NCBI GenBank assembly: GCA_947650365.1
Contig: OX393549.1
Coordinates: forward strand, 30,347,209-30,411,208
DNA length: 64,000 bases
Direction: 5' to 3'
Origin: Chamaelirium japonicum
Lineage: Eukaryota > Streptophyta > Magnoliopsida > Liliales > Melanthiaceae
Shown here one piece after another: positions 1 through 64,000 of this stretch (positions within the stretch are counted from its first letter, which is position 1; each line of letters starts with the position of its first letter). The notes beneath the pieces are model-generated. The model was not told the origin of the DNA. It searched no databases and saw nothing but the letters and a program-made list of their open reading frames with translations. Position numbers and translations under genes: made by a program.

Positions 1-308
1 TCTAATTCATTCGTACGATCCATTCTAATTTAGGATCGTACGAATGAATTAGAATGGATACATTCGTGCGAATGAATTAGAATTGATCGTACGAATGAAT
101 TAGAATGGATCGTGCGAATGAATTAGAATGGATCATACGAATGAATTTGAATGGATCGTACAAATGAACTAGAATGGATACATTCATGCGAATGAATTAG
201 AATGGATCGAACGAATGAATTAGAATGGATCGTACGAATAAATTAGAATGGATCTTACGAATGAATTAGAATGGATCGTACGAATGAATTAGAATGGATA
301 CATTTGTA
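1..308. repeat. Reverse stub 1-34, then forward block 35-308
   Basis: The window opens inside a reverse block that ends at a class E junction (TTTAGGATCG). The forward block carries 28-bp monomers near 58, 177 and 297 and closes at the switch ATTTGTACGATCC. The opening matches 19010-19250 and 34180-34430 in variant order. Confidence 0.85.
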
Positions 309-955
309 CGATCCATTCTAATTCCTTCGTACGATCCATTCTAATTCCTTCGTACGATCCATTCTAATTCATTCGTACGATCCATTCTAATTCATTCGTG
401 CAATCCATTATATTTCATTCATACGATCCATTCTTACTCATTCGTACGATCCATTCTAATTCATTCACACGAATGTATCCATTCGTACGGATGAATTAGA
501 ATAGATTGTACGAATGAATTAGAATGGATCGTACGAATGAATTAGAATGGATCGTACGAAGGAATTAGAATAGATCGTACGAATGAATTAGAATGGATCA
601 TACGAATGAATTAGAATAGATCGTACGAATGAATTAGAATGGATCGTACGAATGAATTAGAATGGATCGTACGAAGGAATTAGAATGGATCGTACGAATG
701 AGTTAGATTGGATATATTCGTGCAAATGAATTAGAATTGATCGTATGAATGTATTAGAATGGATCGTATGAGTGAATTAGAATAGATCGTACGAATGAAT
801 TAGAATGGATTGTATGAATGAATTAGAATGGATCGTACGAATGAATTAGAATGGATCATACGAATTAATTAGAATGGATCATACGAATAAATTAGAATAA
901 ATCGTACGAATGAATTAGAATGGATCGTACGAATGAATTAGAATGGATACATTCG
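309..955. repeat. Reverse block 309-485, forward block 486-955
   Basis: The two blocks meet at a class A junction near 480. Rightwards they run through AAGGAATTAG monomers and the GATATATTCGTGCAAATG 28-mer (about 712). The same chain follows the junctions at 12111, 14743 and 33095. The forward block ends at the private switch CGTGCCATCC. Confidence 0.85.
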
Positions 956-1808
956 TGCCATCCATTCTAATTCATTCGCACAATCCATTCTATTTCATTC
1001 GTACGATCCATTCTTACTCATTGGTATGATCCATTCTAATTCATTCGCACGAATGTATCCATTCTAATTCATTAGTACGAATCCATTCTAATTCATTCAT
1101 ACGATCTATTCTAATTCATTCATACAATCCATTCTAATTCTTTCACACGATCTATTCTAATTCATTCGTACGATCCATTCTAATTCATTCACACAATCCA
1201 TTCTATTTCATTCGTACGATCCATTCTTACTCATTGGTACGATCCATTCTAATTCATTCGCACGAATGTATCCATTCTAATTCATTCGTATGAATCCATT
1301 CTAATTCATTCGTACAATCTATTCTATTTCATTCGTACGATCCATTCTTACTCATTCGTATGATCCATTCTAATTCATTCGGACGAATGTATCCATTCTA
1401 ATTTATTCGTACGATCCATTCTAATTCATTCGCACGATCCATTCTAATTCATTCGTACAATCAATTCTAATTCATTCGCACGAATGTATCCATTCTAATT
1501 CATTCGTACGATCCATTCTAATTCATTCATAGGATCCATTCTAATTCATTCATACAATCCATTCTAATTCATTCGCACGAATGTATCCATTCTAATTCAT
1601 TCGTACGATCAGTTCTAATTCATTCACAAAATCTATTCTAATTCATTCATACGATCCATTCTAATTCATTCACACGAATGTATCCATTCTAATTCATTCA
1701 TACGATCCATTCTAATTCATTCGTACGATCCATTCTAATTCACTCATACGATCCATTCTAATACATTCATAAATTAGAATGGATCGTATGAATGAATTAG
1801 AATGGATC
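956..1808. repeat. Reverse block 956-1768 with forward mini-block 1769-1808
   Basis: The reverse block holds two tandem copies of a string marked by CATTGGTA (about 1019 and 1232, period 213 bp, including one 24-bp monomer). The mini-block of about 40 bp is less than two monomers in the other direction and ends in a class F junction (GGATCGTGCACGAATG). Confidence 0.85.
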
Positions 1809-3159
1809 GTGCACGAATGTATCCATTCTAATTCATTCGTACGATCCATTCTAATTCATTAATATGATCCATTCTAATTCATTCGTACGATCCATTCTAA
1901 TTCATATGCACAAAGGTATCCATTATAATCCATTCGTAGGATCCATTCTAATCCATTCGTACGATCCATTCTAATTCATTCGCTCGAATGTATGGATTCT
2001 AATCCATTCGTACGATCCATTCTAATCCATTCGTACGATCCATTCTAATTCATTCGCATGAATGTAACCATTCTAATTCATTCATTTGATCCATTCTAAT
2101 TCATTCGTACGATCCATTCTAATTCATTAATATGATCCATTCTAATTCATTCGTACGATCCATTCTAATTCATTCGTACGAACCATTTAAATTCATTCGC
2201 ACGATCCATTCTAATCCATTCGTACGATCCATTCTAATTCATGAATATGATCCATTCTAATTCATTCGTACGATCCATTGTAATTCATATGCACAAAGGT
2301 ATCCATTCTAATCCATTCGTAGGATCCATTCTAATCCATTCGTACAATCTATTCTATTTCATTCGAACGATCCATTCTTACTCATTCGTATGATCCATTC
2401 TAATTCATTCGGACGAATGTATCCATTCTAATTTATTCGTACGATCCATTCTAATTCATCCGTACGATCCATTCTAATTCATTCGCTCGAATGTATCCAT
2501 TCTAATCCATTCGCATGAATGTAACCATTCTAATTCATTCATTTGATCCATTCTAATTCATTCGTACGATCCATTCTAATTCATTAGCACGATCCATGCT
2601 AATTCATTCGTTCGATCAATTCTAATTCATTAGCACGATTTATTCTAATTCATTCGTACGATCCATTCTAATTCATTCGCACGATCCATTCTAATTCATT
2701 CATAGGATCCATTCTAATTCATTCATACGATCTATTCTAATTCTTTCACACGAATGTATCCATTCTAATTCATTCGCACGAATGTATCCATTCTAATTCA
2801 TTCGTACGATCCATTCTAATTCATTCGCACGATCCATTCTAATTCATTCGTACGATCAATTCTAATTCATTCGCACGAATGTATCCATTCTAATTCATTC
2901 GTACGATCCATTCTAATTCACTCATACGATCCATTCTAATACATTCATACGATCCATTCTAATTCATTTGCACGAATATATCCATTCTAATTCATTCGTA
3001 CGATCCATTCTAATTCCTTCGTACGATCCATTCTAATTCATTCGTACGATCTATTCTAATTCATTCGTACGATCCATTCTAATTCATTCGTACGATCCAT
3101 TCTAATTCATTCGTACGATCCATTCTAATTCATTCGTACAATCTATTCTAATTCATTCG
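1809..3159 (-). repeat. Reverse-orientation satellite block
   Basis: Marker strings in order include CATATGCACAAAGG (about 1904 and 2288) and CGCATGAATGTAACC followed by CATTTGATCC (about 2056 and 2512). These are the reverse complement of forward strings at 13385, 24532 and 34536. Its start matches 10908-11280. It ends with CCTTCG monomers and a class A reverse-form junction at 3153-3166. Confidence 0.9.
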
Positions 3160-3166
3160 TTCGAAT
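3153..3166. repeat. Class A junction, reverse form
   Basis: CATTCGTTCGAATG here; the other reverse-form copies at 30947, 44567, 52642 and 61089 keep the perfect 14-bp palindrome CATTCGTACGAATG. On the left lies CGTACAATCTATTC (AATCTATTC), on the right GGATACATTCGTGTG. Confidence 0.88.
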
Positions 3167-4246
3167 GGATACATTCGTGTGAATGAATTAGAATGGATCG
3201 TACGAATGAGTAAGAATGGATCGTACGAATGAAATAGAATGGATTGCACGAATGAATTAGAATGGATCGTACGAATGAATTAGAATGGATCGTGTGAAAG
3301 AATTAGAATGGATTGTATGAATGAATTAGAATGGATCGTACGAATGAATTAGAATGGATCGTACGAATGAATTAGAATGGATCGTACGAATGAATTAGAA
3401 TAGATTGTACGAATGAATTAGAATGGATCGTACGAAAGAATTAGAATGGATCATTCGAATGAATTAGAATGGATATATTCGTGCAAATGAATTAGAATGG
3501 ATCGTATGAATGTATTAGAATGGATCGTATGAGTGAATTAGAATGGATCGTACGAATGAATTAGAATGGATCGTATGAATGAATTAGAATGGATACATTC
3601 GTGTGAATGAATTAGAATGGATCGTATGAATGAATTAGAATAGATTTTGTGAATGAATTAGAACTGATCGTACGAATGAATTAGAATGGATACATTCGTG
3701 CGAATGAATTAGAATGGATTGTATGAATGAATTAGAATGGATCGTACGAATGAACTAGAATGGATACATTCGTGCGAATGAATTAGAATGGATCGTACGA
3801 ATGAAATAGAATGGATCGTACGAATGAATTAGAATGGATCTTACGAATGAATTAGAATGGATCGTACGAATGAATTAGAATGGATCGTACGAATGAATTA
3901 GAATGGATACATTCGTGCGTATGAATTAGAATGGATCGGACGAATGAATTAGAATGGATCGTACGAATGAATTAGAATGGATCATACGAATGAATTAGAA
4001 TGGATCGTACGAATAAATTAGAATAGATACATTCGTCCGAATGAATTAGAATGGATCATACGAATGAGTAAGAATGGATCGTACGAATGAAATAGAATAG
4101 ATTGTACGAATGAATTAGAATGGATCGTACGAATGAATTAGAATGGATCGTGTGATAGAATTAGAATGGATTGTATGAATGAATTAGAATGGATCGTATG
4201 AATGAATTAGAATGGATCGTGCGAATGAATTCGAATGGATCGTACG
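3160..4246 (+). repeat. Forward-orientation satellite block
   Basis: It begins with the 28-mer GATACATTCGTGTGAATG and the GAGTAAG, GAAATAG, GATTGCACG string that also follows 30960, 44580, 52655 and 61100. It ends at a class B reverse-form junction (4221-4255). Confidence 0.9.
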
Positions 4247-5211
4247 AATTCATTCTAATTCATTCATACAATCCATTCTAATTCTTTCACACGATCTATT
4301 CTAATTCATTCGTAGGATCCATTCTAATTCATTCGTACAATCTATTCTATTTCATTCGTACGATCCATTCTTACTCATTCGTATGATCCATTCTAATTCT
4401 TTCGGACGAATGTATCCATTCTAATTTATTCGTACGATCCATTCTAATTCATTCGTACGATCCATTCTAATCCATTCATACGATCCATTCTTACTCATTC
4501 GTATGATCCATTCTAATTCATTCGTACGATCCATTCTAATTCATTCGTACGATCCATTCTAATTCATTCGTACGATCCATTCTAATTCATTCGTACAATC
4601 CATTCTATTTCATTTGTACGATCCATTCTTACTCATTCGTATGATTCCTTCTAATTCATTCGTACGATCCATTCTAATTCATTTGTACGATCCATTCTAA
4701 TTCATTCGTACAATCCATTCTATTTCATTCGTACGATCCATTCTTACTCATTTGTATGATCCATTCTAATTCATTCGCACGAATGTATCCATTCTAATTC
4801 ATTCATACAATCCATTCTAATTCATTCCGTACGATCCATTCTAATTCATTCGTACGATCGTACGAATGAATTAGAATGGATCGTACGAATGAATTAGAAT
4901 AGATTGTGCGACTGAATTAGAATGGATCGTACGAATGAATTAGAATGGATCGTACGAATGAATTAGAATGGATCGTACGAATGAATTAGAATGGATACAT
5001 TCGTCCGAATGAATTAGAATGGATCATACGAATGAGTAAGAATGGATCATACGAATGAAAAAGAATAGATTGTACGAATGAATTAGAATGGATCCTACGA
5101 ATGAATTAGAATGGATCGTGTGAAAGAATTAGAATAGATTGTATGAATGAATTAGAATGGATCGTATGAATGAATTAGAATGGATCGTGCGAATGAATTC
5201 GAATGGATCGT
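4247..5211. repeat. Reverse block 4247-4857, forward block 4858-5211
   Basis: The blocks meet at a class C junction (CGATCG, 4855-4860). The reverse arm contains the rare 24-bp monomer ATTCCGTACG (about 4825), so this copy is the reverse complement of the junction at 21273. The forward part ends at a class B reverse-form junction (5188-5225) with TACGTATTC instead of TACGAATTC. Confidence 0.88.
4822..4893. repeat. Class C palindrome with unlike arms
   Basis: The centre CGATCG is at 4855-4860. The left arm carries the 24-bp ATTCCGTACG monomer; the right arm carries a plain 23-mer followed by AGATTGTGCG. This is the reverse complement of the arrangement at 21273. Confidence 0.88.
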
Positions 5212-7077
5212 ACGTATTCATTCTAATTCATTCATACAATCCATTCTAATTCTTTCACACGATCTATTCTAATTCATTCGTACGTTCCATTCTAATTCAT
5301 TAGCACGATCCATGCTAATTCATTCGTTCGATCAATTCTAATTCATTAGCACGATCCATTCTAATTCATTAGCACGATCCATTCTAATTCATTCGCACGA
5401 TCCATTCTAATTCATTCACAAAATTTATTCTAATTCATTCATACGATCCATTCTAATTCATTCACACGAATGTATCCATTCTAATTCATTCATACGATCC
5501 ATTCTAATTCATTCGTACGATCCATTCTAATTCACTCATACGATCCATTCTAATACATTCATACGATCCATTCTAATTTATTTGCACGAATATATCCATT
5601 CTAATTCAGTCGTACGATCCATTCTAATTCCTTCGTACGATCCATTCTAATTCATTCGTACGATCTATTCTATTTCATTCGTACGATCCATTCTTACTCA
5701 TTCGTCCGATCCACTCTAATTCATTCGTCCGATCCATTCTAATTCATTCGCACGAATGTATCCATTCTAATTCATTCGTTTGATCAATTCTAATTCATTA
5801 GCACGATCCATTCTAATTCATTCGTACGATCCATTCTAATTCATTCGCACGATCCATTCTAATTCATTCATAGTATCCATTCTAATTCATTCGTACGATC
5901 CATTCTAATTCATTCGCATAATCCATTCTATTTATTCGTACGATCCATTCTCACTCATTGGTACGATCCATTCTAATTCATTCGCACGAATGTATCCATT
6001 CTAATTCATTCGTACGAATCCATTCTAATTCATTCGTACAATCTATTCTATTTCATTCGTACGATCCATTCTTACTCATTCGTATGATCCATTCTAATTC
6101 ATTCGGACGAATGTATCCATTCTAATTTATTCGTACGATCAATTCTAATTCATTCGTACGATCCATTCTAATTCATTCGTACGATCCATTCTAATTCATT
6201 CGTCCGATCCATTCTAATTCATTCGCACGAATGTATCCATTCTAATTCATCCGTACGATCCATTCTAAATCATTCGTACGATCCATTCTAATTCATTCGT
6301 AAGATCCATTCTAATTCATTCGTACAATCCATTCTAATTCATTCGTACGATCCATTCTAATTCATTCGCACGAATCTATCCATTCTAATTCATTCGTACA
6401 ATCCATTCTATTTCATTCGTACGATCCATTCTTACTCATTCATATGATCCATTCTAATTCATTCGTATGATCCATTCTAATTCATTCGTACGAACCATTC
6501 TAATTCATTCGTACGATCCATTCTAATTCATTCGCACGATCCATTCTAATTCATTCATACGATCCATTCTAATTCATTCATACGATCCATTCTAATTCAT
6601 TCCTACAATCCATTCTAATTCATTCGCCCGATCCATTCTAATTCATTCATACGATCCATTCTATTCGAATGGATCATGCGATCCATTCGAATTCATTCGC
6701 ACGATCCATTCTAATTCATTCATACGATCCATTCTAATTCATTCATAGAATGCATTCTAATTCTTTCACACGATCCATTCTAATTCATTCGTACGATCCA
6801 TTCTAATTCATTCATACAATCCATTCTATTTCATTTGTACGATCCATTCTTAGTCATTCGTATGATCCATTCTAATTCATTCGTACGATCCATTCTAATT
6901 CATTTGTACGATCCATTCTAATTCATTCGTACAATCCATTCTATTTCATTCGTACGATCCATTCTTACTCATTCGTATGATCCATTCTAATTCATTCGCC
7001 CGAATGTATCCATTCTAATTCATTCGCACAATCTATTCTAATTCATTCGTACGATCCATTCAAATTCATTCGTACGA
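5212..7077 (-). repeat. Reverse-orientation satellite block with hairpin
   Basis: The start (about 5296-5350) has the ATTAGCACG, CATGCTAATTC, GTTCGATCAATTC string, the reverse complement of the GTGCTAATG, GATCGAACG, TAGCATGG string in forward blocks. From about 6215 its monomer order mirrors the next block. A class G hairpin sits at 6664-6691. It ends at the class C palindrome centred at 7077/7078. Confidence 0.9.
6664..6691. repeat. Class G 28-bp hairpin, loop ATGC
   Basis: Arms TTCGAATGGATC and GATCCATTCGAA around ATGC. It is the exact reverse complement of the hairpins at 7648, 21661 and 51571. Confidence 0.93.
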
Positions 7078-7147
7078 TCGTACGAATGAATTAGAATGGA
7101 TCGTACGAATGAATTAGAATAGATTGTGCGAATGAATTAGAATGGAT
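7008..7147. repeat. 140-bp spacerless palindrome (class C)
   Basis: The centre lies between 7077 and 7078 in CGATCG. The arms are 70 bp and differ at one visible position (CAAATTC against GAATTAG). Both arms carry the AGATTGTGCG-type monomer, whereas the other class C copies have two different arms. Confidence 0.93.
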
Positions 7148-8812
7148 CGTACGAATGAATTAGAATAGATCGTATGAATGAATTAGAATGGATCATACGA
7201 ATGAGTAAGAATGGATCGTACGAATGAATTAGAATGGATCGTACAAATGAATTAGAATGGATCGTACGAATAAATTAGAATGGATACATTCGTCCGAATG
7301 AATTAGAATGGATCATACGAATGAGTAAGAATGAATCGTATGAATGAAATAGAATAGATTGTACGAATGAATTAGAATGGATCCTACGAATGAATTAGAA
7401 TGGATTGTGTGAAAGAATTAGAATGGATCGTACAAATGAATTAGAATTGATCGTACGAATGAATTAGAATGGATCATACGAATGAGTAAGAATAGATCGT
7501 ACAAATGAAATAGAATGGATTGTACGAATGAATTAGAATGGATCGTATGAATGAATTAGAATGGATCGTGTGAAAGAATTAGAATGCATTGTATGAATGA
7601 ATTAGAATGGATCGTATGAATGAATTAGAATGGATCGTGCGAATGAATTCGAATGGATCGCATGATCCATTCGAATAGAATGGATCGTATGAATGAATTA
7701 GAATGGATCGGGCGAATGAATTAGAATGGATTGTAGGAATGAATTAAAATGGATCGTATTAATGAATTAGAATGGATCGTATGAATGAATTAGAATGGAT
7801 CGTGCGAATGAATTAGAATGGATCGTACGAATGAATTAAAAAGGATCGTACGAATGAATTAGAATGGATCATACGAATGAATTAGAATGGATCATACGAA
7901 TGAGTAAGAATGGATCGTACGAATGAAATAGAATGGATTGTACGAATGAATTAGAATGGATACATTCGTGCGAATGAATTAGAATGGATCGTACGAATGA
8001 ATTAGAATGGATCGTACGAATGAATTAAAATGGATCGTACGAATGAATTAGAATGGATCGTACGAATGGATTAGAATGGATACATTCGTGCAAATGAATT
8101 AGAATGGATTGTATGAATGAATTAGAATAGATTGTACGAATGAATTAGAATGGATCGTACGAATGAATTAGAATGGATCGTACGAAGGAATTAGAATGGA
8201 TCGTACGAATGAATTAGAATGGATCGTACGAATGAATTAGAATAGATCGCACGAATGAATTAGAATGGATCGTAGAAGGAATTAGAATGGATCGTACGAA
8301 TGAATTAGACTGGATCGTACGAATGAATTTGAATGGATACATTTGTGCGAATGAATCTAAATGGATTGTATGAATGAATTACAATGGATCGTACAAATGA
8401 GTTAGAATGGATCGTACGAATGAATTAGTATAGCTCATACGAATGAATTAGAATGAATTGTATGAATGAATTAGAATGGTTACATTCGTGCGAATGAATT
8501 AGAATAGATCGTACGAATGAATTAGAATGGATCGTACGAATAAATTAGAATGGATCGTGGGAATGAATTAGAATGGATCGTACGAATGAATTAGAATGGA
8601 TCCACCGAATGAGTTAGAATGGATCATACGAATGAATTAGAATGGATTGTATGAATGAATTAGAATGGATTGTGCGAATGAATTAGAATGGATCGTATGA
8701 ATGAACAAGAATGGATCGTACGAATGAATTAGAATGGATCGTGCGAATGAATTAGCATGAATCGTACGAATGTATTAGAATGGATCGTACGAATGAATTA
8801 GAATGAATCGTA
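7078..8812 (+). repeat. Forward-orientation satellite block with hairpin
   Basis: It contains the class G hairpin at 7648-7675, then a run marked by CGGGCG, GAATCTAAATGG and ATAGCTCATACG. The same run recurs at 21274-22501 and its first part at 51183-51900. It ends at GAATCGTACGATCC, also seen in variant form at about 22498. Confidence 0.9.
7648..7675. repeat. Class G 28-bp hairpin, loop GCAT
   Basis: Perfect 12-bp arms around GCAT. Upstream is GTGCGAATGAA, downstream TAGAATGG and then a CGGGCG monomer. Confidence 0.93.
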
Positions 8813-9520
8813 CGATCCATTCTAATTTAATCGTCCGATCCATTCTAATTCATTCGCATGAATGTATCCATTCTAATTCATTCGTACAATCCATTCTATT
8901 TCATTCGTACGATCCATTCTTACTCATTCGTATGATCCATTCTAATTCATTCGTATGATCCATTCTAATTCATTCGTACGATCCATTCTAATTCATTCGT
9001 ACGATCCATTCTAATTCATTCATACGATCCATTCTAATTCATTCCTACAATCCATTCTAATTCATTCGCACGATCCATTCTAATTCATTCATACGATCCA
9101 TTCTATTCTAATGGATCATGCGATCCATTCGATTTCATTCGCACGATCCATTCTAATTTATTCATACGATCCATTCTAATTCATTCATACAATGCATTCT
9201 AATTCTTTTACACGATCCATTCTAATTCATTCGTACGATCCATTCTACTTCATTCGTACAATCCATTCTATTTCATTTGTACGATCCATTCTTACTCATT
9301 CGTATGATCCATTCTAATTCATTCGTACGATCCATTCTAATTCATTTTTACGATCCATTCTAATTCATTCGTACAATCCATTCTATTTCATTCGTACGAT
9401 CCATTCTTACTCATTCGTATGATCCATTCTAATTCATTCGCATGAATGTATCCATTCTAATTCATTCATACAATCCATTCTAATTCATTCCGTACGATCC
9501 ATTCTAATTCATTCGTACGA
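8813..9520 (-). repeat. Reverse-orientation block, copy of 6390-7077
   Basis: It repeats the order of 6390-7077, including CCTACAATCC and a diverged hairpin (9106-9133), 2,442 bp downstream. It is therefore also an inverted copy of part of the intervening forward block. A 24-bp monomer ATTCCGTACG lies near 9487. It ends at a class C junction centred at 9520/9521. Confidence 0.9.
9106..9133. repeat. Diverged class G hairpin, loop ATGC
   Basis: Same orientation as 6664-6691, but the left arm has TTCTAATGGATC, so the pairing loses a base pair near the tip. It is a duplicate of the 6664 region. Confidence 0.88.
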
Positions 9521-9545
9521 TCGTACGAATGAATTAGAATGGATG
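9487..9545. repeat. Class C junction, right arm replaced
   Basis: The centre is at 9520/9521 with ATTCCGTACG on the left, as at 4822. To the right the sequence turns into GGATGGATATATTCGAGCG after about one monomer, so the palindrome is short. Confidence 0.8.
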
Positions 9546-10907
9546 GATATATTCGAGCGAATGAATTAGAATAGATCGTAGGAATGAATTAAAATGGATC
9601 ATACGAATGAATTAGAATGTATCGTACGAACGAATTAGAATGGATCGTACGAACGAATTAGAATGGATCATAATAACGAATTAGAATGGATCGTACGAAT
9701 GAATTAGAATGGATACATTCGAGCGAATGAATTAGAATGGATTGTGCGAATGAATAAGAACAGATCGTGCGAATGAATTAGAATGGATCGTACGAATGAA
9801 TTAGAATGGATCGTGCGAATGAATTAGAATGGATCGTACGAATGAATTAGAATGGATACATTTGTGCGAATGAATCAGAATGAATCGTACGAATGAATTA
9901 GAATGAATCATATGAATGAACTAGAATGGATCGTACGAATGAATTAGAATGGATCGTGCGAATGAATTAGAATGGATCGTACGAATGAATTAGAATGGAT
10001 CATACGAAGGAATTAGAATGGATCGTACGAATGAATTAGAATGGATATATTCGTGCAAATGAATTAGAATGGATCGTATGAATGTATTAGAATGGATCGT
10101 ATGAGTGAATTAGAATGGATCGTTACGAATGAATTAGAATGGATCGTATGAATGAATTAGAATGGATACATTCGTGTGAATGAATTAGAATGGATCGTAT
10201 GAATGAATTAGAATTGATTTTGTGAATGAACTAGAACTAATCGTACGAATGAATTAGAATGGATCGTACGAATGAATTAGAATGGATACATTTGTGCGAA
10301 TGAATTAGAATGGATCGTACGAATGAATTATAATGGATTATACGAATGAATTAGAATGGATACATTCGTGCGAATGAATTAGAATGGATCGGACGAATGA
10401 ATTAGAATGGATCGTACGAATGAATTAGAATGGATCGTACGAATGAATTAGAATGGATCATGCGAATGAATTAGAATGGATCGTGTGAAAGAATTAGAAT
10501 GGATTGTATGAATGAATTAGAATGGATCGTACGAATGAATTAGAATGGATCTTATGAATGAATTAGAATGGATCGTACGAATGAATTAGAATGGATCGTA
10601 CGAATGAATTAGAATGGATACATTCGTGCAAATGAATTAGAATGGATCGAACGAATGAATTAGAATGGATCGTACAAATGAATTAGAATGGATCGTACGA
10701 ATGAATTAGAATGGATCGTGCGAATGAATTAGAATGGATCGTGTGAAAGAATTAGAATGGATTGTATGAATTAATTAGAATGGATCGTACGAATGTATTA
10801 GAATGGATCTTACGAATGATTTAGAATGGATCGTACGAATGAATTAGAATGGATCGTATGAATGAATTAGAATGGATACATTCGTGGGAATGAATTAGAA
10901 TGGATCG
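9521..10907 (+). repeat. Forward-orientation satellite block
   Basis: After an unusual start (GGATGGATATATTCGAGCG), several CGAACGAATTAG monomers occur near 9620-9670 and an AATAAGAACAGATCG monomer near 9753. Two successive GTGTGAAAG, GATTGTATG, GATCTTA strings occur near 10490 and 10741. It ends at a class F reverse-form junction (10905-10915). Confidence 0.88.
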
Positions 10908-12115
10908 TGCACGAATGTATCCATTATAATTCATTCGTACGATCCATTCTAATTCATTAATATGATCCATTCTAATTCATTCGTACGATCCATTCTAATT
11001 TATATGCACAAAGGTATCCATTCTAATCCATTCGTAGGATCCATTCTAATCCATTCGTACGATCCATTCTAATTCATTCGTACGATCCATTCTAATTCAT
11101 TCGCTCGAATGTATCCATTCTAATCCATTCATACGATCCATTCTGATCCATTCGTACGATCCATTCTAATTCATTCGCATGAATGTAACCATTCTAATTC
11201 ATTCATTTGATCCATTCTAATTCATTCGTACGATCCATTCTAATTCATTCGTCCGAACCATTCTAATTCATTCGCACGAATGTATCCATTCTAATTCATT
11301 CATACGATCCATTCTAATTTATTCGTACGATCCATTCTAATTCATTCGCACAAATGTATCCATTCTAATTCATTCGTACGATCCATTCTAATTCATTTGC
11401 ACGATCCATTCTAATTCATTCGTACGGTCCATTCTAATTCTTTCACACGATCCATACTAATTCATTCATACGATCCATTCTAATACATTCATACGATCCA
11501 TTCTAATTCATTTGCACGAATATATCCATTCTAATTCATTCGTACGATCCATTCTAATTCCTTCGTACGATCCATTCTAATTCATTCGTACGATCTATTC
11601 TAATTCATTCGTACGATCCATTCTATATCATTCGCACGATCTATTCTAATTCCTTCGTACGATCCATTCTAATTTATTCGTACGATCCATTCTAATTCAT
11701 TCATACAATCCATTCTAATTCTTTCACACGATCTAATCTAATTCATTCGTAGGATCCATTCTAATTCATTCGTACAATCTATTCTATTTCATTCGTACGA
11801 TCCATTCTGACTCATTCGTATGATCCATTCTAATTCATTTGCACGAATATATCCATTCTAATTCATTCGTACGATCCATTCTAATTCCTTCGTACGATCC
11901 ATTCAAATTCATTCGTACGATCTATTCTAATTCATTCGCACGATCCATTCTAATTCATTCGTACGATCCATTCTAATTCTTTCACACGATCCATTCTAAT
12001 TCATTCGTACGATCCATTCTAATTCATTCGTGCAATCCATTCTATTTCATTCGTACGATCCATTCTTACTCATTCGTACGATCCATTTAATTCATTCACA
12101 CGAATGTATCCATTC
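10908..12115 (-). repeat. Reverse-orientation satellite block
   Basis: It starts like 1809-2180: AATATGATCC, then CATATGCACAAAGG-type (about 11003), CGCTCGAATG, CGCATGAATGTAACC and CATTTGATCC. The right part carries CACGAATATATCC with CCTTCG monomers. It ends at a class A junction at 12111. Confidence 0.9.
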
Positions 12116-14518
12116 GTACGAATGAATTAGAATAGATTGTACGAATGAATTAGAATGGATCGTACGAATAAATTAGAATGGTTCGTACGAAGGAATTAGA
12201 ATGGATTGTACGAATGAATTAGAATGGATCGTACAAATGAATTAGAATAGATCGTACGAATGAATTAGAATGGATCGTACGAAGGAATTAGAATGGATCG
12301 TACGAATGAATTAGAATGGATATATTCATGCAAATGAATTAGAATGGATCGTATGAATGTATTAGAATGGATCGTTTGAGTGAATTAGAATGGATCGTAC
12401 GAATGAATTAGAATGGATTATATGAATGAATTAGAATGGATCGTACGAATGAATTAGAATGGATCATATGAATTAATTAGAATGGATCATACGAATGAAT
12501 TAGAATGGATCGTACGAATGAATTAGAATGGATCGTACGAATGAATTAGAATGGATAAATTCGTGCGAATGAATTAGAATGGATTGTGCGAATGAATAAG
12601 AACAGATCGTGCGAATGAATTAGAATGGATCGTACGAATGAATTAGAATGGATCGTGCGAATGAATTAGAATGGATCGTACGAATGAATTAGAATGGATA
12701 CATTTGTGCGAATGAATTAGAATGGATCATACGAATGAATTAGAATGGATCGTATGAATGAATTAGAATGGATCGTACGAATGAATTAGAATGGATCGTG
12801 CGAATGAATTAGAATGGATCGTACGAATGAATTAGAATGTATCGTGTGAAAGAATTAGAATGGATCATACGAATGAATTAGAATGGATCGTGCGAATGAA
12901 TTAGAATGTATCGCACGAATGAATTAGAATGGATACATTTGTGCGAATGAATTAGAATGGATCGAACGAAAGAATTAGAATGGATCGTATGAATGAATTA
13001 GAATGGATCGTACGAATGAATTAGAATGGATCGTGCGAATGAATTAGAATGGATCGTACGAATGAATTAGAATGGATCGTACGAATGAACTAGAATGGAT
13101 ACATTCGTGCGAATGAATTACAATGGATCGTACGAATGAATTAGAATGGATCGTACGAATGAATTAAAATGTATCTTACGAATGAATTAGAATGGATCGT
13201 ACGAATGAATTAGAATGGATCCTACGAATGAATTAGAATGGATCTTACGAATGAATTAGAATGGATCGTATGAATAAATTAGAATGGATCGTATGAATGG
13301 TTTAGAATGGATACATTCGTGCGAATGAATTAGAATGGATCGGACGAATGAATTAGAATGGATCGTACGAATGAATTAGAATGGATCAAATGAATGAATT
13401 AGAATGGTTACATTCATGCGAATGAATTAGAATGGATCGTACAAATGGATTAGAATGGATCGTACGAATGGACTAGAATGGATACATTCGTGCGAATGAA
13501 TTAGAATGGATCATACGAATGAGTAAGAATGGATCGTACGAATGAAATAGAATGGATTGTACGAATGAATTAGAATGGATTGTGCGAATGAATTTGAATG
13601 GATCGTACGAATGAATTAGAATGGATCGTGCTAATGAATTAGAATTGATCGTACGAATGAAATAGAATGGATTGTACGAATGATTTAGACTGGATCGTAT
13701 GAATGAATTAGAATGGATCGTACGAATGATTTAGAATGGATACATTCGTGCGAATGAATTAGAATGGATCATACGAGTGAGTAAGAATGGATCGTACGAA
13801 TGAAATAGAATGGATTGTACGAATGAATTAGAATGGATTCATACGAATGAATTAGAATGGATACATTCGTGCGAATGAATTAGAATGGATCGTACCAATG
13901 AGTAAGAATGGATCGTATGAATGAAATAGAATGGATACATTCGTGCGAATGAATTAGAATGGATCGTACCAATGAGTAAGAATGGATCGTATGAATGAAA
14001 TAGAATGGATTGTACAAATGAATTAGAATGGATAGTGCGAATGAATTAGAATGGATAGTGCGAATGAATTAGAATGGATAGTGCGAATGAATTAGAATGG
14101 ATCGTACGAATTAATTAGAATGGATCATACGAATGAATTAGAATGGATCGTACAAATGAATTAGAATGGATCGTACGAATGAATTAGAATAGATCGTGCG
14201 AATGAATTAGAATGGATCGTACGAATGAATTAGAATGGATACATTTGTGCGAATGAATTAGAATGGATCGTACGAATGAATTAGAATGGATCGTACGAAT
14301 GGATTAGAATGGATACATGAATGTATTAGAATGGATCGTATGAGTGAATTAGAATGGATCATACGAATTAATTAGAATGGATCATACGAATGATTTAGAA
14401 TGGATGGTACGAATGAATTAGAATGGATCGTACGAATGAATTAGAATGGATTGTGCGAATGAATAAGAACAGATCGTGTGAATGAATTAGAATGGATCGT
14501 ACGAATGAATTAGAATAG
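12116..14518 (+). repeat. Forward-orientation satellite block
   Basis: It opens with the post-class-A chain (AGATTGTACG, AAGGAATTAG, GATATATTC) and holds the CAAATG, GGTTACATTCATGCG marker pair near 13388-13415. A 74-bp tandem pair (13860-14007) and three identical GATAGTGCG monomers in a row (about 14030-14098) mark recent local duplication. It ends at AGATCCATTC. Confidence 0.9.
13860..14007 (+). repeat. 74-bp tandem duplication
   Basis: Two copies of 28+23+23 bp, with CCAATGAGTAAG and GTATGAATGAAATAG, that appear identical. Three identical GATAGTGCG monomers follow shortly after. Confidence 0.92.
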
Positions 14519-16265
14519 ATCCATTCTAATTCATTCTAATTCATTCGCACGATCTATTCTAATTCATTCGCACGATCCATTCTAATTCATTCGTACGATC
14601 CATTCTAATTCTTTCACACGATCCATTCTAATTCATTCGTACGATCCATTCTAATTCATTCGTGCAATCCATTCTATTTCATTCGTACGATCCATTCTTA
14701 CTCATTCGTACGATCCATTCTAATTCATTCACACGAATGTATCCATTCGTACGAATGAATTAGAATAGATTGTATGAATGAATTAGAATGGATCGTACGA
14801 ATGAATTAGAATGGATCGTACGAAGGAATTAGAATGGATCGTACGAATGAATTAGAATGGATCGTACGAATGAATTAGAATAGATCGTACGAATGAATTA
14901 GAATGGATCGTACGAAGGAATTAGAATGGATCGTACGAATGAATTAGAATGGATATATTCGTGCAAATGAATTAGAATGGATCGTATGAATGTATTAGAA
15001 TGGATCGTATGAGTGAATTAGAATGGATCGTACGAATGAATTAGAATGGATTGTATGAATGAATTAGAATGGATCGTACGAATGAATTAGAATGGATCAT
15101 ACGAATTAATTAGAATGGATCATACGAATGAATTAGAATGGATCGTACGAATGAATTAGAATGGATCGTACGAATGAATTAGAATGGATAAATTCGTGCG
15201 AATGAATTAGAGTGGATTGTGCGAATGAATAAGAACAGATCGTGCGAATGAATTAGAATGGATCGTACGAATGAATTAGAATGGATCGTGCGAATGAATT
15301 AGAATGGATCGTACGAATGAATTAGAATGGATACATTTGTGCGAATGAATTAGAATGGATCGTACGAATGAATTAGAATGGATCGTATGAATGAATTAGA
15401 ATGGATCGTACGAATGAATTCGAATGGATCGTGCGAATGAATTAGACTGGATCGTACAAATGAATTAGAATGGATTGTGTGAAAGAATTAGAATGGATCG
15501 TACGAATGAATTAGAATGGATCGTGCGAATGAATTAGAATGGATCATACGAATGAATTAGAATGGATCGTACGAATGAATTAGAATAGATCGTACGAATG
15601 AATTAGAATGGATCGTACGAAGGAATTAGAATGGATCGTACGAATGAATTAGAATGGATATATTCGTGCAAATGAATTAGAATGGTTCGTAGGAATGTAT
15701 TAGAATGGATCGTATGAGTGAATTAGAATGGATCGTACAATGAATTAGAATGGATCATATGAATGAATTAGAATGGATCGTACGAATGAATTAGAATGGA
15801 TCGTACGAATGAATTAGAATGGATACATTTGTGCAAATGAATTAGAATGGATCGTACGAATGAATTAGAATGGATCGTATGAATGAATTAGAATGGATAC
15901 ATTCGTGCGAATGAATTAGAATGGATCGTGCGAATCCATTAGACTGGATCGTGCGAATGAAGAAGAATGGATCATACGAATGAATTAGAATGGATCGTAC
16001 GAATTAATTAGAATGGATACATTCGTGCGAACGAATTAGAATGGATTGTATGAATGAATTAGAATGGATCGTACGAATGAATTAGAATGGATCATACGAA
16101 TTAATTAGAATGGATCATACGAATGAATTAGAATGGATCGTACGAATGAATTAGAATGGATCGTACGAATGAATTAGAATGGATCGTACGAATGAACTAG
16201 AATGGATACATTCGTGCGAATGAATTAGAATGGATCGTACGAATGAATTAGAATGGATCGTACGA
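14519..16265. repeat. Reverse block 14519-14748, forward block 14749-16265
   Basis: The blocks meet at a class A junction (14743-14756). The forward chain repeats 12116-12700 with an offset of 2,632 bp. A partial second copy of the AAGGAATTAG plus GATATATTC chain starts near 15590. It ends at GATCGTACGATTC, the same switch as 51941. Confidence 0.9.
14743..14756. repeat. Class A junction, forward form
   Basis: CATTCGTACGAATG with CACACGAATGTATC on the left and AATTAGAATAGATTG on the right, the exact reverse complement of the reverse form. Other forward-form copies start at 480, 12111, 19622 and 33095. Confidence 0.9.
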
Positions 16266-16690
16266 TTCATTCTAATTCATTCGTACGATCCATTCTAATA
16301 CATTCGTACGATTCATGCTAATTCATTCGCACGATCCATTCTAATTCATTCGTACGATCCATTCTTATTCATTCATACGATCCACTCTAATTCATTCGCA
16401 CAATCCATTCTAATTCATTCGTACAATCCATTCTAATTCATTCGTATGATCCATTCTAACTCATTCGGTGGATCCATTCTAATTCATTCGTATGATCCAT
16501 TCTAATTCATTCCCACGATCCATTCTAATTTATTCGTACGATCCATTCTAATTCATTCGTACGATCTATTCTAATTCATTCATACGAATGTAACCATTCT
16601 AATTCATTCTTACGATTCATTCTAATTCATTCGTATGAGCTATTCTAATTCATTCGTACGATCCATTCTAATTCATTAATGGAACGTACG
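16266..16690 (-). repeat. CATTCGGTGGATCC module, copy 1 of 3
   Basis: A fixed string: ATACATTCG, ATTCATGCTAATTC, CTTATTC, CTAACTCATTCGGTGGATCC (about 16458), CCCACGATCC, CGAATGTAACC, TATGAGCTATTC. The other copies are at 26200-26600 and 51942-52400, all in the same orientation. Confidence 0.88.
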
Positions 16691-17189
16691 AATGAATTAG
16701 AATGGATCGTGTGAAAGAATTAGAATGGATTGTATGAATGAATTAGAATGAATTCATACGATCCATTCTAATTCATTAGCACGATCCATTCTAATTCATT
16801 CGTACGATCCATTCTAATTCATTCGCACGATCCATTCTAATTCATTCATACAATCCATTCTAATTCTTTCACACGATCCATTCTAATTCATTCATAGGAT
16901 CCATTCTAATTCATTCATACAATCTATTCTTTTTCATTCGTACGATCCATTCTTACTCATTCGTATGATCCATTCTAATTCATTCGGACGAATGTATCCA
17001 TTCTAATTTATTCGTACGATCCATTCTAATTCATTCGTACGATCCATTCTAATTCATTCGTCCGATCCATTCTAATTCATTCGCACGAATGTATCCATTC
17101 TAATTCATTCGTACGGTCCATTCTAATTCATTCGCACAATCCATTCTATTTCATTCGTACGATCCATTCTTACTCATTCGTATGATCCA
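16266..17189. repeat. Reverse blocks 16266-16678 and 16749-17189 around forward mini-block 16679-16748
   Basis: The first part is one of three copies of the CATTCGGTGGATCC module. The forward mini-block of about 70 bp (GGAACGTACG, GTGTGAAAG, GATTGTATG) ends in a class B variant (GAATTCATACG). The last 97 bases form the left arm of the class D palindrome. Confidence 0.88.
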
Positions 17190-17317
17190 TTATGGATACA
17201 TTCGTGCGAATGAATTAGAATGGATCATACGAATGAGTAAGAATGGATCGTACGAATGAAATAGAATGGATTGTGCGAATGAATTAGAATGGATCGTACG
17301 AATGAATTAGAATGGAT
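17093..17317. repeat. 225-bp class D palindrome, 98-bp arms
   Basis: Left arm 17093-17190, spacer 17191-17219 (29 bp, starting TATGGATACATTCG), right arm 17220-17317. The only arm mismatch I find is CGGTCC against CGATCC. Each arm has, in mirror order, a CTTACTC/GAGTAAG monomer, a CTATTTC/GAAATAG monomer and a CACAATCC/GGATTGTG monomer. Confidence 0.94.
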
Positions 17318-17826
17318 CGTGTGAAAGAATTAGAATGGATTGTATGAATGAATTAGAATAGATCGTATGAATGAATTAGAATGAATCGTACGAATGAATT
17401 AGAATGGATCGTACGAATGAATTAGAATGGATCGTACGAATGAATTAAAATGGATCTTACGAATGATTTAGAATGGATCGTAGGAATGAATTAGAATGGA
17501 TCGTACGAATAAATTAGAATGGATACATTCGTCCGAATGAATTAGAATGGATCATACGAATGAGTAAGAATGGATCGCACGAATAAAATAGAATAGATTG
17601 TACGAATGAATTAGAATGGATCCTATGAATGAATTAGAATGGATCGTGTGAAAGAATTAGAATGGATTGTATGAATGAATTAGAATGGATCGTGCGAATG
17701 AATTAGAATGGATCATACGAATGAATTAGAATGGATCATGCTAATGAATTAGAATTGATCGAACGAATGAATTAGCATGGATCGTGCTAATGAATTAAAA
17801 TGGAACGTACGAATGAATTAGAATGA
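17190..17826 (+). repeat. Forward-orientation satellite block
   Basis: It opens with the spacer and right arm of the class D palindrome. It then carries CATTCGTCCGAATG, GAGTAAG, GAAATAG, GATCCTA and GTGTGAAAG monomers, and ends with GTGCTAATG, GATCGAACG, TAGCATGG and a class B junction (17821-17850). Confidence 0.9.
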
Positions 17827-18692
17827 ATTCGTACGATCCATTCGAATTCATTCACACGATCCATTCTAATTCATTCATACGATCCATTCTAATTCATTCA
17901 TACAATCCACTATAATTCTTTCACACGATCCATTCTAATTCATTCGTAGGATCCATTCTAATTCATTCGTACAATCCATTCTAATCCATTCATACGATCC
18001 ATTCTAATTCATTCGTACGATCCATTCTAATTCATTCGCACGAATGTATCTATTCGATCAATTCTAATTCTTTCGCACGAATGTATCCATTCTAATTCAT
18101 TCGCACGAATGTATCCATTCTAATTCATTCGTACGATCCATTCTAATTCATTTGCACGATCCATTCTAATTCATTCGTACGATCAATTCTAATTCATTCG
18201 CACGAATGTATCCATTCTAATTCATTCGTACGATCCATTCTAATTCATTCATAGGATCCATTCTAATTCATTCATACAATCCATTCTAATTCATTCACAC
18301 GAATGTATCCATTCTAATTCATTCGTACGATCAGTTCTAATTCATTCACAAAATCTATTCTAATTCATTCATACAATCCATTCTAATTCATTCACACGAA
18401 TGTATCCATTCTAATTCATTCATACGATCCATTCTAATTCTTTCATACGATCCATTCTAATTTATTCGTACGATCCATTCTAATTCATGCTAATTCATTC
18501 ATACAATCCATTCTAATTCTTTCACACGATCCATTCTAATTCATTCGTACGTTCCAATCTAATTCATTAGCACGATCCATGCAAATTCATTCGTTCGATC
18601 AATTCTAATTCATTAGCACGATCTATTCTAATTCATTCATACAATCCATTATAATTCATTCGCACGAATGTATCCATTCTAATTAATTCGAA
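17827..18692 (-). repeat. Reverse-orientation satellite block
   Basis: It starts with the post-class-B chain (CATACAATCC, CTTTCACACG, CGTAGGATCC). It also carries CACAAAATC (about 18345; also 1625, 5428, 32588, 48173) and the ATTAGCACG, GTTCGATCAATTC string near 18556-18615. The switch at the right (TTCGAACGATCAATTAG) is private. Confidence 0.88.
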
Positions 18693-18752
18693 CGATCAAT
18701 TAGACTGGATCGTACGAATGGATTAGAATGGATCCTACGAATGGATTAGAAT

Positions 18753-18995
18753 GGATACCTTTGTGCATATGAATTAGAATGGATCGTACGAATGAATTAG
18801 AATGGATCATATTAATGAATTAGAATGGATCGTACGAATGAATTAGAATGGATACATTCGTGCACGATCCATTCTAATTCATTCGCACGAATGTATCCAT
18901 TCTAATTCATTCGTACGATCCATTCTAATTCATTAATATGATCCATTCTAATTCATTCGTACGATCCATTCAAATTCATATGCACAAAGGTATCC
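18753..18995. repeat. 243-bp palindrome, 111-bp arms
   Basis: Left arm 18753-18863 starts with GGATACCTTTGTGC and ends with GGATACATTCGTGC. Right arm 18885-18995 is its reverse complement with one mismatch that I can see (CAAATTC for CTAATTC). The spacer, 18864-18884, is one 21-bp piece of a reverse monomer. Each arm holds two 28-bp monomers and the rare GATCATATTAATG monomer, so the symmetry is not just a by-product of monomer homology. Such a palindrome could extrude as a cruciform; that is inference. Confidence 0.93.
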
Positions 18996-19017
18996 ATTCT
19001 AATTCATTCGTACGATC

Positions 19018-19040
19018 CATTCTAATTCAGGATCGTACGA
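19018..19040. repeat. Class E junction
   Basis: CTAATTCAGGATCGTACG, a reverse monomer cut after ATTCA and joined to a forward GGATC. Similar copies at about 34, 24166 and 34196; the reverse complement GATCCTGAATTAG is at 62562 and 63941. Confidence 0.9.
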
Positions 19041-19580
19041 ATGAATTAGAATGGATACATTCATGCGAATGAATTAGAATTGATCGTACGAATGAATTAG
19101 AATGGATCGTGCGAATGAATTAGAATGGATCGTACGAATGAATTAGAATGGATCGTACGAATGAATTAGAATGGATACATTCGTGCGAATGAATTAGAAT
19201 GGATCGTACGAATGAATTAGAATGGATCGTACGAATGAATTAGAATGGATCTTACGAATGAATTAGAATGGATCGTACGAATGAATTAGAATGGATCGTA
19301 CGAATGAATTAGAATGGATACATTCGTGCGAATGAATTAGAATGGATTGGACGAATGAATTAGAATGGATCGTACGAATGAATTAGAATGGATCGTATGA
19401 ATGAATTAGAATGGATCGTACGAATGAATTAGAATGGATCGTGCGAATGAATTAGAATGGATCGTACGAATGAATTAGAAAGGATCGTACGAATGAACTA
19501 GAATGGATACATTCGTGCGAATGAATTAGAATGGATCGTACGAATGAATTAGAATGGATCGTACGAATGAATTAGAATGG

Positions 19581-20843
19581 CATTCGTACGATCCATTCTA
19601 ATTCATTCACACGAATGTATCCATTCGTACGAATGAATTAGAATAGATTGTACGAATGAATTAGAATGGATCGTACGAAGGAATTAGAATGGATCGTATG
19701 AATGAATTAGAATGGATCGTATGAATGAATTAGAATGGATCGTATGAATGAATTAGAATGGATCGTGCGAATGAATTAGAATGGATCGTACGAATGAATT
19801 AGAATGGATCGTACGAATGAACTAGAATAGATACATTCGTACGAATGAATTAGAATGGATCGTATGAATGAATTAGAATGGATCGTACGAATGAATTAGA
19901 ATGGATCGTACGAATGAATTAGAATGGATCATACGAATGAATTAGAATGGATCATAAGAATGAGTAAGAATGGATCGTACGAATGAAATAGAATGGATTG
20001 TACGAATGAATTAGAATGGATCGTACGAATGAATTAGAATGGATCGTGTGAAAGAATTAGAATGGATTGTATGAATGAATTAGAATGGATCATATGAATG
20101 AATTAGAATGGATCGTGCGAATGAATTCGAATGGATCGTACAAATGAATTAGAATGGATCGTACGAATGAATTAGAATGGATACATTCGTGCGAATAAAT
20201 TAGAATGGATACATTCGTGCGAAAGAATTAGAATAGGTCGTATGAATGAATTAGAATGGATCCTATGAATGAATTAGAATGGATCGTGCGAATGAATTAG
20301 AATGGATCGTACGAATAAATTAGAATGGATCGTGCTAATGAATTAGAATTGATCGAACGAATGAATTAGCATGGATCGTGCTAATGAATTAGAATGGAAC
20401 GTACGAATGAATTAGAATGGATCGTGTGAAAGAATTAGAATGGATTGTATGAATGAATTAGAATGGATCATATGAATGAATTAGAATGGATCGTGCGAAT
20501 GAATTCGAATGGATCGTACAAATGAATTAGAATGGATCGTACGAATGAATTAGAATGGATACATTCGTGCGAATAAATTAGAATGGATACATTCGTGCGA
20601 AAGAATTAGAATAGGTTGTATGAATGAATTAGAATGGATCCTATGAATGAATTAGAATGGATCGTGCGAATGAATTAGAATGGATCGTACGAATAAATTA
20701 GAATGGATCGTGCTAATGAATTAGAATTGATCGAACGAATGAATTAGCATGGATCGTGCTAATGAATTAGAATGGAACGTACGAATGAATTAGAATGGAT
20801 CGTGTGAAAGAATTAGAATGGATTGTATGAATGAATTAGAATG
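19581..20843. repeat. Reverse mini-block 19581-19626, forward block 19627-20843
   Basis: The mini-block ends in a class A junction (19622). The forward block contains the 378-bp tandem pair 20043-20798 and ends at a class B junction with TCGTATGATCC (about 20841-20865). Confidence 0.9.
20043..20798 (+). repeat. 378-bp tandem duplication, two copies
   Basis: Copies 20043-20420 and 20421-20798, each fourteen 23-mers and two 28-mers. Comparing them base by base I find a single difference (GGTCG against GGTTG). A third repeat begins at 20799 but leaves the pattern at the class B junction. Confidence 0.95.
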
Positions 20844-21273
20844 AATTCGTATGATCCATTCGAATTCATTCGCACGATCCATTCTAATTCATTCATACGA
20901 TCCATTCTAATTCATTCATACAATCCATTCTAATTCTTTCACATGATCCATTCTAATTCATTCGTAGGATCCATTCTAATTCATTCGTACAATCTATTCT
21001 ATTTCATTCGTACGATCCATTCTTACACAATCGTATGATCCATTCTAATTTATTCGAACGAATGTATCCATTCTAATTTATTCGTACGATCCATTCTAAT
21101 TCAATCGTACAATCCATTCTAATTCATTCGTACGATCCATTCTTACTCATTCGTATGATCCATTCTAATTCATTCGTACGATCCATTCTAATTCATTCGT
21201 ACGATCCATTCTAATTCATTCGCACAATCTATTGTAATTCATTCGTACGATCCATTCTAATTCATTCGTACGA
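20844..21273 (-). repeat. Reverse-orientation satellite block
   Basis: Post-class-B chain: CGCACG, CATACG, CATACAATCC, CTTTCACATG, CGTAGGATCC, then the CTATTTC and CTTAC monomers. The same order follows 17831, 24928, 36838, 50787 and 61508. It ends at a class C junction (21271-21276). Confidence 0.9.
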
Positions 21274-21310
21274 TCGTACGAATGAATTAGAATGGATCGT
21301 ACGGAATGAA
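21238..21310. repeat. Class C palindrome with unlike arms, opposite order
   Basis: Centre CGATCG at 21271-21276. The left arm is plain with CACAATCTATTG upstream; the right arm carries CGTACGGAATG. The copy at 51183 has the same order but its centre has mutated to CAATCG. Confidence 0.88.
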
Positions 21311-22501
21311 TTAGAATGGATTGTATGAATGAATTAGAATGGATACATTCGTGCGAATGAATTAGAATGGATCATACGAATGAGTAAGAATGGATCGTAC
21401 GAATGAAATAGAATGGATTGTACGAATGAATTAGAATGGATCGTACAAATGAATTAGAATGGATCGTACGAATGAATAAGAATGTATCATACGAATGAGT
21501 AAGAATGGATCGTACAAATGAAATAGAATGGATTGTACGAATGAATTAGAATGGATCGTACGAATGTATTAGAATGGATCGTCTGAAAGAATTAGAATGC
21601 ATTGTATGAATGAATTAGAATGGATCGTATGAATGAATTAGAATGGATCGTGCGAATGAATTCGAATGGATCGCATGATCCATTCGAATAGAATGGATCG
21701 TATGAATGAATTAGAATGGATCGGGCGAATGAATTAGAATGGATCGTATGAATGAATTAGAATGGTTCGTATGAATGAATTAGAATGGATCGTGCGAATG
21801 AATTAGAATGGATCGTACGAATGAATTAGAATGGATCGTACGAATGAATTAGAATGGATCCTACGAATGAATTAGAATGGATCATACGAATGAGTAAAAT
21901 GGATCGTACGAATGAAATAGAATGGATTGTACGAATGAATTAGAATGGATACATTCGTGCAAATGAATTAGAATGGATCGTACGAATGAATTAGAATGGA
22001 TCGTACGAATGAATTAGAATGGATCATACGAATGAATTAGAATGCATCGTACGAAAGAATTAGAATGGATATATTCGTGCGAATGAATTAGAATGGATCA
22101 TACGAATGAATTAGACTGGATTGTACGAATGAATTTGAATGGATACATTTGTGCGAATGAATCTAAATGGATTGTATGAATGAATTACAATGGATCGTAC
22201 GAATGAATTAGAATGGATCGTACGAATGAATTAGAATAGCTAATACGAATGAATTAGAATGAATCGTATGAATGAATTAGAATGGTTACATTCGTGCGAA
22301 TAAATTAGAATAGATCGTACGAATGAATTAGAATGGATCGTACGAATAAATTAGAATGGATTGTGCGAATTAATTAGAATGGATCGTATGAATGAATAAG
22401 AATGGATCGTACGAATGAATTAGAATGGATCGTGCGAATGAATTAGCATGAATCGTACGAATGTATTAGAATGGATCGTACGAATGAATTAGAATGAATT
22501 G
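21274..22501 (+). repeat. Forward block, copy of 7078-8812
   Basis: It starts with the 24-bp CGTACGGAATG monomer (about 21297), then GAGTAAG strings, the class G hairpin (21661-21688) and the GAATCTAAATGG, ATAGCTAATACG run (about 22165-22250). The offset to 7078 is 14,013 bp at the hairpin. This copy is about 0.5 kb shorter overall. Confidence 0.9.
21661..21688. repeat. Class G 28-bp hairpin, copy
   Basis: Identical to 7648-7675 and with the same flanking monomers, 14,013 bp away. Confidence 0.93.
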
Positions 22502-23598
22502 TACGATCCATTCTAATTCATTCGTACGATCCATTCTAATTCATTCGCACGAATGTATCCATTCTAGTTCATTCGTACGATCCATTCTAGTTCATTCGTA
22601 CGATCCATTCTAATTCATTCGTACGATCCATTCTAATTAATTCGTATGATCCATTCTAATTAATTCGTATGATCCATTCTAATTCATTCGTACGATCCAT
22701 TCTAATTCATTCATACAATCCATTCTAATTCATTTGCAAGAATGTATCCATTCTAATTAATTCGTACGATCCATTCTAATTCATTCGTATGATCCATTCT
22801 TATTCATTCGCACGATCCAGTCTAATGGATTCGCACGATCCATTCTAATTCATTCGCACGAATGTATCCATTCTAATTCATTCGTACGATCCATTCTAAT
22901 TCATTAATATGATCTATTCTAATTCATTTGCACGATCCATTCTAATTCATTTGTACGATCCATTCTAATTCATTCGTACGATCCATTCTAATTCATTCGC
23001 ACGATCTATTCTAATTCATTCGTACAATCTATTCTATTTCATTTGTACGATCCGTTCTTACTCATTCGTATGATCCATTCTAATTCATTCGGACGAATAT
23101 ATCCATTCTAATTTATTCGTACGATCCATTCTAATTCATTCGTACGATCCATTCTAATTCATTCGTACGATCCATTCTAATTCATTCGTCCGATCCATTC
23201 TAATTCATTCGCACGAATATATCCATTCTAATTCATTCGTACGGTCCATTCTAATTCATTCGCACAATCCATTCTATTTCATTCGTACGATTCATTCTTA
23301 CTCATTCGTATGATCCATTATGGATACATTCGTGTGAATGAATAAGAATGGATCATTAATGAGTAAGAATGGATCGTACGAATGAAATAGAATGGATTGT
23401 GCGAATGAATTAGAATGGATCGTACGAATGAATTAGAATGGATCGTGTGAAATAATTAGAATGGATTGTATGAATGAATTAGAATAGATCGTATTAATGA
23501 ATTAGAATGGATCGTACGAATGAATTAGAATGGATCGTACGAATGAACTATAATGGATACATTCGTGCGAATGAATTAGAATGGATCGTACGAATGCA
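22502..23598. repeat. Reverse block 22502-23317, forward block 23318-23598
   Basis: The blocks meet at the class D palindrome (23221-23443). The forward block ends at CGAATGCACGATC, a switch shared with 27546. From about 22860 the stretch is a direct copy of 26760 onward. Confidence 0.9.
23221..23443. repeat. Class D palindrome, copy with a 2-bp deletion
   Basis: Left arm 23221-23318, spacer 23319-23347, right arm 23348-23443. The right arm reads GGATCATTAATGAG, two bases shorter than its partner, and the spacer has GTGTGAATGAATAAG. Confidence 0.9.
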
Positions 23599-24917
23599 CG
23601 ATCAATGCTAATTCATTCGTTCGATCAATTCTAATTCATTAGCAGGATCCATTCTAATTCATTCGTACGATCCATTCTAATTCATTCGCACGATCCATTC
23701 TAATTCATTCGTACGATCCATTCTAATTCTTTCACACGATGCATTCTAATTCATTCATACGATCCATTCTAATTCATCCGTACGATCTATTCTAATTCAT
23801 TCGTACGATCCATTCTAATTTCATTCGTACGATCCATTCTAATTCATTCGCTCGAATGTATCCATTCTAATCCATTCGTACGATCCATTCTAATCCATTC
23901 GTACGATCCATTCTAATTCATTCGCATGAATGTAACCATTCTAATTCATTCATTTGATCCATTCTAATTCATTCGTACGATCCATTCTAATTCATTCGTC
24001 CGATCCATTCTAATTCATTCGCACGAATGTATCCATTCTAATCCATTCGTACGATCCATTCTAATTCATTAATATGATCTATTCTAATTCATTCGTACGA
24101 TCCATTCTAATTCATATGCACAAAGGTATCCATTCTAATTCATTCGAACGATCCATTCTAATTCAGGATTGTACAAATGAATTAGAATGGATACATTCGT
24201 GCGAATGAATTAGAATTGATCGTACGAATAAATTAGAATGGATACATTCGTGCGAATGAATTAGAATTGATCGTATGAATGAATTAGAATGGATCGTGCG
24301 AATGAATTAGAATGGATCGTACGAATGAATTAGAATGGATCGTACGAATGAACTAGAATGGATACATTCGTGCGAATGAATTAGAATGGATCGTACGAAT
24401 GAATTTGAATGGATCGTACGAATGAATTAGAATGGATCTTACGAATGAATTAGAATGGATCGTACGAATGAATTAGAATGGATACATTCGTGCGAATGAA
24501 TTAGAATGGATCGTACGAATGAATTAGAATGGATCAAATGAATGAATTAGAATGGTTACATTCATGCGAATGAATTAGAATGGATCGTACGAATGGATTA
24601 GAATGGATACATTCGAGCGAATGAATTAGAATGGATCGTACGAATGAAATTAGAATGGATCGTACGAATGAATTAGAAAAGATCGTACGAATGAATTAGA
24701 AAGGATCGTACGAATGAATTAGAATGGATCGTACGAATAAATTAGAATGGATACATTCGTCCGAATGAATTAGAATGGATCATACGAATGAGTAAGAATG
24801 GATCGTACGAATGAAATAGAATAGATTGTACGAATGAATTAGAATGGATCCTACGAATGAATTAGAATGGATCGTGTGAAAGAATTAGAATGGATTGTAT
24901 GAATGAATTAGAATGAA
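23599..24917. repeat. Reverse block 23599-24165, forward block 24166-24917
   Basis: The reverse block has a 24-bp CTAATTTCATTCG monomer (about 23815), CGCTCGAATG, CGCATGAATGTAACC, CATTTGATCC (about 23945) and CATATGCACAAAGG (24114). A class E junction follows at 24166. The forward block carries the same marker chain in reverse order (GATCAAATG about 24531, GGTTACATTCATG, CATTCGAGCG) and ends at a class B junction. Confidence 0.9.
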
Positions 24918-25393
24918 TTCGTACGATCCATTCGAATACATTCGCACGATCCATTCTAATACATTCATACGATCCATTCTAATTCATTCATACAATCCAT
25001 TCTAATTCTTTCACACGATCCATTCTAATTCATTCGTAGGATCCATTCTAATTCATTCGTACAATCTATTCTATTTCATTCGTACGATCCATTCTTACTC
25101 ATTCGTTTGATCCATTCTAATTCATACGGACGAATGCATCCATTCTAATTTATTCGTACGATCCATTCTAATTCATTCGTACGATCCATTCTAATTCATT
25201 CGTAAGATCTTTTCGTGCGAATGAATTAGAATGGATACATTCGTGCGAATGAATTAGAATGGATCGTGCGAATGAATTAGAATGGATCGTACGAATGAAT
25301 TAAAATGGATCGTGTGAAAGAATTAGAATGGATTGTATGAATGAATTAGAATGGATCGTGCGAATGAATTAGAATGGATCGTACGAATTCATT
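24918..25393. repeat. Reverse block 24918-25209, forward block 25210-25393
   Basis: The reverse block is the usual post-class-B chain. The switch at about 25205-25215 (AGATCTTTTCGTGCG) is private and its TTTT is not part of any monomer. The forward block ends at a class B reverse-form junction (GTACGAATTC, about 25391). Confidence 0.88.
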
Positions 25394-27149
25394 CTAATTC
25401 ATTCATACAATCCATTCTAATTCTTTCACACGATACATTCTAATTCATTCGTACGTTCCATTCTAATTCATTAGCACGATCCATGCTAATTCATTCGTTC
25501 GATCAATTCTAATTCATTAGCACGATCCATTCTAATTCATTCGTACGATCCATTCTAATTCATTCGTACGATCCATTCTAATTCATATGCACAAAGGTAT
25601 CCATTCTAATCCATTCGTAGGATCCATTCTAATCCATTCGTACGATCCATTCTAATTCATTCGTACGATCCATTCTAATTCATTCGCTCGAATGTATCCT
25701 TTCTAATCCATTCGTATGATCCATTCTAATCCATTCGTACGATCCATTCTAATTCATTCGCATGAATGTAGCCATTCTAATTCATTCATTTGATCGATTC
25801 TAATTCATTCGTACGATCCATTCTAATTCATTCGTCCGATCCATTCTAATTTATTTGCACGAATGTATCCATTCTAATTCATTCGTATGATCCATTCTAA
25901 TTCATTCGTAAGATCCATTCTAATTCATTCGTACGATCCATTCTAATTCATTCGTACGATCCATTCTAATTCATTTACACGAATGTATCCATTCTAATTC
26001 ATTCATACGATCCATTCTACTTCATTCGTACTATCCGTTCTAACTCACTCATACGATCCATTCTAATTCATTCATATGATCCATTCTAATTCATTTGCAC
26101 GAATATATCCATTCTAATTCATTCGTACGATCCATTCTAATTCCTTCGTACGATCCATTCTAATTCCTTCGTACGATCTATTCTAATTCATTCATACGAT
26201 CCATTCTAATACATTCGTACGATTCATGCTAATTCATTCGCACGATCCATTCTAATTCATTCGTACGATCCATTCTTATTCATTCATACGATCCATTCTA
26301 ATTCATTCGCACAATCCATTCTAATTCATTCGTACAATCAATTCTAATTCATTCGTATGATCCATTCTAACTCATTCGGTGGATCCATTCTATTTCATTC
26401 GTACGATCCATTCTAATTCATTCCCACGATCCATTCTAATTTATTCGTATGATCCATTCTAATTCATTCGTACGATCTATTCTAATTCATTCGCACGAAT
26501 GTAATCATTCTAATTCATTCATACGATTCATTCTAATTCATTCGTATGAGCTATTCTAATTCATTCGTACGATCCATTCTAATTCATTCGTACGATCCAT
26601 TGTAATTCATTCATACAATCCATTCTAATTCATTCGCAATGAATGTATCCATTCTAATTAATTCGTACGATCCATTCTAATTCATTCGTATGATCCATTC
26701 TTATTCATTCGCACGATCCAGTCTAATGGATTTGCACGATCCATTCTAATTCATTCGCACGAATGTATCCATTCTTATTCATTCGTACGATCCATTCTAA
26801 TTCATTAATATGATCCATTCTAATTCATTCGTACGATCCATTCTAATTCATTCGCACGATCTATTCTAATTCATTCGTACAATCTATTCTATTTCATTCG
26901 TACGATCCATTCTTACTCATTCGTATGATCCATTCTAATTCATTCGGACGAATGTATCCATTCTAATTTATTCGTCCGATCCATTCTAATTCATTCGTAC
27001 GATCCATTCTAATTCATTCGTCTGATCCATTCTAATTCATTCGCACAAATGTATCCATTCTAATTCATTCGTACGGTACATTCTAATTCATTCGCGCAAT
27101 CCATTCTATTTCATTCGTACGATCCATTCTTACTCATTCGTATGATCCA
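25394..27149 (-). repeat. Reverse-orientation satellite block
   Basis: In order: the ATTAGCACG, CATGCTAATTC string; CATATGCACAAAGG (25585); CGCATGAATGTAGCC (about 25762); CCTTCG runs; the second copy of the CATTCGGTGGATCC module (26200-26600); and the left arm of a class D palindrome. A 24-bp monomer CGCAATGAATG lies near 26636. Confidence 0.9.
26200..26600 (-). repeat. CATTCGGTGGATCC module, copy 2 of 3
   Basis: Same string; CGGTGG lies near 26377. It differs by GAATGTAATC and CTATTTC in place of CTAATTC. Confidence 0.88.
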
Positions 27150-27277
27150 TTATGGATACATTCGTGCGAATGAATTAGAATGGATCATACGAATGAGTAA
27201 GAATGGATCGTACGAATGAAATAGAATGGATTGTGCGAATGAATTAGAATGGATCGTACGAATGAATTAGAATGGAT
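27053..27277. repeat. 225-bp class D palindrome, second copy
   Basis: Arms 27053-27150 and 27180-27277 with the same 29-bp spacer orientation as 17093-17317, offset 9,960 bp. About three arm mismatches are visible in the left arm (GGTACATTC and CGCGCAATCC). Confidence 0.92.
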
Positions 27278-28081
27278 CGTGTGAACGAATTAGAATGGAT
27301 TGTATGAATGAATTAGAATAGATCGTATGAATGAATTAGAATGGATCGTACAAATGAATTAGAATGGATCATACGAATGAACTGGAATGGATACATTCAT
27401 GCGAATGAATTAGAATGGATCGTACGAATGAATTAGAATGGATCGTACGAAAGAATTAGAATGGATCGTACGAATGAATTAGAATGGATCGTACGAAAGA
27501 ATTAGAATGGATCTTACGAATGAATTAGAATGGATCGTACGAATGCACGATCCATGCTTATTCATTCGTTCGATCAATTCTAATTCATTATCATGATCCA
27601 TTCTAATTCATTCGTACGATCCATTCTAATTCATTCGCACGATCCATTCTAATTCTTTCACACGATCCATTCTAATTCATTCGTACGATCCATTCTAATT
27701 CATTCGTACGATCTATTCTAATTCATTCATACGATCCATTCTAATTTCATTCGTACGATCCATTCTAATTCATTCGCTCGAATGTATCCATTCTAATCCA
27801 TTCGTACGATCCATTCTAATCCATCCGTACGATCCATTCTAATTCATTCACATGAATGTAACCATTCTAATTCATTCATTTGATCCATTCTAATTCATTC
27901 GTACGATCCATTCTAATTCATTCGTCCGATCTATTCTAATTCATTCGCACGAATGTATCCATTGTAATCCATTCGTAAGATCCATTCTAATTCATTCGTA
28001 CGATCCATTCTAATTCATTCGTACGATCCATTCTAATTCATTAATATGATCCATTCTAATTCATTCGTACGATCCATTCTA
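27150..28081. repeat. Forward block 27150-27546, reverse block 27547-28081
   Basis: The class D palindrome ends at 27277. The switch CGAATGCACGATCC at 27546 matches 23598. The reverse block repeats 23599-24050 (CGCTCGAATG, CATGAATGTAACC, CATTTGATCC) and ends at a class I junction. Confidence 0.9.
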
Positions 28082-28992
28082 ATGAATTAGAATTGATCGT
28101 ACGAATGAAATAGAATGGATTGCACGAATGATTTAGAATGGATCGTACGAATGAATTAGAATGGATCGGGTGAAAGAATTAGAATGGATTGTATGAATGA
28201 ATTTGAATGGATCGTACGAATGAATTAGAATGGATCGTACGAAGGAATTAGAATGGATCGTACGAATGAATTAGAATATATTTTACGAATGAATTAGAAT
28301 GGATCGTACGAATGAATTAGAATGGATACATTCGTGCGAATGAATTAGAATGGATCGCACGAATGAATTAGAATGGATCGTGCGAGTGAATTAGAATGGA
28401 TCGTACGAATGAATTAGAATGGATTCGTACGAATGAATTAGAATGGATACATTCGTGCGAATGAATTAGAATGGATCGTACCAATGAGTAAGAATGGATC
28501 GTACGAATGAAATAGAATGGGTTGTGCGAATGAATTAGAATGGACCGAACGAATGAATTAGACGTACGAATGAATTAGAATGGATACATTCGTGCGAATA
28601 AATTAGAATGGATCATACGAATGAGTAAGAATGGATCGTCATAATAATTCATTCCTATGATCCATTCTAATTCATTTGTATCCATTCTATTTCATTCGCA
28701 CGATCCATTCTAATTCATTCGCGCAATCTATTCGAATTCATTCGTACGATCCATTCTAATTCATTCGTACGATCCATTCTAATTCATTCATACAATCCAT
28801 TCTAATTTATTCGCACGAATGTATCCATTCTAATTCATTTGCACGATCCATTCTAATTCATTCCTATGATCTATTCTAATTCATTTGTACGATCCATTCT
28901 AATTGATTCTAATTCATTCGTACGATCCATTCTACGATCCATTCTAATTCATTCGTATATTCCATTCTAATTCATTAGCACGATCCATGCTA
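28082..28992. repeat. Forward block 28082-28640, reverse block 28641-28992
   Basis: After the class I junction come GAAATAG, GATTGCACG, GATTTAG and AAGGAATTAG, as after 45270 and 46530. Truncated monomers sit near 28560 (TTAGACGTACG). The reverse part has TTTGTATCC and GTATATTCC, the same module as 31400-31900 and 47898-48900. Confidence 0.85.
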
Positions 28993-29030
28993 ATGAATTA
29001 GAATGGATCGTACGATCCAATCTAATTCAT
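28993..29030. repeat. Class H 38-bp palindrome
   Basis: It reads outward from CGTACG (29009-29014) as ATGAATTAG...CTAATTCAT with a single mismatched pair (GAATGG against CCAATC). A forward monomer of 19 bp is embedded in reverse DNA. Confidence 0.9.
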
Positions 29031-30952
29031 TCATACGATCCATTCTTACTCATTCGTATGATCCATTCTAGTTCAATCGTACGATCCATTCTAATTCATT
29101 CGTACGATCCATTCTAATTCCTTCGTACGATCCATTCTAATTCCTTCGTACGATCCATTCTAATTCATTCGTACGATCCATTCTAATTCATTCGCGCAAT
29201 CTATTCTAATTCATTCGTACGATCCATTCTAATTCATTCGCGCAATCTATTCTAATTCATTCGCACGAATGTATCCATTCTAATTCATTTGTACGATCCA
29301 TTCTATTTCATTCGCACGAATGTATCCATTCTAGTTCATTCGTACGATCCATTCTAATTCATTCGTACGATCCATTCTAATTCATTCGCACGATCCATTC
29401 TAATTCATTCGTACGATCCATTCTAATTCATTCATACGATCCATTCTAATTCATTCGTACGATCCATTCTAATTCATTCGCACAAATGTATCCATTCTAA
29501 TTCATTCGTACGATCCATTCTAATTCATTCGCACGATCCATTCTAATTCATTCATACGATCCATTCTAATTCATTCACACGAATGTATCCATTCTAATTC
29601 ATTCATACGATCCATTCTAATTCATTCGTACGATCCGTTCTAATTCACTCATACGATCCATTTTAATACATTCATACGATCCATTCTAATTAATTTGCAC
29701 GAATATATCCATTCTAATTCATTCGTACGATCCATTCTAATTCCTTTGTACGATCCATTCTAATTCATTCGTACGATCCATTCTAATTCATTCGTCCGAT
29801 CCATTCTAATTCATTCGCACGAATGTATCCATTCTAATTCATTCGTACGATCCATTCTAATTCATTCGTACGATCCATTCTAATTCATTCGTAAGATCCA
29901 TTCTAATTCATTCGTACGATCCATTCTAATTCATTCGTACGATCCATTCTAATTCATTCGCACGAATGTATCCATTCTAGTTCATTCGTACGATCCATTC
30001 TAATTAATTCGTACGATCCATTCTAATTCATTCGCACGATCCATTCTAATTCATTTGTACGATCCATTCTAATTCATTCATATGATCCATTCTAATTCAT
30101 TCGTACGATCCATTCTAATTCATTCGCACAAATGTATCCATTCTAATTCATTTGTACGATCCATTTTAATTCATTCGCACGATCCATTCTAATTCATTCG
30201 TACGATCCATTCTAATTCTTTCACACGATCCATTCTAATTCATTCGTACGATCCATTCTAATTCATTCGCACGATCCATTCTAATTCATTCGTACGATCC
30301 ATTCTAATTCATTCATACGATCCATTCTAATTCATTCGTACGATCCATTCTAATTCATTCGCACAAATGTATCCATTCTAATTCATTCAGACGATCCATT
30401 CTAATTCATTCGCACGATCCATTCTAATTCATTCGTACGATCCATTCTAATTCATTCGCACGATCTGTTCTTATTCATTTGCACAATCCATTATAATTCA
30501 TTTGCACGAATGTATCCATTCTAATTCATTCATACGATCCATTCTAATTCATTCATACGATCCATTCTAATTCATTCGTATGATCAATTCTAATTAATTC
30601 GTATGATCCATTCTAATTCATTCGTACGATCCATTCTAATTCATTCATACAATCCATTCTAATTCATTCGTACGATCAATTCTAATTCACTCATACGATC
30701 CATTCTAATACATTCATACGATCCATTCTAATTCATTTGCACGAATATATCCATTCTAATTCATTCGTACGATCCATTCTAATTCCTTCGTACGATCCAT
30801 TCTAATTCATTCGTACGATCTATTCTAATTCATTCGTACGATCCATTCTAATTCATTCGTACGATCCATTCTAATTCCTTCGTACGATCCATTCTAATTC
30901 ATTCGTACGATCCATTCTAATTCATTCGTACAATCTATTCTAATTTATTCGT
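29012..30952 (-). repeat. Longest reverse-orientation satellite block
   Basis: It starts on the right arm of the class H palindrome. It is mostly canonical monomers with 28-mers (CGCACGAATG or CGCACAAATG) about every 150-250 bp. The 29940-30400 stretch matches 37320-37700 and 55850-56160. It ends at a class A reverse-form junction (about 30947). Confidence 0.92.
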
Positions 30953-31736
30953 ACGAATGGATACATTCGTGTGAATGAATTAGAATGGATCGTACGAATG
31001 AGTAAGAATGGATCGTACGAATGAAATAGAATGGATTGCACGAATGAATTAGAACGGATCGTACGAATGAATTAGAATGGATCGTGTGAAAGAATTAGAA
31101 TGGATTGTATGAATGAATAAGAATGGATCGTACGAATGAATTAGAATGGATCGTACTAGGATCCATTCTAATTCATTCGTACAATCTATTCTATTTCATT
31201 CGTACGATCCATTCTTACTAATTCGTATGATCCATTCTAATTCATTCGGACGAATGTATCCATTCTAATTTATTCGTACGATCCATTCTAATTCATTCGT
31301 ACGATCCATTCTAATTCATTCGTACGATCCATTCTTACTCATTCGTATGATCCATTCTAATTCATTCGTACGATCCATTCTAATTCATTCGTACGATCGA
31401 TTCTAATTCATTCGCACTATCCATTCTAATTCATTCGTACGATCCATTCTAATTCATTCGTATGATCCATTCAAATTTATTCGTTCAAATATATCCATTC
31501 TAATTCATTCGTACGATCCATTCTAATTCATTCGCACGATCCATTCTAATTCATTCGCACGTATGTATCCAATCTAATTCATTTGCACGATCCATTCTAA
31601 TTTATTCCTATGATCTATTCTAATTCATTCGTATGATCCACTCTAATTCATTCTAATTCATTCGTACGATCCATTCTACGATCCATTCTAATTCATTCGT
31701 ATATTCCATTCTAATTCATTAGGACGATCCATGCTA
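30953..31736. repeat. Forward block 30953-31152, reverse block 31153-31736
   Basis: The forward block is the post-class-A chain, cut short at the private switch CGTACTAGGATCC. The reverse part has CTATTTC, CTTAC and CGGACGAATG monomers, then a GTATATTCC marker (about 31699) before the class H palindrome. Confidence 0.88.
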
Positions 31737-31774
31737 ATGAATTAGAATGGATCGTACGATCCAATCTAATTCAT
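31737..31774. repeat. Class H 38-bp palindrome, second copy
   Basis: Same sequence as 28993-29030 and the same neighbours (GTATATTCC and CATGC upstream, CTTACTC downstream). Confidence 0.9.
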
Positions 31775-33100
31775 TCATACGATCCATTCTTACTCATTCG
31801 TATGATCCATTCTAATTCAATCGTACAATCCATTCTAATTCATTCGTACGATCTATTCTAATTCCTTCGTACGATCCATTCGTACAATCCATTCTAATTC
31901 ATTCGTACGATCCATTCTAATTCCTTCGTACGATCCATTCTAATTCATTCGTACGATCCATTCTAATTCATTCGCGCAATCTATTCTAATTCATTCATAC
32001 GATCCATTCTAATTCATTCGTACGATCCATTCTAATTCATTCATACAATCCATTCTAATTTATTCGGACGAATGTATCCATTCTAATTCATTCGTACGAT
32101 CCATTCTAATTCATTCGCACAATCTATTATAATTCATTCATACGATCCATTCTAATTCATTCGCACGAATGTATCCATTCTAATTCATTCATACGATCCA
32201 TTCTACTTCATTCGTACTATCCGTTCTAATTCACTCATACGATCCATTCTAATTCATTCATACGATCCATTCTAATTCATTTGCACGAATATATCCATTC
32301 TAATTCATTCGTACGATCCATTCTAATTCCTTCGTACGATCCATTCTAATTCCTTCGTACGATCCATTCTAATTCCTTCGTACGATCCATTCTATTTTAT
32401 TCGTATGATCTATTCTAATTCCTTCGTACGATCCATTCTAATTCCTTCGTATCCATTCTAATTCACTCATACGATCCATTCTAATTCATTCGTACGATCC
32501 ATTCTAATTCATTCATACAATCCATTCTAATTCATTCGCACGAATGTATCCATTCTAATTCATTCGTACGATCAGTTCTAATTCATTCACAAAATCTATT
32601 CTAATTCATTCATACGATCCATTCTAATTCATTCGCACGAATGTATCCATTATAATTCATTTATATGATCCATTCTAATTCATTCGTACGATCCATTCTA
32701 ATTCACTCATACGATCCATTCTAATACATTCATACGATCCATTCTAATTCATTTGCACGAATATATCCATTCTAATTCATTCGTACGATCCATTCTAATT
32801 CCTTCGTACGATCCATTCTAATTCATTCGTACGATCTATTCGAATTCATTCGTACGATCCATTCTAATTCATTCGTACGATCCATTCTAATTCCTTCGTA
32901 CGATCCATTCTAATTCATTCGTACGATCCATTCTAATTCATTCATACAATCCATTCTAATTCTTTCACACGATCCATTCTAATTCATTCGTACGATCCAT
33001 TCTAATTCATTCGTGTAATCCATTCTATTTCATTCGTACGATCCATTCTTACTCATTCATACGATCCATTCTAATTCATTCACACGAATGTATCCATTCG
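31756..33100 (-). repeat. Reverse block with CCTTCG monomer runs
   Basis: Four successive CCTTCG-type monomers (about 32325-32390) and the GTACTATCCG marker (about 32213) recur together at 48265-48510. CACAAAATC lies near 32588. It ends at a class A junction (33095). Confidence 0.9.
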
Positions 33101-34195
33101 TACGAATGTATTAGAATAGATTGTACGAATGAATTAGAATGGATCGTACGAATGAATTAGAATGGATCGTACGAAGGAATTAGAATGGATCGTACGAATG
33201 AATTACAATGGATCGTACGAATGAATTAGAATAGATCCTACGAATGAATTAGAATGGATCGTACGAAGGAATTAGAATGGATCGTACGAATGAATTAGAA
33301 TGGATATATTCGTGCAAATGAATTAGAATGGATCGTATGAATGTATTAGAATGGATCGTATGAGTGAATTAGAATGGATCGTACGAATGAATTAGAATGG
33401 ATCGTATGAATGAATTAGAATGGATACATTCGTGCGAATGAATTAGAATTGATCGTACGAATGAATTAGAATGGATCATGCGAATGAATTAGAATGGATC
33501 GTACGAATGAATTAGAATGGATCGTACGAATGAACTAGAATGGATACATTCGTACGAATGAATTAGAATGGATCGTACGAATGAATTAGAATGGATCGTA
33601 CAAATGAATTAGAATGGATCTTACGAATGAATTAGAATGGATCGTACGAATTAATTAGAATGGATCGTACGAATGAATTAGAATGGATACATTCGTGCGA
33701 ATGAATTAGAATGGATCGGACGAATGAATTAGAATGGATCGTACGAATGAATTAGAATGGATCAAATGAATGAATTAGAATGGTTACATTCATGCGAATG
33801 AGTTAGAATGGATCGTACGAATGGATTAGAATGCATCATACGAATGGATTTGAATGAGCGAATGAATTAGAATGGATCGTACGAATGGATTAGAATGGAT
33901 CCTACGAATGGATTAGAATGGATACCTTTGTGCATATGAATTAGAAAGGATCGTACGAATGAATTAGAATGGATCATATTAATGAATTAGAATGGATCGT
34001 ACGAATGAATTAGAATGGATACATTCGTGCACGATCCATTCTAATTCATTCGCACGAATGTATCCATTCTAATTCATTCGTACGATCCATTCTAATTCAT
34101 TAATATGATCCATTCTAATTCATTCGTACGATCCATTCTAATTCATATGCACAAAGGTATCCATTCTAATTCATTCGTACGATCCATTCTAATTC
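33101..34195. repeat. Forward block 33101-34040, reverse block 34041-34195
   Basis: The forward part has the post-class-A chain, then the marker order GATCTTACG, GATCGGACG, GATCAAATG (33761), GGTTACATTCATG, GGATTAG. The blocks meet inside the 243-bp palindrome (33920-34162). A short truncated monomer lies near 33848 (TTTGAATGAGCG). Confidence 0.9.
33920..34162. repeat. 243-bp palindrome, second copy
   Basis: Arms 33920-34030 and 34052-34162 with a 21-bp spacer, the same layout as 18753-18995 and 15,167 bp away. One visible arm mismatch (GAAAGG for GAATGG in the left arm) differs from that of the first copy, so each copy has changed on its own since duplication. Confidence 0.93.
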
Positions 34196-35711
34196 AAGAT
34201 CGTACGAATGAATTAGAATGGATACATTCGTGCGAATGAATTAGAATTGATTGTACGAATGAATTAGAATGGATCGTGCGAATGAATTAGAATGGATCGT
34301 ACGAATGAACTAGAATGGATCGTACGAATGAACTAGAATGGATACATTCGTGCGAATGAATTAGAATGGATCGTACGAATGAATTAGAATGGATCGTACG
34401 AATCAATTAGAATGGATCTTACGAATGAATTAGAATGGATCGTACGAATGAATTAGAATGGATACATTCGTGCGAATGAATTAGAATGGATCGGACGAAT
34501 GAATTAGAATGGATTGTACGAATGAATTAGAATGGATCAAATGAATGAATTAGAATGGTTACATTCATGCGAATGAATTAGAATGGATCGTACGAATGGA
34601 TTAGAATGGATCGTACGAATGGATTAGAATTGATACATTCGAGCGAATGAATTAGAATGGATCGTACGAATGAATTAGAATGGATCGTACGAATGGATTA
34701 GAATGGATCCTACGAATGGATTAGAATGGATACCTTTGTGCATATGAATTAGAATGGATCGTACGAATGAATTAGAATGGATCATATTAATGAATTAGAA
34801 TGGATCGTACGAATGAATAAGAATAGATCATACGAATGAATTAGAATGGATCGTACGAATGAATTAGAATTGATCATACGAATTAACTAGAATGGATCAT
34901 ACGAATGAATTAGAATGGATCGTACGAATGAATTAGAATGGATCGTACGAATGAATTAGAATGGATACATTCGTGCGAATGAATTAGAATGGATTGTGCG
35001 AATGAATAAGAACAGATCGTGCGAATGAATTAGAATGGATCGTATGAATGAATTAGAATGGATCGTGCGAATGAATTAGAATGGATCGTTCGAATGAATT
35101 AGAATGGATACATTTGTGCGAATGAATTAGAATGGATCGTACGAATGAATTAGAATGGATCGTATGAATAAATTAGAATGGATCGTACGAATGAATTAGA
35201 ATGGATCGTGCGAATGAATTAGAATGGATCGTACGAATAAATTAGAATGGATCGTACGAATGAACTAGAATGGATACATTCGTGCGAACGAATTAGAATG
35301 GATCGTACGAATGAATTAGAATAGATCGTACGAATGAATTAGAATGGATCTTACGAATGAATTAGAATGGATCGTACGAATGAATTAGAATGGATCGTAC
35401 GAATGAATTAGAATGGATACATTCGTGCGAATGAATTAGAATGGATCGGACGAATGAATTAGAATGGATCGTATGAATGAATTAGAATGGATCGTACAAA
35501 TAAATTAGAATGGATACATTCATCCGAATGAATTAGAATGGATCATACGAATGAGTAAGAATGGATCGTACGAATGAAATAGAATAGATTGTACGAATGA
35601 ATTAGAATGGATCCTACGAATGAATTAGAATGGATTGTACGAATGAATTAGAATGGATCGTATGAATGAATTAGAATGGATCGTGCGAATGAATTCGAAT
35701 GGATCGTACGA
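34196..35711 (+). repeat. Forward-orientation satellite block
   Basis: It follows a class E junction (ATTCAAGATCG). It carries the full marker chain from GATCTTACG (34414) through GATCAAATG (34536), CATTCGAGCG (34637), GATCCTACG and GATACCTTTGTGC (34726) to GATCATATTAATG, then an AATAAGAACAG monomer near 35005. It ends at a class B reverse-form junction (about 35711). Confidence 0.92.
34405..34830 (+). repeat. Reference copy of the forward marker chain
   Basis: It gives the cleanest order: GATCTTACG, CATTCGTGCG, GATCGGACG, GATCAAATG, GGTTACATTCATGCG, GGATTAG twice, CATTCGAGCG, GGATTAG, GATCCTACG, GATACCTTTGTGCATATG, GATCATATTAATG. Parts recur forward near 13385, 24425, 33600, 40130, 42316, 58440 and 62700, and in reverse complement near 1904, 11003, 23850, 25585, 27775, 61850 and 63470. 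Confidence 0.85.
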
Positions 35712-36830
35712 ATTCATTCTAATTCATTCATACAATCCATTCTAATTCTTTCACACGATCCATTCTAATTCATTCGTACGTTCCATTCTAATTCATTAGC
35801 ACGATCCATACTAATTCATTCGTTCGATCAATTCTAATTCATTAGCACGATCCATTCTAATTCATTCGTACGATCCATTCTAATTTATTCGCACGATCCA
35901 TTCTAATTCATTCATAGGACCCATTCTAATTCATTCATACGATCTATTCTAATTCTTTCGCACGAATGTATCCATTCTAATTCATTCGTACGATCTATTC
36001 TAATTCATTCGTATGATCCATTCTAATTCATTCGTACGATCCATTCTAATTCATTCATACGATCTATTCTAATTCATTCATACAATCCATTCTAATTCTT
36101 TCACATGATCCATTCTAATTCATTCGTACGATCCATTCTAATTCATTTGCACAATCCATTCTATTTCATTCGTACGATCCATTCTTACTCATTGGTACGA
36201 TCCATTCTAATTCATTCGCACGAATGTATCCATTCTAATTCATTCGTACGAATCCATTCTAATTTATTCGTACAATCCATTCTATTTCATTCGTACGATC
36301 CATTCTTACTCATTCGTATGATCCATTCTAATTCATTCGCACGAATGTATCCATTCTAAATCATTCGTACGATCCATTCTAAATCATTCGTACGATCCAT
36401 TCTAAATCATTCGTACAATACATTCTATTTCATTCGTACGATCAATTCTAATTCATTAGCACGATCCATTCTAATTCATTCGTACGAGCCATTCAAATTC
36501 ATTCGCACGATCCGTTCTAATTCATTCGTACAATCCATTCTATATCATTCGTACGATCCATTCTTACTCATTCGTATGATCCATTCTAATTCATTCGCAC
36601 GAATGTATCCATTCTAATCCATTCGTACGATCCATTCTAATCCATTTGTACGATCCATTCTAGATACATTCGTCCGAATGAATTAGAATGGATCATACGA
36701 ATGAGTAAGAATGGATCGTACGAATGAAATAGAATAGATTGTACGAATGAATTAGAATGGATCCTACGAATGAATTATAATAGATCGTGTGAAAGAATTA
36801 GAATGGATTGTATGAATGAATTAGAATGAA
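35712..36830. repeat. Reverse block 35712-36660, forward block 36661-36830
   Basis: The reverse part is rich in TAT- and TTA-type monomers (CTATTTC, CTTACTC) around 36105-36359, which removes the usual TAA stops and leaves an 84-codon open frame by chance. The switch CTAGATACATTCG at 36661 is private. The forward part ends at a class B junction (36825-36850). Confidence 0.88.
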
Positions 36831-38140
36831 TTCGTACGATCCATTCGAATTCATTCGCACGATCCATTCTAATTCATTCATACGATCCATTCTAATTCAT
36901 TCATACAATCCATTCTAATTCTTTCACACGATCCATTCAAATTCATTCATAGGTTCCATTCTAATTCATTCGTACAATCTATTCTATTTCATTCGTACGA
37001 TCCATTCTTACTCATTCGTATGATCCATTCTAATTCATTCGTACGAATGTATCCATTCTAATTTATTCGTACGATCCATTCTAATTCATTCGTACAATCC
37101 ATTCTAATTCATTCGTACGATCCATTCTAATTCATTTGTCCGATCCATTCTAATTCATTCGCACGAATATATCCATTCTAATTCATTCGTACGATCCATT
37201 CTGATTCATTCGTACGATCCATTCTAATTCATTCGTAAGATCCATTCTAATTCATTCAAACGATCCATTCTAATTCATTCGTACGATCCATTCTAATTCA
37301 TTCGCACGAATGTATCCATTCTAGTTCATTTGTACGATCCATTCTAATTCATTCGTACGATCTATTCTAATTCATTCGCACGATCCATTCTAATTCATTA
37401 GTACGATCCATTCTAATTCATTCATACGATCCATTCTAATTCATTCGTACGATCCATTCTAATTCATTCACACAAATGTATCCATTCTAATTCATTCGTA
37501 CGATCCATTCTAATTCATTCGCATGATCCATTCTAATTCATTCGTACGAACCATTCTAATTCTTTCACACGATCCATTCTAATTCATTCGTACGATCCAT
37601 TCTAATTCATTCGCACGATCCATTCTAATTCATTCGTACGATCCATTCTAATTCATTCATACGATCCATTCTAATTCATTCGTACGATCCATTCTAATTC
37701 ATTCGCACAAATGTATCCATTCTAATTCATTCGTACGATCCATTCTAATTCATTCGCACGATCCATTCTAATTCATTCGTACGATCCATTCTAATTCATT
37801 CGTACGATCCATTCTAATTAATTCGTATGATCCATTCTAATTCATTCGTACGATCCATTCTAATTCATTCATACAATCCATTCTAATTCATTCGCACGAA
37901 TGTATCCATTCTAATTAATTCGTACGATCCATTCTAATTAATTCGTATGAGCTATTCTTATTCATTCGCACGATCCAGTCTAATTGATTCGCACGATCCA
38001 TTCTAATTCATTCGCACGAATGTATCCATTTGAATTCATTCGTACGATCCATTCCAATTCATTAATATGATCCATTCTAATTCATTCGTACGATCCATTC
38101 TAATTCATATGCACAAAGGTATCCATTTTAATTCATTCGC
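36831..38140 (-). repeat. Reverse-orientation satellite block
   Basis: Post-class-B chain first, then long canonical runs with 28-mers. From 37401 it matches 55849-56611 in variant order. It ends at CGCACGAAAGAATTAG (38138), a switch shared only with 56609. Confidence 0.9.
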
Positions 38141-40860
38141 ACGAAAGAATTAGAATGGATTGTATGAAAGAATAGATCGTATGAATGAATTAGAATGGAT
38201 CGTACGGAATGAATTAGAATGGATTGTATGAATGAATTAGAATGGATCGTACGAATGAGTAGAATGGATCGTACGAATGAATTAGAATGGATCATACGAA
38301 TGAATTAGAATGGATCGTACGAATAAATTAGAATGGATCATACGAATGAAATAGAATGGATCGTACGAAGGAATTAGAATGGATCATACGAAGGAATTAG
38401 AATGGATCGTACGAAGGAATTAGAATGGATCGTACGAATGAATTAGAATGATTATATTCGTGCAAATGAATTAGAATGGATCGTATGAATGAATTAGAAT
38501 GGATCGTATGAGTGAATTAGAACGGTTAGTACGAATGAAGTAGAATGGATCGTATGAATGAATTAGAATGGATACATTCGTGTGAATGAATTAGAATGGA
38601 TCGTATGAATGAATTAGAATGGATCGTATGAATGAATTAGAATGGATCGTGCGAATGAATTAGAATGGATCGTACGAATGAATTAGAATGGATCGTACGA
38701 ATGAACTAGAATGGATAAATTCGTGCGAATGAATTAGAATGGATCATACGAATGAATTAGAATGGATCGTACGAATGAATTAGAATGGATCTTACGAATG
38801 AATTAGAATGGATCGTACGAATGAATTAGAATGGATCGTACGAATGAATTAGAATGGATACATTCGTGTGAATGAATTAGAATGGATCGGACGAATGAAT
38901 TAGAATGGATCGTATGAATGAATTAGAATGGATCAAATGAATGAATTAGAATGGATCGTACGAATAAATTAGAATGGATACATTAGTCCGAATGAATTAG
39001 AATGGATCGTACGAATGAATTAGAATGGATCGTACGAATGAATTAGAATGGATCGTACGAATGAATTAGAATGGATACATTCGTACGAATGAATTAGAAT
39101 GGATCGTACGAATGAATTAGAATGGATCGTACGGAATGAATTAGAATGGATATATTTGAACGAATAAATTAGAATTGATCATACGAATGAATTAGAATGG
39201 ATCGTACGAATGAATTAGAATGGATAGTGCGAATGAATTAGAATCGATCGTACGAATGAATTAGAATGGATCGTACGAATGAATTAGAATGGATCATACG
39301 AAAGAGTAAGAATGGATCGTACGAATGAATTAGAATGGATCGTACGAATGAATTAGAATAGATCGTACGAATAAATTAGAATGGATACATTCGTCCGAAT
39401 AAATTAGAATGGATCATACGAATGAGTAAGAATGGATCGTACGAATGAAATAGAATAGATTGTACGAATGAATTAGAATGGATCCTACGAATGAATTAGA
39501 ATGGATCGTGTGAAAGAATTAGAATGGATTGTATGAATGAATTAGACTGGATCGTATGAATGAATTAGAATGGATCGTACGAATGGATTAGAATGGATCG
39601 TACAAATGAATTAGAATGGATCGTACGAATGAACTAGAATGGATACATTCGTGCGAATGAATTAGAATGGATCGTACGAATGAATTAGAATGGTTCGTAC
39701 GAATGAATTAGAATGGATCTTACGAATGAATTAGAATGGATCGTACGAATGAATTAGAATGGATCGTACGAATGAATTAGAATAGATCGTACGAATGAAT
39801 TAGAATGGATCGTACGAAGGAATTAGAATGGATCGTACGAATGAATTAGAATGGATCGTATGAATGAATTAGAATGGATACATTCGTGCGAATGAATTAG
39901 AATGGATTGTACGAATGAATTAGAATGGATCGTACGAATGAATTAGAATGGTTCGTGTGAAAGAATTAGAATGGATTGTATGAATGAATTAGAATGGATC
40001 ATATGAATGAATTAGAATAGATAAATTCGTGCGAATGAATTAGAATGGATCGTACGAATGAATTAGAATGGATCGTACGAATGAATTAGAATGGATCGTA
40101 CGAATGAATTAGAATGGATCGTATGAATGAATTAGAATGGTTACATTCATGCGAATGGATTGGAATGGATCGTACGAATGGATTAGAATGGATCGTACGA
40201 ATGGATTAGAATGGATACATTCGAGCGAATGAATTAGAATGGATCGTACGAATGAATTAGAATGGATCGTACGAATGGATTAGAATGGATCCTACGAATG
40301 GATTAGAATGGATACCTTTGTGCATATGAATTAGAATGGATCGTACGAATGAATTAGAATGGATCATATGAATGAATTAGAATGGATCGTGTGAAAGAAT
40401 TAGAATGGATTGTATGAATGAATTAGAATAGATCGTATGAATGAATTAGAATGGATCGTTCGAATGAATTAGAATGGATCGTACGACTGAATTAGAATGG
40501 ATCGTACGAATGAATTAGAATGGATACATTCGTGCGAATGAATTAGAAATGATACATTCGCGCAAAAGAATTAGAATAGATCGTATGAATGAATTAGAAT
40601 GGATCCTATGAATGAATTAGAATGGATCGTGCGAATGAATTAGAATGGATCGTACGAATGAATTAGATTGGATCGTGCTAATGAATTAGAATTGATCGAA
40701 CGAATGAATTAGCATGGATCATGCTAATGAATTAGAATGGATCGTGCGAATGAATTAGAATGGATCGTACGAATGAATTAGAATGGATCGTACGAATGAA
40801 CTAGAATGGATACATTCGTGCGAATGAATTAGAATGGATCGTACGAATGAATTTGAATGG
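37401..40860 (+). repeat. 3.4 kb segmental duplication, copy 1
   Basis: It is paired with 55849-59260 in the same orientation. Shared private marks include CGCACGAAAGAATTAG (38138 and 56609), the truncated GAAAGAATAG monomer, GATATATTTGAACG (39150 and 57530) and the order of all 28-mers. Offsets drift from 18,448 to 18,471 to 18,403 bp through whole-monomer gains and losses; for example copy 1 has two extra monomers near 39010-39060. Confidence 0.9.
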
Positions 40861-42098
40861 ATCGTACGAATGAATTAGAATGGATACATTCGTGCGAATG
40901 AATTAGAATGGATCATACGAATGAATTAGAATGGATAATGCGAATGAATTAGAATGGATCGTACGAATGAATTAGAATGGATTCGTACGAATGAATTAGA
41001 ATGGATACATTCGTGCGAATGAATTAGAATGGATCGTACCAATGAGTAAGAATGGATCGTACGAATGAAATAGAATGGATCGTAAGAATGAATCGTATGA
41101 ATTAGAATGGATCGTATGAATGGATTAGAATGGATCGTACGAATGGATTAGAATCGATACATTCGAGCGAATGAATTAGAATGGATTGTACGGAATTAAT
41201 TAGAATGGATTGTATGAATAAATTAGAATGGATCGTACGAATTAATTAGAATGGATACATTCGTGCGAATGAATTAGAATGGATTGTATGAATGAATTAG
41301 AATGGATCGTACGAATGAATTAGAATGGATCATACGAATTAATTAGAATGGATCATACGAATGAATTAGAATGCATCGTACGAATGAATTAGAAGGGATC
41401 GTACGAATGAATTAGAACGGATCGTACGAATAAATTAGAATGGATACATTCGTCCGAATGAATTAGAATGGATCATACGAATGAGTAAAAATGGATCGTA
41501 CGAATGAAATAGAATGGATTGTACGAATGATTTAGAATGGATCGTACGAATGAATTAGAATGGATCGTACGAATGATTTAGAATGGATACATTCGTGCGA
41601 ATGAATTAGAATGGATCATACGAATGAGTAAGAATGGATCGTGCGAACGAAATAGAATGGATTGTACGAATGAATTAGAATGGATTCGTACGAATGAATT
41701 AGAATTGATACATTCGTGCGAATGAATTAGAATGGATCGTACCAATGAGTAAGAATGGATCGTACGAATGAAATAGAATTGATTGTGCGAATGAATTAGA
41801 ATGGATCATACGAATTAGTTAGAATGGATCGTACGAATGAATTAGAATGGATCGTACGAATGAATTAGAATGGATCATACGAATTAATTAGAATGGATCG
41901 TACAAATGAATTAGAATGGTTCGTACGAATGAATTAGAATGGATCGTACGAATGAATTAGAATGGATACATTTGTGAGAATGAATTAGAATGGATCGTAC
42001 GAATGGATTAGAATGGATCGTACGAATGGATTAGAATGGATACATTCGTGCGAATGAATTAGAATGGATTGCATGAATGAATTAGAATGGATCGTACG
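38141..42098 (+). repeat. Longest forward-orientation satellite block
   Basis: It opens with a truncated monomer (GAAAGAATAGATCG, about 38156) and the 24-bp CGTACGGAATG (about 38208). An odd 28-mer, GATATATTTGAACG, lies near 39150. GGATTAG pairs, CATTCGAGCG (about 40218) and GATACCTTTGTGC (about 40310) follow. Up to about 40860 it is a copy of 56612-59260. The rest contains GGATTCGTACG 24-mers (about 40979 and 41692) and a broken monomer near 41082. Confidence 0.92.
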
Positions 42099-42911
42099 AT
42101 CCATTCGAATTCTTTCACACGATCCATTCTAATTCATTCGTACGATCCATTCTAATTCATTCATACGATCCATTCTAATTCATTCGTACGATCCATTCTA
42201 ATTCATTCGTATATTCCATTGTAAGATCCTACGAATGAATTAGAATGGATCGTACGAATGAATTAGAATGGATCGTACGAATGAATTAGAATGGATCGTG
42301 CGAATGAATTAGAATGGATACATTCGTGCGAATGAATTAGAATGGATCGGACGAATGAATTAGAATGGATCATATGAATGAATTAGAATGGATCAAATGA
42401 ATGAATTAGAATGGTTACATTCATGCGAATGAATTAGAATAGATCGTACGAATGGATTAGAATGGATCGTACGAATGAACTAGAATGGATACATTCGTGC
42501 GAATGAATTAGAATGGATCGTACGAATGAATTAGAATGGATCGTACGAATGAATTAGAATGGATCGTACGAATGAATTAGAATGGATACATTCGTGCGAA
42601 TGAATTAGAATGGATCGGACGAATGAATTAGAATGGATCGTATGAATGAATTAGAATGGATCAAATGAATGAATTAGAATAGTTACATTCATGCGAATAA
42701 ATTAAAATGGATCGTACGAATGGATTAGAATGGATCGTACGAATGTATTAGAATGGATACATTCGAGCGAATAAATTAGAATGGATCGTACGAATGAATT
42801 AGAATGGATCGTACGAATGGATTAGAATGGATCCTACGATTAGAATGGATACCTTTGTGCAGAATGGATCGTACGAATGAATTAGAATGGATACATTCGT
42901 GCACGATCCAT
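42099..42911. repeat. Reverse block 42099-42225, forward block 42226-42911
   Basis: The reverse block of about 125 bp lies between GATCGTACGATCC and CCATTGTAAGATCC. The forward block has a 268-bp tandem pair (42316-42583 and 42584-42851) and a shortened left arm of the class F palindrome (42847-42902). Confidence 0.9.
42316..42851 (+). repeat. 268-bp tandem duplication
   Basis: Both copies run CATTCGTGCG, GATCGGACG, GATCAAATG (42392 and 42660), GGTTACATTCATGCG, GGATTAG. The second copy is interrupted near its end by the shortened palindrome arm. Confidence 0.85.
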
Positions 42912-43000
42912 TCTAATTCATTCGCACGAATGTATCCATTCTAATTCATTCGTACGATCCATTCTAATTCATTAATATGATCCATTCTAATTCATTCGTA
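42847..43000. repeat. Shortened third copy of the 243-bp palindrome
   Basis: The left arm keeps only its outer 14 bp and inner part (42847-42902, 56 bp instead of 111), with GTGCAGAATGG marking the loss. The right side keeps AATATGATCC (about 42972) but runs into canonical monomers instead of CATATGCACAAAGG. Loss inside one arm is the usual fate of unstable palindromes. Confidence 0.8.
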
Positions 43001-44573
43001 CGATCCATTCTAATTCATTCGTAAGATCCATTCTAATTCATTCGGACAAATGTATCCATTCTAATTTATTCGTACGAACCATTCTAATTCATTCGTACGA
43101 TCCATTCTAATTCATTCGTACGATCCATTCTAATTCATTCGTCCGATCCATTCTAATTCATTCGCACGAATGTATCCATTCTAATTCATTCGTACGATCC
43201 ATTCTAATTCATTCGTACGATCCATTCTAATTCATTCGTAAGATCCATTCTAATTCATTCGTACGATCCATTCTAATTCATTCGTACCATCTATTCTAAT
43301 TCATTCGCACGAATGTATCCATTCTAGTTCATTCGTACGATCCATTCTATTTCATTCGTACGATCCATTCTTACTCATTCGTATGATCCATTCTAATTCA
43401 TTCGGACGAATGTATCCATTCTAATTTATTCGTACGATCCATTCTAATTCATTCGTACGATCCATTCTAATTCATTCGTACGATCCATTCTAATTCATTC
43501 GTCTGATCCATTCTAATTCATTCGCACAAATGTATCCATTCTAATTCATTTGTACGATCCATTCTAATTCATTCGTACGATCCATTCTAATTCATTCGTA
43601 CGATCCATTCTAATTCATTCGTACGATCCATTCTAATTCATTCGTACGATCCATTCTAATTCATTTGCACGAATGTATCAATTCTAGTTCATTCATACGA
43701 TCCATTCTAATTCATTCGTACGATCCATTCTAATTCGTTCTCACGATCCATTCTAATTCATTCGTACGATCAATTCTAATTCATTCGCACGAATGTATCC
43801 ATTCTAATTCATTCATATGATCCATTCTAATTCATTCGTACGATCCATTCTAACTCATTCATACAATCCATTCTAATTCTTTCACACGATCCATTCTAAT
43901 TCATTCGTAGGATCCATTCTAATTCATTCGTACAATCTGTTCTATTTCATTCGTACGATCCATTCTTACTCATTCGTATGATCCATTCTAATTCATTCAC
44001 ACGAATGTATCCATTCTAATTCATTTGTACGAATCCATTCTAATTCATTCGTACAATCCATTCTATTTCATTCGTACTATCCATTCTTACTCATTCGTAC
44101 GATCCATTCTAATTCATTCGTAAGATCCATTCTAATTCATTCGTACGATCCATTCTAATTCATTCGTACGATCCATTCTAATTCATTTGCACGAATGTAT
44201 CCATTCTAGTTCATTCGTACGATCCATTCTAATTCATTCGTACGATCCATTCTAATTCATTCGCACGATCCATTCTAATTCATTCGTACGATCAATTCTA
44301 ATTCATTCGCACGAATGTATCCATTCTAATTCATTCATACGATCCATTCTAATTCATTCGTACGATCCATTCTAATTCACTCATATGATCCATTCTAATA
44401 CATTCATACGATCCATTCTAATTCATTTGCACGAATATATCCATTCTAATTCATTCGTACGATCCATTCTAATTCATTCGTACGATCCATTCTAATTCCT
44501 TTGTACGATCGATTCTAATTCATTCGTACGATCCATTCTAATTCATTCGTACAATCTATTCTAATTCATTCGT
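42912..44573 (-). repeat. Reverse-orientation satellite block
   Basis: Mostly canonical monomers with CGTAAGATCC, CGTCCGATCC, CGCACGAATG and CTAGTTC recurring in a fixed order (about 43140-43330, 43500-43690, 44110-44220). The same order is seen at 29770-29990, 47080-47290 and 62000-62200. It ends at a class A reverse-form junction (44567-44580). Confidence 0.92.
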
Positions 44574-45269
44574 ACGAATGGATACATTCGTGTGAATGAA
44601 TTAGAATGGATCGTACGAATGAGTAAGAATGGATCGTACGAATGAAATAGAATGGTTTGCACGAATGAATTAGAATGGATCGTACGAATGAATTAGAATG
44701 GATCGAGTGAAATAATTAGAATGGATTGTATGAATGAATTAGAATGGATCGTACGAATGAATTAGAATGGATCGTACGAAGGAATTAGAATGGATCGTAC
44801 GAATGAATTAGAATGGATCGTACGAATGAATTAGAATAGATCGTACGAATGAATTAGAATGGATCGTACGAATGAATTAGAATGGATATATTCGTGCAAA
44901 TGAATTAGAATGGATCGTAGAATGTATTAGAATGGATCGTATGAGTGAATTAGAATGGATCGTACGAATGAATTAGAATGGATCGTATGAATGAATTAGA
45001 ATGGATACATTCGTGTAATTCATTCGTACGATCCATTCTAATTCCTTCGTACGATCCATTCTAATTCATTCGTACGATCCATTCTAATTCATTCATACAA
45101 TCCATTCAAATTCTTTCACACGATCCATTCTAATTCATTCGTACGATCCATTCTAATCCATTCGTAAGATCCATTCTAATTCATTCGTACGATCCATTCT
45201 AATTCATTCGTACGATCCATTCTAATTCATTAATATGATCCATTCTAATTCATTCGTACGATCCATTCT
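44574..45269. repeat. Forward block 44574-45015, reverse block 45016-45269
   Basis: The forward part is the post-class-A chain with GATATATTCGTGCAAATG (about 44884). The switch CGTGTAATTC at 45015 is private. The reverse part, with its class I junction (45261-45290), is repeated 1,260 bp downstream. Confidence 0.88.
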
Positions 45270-46550
45270 AATGAATTAGAATTGATCGTACGAATGAAAA
45301 AAAATGGATTGCACGAATGATTTAGAATGGATCGTACGAATGAATTAGAATGGATCTAGTGAAAGAATTAGAATGGATTGTATGAATGAATCAGAATGGA
45401 TCGTATGAATGAATTAGAATGGATCGTACGAAGGAATTGGAATGGATCGTACGAATGAATTAGAATGAATCGTACGAAGGAATTAGAATGGATCATACGA
45501 ATGAAATAGAATGGATCGCACGAAGGAATTAGAATGGATCGTACGAAGGAATTAAAATGGATCGTACGAATGAATTAGAATGGATATATTCGTGCAAATG
45601 AATTAGAATGGATCGTATGAATGAATTAGAATGGATCGAATGAGTGAATTAGAACGGATAGTATGAATGAAGTAGAATGGATCGTATGAATGAATTAGAA
45701 TAGATACATTCGTGCGAATGAATTCGAATGGATCTATGAATGAATTAGAATAGATTTTGTGAATGAATTAGAATGGATCGTACGAATGAATTAGAATGGA
45801 TACATTCATTTGAATGAATTAGAATGGATTGTATGAATGAATTAGAATGGATCGTACGAATGAACTAGAATAGATACATTCGTGCGAATGAATTAGAATG
45901 GACCGTACGAATGAATTAGAATGGATCATACGAATGAATAAGAATGGATCGTACGAATGAATTAGAATAGATTGCGCGAATGAATTAGAATGGATCGTGC
46001 GAATGAAATAGAATGGATACAAATGAATTAGAATGGATCATACGAATGAATTAGAATGACGATCCATTCTTACTCATTCGTATGATCCATTCTAATTTAT
46101 TCGCACGAATGTATCCATTCTAATTCATTCGTACGTCTAATTCATTCATACTATCCATTCTAATTCATTTGCACGAATATATCCATTCTAATTCATTCGT
46201 ACGATCCATTCTAATTCCTTCGTACGATCCATTCTAATTCATTCGTACGATCTATTCTAATTCATTCGTATGATCCATTCTAATTCATTCGTACGATCCA
46301 TTCTAATTCCTTCGTACGATCCATTCTAATTCATTCGTACGATCCATTCTAATTCATTCATACAATCTAATTCTTTCACACGATCCATTCTAATTCATTC
46401 GTACGATCTATTCTAATCCATTCGTAAGATCCATTCTAATTCATTCGTACGATCCATTCTAATTCATTCGTACGATCCATTCTAATTCATTAATATGATC
46501 CATTCTAATTCATTCGTACGATCCATTCTAATGAATTAGAATTGATCGTA
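45016..46550. repeat. 1,260-bp direct duplication across a class I junction
   Basis: The class I junctions at 45261 and 46521 are exactly 1,260 bp apart. CCTTCG, CATACAATC, CTTTCACACG, CGTAAGATCC and AATATGATCC precede both. A related third copy precedes 28082. Copy 2 carries the 18-bp monomer. Confidence 0.85.
45270..46056 (+). repeat. Forward-orientation satellite block
   Basis: It begins with GAAAAAAAATGG (a degenerate GAAATAG monomer), GATTGCACG and GATTTAG. AAGGAATTAG monomers and GATATATTC (about 45583) follow. Near 45720 a GATCTATG monomer has lost one base. It ends at GAATGACGATCC. Confidence 0.88.
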
Positions 46551-46831
46551 TGAATGAAATAGAATGGATTGCACGAATGATTTAGAATGGATCGTACGAA
46601 TGAATTAGAATGGATCGTGTGAAAGAATTAGAATGGATTATATGAATGAATTAGAATGGATCGTACGAATGAATTAGAATGGATCGTACGAAGGAATTAG
46701 AATGGATCGTACGAATGAATTAGAATGGATCGTACGAATGAATTAGAACAGATCGTACGAATGAATTAGAATGGATCGTAGGAAGGAATTAGAATGGATC
46801 GTACGAATGAATTAGAATGGATATATTCGTG
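46057..46831. repeat. Reverse block 46057-46529, forward block 46530-46831
   Basis: A monomer is broken at 46132 (GTACGTCTAATTC), and an 18-bp monomer lies at about 46367-46384. The class I junction at 46521-46550 lies exactly 1,260 bp after the one at 45261. The forward part ends at TTCGTGACCATTC. Confidence 0.88.
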
Positions 46832-47894
46832 ACCATTCTAATTCATTCATACGATCCATTCTAATTCATTCATACAATCCATTCTAATTCTTTCACACGA
46901 TCTATTCTAATTCATTCGTAGGATCCATTCTAATTCATTCGTACAATCTATTCTATTTCATTCGTACGATCCATTCTTACTCATTCGTATGATCCATTCT
47001 AATTCATTCGGACGAATGTATCCATTCTAATTTATTCGTACGATCCATTCTAATTCATTCGTACGATCCATTCTAATTCATTCGTCCGATCCATTCTAAT
47101 TCATTCGCACGAATGTATCCATTCTAATTCATTCGTACGATCCATTCTAATTCATTCGTACGATCCATTCTAATTCATTCGTAAGATCCATTCTAATTCA
47201 TTCGTACGATCCATTCTAATTCATTCGTACGATCCATTCTAATTCATTCGCACGAATATATCCATTCTAGTTCATTCATATGATCCATTCTAATTCATTC
47301 GTACGATCCATTCTAATTCATTCGCACGATCCATTCTAATTCATTCGAATGATCCATTCTAATTCATTCATACGATCCATTCTAATTCATTCGTACGATC
47401 CATTCTAATTCATTCGCATAAATGTATCCATTCTAATTCATTCGTACGATCCATTCTAATTCATTCGTACGATCCATTCTAATTCATTCGCACGATCTGT
47501 TCTTATTCATTCGCACAATCCATTCTAATTCATTCGTACGATCCATTCTAATTCATTCGCACGAATGTATCCATTCTAGTTCATTCGTACGATCCATTCT
47601 AATTAATTCATACGATCCATTCTAATTCATTCGCACGATCCATTCTAATTCATTCGTACGATCCATTCTAATTCATTCATATGATCCATTCTAATTCATT
47701 CGTACGATCCATTCTAATTCATTCGTCCGATCCATTCTAATTCATTCGCACGATCCATTCTTACTCATTGGTATGATCCATTCTAATCCATTCGTATGAT
47801 CCATTCATACGATCCATTCTTATTCATTCTAATTAGAATGGATACATTCGTGCGAATAAATTAGAATGGATCATACGAATGAGTAAGAATGGAT
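46832..47894. repeat. Reverse block 46832-47834, forward mini-block 47835-47894
   Basis: Chain CATACAATCC, CTTTCACACG, CGTAGGATCC, CTATTTC, CGGACGAATG first, then canonical runs with CTAGTTC. The forward mini-block of about 60 bp (28-mer plus GAGTAAG) sits between CATTCTAATTAGAATG and GGATCATCATTC and is shared with 28580-28640. Confidence 0.88.
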
Positions 47895-48908
47895 CATCAT
47901 TCTAATTCATTTGTTTGATCCATTCTAATTCATTTGTATCCATTCTATTTCATTCGCACGATCCATTCTAATTCATACGCGCAATCTATTCTAATTCATT
48001 CGTACGATCCATTCTAATTCATTCGTACGATCCATTCTAATTCATTCGCACGAATGTATCCATTCTAGTTCATTAGTACGATCCATTCTAATTCATTCAT
48101 ACAATCCATTCTAATTAATTCGCACGAATGTATCCATTCTAATTCATTCGTACGATCCATTCTAATTCATTCACAAAATCTATTCTAATTCATTCATACG
48201 ATCCATTCTAATTCATTCGCACGAATGTATCCATTCTAATTCATTCATACTATCCATTCTACTTCATTCGTACTATCCGTTCTAATTCACTCATACAATC
48301 CATTCTAATTCATTCATACGATCCATTCTAGTTCATTTGCACGAATATATCCATTCTAATTCATTCGTACGATCCATTCTAATTCCTTCGTACGATTCAT
48401 TCTAATTCCTTCGTACGATCCATTCTAATTCCTTCGTACGATCCATTCTATTTCATTCGTATGATCCATTCTAATTCCTTCGTACGATCCATTCTAATTC
48501 CTTCGTATCCATTCTAATTCATTTATACAATCCATTCTAATTTATTCGCACGAATGTATCCATTCTAATTCATTTGCACGATCAATTCTAATTCATTCCT
48601 ATGATCTATTCTAATTCATTCGTACGATCCATTCTAATTCATTCTAATTCATTCGTACGATCCATTCTAATTCATTCGTATATTCCATTCTAATTCATTA
48701 GCACGATCCATGCTAATGAATTAGAATGGATCGTACGATCCAATCTAATTCATTCATACGATCCATTCTTACTCATTCGTATGATCCATTCTAATTCAAT
48801 CGTACGATCCATTCTAATTCATTCGTACGATCCATTCTAATTCCTTCGTACGATCCATTCTAATTCATTCGTGCAATCCATTCTATTTCATTCGTACGAT
48901 CAATTTTA
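47895..48908 (-). repeat. Reverse block with class H palindrome
   Basis: TTTGTATCC, CGCGCAATC, CACAAAATC, GTACTATCCG, CCTTCG runs and GTATATTCC, the same cast as 28641-29200 and 31400-32480. The class H palindrome lies at 48716-48753. It ends at ATTCATTAGAATGG, the reverse complement of class I. Confidence 0.9.
48716..48753. repeat. Class H 38-bp palindrome, third copy
   Basis: Same sequence and context as the copies at 28993 and 31737; all three are in the same orientation. Confidence 0.9.
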
Positions 48909-50779
48909 ATTCATTAGAATGGATCGTACGAATGAATTAGAATGGATCATATTAATGAATTAGAATGGATCGTACGAATGAATTAGAATGGATCGTACGA
49001 ATGAATTAGAATGGATCTTACGAATGAATTAGAATGGATTAGAATGGATTAGAATGGATCGTACGAATGAAATAGAATAGATTGTACGAATGAATTAGAA
49101 TGGATTCGTACGAATGAATTAGAATGGATACATTCGTGCGAATGAATTAGAATGGATCGTACCAATGAGTAAGAATGGATCGTACGAATGAAATAGAATG
49201 GATTAGAATGGATTAGAATGGATCGTACGAATGAAATAGAATAGATTGTACGAATGAATTAGAATGGATTCGTACGAATGAATTAGAATGGATTAGAATG
49301 GATTAGAATAGATCGTACGAATGAATTAGAATGGATTAGAATGGATTAGAATGGATCGTACGAATGAAATAGAATGGATTAGAATGGATTAGAATGGATC
49401 GTACGAATGAAATAGAATAGATTGTACGAATGAATTAGAATGGATTCGTACGAATGAATTAGAATGGATACATTCGTGCGAATGAATTAGAATGGATCGT
49501 ACCAATGAGTAAGAATGGATCGTACGAATGAAATAGAATGGATTGTGCGAATGAATTAGAATGGATCGTACGAATGAATTAGAATGGATCGTGAGAAAGA
49601 ATTAGAATGGATTGTATGAATGAATTAGAATAGATCGTATGAATGAATTAGAATGGATCGTACGAATGAATTAGAATGGATCGTGCGAATGAATTAGAAT
49701 GGATCGTACGAATGAATTAGAATGGATACATTCGTGCGAATGAATTAGAATGGATCGGACGAATAAATTAGAATGGATCGTACGAATGAATTAGAATGGA
49801 TCAAATGAATGAATTAGAATGGATCGTACGAATGAATGTGAATGCATCGTACGAAAGAATTAGAATGGATATATTCGTGCTAATGAATTAGAATTGATCG
49901 AACGAATGAATTAGCATGGATTGTATGAATGAATTAGAATGGATCGTACGAATGAATTAGAATGGATAGTACGAATGAGTAAGAATGGATCGTACGAATG
50001 AAATAGAATAGATCGTACGAATGAATTAGAATGGATCATACGAAGGAATTAGAATGGATCGTACGAATGAATTAGAATGGATATATTCGTGCAAATGAAT
50101 TAGAATGGATCGTATGAATGTATTAGAATGGATCGTATGAGTGAATTAGAATGGATCGTACGAATGAATTAGAATCGATCGTATGAATGAATTTGAATGG
50201 ATACATTCGTGTGAATGAATTAGAATGGATTGTATGAATGAATTAGAATAGATTTTGTGAATGAATTAGAACTGATCGTACGAATGAATTAGAATGGATA
50301 CATTCGTGCGAATGAATTAGAATGGATTGTATGAATGAATTAGAATGGATCCTATGAATGAATTAGAATGGATCGTACGAATGAATTAGAATGTATACAT
50401 TCGTGCGAATGAATTAGAATTGAACGTACGAATGAATTAGAATGGATCGTGCGAATGAATTAGAATGGATCGTACGAATGAATTAGAATGGATACATTCG
50501 TGCGAATGAATTAGAATGGATACATTCGTGCGAAAGAATTAGAATAGATCATATGAATGAATTAGAATGGATCCTATGAATGATTTAGAATGGATCGTGC
50601 GAATGAATTAGAATGGATCGTACGAATGAATTAGAATGGATCGTGCTAATGAATTAGAATTGATCGAACGAATGAATTAGCATGGATCGTGCTAATGAAT
50701 TAGAATGGAACGTACGAATGAATTAGAATGGATCGTGTGAAAGAATTAGAATGGATTGTATGAATGAATTAGAATGAAT
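48909..50779 (+). repeat. Forward block with 10-bp subrepeats
   Basis: It contains the GGATTAGAAT 10-bp repeats (49036-49400), GATCAAATG (about 49800), the GATATATTC chain (about 50074), double 28-mers (about 50484-50540) and the GTGCTAATG, GATCGAACG, TAGCATGG string. It ends at a class B junction (about 50772-50800). Confidence 0.9.
49036..49400 (+). repeat. 10-bp GGATTAGAAT subrepeats in a nested duplication
   Basis: Two or more GGATTAGAAT units in a row start at 49036, 49200, 49290, 49333 and 49376. Each equals a 23-mer that has lost 13 bp including CGTACG. The 164 bp beginning at 49036 and at 49376 look identical, and the copy at 49200 shares the first 92 bp. Nothing like it occurs elsewhere in the window. 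Confidence 0.93.
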
Positions 50780-50899
50780 TCGTACGATCCATTCGAATTC
50801 ATTCGCACGATCCATTCTAATTCATTCATACGATCCATTCTAATTCATTCATACAATCCATTCTAATTCTTTCACACGATCCATTCTAATTCATTCGTA
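50713..50899. repeat. Class B junction and its palindrome
   Basis: Arms of about 64 bp (50713-50776 and 50836-50899) carry GTGTGAAAG and GATTGTATG in mirror order. The 59-bp spacer holds GAATTCGTACGATCC and CATTCGAATTC. Forward-form copies are near 17821, 20841, 24911, 36825 and 61495; reverse-form copies are near 4221, 5188, 25391, 35689, 53107, 59668 and 63265. Confidence 0.88.
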
Positions 50900-51941
50900 C
50901 AATCTATTCTATTTCATTCGTACGATCCATTCTTACTCATTCGTATGATCCATTCTAATTCATTCGGACGAATGTATCCATTCTAATTTATTCGTACGAT
51001 CCATTCTAATTCATTCGTACGATCCATTCTAATTCATTCGTACGATCCATTCTTACTCATTCGTATGATCCATTCTAATTCATTCGTACGATCCATTCTA
51101 ATTCGTTCGTACAATCCATTCTAATTCATTCACACAATCTATTCTAATTCATTCGTACGATCCATTCTAATTCATTCGTACAATCGTACGAATGAATTAG
51201 AATGGATCGTACGGAATGAATTAGAATGGATTGTATGAATGAATTAGAATGGATACATTCGTGCGAATGAATTAGAATAGATCATACGAATGAGTAAGAA
51301 TGCATCGTACGAATGAAATAGAATGGATTGTACGAATAAATTAGAATGGATCGTACAAATGAATTAGAATGGATCGTACGAATGAATTAGAATGGATCAT
51401 ACGAATGAGTAAGAATGGATCGTACAAATGAAATAGAATGGATTGTACGAATGAATTAGAATGGATCGTACGAATGAATTAGAATGGATCGTGTGAAAGA
51501 ATTAGAATACATTGTATGAATGAATTAGAATGGATCGTATGAATGAATTAGAATGGATCGTGCGAATGAATTCGAATGGATCGCATGATCCATTCGAATA
51601 GAATGGATCGTATGAATGAATTTGAATGGATCGGGCGAATAAATTAGAATGGATTGTAAGAATGAATTAGAATGGATCGTATGAATGAATTAGAATGGAT
51701 CGTAAGAATGAATTAGAATGGATCGTGCGAATGAATTAGAATGGATCGTACGAATGAATTAGAATGGATCGTACGAATGAATTAGAATGGATCATACGAA
51801 TGAATTAGAATGGATCGTACGAATGAGTAAGAATGGATCGTACGAATGAAATAGAATGGATTGTACGAATGAATTAGAATGGATACATTCATGCGAATGA
51901 ATTAAAATGGATCGGACGATTGAATTAGAATGGATCGTACG
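50780..51941. repeat. Reverse block 50780-51182, forward block 51183-51941
   Basis: Post-class-B chain, then a class C junction at 51178-51190 whose left half has decayed to CAATCG. The forward block has CGTACGGAATG (about 51207) and the class G hairpin (51571-51598). Its order matches 7078-7980. Confidence 0.9.
51571..51598. repeat. Class G 28-bp hairpin, copy
   Basis: Identical to 7648-7675; the downstream monomers are CGGGCG and TTGTAAG. Confidence 0.93.
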
Positions 51942-52400
51942 ATTCATTCTAATTCATTCGTACGATCCATTCTTATACATTCGTACGATTCATGCTAATT
52001 CATTCGCACGATCCATTCTAATTCATTCGTACGATCTATTCTTATTCATTCATACGATCCATTCTAATTCATTCGTACAATCCATTCTAATTCATTCATA
52101 CAATCCATTCTAATTCATTCGTATGATCCATTCTAACTCATTCGGTGGATCCATTCTAATTCATTCGTATGATCCATTCTAATTCATTCCCATGATCCAT
52201 TCTAATTTATTCGTACGATCCATTCTATTTCATTCGTACGATCTATTCTAATTCATTCGCACGAATGTAACCATTATAATTCATTCATACGATTCATTCT
52301 AATTCATTCGTATGAGCTATTCTAATTCATTCGTACGATCCATTCTAATTCATTCGTACGATCCATTGTAATTCATTCATACAATCCATTTAGATTCATT
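51942..52400 (-). repeat. CATTCGGTGGATCC module, copy 3 of 3
   Basis: Same string; CGGTGG lies near 52142. Its left edge, GATCGTACGATTC, is the switch also seen at 16265, so the junction was copied with the module. Confidence 0.88.
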
Positions 52401-53134
52401 CGCACAAATGTATCCATTCCAATTCATTCGTACGATCCAGTCTAATTCATTCGTACGATCCATTCTAATTCCTTCGTACGATCCATTCTAATTCATTCAT
52501 ACGATCTATTCTAATTCATTCGTACGATCCATTCTAATTCATTCATACGATCCATTCTAATTCCTTCGTATGATCTATTCTAATTCATTCGTGTGATCTA
52601 TTCTAATTCATTCTAATTCATTCGTACGATCTATTCTAATTCATTCGTACGAATGGATACATTCATGTGAATGAATTAGAATGGATCGTACGAATGAGTA
52701 AGAATTGATCGTACGAATGAAATAGAATGGATTGCACGAATGAATTAGAATGGATCGTACGAATGAATTAGAATGGATCGTGTGAAAGAATTAGAATGGA
52801 TTGTATGAATGAATTAGAATGGATCGTACGAATGAATTAGAATGGATCGTACGAAGGAATTAGAATGGATCGTACGAATGAATTAGAATGGATCGTACGA
52901 AGGAATTAGAATGGATCATACGAATGAAATAGAATGGATCGTACGAATAAATTAGAATGGATACATTCGTCCGAATGAATTAGAATGGATCATACGAATG
53001 AGTAAGAATGGATCGTACGAATGAAATAGCATAGATCGTATGAGTGAATTAGAATGGATTGTATGAATGAATTAGAATGGATCGTATGAATGAATTAGAA
53101 TGGATCGTGCGAATGAATTCGAATGGACCGTACG
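51942..53134. repeat. Reverse block 51942-52648, forward block 52649-53134
   Basis: The reverse part is the third copy of the CATTCGGTGGATCC module (51942-52400), then CCTTCG monomers. The blocks meet at a class A reverse-form junction (52642-52655). The forward part ends at a class B reverse-form junction (about 53107-53140, GGACCGTACGAATTC). Confidence 0.9.
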
Positions 53135-53796
53135 AATTCATTCTAATTCATTCATACAATCCATTCTAATTCTTTCACACGATCTATTCTAATTCATTCG
53201 TAGGATCCATTCTAATTCATTCGTATAATCCATTCTATTTCATTTGTACGATCCATTCTTACTCATTCGTATGATCCATTCTAATTCATTCGTACGATCC
53301 ATTCTAATTCATTTGTACGATCCATTCTAATTTATTCGCACGAATGTATCTATTCTAATTCATTCGTACGATCCATTCTAATTCATTTGCACAATCTATT
53401 CTAATTCATTCATACGATCCATTCTAATTCATTCGCACAAATGTATCCATTCTAATTCATTCATACGATCCATTCTACTTCATTCGTACTATCCGTTCTA
53501 ATTCACTCATACGATTCATTCTAATTCATTCATACGATCCATTCTAATTCATTCTAATTCATTCATACAATCTATTCTATTTCATTCGTACGATCCATTC
53601 TTACTCATTCGTATGACCCATTCTAATTCATTCGGACGAATGTATCCATTCTAATTTATTCGTACGATCCATTCTAATTCATTCGTACGATCCATTCTTA
53701 CTCATTCGTACGATCCATTCTAATTCCTTCGTACGATCCATTCTAATTCATTCGCACGATCCATTCTAATTCTTTCATATAATCCATTCTAATTCT
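53135..53796 (-). repeat. Reverse-orientation satellite block
   Basis: CATACAATCC, CTTTCACACG and CGTAGGATCC first, then GTACTATCCG (about 53487). A truncated AATTCATTCTAATTC unit lies near 53550. It ends at CTTTCGTGCGAATG, where a reverse monomer passes straight into a forward 23-mer. Confidence 0.88.
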
Positions 53797-55846
53797 TTCG
53801 TGCGAATGAATTAGAATGGATACCTATGTGCATATGAATTAGAATGGATCGTACGAATGAATTAGAATGGATCATATTAATGAATTAGAATGGATCGTAC
53901 GAATGAATTAGAATGGATACATTCGTGCGAATGAATTAGAATGGATCGTGCGAATCAATTAGACTGGATCGTGCGAATGAATAAGAATAGATCATACGAA
54001 TGAATTAGAATGGATCGTACGAATTAATTAGAATGGATACATTCGTGCGAATGAATTAGAATGGATTGTATGAATGAATTAGAATGGATCGTACGAATGA
54101 ATTAGAATGGATCATACGAATTAATTAGAATGGATCATACGAATGAATTAGAATGGATCGTACGAATGAATTAGAATGGATCGTACGAATGAATTAGAAT
54201 GGATCGTGCGAATGAATTAGAATGGATCGTACGAATGAATTAGAATGGATACATTTGTGCGAATGAATTAGAATGGATCGTACGAATGAATTAGAATGGA
54301 TCGTATGAATGAATTAGAATGGATCGTACGAACGAATTAGAATGGATCGTGCGAATGAATTAGAATGGATCGTACGAATGAATTAGAATGGATCGTGTGA
54401 AAGAATTAGAATGGATCGTACGAATGAATTAGAATGGATCGTGCGAATGAATTAGAATGGATCGTATGAATGAATTAGAATAGATTTTGTGAATGAATTA
54501 GAACTGATCGTACGAATGAATTAGAATGGATCGTACGAATGAATTAGAATGGATACATTTGTGCGAATGAATTAGAATGGATCGTACAAATGAATTAGAA
54601 TGGATCATATGAATGAATTAGAATGGATACATTTGTGCGAACGAATTAGAATGGATCGTGCGAATCCATTAGACTGGATCGTGCGAATGAATAAGAATGG
54701 ATCATACGAATGAATTAGAATGGATCGTACGAATTAATTAGAATGGATACATTCGTGCGAATGAATTAGAATGGATTGTATGAATGAATTAGAATGGATC
54801 GTACGAATGAATTAGAATGGATCATACGAATTAATTAGAATGGATCAGACGAATGAACTAGAATGGATCGTACGAATGAATTAGAATGGATCGTACGAAT
54901 GAACTAGAATGGATCGTACGAATGAAATAGAATAGATTGTACGAATGAATTAGAATGAATTCGTACGAATGAATTAGAATGGATACATTCGTGCGAATGA
55001 ATTAGAATGGATACATTCGTGCGAAAGAATTAGAATAGATCGTATGAATGAATTAGAATGGATCCTATGAATGAATTAGAATGGATCGTGCGAATGAATT
55101 AGAATGGATCGTACGAATGAATTAGAATGGATCGTGCTAATGAATTAGAATTGATCGAACGAATGAATTGGCATTGATCATGCTAATGAATTAGAATGGA
55201 TCGTACGAATGAATTAGAATGGATCGTACGAATGGATTAGAATGGATCGTATGAATGGATTAGAATGGATACATTCGAGTGAATGAATTAGAATGGATCA
55301 TACGGAATGAATTAGAATGGATTGTATGAATGAATTAGAATGGATCGTGCGAATGAATTAGAATGGATCGTACGAATGAATTAGAATGGATCTTACGAAT
55401 GAATTAGAATGGATCGTACGAATGAGTAAGAATGGATCGTACGAATGAAATAGAATGGATTGTACGAATGAATTAGAATGGATTCGTACGAATGAATTAA
55501 ATGGATACATTCGTGCGAATGAATTAGAATGGATCATACAAATGAGGAAGAATGAATCATACGAATGAAATAGAATAGATTGTACGAATGAATTAGAATG
55601 GATCCTACGAATGAATTAGAATGGATCGTGTGAAAGAATTAGAATGGATTGTATGAATGAATTAGAATGGATCGTACGAATGAATTAGAATGGATCATAC
55701 GAATGAATTAGAATGGATACATTCGTGCGAATGAATTAGAATTGATCGTACGAATGAATTAGAATGGATCGTGCGAATGAATTAGAATGGATCGTACGAA
55801 AGAATTAGAATGGATCGTACGAATGAACTAGAATGGATACATTCGT
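53797..55846 (+). repeat. Forward-orientation satellite block
   Basis: A single GATACCTATGTGCATATG arm (about 53820) is followed by GATCATATTAATG. Two tandem copies of a string with AATCCATTAGACTGG or AATCAATTAGACTGG occur near 53940-54120 and 54650-54840. Double 28-mers and the GTGCTAATG string lie near 54975-55190. Confidence 0.9.
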
Positions 55847-56611
55847 GTGTACGATCCATTCTAATTCATTCATACGGTCCATTCTAATTCATTCGTACGA
55901 TCCATTCTAATTCATTCGCACAAATGTATCCAATCTAATTCATTCGTACGATCCATTCTAATTCATTCGCACGATCCATTCTAATTCATTCGTACGATCC
56001 ATTCTAATTCTTTCACACGATCCATTCAAATTCATTCGTACGATCCATTCTAATTCATTCGCACGGTCCATTCTAATTCATTCGTACGATCCATTCTAAT
56101 TCATTCATACGATCCATTCTAATTCATTCGTACGATCCATTCTAATTCATTCGCACAAATGTATGCATTCTAATTCATTCGTACGATCCATTCTAATTCA
56201 TTCGCACGATCCATTGTAATTCATTCGTACGATCCATTCTAATTCATTCGTACGATCCATTCTAATTCATTCGTATGATCCATTCTAATTAATTCGTATG
56301 ATCCATTCTAATTCATTCATACGATCCATTCTAATTCATTCATACAATCCATTCTAATTCATTCGCACGAATGTATCCATTCTAATTAATTCGTACGATC
56401 CATTCTAATTCATTCGTATGATCTATTCTTATTCATTCGCATGATCCAGTCTAATTGATTCGCACGATCCATTCTAGTTCATTCGCACGAATATATCCAT
56501 TCTAATTCATTCGTACGATCCATTCTAATTCATTAATATGATCCATTCTAATTCATTCGAACGATCCATTCTAATTCATATGCACAAATGTATCCATTCT
56601 AATTAATTCGC
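55847..56611 (-). repeat. Reverse block, copy of 37401-38140
   Basis: The variant order matches 37401-38140, including CTTTCACACG, AATATGATCC and CATATGCACAAATG, with an offset of 18,448 bp that becomes 18,471 bp, a difference of one monomer. Confidence 0.9.
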
Positions 56612-59260
56612 ACGAAAGAATTAGAATGGATTGTATGAAAGAATAGATCGTATGAATGAATTAGAATGGATCGTACGGAATGAATTAGAATGGATTGTAT
56701 GAATGAATTAGAATGGATCGTACGAATGAGTAAGAATGGATCGATTGAATGAATTAGAATGGATCATACGAATGAATTAGAATGGATCGTAAGAATTAAT
56801 TAAAATGGATCATACGAATGAAATAGAATGGATCGTACGAAGGAATTAGAATGGATTGTACGAAGGAATTAGAATGGATCGTACGAATGAATTAGAATGG
56901 ATATATTCGTGCAAATGAATTAGAATGGATCGTATGAATGAATTAGAATGGATCGTATGAGTGAATTAGAACGGATAGTACGAATGAAGTAGAATGGATC
57001 GTATGAATGAATTAGAATGGATACATTCGTGCGAATGAATTAGAATGGATCGTATGAATGAATTAGAATGGATCGTGCGAATGAATTAGAATGGATCGTA
57101 CGAATGAAATAGAATGGATCGTACGAATGAACTAGAATGGATATATTCGTGCGAACGAATTAGAATGGATCGTACGAATGAATTAGAATGGATAATACGA
57201 ATGAATTAGAATGGATCTTACGAATGAATTAGAATGGATCGTACGAATGAATTAGAATGGATCGTACGAATGAATTAGAATGGATACATTCGTGCGAATG
57301 AATTAGAATGGATCGGACGAATGAATTAGAATGGATCGTACGAATGAATTAGAATGGATCAAATGAATGAATTAGAATGGATCGTACGAATAAATTAGAA
57401 TGGATACATTCGTCCGAATGAATTAGAATGGATCGTACGAATGAATTAGAATGGATACATTCGTACGAATGAATTAGAATGGATCGTACGAATGAATTAG
57501 AATGGATCGTACGGAATGAATTAGAATGGATATATTTGAACGAATAAATTAGAATGGATCATACGAATGAATTAGAATGGATCGTATGAATGAATTATAA
57601 TGGATAGTGCGAATGAATTAGAATCGATCGTACGAATGAATTAGAATGGATCGTACGAATGAATTAGAATGGATCATACGAATGAGTAAGAATGGATCGT
57701 ACGAATGAATTAGAATTGATCGTACGAATGAATTAGAATGGATCGTACGAATAAATTAGAATGGATACATTCGTCCGAATGAATTAGAATGGATCATACG
57801 AATGAGTAAGAATGGATCGTACGAATGAAATAGAATAGATTGTACGAACGAATTAGAATGGATCCTACGAATGAATTAGAATGGATCGTGTGAAAGAATT
57901 AGAATGGATTGTATGAATGAATTAGAATGGATCGTATGAATGAATTAGAATGGATCGTACGAATGGATTAGAATGGATCGTACGAATGAATTAGAATGGA
58001 TCGTACGAATGAACTAGAATGGATACATTCGTGCGAATGAATTAGAATGGATCTTACGAATGAATTAGAATGGATCGTACGAATGAATTAGAATGGATCG
58101 TACGAATGAATTAGAATAGATCGTAGGAATGAATTAGAATGGATCGTACGAAGGAATTAGAATGGATCGTACGAATGATTTAGAATGGATCGTATGAATG
58201 AATTAGAATGGATACATTCGTGCGAATGAATTAGAATGGATTGTACGAATGAATTAGAATGGATCGTACGAATGAATTAGAATGGATCGTGTGAAAGAAT
58301 TAGAATGGATTGTATGAATGAATTAGAATGGATCATATGAATGAATTAGAATGGATACATTCGTGCAAATAAATTAGAATGGATCATACGAATGAACTAG
58401 AATGGATCGTACGAATGAATTAGAATGGATCGTACGAATAAATTAGAATGGATCGTATGAATGAATTAGAATGGTTACATTCATGCGAATGAATTATAAT
58501 GGATCGTACGAATGGATTAGAATGGATCGTACGAATGGATTAGAATGGATACATTCGAGCGAATGAATTAGAATGGATCGTACAAATGAATTAGAATGGA
58601 TCGTACGAATGGATTAGAATGGATCCTACGAATGGATTAGAATGGATACCTTTGTGCATATGAATTAGAATGGATCGTACGAATGAATTAGAATGGATCA
58701 TATGAATGAATTAGAATGGATCGTGTGAAAGAATTAGAATTGATTGTATGAATGAATTAGAATAGATCGTATGAATGAATTAGAATGGATCGTACAAATG
58801 AATTAGAATGGATCGTACGAATGAATTAGAATGGATCGTACGGACGAATTAGAATGGATACATTCGTGTGAATGAATTAGAATGGATACATTCGGGCGAA
58901 AGAATTAGTATAGATCGCATGAATGAATTAGAATGGATCCTATGAATGAATTAGAATGGATCGTGCGAATGAATTAGAATGGATCGTACGAATGAATTAG
59001 AATAGATCGTGCTAATGAATTAGAATTGATCGAACGAATGAATTAGCATGGATCGTGCTAATGAATTAGAATGGAACATACGAATGAATTAGAATGGATC
59101 GTGTGAAAGAATTAGAATGGATCGTACGAATGAATTAGAATGGATCGTGCGAATGAATTAGAATGGATCGTACGAATGAATTAGAATGGATCGTACGAAT
59201 GAACTAGAATGGATACATTCGTGCGAATGAATTAGAATGGATCGTACGAATGAATTAGAA
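55849..59260 (+). repeat. 3.4 kb segmental duplication, copy 2
   Basis: Partner of 37401-40860. The duplication spans a reverse-to-forward switch (56611), so the unit copied was an already mixed-orientation piece. Its left edge abuts the private switch CGTGTGTACG (55847). Confidence 0.9.
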
Positions 59261-59692
59261 TGGATCGTACGAATGAATTAGAATGGATCTTACGAATGAA
59301 TTAGAATGGATCGTACGAATGAATTAGAATGGATCGTACGAATGAATTAGAATGGATACATTCGTGCGAATGAATTAGAATGGATCGGACGAATGAATTA
59401 GAATGGATCGTACGAATGAATTAGAATGGATTGTACGAATGAATTAGAATGGATTGTACGAATAAATTAGAATGGATACATTCGTCCGAATGAATTAGAA
59501 TGGATCATACGAATGAGTAAGAATGGATCGTACAAATGAAATAGAATAGATTGTACGAATGAATTAGAATGGATCCTACGAATGAATTAGAATGGATCAT
59601 GTGAAAGAATTAGAATGGATTGTATGAATGAATTAGAATAGATCGTATGAATGAATTAGAATAGATCGTGCGAATGAATTCGAATGGATCGT
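56612..59692 (+). repeat. Forward block, mostly a copy of 38141-40860
   Basis: The copy runs to about 59260, then continues with GATCTTACG, GATCGGACG, CATTCGTCCGAATG and GATCCTACG monomers. It ends at a class B reverse-form junction (about 59668-59705). Confidence 0.92.
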
Positions 59693-60120
59693 ACGAATTC
59701 ATTCTAATTCATTCATACAATCCATTCTAATTCTTTCACACGATCCATTCTAATTCATTCGTACGTTCTATTCTAATTCATTAGCACGATCCATGCTAAT
59801 TCATTCGTTCGATCAATTCTAATTCATTAGCACGATCCATTCTAATTCATTCGTACGATCCATTCTAATTCTTTCGCACGATCCATTCTAATTCATTCAT
59901 AGGATCCATTCTAATTCATTCATTCGATCTATTCTAATTCTTTCGCACGAATGTATCCATTCTAATTCATTCGCACGTATGTATCGATTCTAATTCATTC
60001 GTACGATCCATTCTAATTCATTCGTACGATCCATTCTAATTCATTCGTACGATCCATTCTAATTCATTCATACGATCTATTCTAATTCATTCATACAATC
60101 CATTCTAATTCTTTCACACG

Positions 60121-60345
60121 ATCCATTCAAATTCATTCGTACGATCTATTCTAATTCATTCGCACAATCCATTCTATTTCATTCGTACGATCCATTCTTA
60201 CTCATTCGTATGATCCATTCTAATTCATTCGCACGAATGTATCCATAATGGATCATACGAATGAGTAAGAATGGATCGTACGAATGAAATAGAATGGATT
60301 GTGCGAATGAATTAGAATGGACCGTACGAATGAATTAGAATAGAT
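60121..60345. repeat. Class D palindrome in inverted orientation
   Basis: Arms 60121-60218 and 60248-60345. The 29-bp spacer (60219-60247) is the exact reverse complement of the spacer at 17191-17219. Left of the arm lies CTTTCACACG, the reverse complement of the CGTGTGAAAG to the right of the 17317 copy. So this is an inversion of a longer piece rather than of the spacer alone. Confidence 0.92.
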
Positions 60346-60620
60346 CTTACGAATGAAATAGAATAGATTGTACGAATGAATTAGAATGGATTCGTACGAA
60401 TGAATTAGAATGGATTGTGCGAATGAAATAGAATAGATCGTACGAATGAATTAGAATGGATCGTACGAATGAAATAGAATGGATCTTACGAATGAAATAG
60501 AATAGATTGTACGAATGAATTAGAAAGGATTCGTACGAATGAATTAGAATGGATTGTGCGAATGAAATAGAATAGATCGTACAAATGAATTAGAATGGAT
60601 CGTACGAATGAAATAGAATG
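60343..60620 (+). repeat. 139-bp tandem duplication
   Basis: Copies 60343-60481 and 60482-60620, five 23-mers and one 24-mer each, with only a few differences (for example GAAAGG and ACAAATG in copy 2). Confidence 0.92.
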
Positions 60621-60642
60621 GATTGTGTGAATGAATTAGAAT

Positions 60643-61502
60643 GGTCGCACGAATGTATCCATTCTAATTCATTCGTACGATCCATTCTAATTCATTCGTA
60701 TGATCCATTCTAATTCATTCGTATGATCCATTCTGATTAATTCGTATGATCCATTCTAATTAATTCGTACGATCCATTCTAATTCATTCATACAATCCAT
60801 TCTAATTCATTCGTACGATCCATTCTAATTCACTCATACGATCCATTCTAATACATTCGTACGATCCATTCTAATTCATTTGCACGAATATATCCATTCT
60901 AATTCATTCGTACGATCCATACTAATTCCTTCGTACGATCCATTCTAATTCATTCGTACGATCTATTCTAATTCATTCGTACGATCCTTTCTAATTCATT
61001 CGTACGATCCATTCTAATTCCTTCGTACGATCCATTCTAATTTATTCGTACGATCCATTCTAATTCATTCGTACAATCTATTCTAATTCATTCGTACGAA
61101 TGGATACATTCGTGTGAATGAATTAGAATGGATCGTACGAATGAGTAAGAATGGATCGTACGAATGAAATAGAATGGATTGCACGAATGAATTAGAATGG
61201 ATCGTACGAATGAATTAGAATGGATCGTACGAAGGAATTAGAATGGATCGTACGAATGAGGTAGAATGGATCGTACGAATGAATTAGAATAGATCGTACG
61301 AATGAATTAGAATGGACCATACGAAGGAATTAGAATGGATCGTACGAATTAATTAGAATGGATCGTGCTATTGAATTAGAATTGATCGAACGAATGAATT
61401 AGCATGGATCGTGCTAATGAATTAGAATGGAACGTACGAGTGAATTAGAATGGATCGTGTGAAAGAATTAGAATGGATTGTATGAATGAATTAGAATGAA
61501 TT
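60643..61502. repeat. Reverse block 60643-61095, forward block 61096-61502
   Basis: The reverse part has CACGAATATATCC and CCTTCG monomers leading to a class A reverse-form junction (61089-61102). The forward part has the post-class-A chain, then GTGCTATTG, GATCGAACG, TAGCATGG and a class B junction (about 61495-61520). Confidence 0.9.
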
Positions 61503-62564
61503 CGTACGATCCATTCGAATTCATTCGCATGATCCATTCTAATTCATTCATACGATCCATTCTAATTCATTCATACAATCCATTCTAATTCTTTCACACG
61601 ATCCATTCTAATTCATTCGTAGGATCCATTCTAATTCATTCGTACAATCTATTCTATTTCATTCGTACGATCCATTCTTACTCATTCGTATGATCCATTC
61701 AAATTCATTCGGACGAATGTATCCATTCTAATTTATTCGTACGATCCATTCTAATTCATTCGTATGATCCATTCTAATTCATTCGTATGATCTATTCTAA
61801 TTCATTCGTACGATCCATTCTAATTTCATTCGTACGATCCATTCTAATTCATTCGCTCGAATGTATCTATTCTAATCCATTCGTATGATCCATTCTAATC
61901 CATTCGTACGATCCATTCTAATTCATTCGCATGAATGTAACCATTCTAATTCATTCATTTGATCCATTCTAATTCATTCGTACGATCCATTCTAATTCAT
62001 TCGTCCGATCCATTCTAATTCATTCGCACGAATGTATCCATTCTAATTCATTCGTACGATCCATTCTAATTCATTCGTACGATCCATTCTAATTCATTCG
62101 TAAGATCCATTCTAATTCATTCGTATGATCCATTCTAATTCATTCGTACGATCCATTCTAATTCATTCGCACGAATGTATCCATTCTAGTTCATTCGTAC
62201 GATCCATTCTAATTCGCATGAATGTAACCATTCTAATTCATTCATTTGATCCATTCTAATTCATTCGTCCGATCCATTCTAATTCATTCGCACGAATATA
62301 TCCATTCTAATTCATTCGTACTATCCATTCTAATTCATTCGTAAGATCCATTCAAATTCATTCGTACGATCCATTCTAATTCATTTGTACGATCCATTCT
62401 AATTCATTCGCATGAATGTATCCATTCTAGTTCATTCGTACGATCCATTCTAATTCATTCGTATGATCAATTCTAATTTATTCGCACGATCCATTCTAAT
62501 TCATTCGTACGATCAATTCTAATTCATTCGCACGAATGTATCCATTCTAATTCATTCGTACGAT
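61503..62564 (-). repeat. Reverse-orientation satellite block
   Basis: Post-class-B chain, a 24-bp CTAATTTCATTCG monomer (about 61810), then CGCTCGAATG and CATGAATGTAACC with CATTTGATCC, present twice (about 61929 and 62216). It ends at a class E reverse-form junction (GATCCTGAATTAG, 62562-62574). Confidence 0.9.
61929..62490 (-). repeat. 287-bp tandem duplication
   Basis: CGCATGAATGTAACC starts at about 61929 and again at 62216. The second copy has one monomer fewer after CATTTGATCC, and CGCATGAATG, CTAGTTC near its end (about 62410). A related single-copy version follows at 63420-63940. Confidence 0.82.
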
Positions 62565-64000
62565 CCTGAATTAGAATGGATCGTACGAATGAATTAAAAT
62601 GGATACCTTTGTGCATATGAATTAGAATGGATCGTACGAATGAATTAGAATGGATCATATTAATGAATTAGAATGGATCGTACGAATGAATTAGAATGGA
62701 TCGTACGAATGAATTAGAATGGATCTTACGAATGGATACATTCGTGCGAATGAATTAGAATGGATCGGACGAATGAATTAGAATGGATCGTACGAATGAA
62801 TTAGAATGGATCGTACGAATGAATTAGAATGGATCAAATGAATGAATTAGGATGGTTACATTCATGCGAATGAATTAGAATGGATCCTACGAATGGATTA
62901 GAATGGATCGTACGAATGGATTAGAATGGATACATTCGAGCGAATGAATTAGAATGGATCGTACGAATGAAATTAGAATGGATCGTACGAATGAATTAGA
63001 ATAGATCGTATGAATGAATTAGAATGGATCGTACGAATGAATTAGAATGGATCGTACGAATAAATTAGAATGGATACATTCGTCCGAATGAATTAGAATG
63101 GATCATACGAATGAGTAAGAATGGATCGTACGAATGAAATACAATAGATTGTACAAATGAATTAGAATGGATCCTACGAATGAATTAGAATGGATCGTGA
63201 GAAAGAATTAGAATGGATTGTATGAATGAATTAGAGTGGATCGTATGAATGAATTAGAATGGATCGTGCGAATGAATTCGAATGGATCGTACGAATTCAT
63301 TCTAATTCATTCCTACAATCCATTCTAATTCTTTCACACGATCCATTCTAATTCATTCGTACGTTCCATTCTAATTCATTAGCACGATCCATGCTAATTC
63401 ATTCGTACGATCTATTCTAATTTATTCGTACGATCCATTCTAATTTCATTCGTACGATCCATTCTAATTCATTCGCTCGAATGTATCCATTCTAATCCAT
63501 TCGTACGATCCATTCTAATCCATTTGTACTATCCATTCTAATTCATTCGCATGAATGTAACCATTCTAATTCATTCATTTGATCCATTCTAATTCATTCG
63601 TACGATCCATTCTAATTCATTCGTCCGATCCATTCTAATTCATTCGCACGAAGGTATCCATTCTAATTCATTCGTACGATCCATTCTAATTCATTCGTAC
63701 GATCCATTCTAATTCATTCGTAAGATCCATTCTAATTCATTCGTACGATCCATTCTAATTCATTCGTACGATCCATTGTAATTCATTCGCACGAATGTAT
63801 CCATTCTAGTTCATTCGTACGATCCATTCTAATTCATTCGTACGATCCATTCTAATTCATTCGCACGATCCATTCTAATTCATTCGTACGATCAATTCTA
63901 ATTCATTCGCACGAATATATCCATTCTAATTCATTCGTACGATCCTGAATTAGAATGGATCGTACGAATGAATTAGAATGGATACCTTTGTGCATATGAA
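62565..64000. repeat. Forward 62565-63290, reverse 63291-63943, forward stub to window end
   Basis: The forward part has GATACCTTTGTGCATATG (about 62603), GATCAAATG (about 62832), GGTTACATTCATG and CATTCGAGCG. A class B reverse-form junction follows (about 63265-63300). The reverse part repeats 61801-62564, and a class E reverse-form junction at 63941-63953 lets the next GATACCTTTGTGCATATG copy begin before the window ends. Confidence 0.9.

Follow-up and report, generated by a model that had tools for sequence, protein, structure and literature searches.

Recurrent orientation-switch junctions, present in both directions, in a dispersed plant satellite

Satellites whose monomers change orientation within arrays, the macro-dyad satellites, have been described in Tribolium madens, T. 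freemani and T. castaneum, and the available portion of that report presents such symmetries as documented in Tribolium alone (PMC13081366). Tribolium has a small number of conserved inversion sites (INV_1a, 2044 sequences at 98.9%; INV_1b, 3486 at 98.2%; INV_2, 6428 sites at 98.2%), and the authors of that report confirmed inversion sites on raw HiFi reads (PMC13081366). According to the accessible parts of three further sources, human pericentromeric HSat2 is found in either strand, some chromosomes showing both strands for a single subfamily, and polymorphic inversion blocks occur on some primate centromeres (PMC10138405, PMC11062924, PMC9859433); alpha-satellite orientation is typically maintained, with few inversions, according to the excerpted review (PMC9859433). 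Ordinary plant satellites have circular DNA forms, in a paper whose available text leaves orientation unmentioned (PMC2543021), and in that of a Tenebrio paper 'inverted' occurs just twice, both in one reference (PMC13192020). Among titles and abstract openings, in a collection with little subscription literature, no plant satellite with shared inversion junctions was recognised, and five stretches of 17-21 letters from the unit studied here were all absent from the literature text searched.

How satellites spread is disputed because near-identical units carry little history. A rare directional junction is a tag, which lets copying, inversion and interchromosomal transfer be counted.

A satellite array of mixed orientation

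The window, i.e. the whole stretch of 64,000 nucleotides analysed, belongs to a plant genome of 1.52 Gb and is a single satellite, no second one having been found in it. The rbcL protein of the plant is nearest, among PDB chains, to 1wdd_A, a rice chain, so the host is perhaps a monocot.

1..64000, both strands: mixed-orientation satellite, 23-bp unit x2333 and 28-bp variant x378

The fit of 23/28-mers covers all 64000 bases at 94% identity. The array has the marks of satellite DNA, with a short unit repeated in tandem over a long array and the family represented at numerous loci on different chromosomes (C1-C3, C5-C12 and unplaced scaffolds among the matches listed, with none on C4 among the same matches), and seven of eight genome slices put near satellite matches were satellite. 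A plasmid collection gave 0 matches. The single head-to-tail orientation that is a usual, not strict, satellite trait is lacking, since a profile model of the 23/28-mers places 77 orientation switches in the window (1.2 per kb, a flip every ~800 letters), giving 78 runs with a mean length of 820 bp and a plus share of 54%. Segmentation with a k-mer model gave 83 switches, the excess of six being three 26-bp flips. Run lengths did not depart from exponential (KS p 0.17), memory of orientation along the array was close to chance by 1-2 kb, and out-of-register joins in the same orientation numbered 35 events vs 77 switches. The array probably belongs to a dispersed plant satellite, with mixed orientation as its stable state.

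Selection for mixed orientation, by which hairpins of opposed arrays or double-stranded RNA keep the DNA silent, is a distinctly unlikely explanation. A structural role is proposed at Tribolium pericentromeres in the available text of PMC13081366, and pairing of opposed transcripts is conceivable, but run lengths and orientation look random, the arms of the junctions are not specially matched, and neutral turnover would be sufficient, so that selection on orientation would seem needless.

Breakpoints in the profile segmentation are spread over many phases of the unit, with short homology slightly over chance (class mean 1.21 vs 0.77, P = 0.03), and some junction cores are palindromes, e.g. TCGTACGA. 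Outer register across adjacent junction pairs was continuous in 9/76 vs 9.9 expected, and hence carried no insertion signature. Among flips shorter than 130 bp the outer register was kept in 3/5.

Junction classes and their directions

A plus/minus border approximates its reverse complement (median self-inverse identity 0.81), and the direction of junction copies therefore needed testing. When the switches were clustered, a kind of check that the first-pass annotation had proposed, 51/75 testable switches fell into 11 recurrent classes, 10 of which contain both directions, and 736/736 junction links were without direction conflict. One locus (L027), which duplicates the start of another (L064) and would count two junctions twice, was left out of this clustering. 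The cut-offs used, 112-126, were all free of direction conflict; they replaced a looser gapped version at score 105, which lumped 71 junctions with 17 conflicts. Window and other loci together, a small sample, contain 17 recurrent classes.

The annotation's claim of recurrent junctions in both directions was thereby confirmed. Its list of 47 sites contained 40 confirmed switches, five of these with weaker support, and all sites of classes A (10/10), B (13/13), D (4/4), E (6/6) and I (4/4) are at switches, with offsets of up to 33 bases. Class F stood in part, full flanks being common to 3/5 sites whereas at 42902 (score 117) and 1808 (score 100) the likeness is mainly in the core. The five sites of class G, taken for a run switch, are instead copies of a recurrent micro-flip inside runs. 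Junctions are given below, assigned by clustering unless another basis is named.

463..503, plus: class A (minus to plus), segmentation and clustering
12094..12134, plus: class A, clustering and pairwise score
14727..14767, plus: class A
19605..19645, plus: class A, weaker match (score 104), left run just 44 bp
33078..33118, plus: class A
3140..3180, minus: class A reversed
30935..30975, minus: class A reversed
44558..44598, minus: class A reversed
52631..52671, minus: class A reversed, weaker match (score 106)
61078..61118, minus: class A reversed
16734..16774, plus: class B (plus to minus), site 16754, absent from the first-pass annotation
17809..17849, plus: class B, weaker (17821), joins in two comparisons, single in the 736-link clustering
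20827..20867, plus: class B
24899..24939, plus: class B
36812..36852, plus: class B
50760..50800, plus: class B
61482..61522, plus: class B
4231..4271, minus: class B reversed
5195..5235, minus: class B reversed
25370..25410, minus: class B reversed
35695..35735, minus: class B reversed
53119..53159, minus: class B reversed
59680..59720, minus: class B reversed
63278..63318, minus: class B reversed
17172..17212, plus: class D
23300..23340, plus: class D
27132..27172, plus: class D
60227..60267, minus: class D reversed
13..53, plus: class E (site 34), cut by the window edge, segmentation, score 101
19010..19050, plus: class E
24146..24186, plus: class E
34177..34217, plus: class E
62547..62587, minus: class E reversed
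63926..63966, minus: class E reversed (site 63944), by the window edge, segmentation, score 124
18844..18884, plus: class F
34011..34051, plus: class F
10889..10929, minus: class F reversed
28061..28101, plus: class I
45250..45290, plus: class I
46510..46550, plus: class I
48893..48933, minus: class I reversed
7648..7675, plus: class G, quasi-palindromic micro-flip in a run, more copies at 21661-21688 and 51571-51598
6664..6691, minus: class G reversed, another copy at 9106-9133

The weaker class A members 19622 and 52642 compare with scores of 131-143 in the other seven compared and are single in the 736-link clustering; the latter, as the switch at 52651, does join A in another clustering. 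Site 25210 is tied to A in two comparisons, differs in its core and is single in the 736-link clustering. Sites 34 and 63944 of class E lay too close to the window edges for clustering. Class G is directional, with match scores of 141-150 direct or 125-134 inverted vs 15-20 the wrong way. As a whole-genome query class G returned no match, its own locus likewise being missed, and this query is hence uninformative.

Among the 1369 pairs of same-type junctions within the window, identity over 150 bp reached at least 85, 90 and 95% in 154 (11.2%), 143 (10.4%) and 115 (8.4%), respectively, whereas 2775 pairs of pseudo-junctions, pasted from random halves and put through the same comparison, yielded 17, 3 and 0. 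A laxer control, allowing each half its own best phase, gave 18.5, 5.5 and 0.26%, and so exceeds the observed share at the 85% level. Junction pairs of at least 90% comprised 65 direct and 78 inverted ones, with median conserved spans of 322 vs 318 bp. The flanks match well past the core, with lower controls at 95%, which upholds the earlier proposal that flanking variants travel with the junctions.

Two other origins may be weighed against these data. Repeated convergent formation at particular palindromes within the unit (TCGTACGA among others) would agree with the palindromic cores and with the breakpoint homology, but is very improbable given the excess of pairs at 95% over both controls, flanks of same-core junctions that are more alike than random in most classes, and the many unit phases among breakpoints. 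Fold-back replication, in which a broken end folds on itself to give mirror-image arms as in large palindromes, is unlikely. Tribolium satellites form large dyads according to the available text of PMC13081366, and class G is a small quasi-palindrome; against this origin, the 150-bp arms of 65 junctions had a median likeness of 0.81 vs 0.86 for random plus/minus pieces at the best of six phases. Old fold-backs would have lost their arm likeness, and ancient cases are therefore compatible with the arm test.

Copies within the array and across the genome

In round-coordinate slices from seven chromosomes, 43, 38 and 36 of 63 junctions have a counterpart in the window at 85, 90 and 95%, the pseudo-junction control giving means of 12.2, 1.6 and 0. 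Since chance matches are common at 85% (mean 12.2/63, maximum 20), the 95% level is relied on; 20/63 have no counterpart in the window down to 85%. These slices were still sited mostly close to known satellite matches, and loci chosen by likeness to the window start (L002-L008, L059-L062), whose sharing is biased, were excluded from the count. Two pieces of the window were followed by genome search.

30300..31299, plus: 1-kb piece with two junctions (30955, 31157)
42125..42324, plus: junction 42225, partnerless in the window

The former matched at 40/40 scored genome places over its full or nearly full length at 97-100% (24 plus, 16 minus, self included), on C1, C2, C3, C7, C8 and unplaced scaffolds, with C1 and C8 each bearing matches in both strands. 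The latter matched at 40/40 scored places over its full length at 99-100% (26 plus, 14 minus, self included). Window singleton junctions recurred elsewhere in the genome in 5/5 cases tested; for the singleton 14517, high-identity matches were confined to a pair of collinear copies around C1:27.7 Mb and to one direction. Large collinear copies exist on C12, C9 and C7, where blocks preserve junction order at 97-99% along their long collinear parts. Many of the flip points are old junctions found genome-wide in both directions, so the repeat family seems to spread regardless of its own orientation.

This recurrence also bears on assembly errors as a source of the switches. Scaffold-type gaps occur in the arrays at least once (500 N, C7:42853237-42853736, locus L061), and within scaffold C40 the sequence recurs at a ~320.9 kb step, so large-scale placement may be wrong. 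Errors at the scale of the switches are unlikely, and assembly as their source is extremely improbable, as the same junctions and flanks are found on many separate scaffolds and chromosomes and switches every 0.8 kb would sit within single long reads.

Similar blocks within the window are exemplified by the following pair.

12088..13243, plus: 1156-bp block, inverted copy at 29827-30982 (97.0%)
29827..30982, minus: inverted copy of 12088-13243 (97.0%)

The first 847 bp of this block have a direct copy as well, at 14721-15567 (97.6%). The 2027 block pairs in the window (minimum 200 bp and 94%) divide into 1011 direct and 1016 inverted, a direct share of 49.9% vs 50.2% expected, although blocks are not independent and equal counts are thus no formal test. 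Between the window and 13 other loci we counted 1950 direct (1951 expected) and 1958 inverted blocks, the direct share per locus ranging from 41 to 56%, with 67% at one locus with merely 12 blocks. Beyond 1 kb, 958 direct and 1002 inverted blocks had the same length and identity (KS p 0.64 and 0.75). Below 1 kb alone direct blocks dominate (53:14), which indicates that ordinary tandem growth continues locally and restricts the earlier claim of growth unlike that of head-to-tail satellites.

A junction lies within only 101/2027 block pairs, and 102 switches are interior to blocks vs 482 in a shift null that ignores the need for a junction in both copies. Block ends lie at junctions in 769/8100 cases vs 244 expected, and distinct ends in 80/1700 vs 52 expected (null maximum 68); from this pile-up, junctions are also borders of shuffled pieces. 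A register test at block ends was dropped, most ungapped ends being 5-base shifts, as 23 vs 28 unit gives. The annotation's proposal that mixed-orientation units are copied is partly supported: it is favoured by recurrent kinds, flanks, both directions and other chromosomes, and qualified by most similar blocks being junction-free. One may speculate that junctions are start or stop sites of copying, where palindromic cores break or stall forks. This is doubtful: the pile-up is predicted by it, yet is also expected where unrelated pieces merely meet. If true, exchange of blocks would run from one junction to another, and what spreads through the genome would be the set of junctions.

Spread of junctions and comparison with known systems

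The hypothesis we favour, with a probability of roughly 0.7, is that junctions arise rarely and that homology-based turnover then spreads them in either orientation. Rare illegitimate joins of a plus with a minus piece would give the limited junction set, and homology-driven turnover would copy pieces of ~0.2 to tens of kb, carrying junctions along, through unequal exchange, conversion-like copying and possibly excised circles re-entering by recombination. With both orientations everywhere, a broken end or circle would find homology either way, a copy would be roughly as likely to end up direct as inverted, and the array would stay near 50:50. Counting against this hypothesis are the few junction-bearing blocks, the end pile-up at junctions, the unmatched 20/63 and the one-direction singleton 14517.

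Recombination between inverted repeats is an established mechanism, which reverses existing junctions without making new ones. In-place flipping between opposed repeats, with later duplication by ordinary unequal exchange and no inverted copying, is a possible though tentative alternative. Reversal of existing junctions gives both directions, and the equal identity of direct and inverted copies fits frequent flipping too, as does direct/inverted equality by itself. Duplication would still be required for the 14 class B copies within 64 kb, and so would transfer to other chromosomes. Clean in-place inversions were rejected, with clean inversion at both run ends in 0/76 adjacent junction pairs, a pattern that later events would blur. 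The earlier suggestion that pieces were duplicated and inverted is upheld as to both directions; in-place inversion with duplication and inverted copying are indistinguishable in these data. The equality of direct and inverted copies beyond 1 kb offers a simple quantitative rule that models based on unequal exchange, on circles or on break repair have to satisfy.

In human HSat2 and alpha satellite, the available parts of the sources describe no shared junction set, unlike the plant array. The closest likeness is to Tribolium, as far as the accessible text of PMC13081366 goes. Opposite-orientation subarrays and conserved, recurrent inversion sites are common to both. Most Tribolium arrays consist of a pair of opposed subarrays, several kb long, whereas the plant window has exponential-like runs with a 0.8-kb mean and lacks the two multi-kb subarrays tending to symmetry; major and minor satellites are not intermingled in the window, other arrays having been sampled partly. 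The ancestral Tribolium element is ~110 bp as against 23/28-bp units, three inversion types are named there as against 17 recurrent classes in our small sample, and the plant satellite matches lie near scaffold ends and also inside, unlike in Tribolium. With the array described here, conserved inversion sites in satellites are found in a plant as well as in beetles.

A satellite in mixed orientation

The window (C1:30347209-30411208) is satellite throughout, with a unit of 23 bp and multiples of 46, 69 and 97 bp among the 32 rows of a tandem-repeat analysis. A second unit, a 28-mer, is the 23-mer lengthened by 5 bp that create a CATTCGYRCGAATG palindrome. A profile model of the two units fitted 64000 of 64000 bases at 94% identity, counting 2333 copies of the 23-mer and 378 of the 28-mer. 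The plus orientation holds 53.5% of the bases, and the same model placed 77 orientation switches separating 78 runs of 32-3959 bp (mean 820 bp, both end runs being clipped by the window). The inner run lengths displayed no departure from an exponential distribution (KS p 0.17), and for sites 100 bp, 500 bp, 1 kb, 2 kb and 5 kb apart the probability of sharing an orientation was 0.89, 0.61, 0.56, 0.47 and 0.56, respectively. Elsewhere the switch rate under this model ranged from 0 to 2.7 per kb in 23 pieces, some of them overlapping, including two 1.5-kb pieces without any switch.

The assembly comprises 1.52 Gb in 3253 contigs, with 12 scaffolds of about 70-137 Mb and a thirteenth of 3.9 Mb; its rbcL and plant-type cox1 sequences mark it as that of a plant, perhaps a monocot. 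When 20 sites spread over the genome were sampled at 150 bp each, one proved to be satellite, so the satellite's genome share is poorly bounded. Array matches lie near scaffold ends and internally (C1 at 3.3 and 136 Mb, C8 at 0.17 and 80.6 Mb, C12 at 66.9 Mb, C9 at 73.1 Mb, C3 at 15-16 Mb, C7 at 41-54 Mb), a distribution that differs from that of a purely centromeric satellite. Matches to rbcL of near-equal score occur on more than 100 contigs (e.g. C340, C265, C337, C367), several with two matches about 154.6-154.8 kb apart as in plastid concatemers, and the top-scoring match to plant-type mitochondrial cox1 recurs on 59 contigs; these are probably unremoved organelle contigs. A non-satellite slice (L022, C1:32000000-32001500) resembles part of a retroelement by eye only, and an 85-bp non-satellite insert (L063:1689-1773, C1:29001688-29001772), with a similar satellite stretch on either side, looks like an insertion with target duplication.

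Recurrence and direction of the junctions

The proposal in the first-pass annotation that junctions form recurrent classes present in both directions was borne out. Ungapped comparison of 150-bp windows centred on 83 switches from a k-mer model gathered 58 of the 83 into 13 recurrent classes, nine of them in both directions. When profile-model switches of the window, together with those of 14 further loci, were clustered by gapped alignment at a cut-off of 122, 169 junctions yielded 43 clusters, 17 of them recurrent and containing 143 junctions; the window contributed 51 of its 75 junctions to 11 classes, 10 occurring in both directions. A border between plus and minus runs is similar to its reverse complement (median 0.81), and it is the consistency of links, not likeness alone, that shows direction to be real: it held in 736 of 736 links. 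Cut-offs of 112, 118 and 126 gave zero direction conflicts, and a looser one of 105 merged classes and gave 17. One class listed among the junctions in that annotation, G, is instead a quasi-palindromic micro-flip within runs and is the cleanest directional mark. A flipped piece was found by the k-mer model only:

Flipped pieces of 26 bp, three copies in the same direction
28986-29011, first copy
31730-31755, second copy
48709-48734, third copy

Identity thresholds of 85, 90 and 95% were reached by 11.2, 10.4 and 8.4% of 1369 same-type junction pairs in the window, and by 17, 3 and 0 among 2775 pseudo-junction pairs handled identically. A laxer control, with each half at its own best phase, gave 18.5, 5.5 and 0.26%, making 85% identity unconvincing on its own. 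Pairs matched at 90% share a median of 322 bp when direct (65) and 318 bp when inverted (78).

Eight 4-kb slices were taken at round coordinates near earlier satellite matches. Seven were satellite (C3, C2, C8, C1, C7, C11, C6; the C9 slice was not) and held 35 switches, or 63 junctions once C1 slices were added. A window junction was matched by 43, 38 and 36 of the 63 at 85, 90 and 95%, against averages of 12.2, 1.6 and 0 over twenty pseudo-junction sets. Five junctions lacking a partner inside the window were also searched for, with 40 places scored per search and the window's own copy included. All 40 places matched for 31157, within a 1-kb piece (97-100%, at full or nearly full length; 24 plus, 16 minus), for 42225 (99-100%; 26 plus, 14 minus) and for 18698 (97-100%; 20 plus, 20 minus). 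Junction 55850 had 12 places at 95-100%, and 14517 three at 99-100%, all on C1 in a single direction. Both strands occur inside one scaffold for 42225 (e.g. C1, C7, C8, C23) and 18698 (e.g. C2, C266).

Proposed birth and spread

Breakpoints occur at many different phases of the repeat unit, few bases are shared at the break (a class mean of 1.21, where chance would give 0.77; P = 0.03), and the junction arms, when compared, were not mirror copies. These observations speak against young fold-backs and suit an origin of the junctions by illegitimate joining of, or template switching between, separate pieces. Same-orientation out-of-register joins number 35 events, several of which derive from a single event by copying, compared with 77 switches. 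Random end joining would make the two about equally common, and we infer that the rest of the array was likelier joined in register by homology.

Among ungapped block pairs within the window that reach 200 bp and 94% identity, 1011 were direct and 1016 inverted. Below 1 kb there were 53 direct and 14 inverted; the successive distance classes beyond held 54/56, 81/96, 133/163, 319/298, 318/325 and 53/64, and block length and identity beyond 1 kb did not differ between the two kinds. The window also contains 643 direct and 692 inverted exact repeats that are 80 bp or longer. Its comparison with 13 loci in other places yielded 1950 direct blocks, where 1951 were expected, and 1958 inverted ones. 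The longest ungapped inverted pair spans 1156 bp at 97.0%. In-place flipping followed by duplication is an alternative to our reading, in which rare births were followed by homology-based turnover that would spread junctions in either orientation. Two observations count against our reading. A minority of blocks (101 of 2027) contain an interior junction. Block ends cluster at junctions threefold when all ends are counted and 1.5-fold for distinct ends, which is partly expected since passage through a junction needs it in both copies; the clustering also allows junctions to be borders or start points of exchange.

Larger copies occur as well. Four points of the window (its start, 14417, 30300 and 55750) recur in the same order on C1 at 27.694, 27.709, 27.724 and 27.746 Mb, the latter three again at 27.757, 27.773 and 27.798 Mb, and C40 carries three of the four points in reverse order, twice. 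Blocks of 4.9 kb (98.1%) and 2.9 kb (98.7%) are common to C12 and C9 with junction order kept, and one of 4.4 kb (97.1%; 92-93% in stretches adjoining a gap) is common to C12 and C7. If the scaffolds are correctly assembled, copying thus involves pieces from some hundreds of bp up to tens of kb. The two collinear copies of the window region at C1:27.69-27.80 Mb are offset by 48.6 kb at three anchor points and by 52.6 kb at a fourth, and C40 contains a self-repeat with a period of about 320.9 kb; these are either large duplications or false assembly duplications. Exactly 500 N lie inside the array at L061:238-737 (C7:42853237-42853736), likely a scaffold gap. Errors may affect how unplaced scaffolds are placed, as well as the C40 segment that is repeated. 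Small-scale switches are unlikely to be assembly errors given their recurrence on so many scaffolds, a judgement drawn from the assembled sequence.

Comparison with known systems

The nearest known system, going by the available portion of its report, is that of Tribolium, where conserved inversion sites in satellite arrays were confirmed on reads and such symmetries are described as known only in that genus (PMC13081366). Shared inversion sites are common to both, but unlike the Tribolium arrays as described there, the present array does not form a dyad of two matching arms. Human HSat2 has been found on both strands, according to the accessible part of PMC10138405. Compared with these systems as so described, the present array stands apart in how densely it switches and how many junction types it has, and also in its unit size, its host and its placement.
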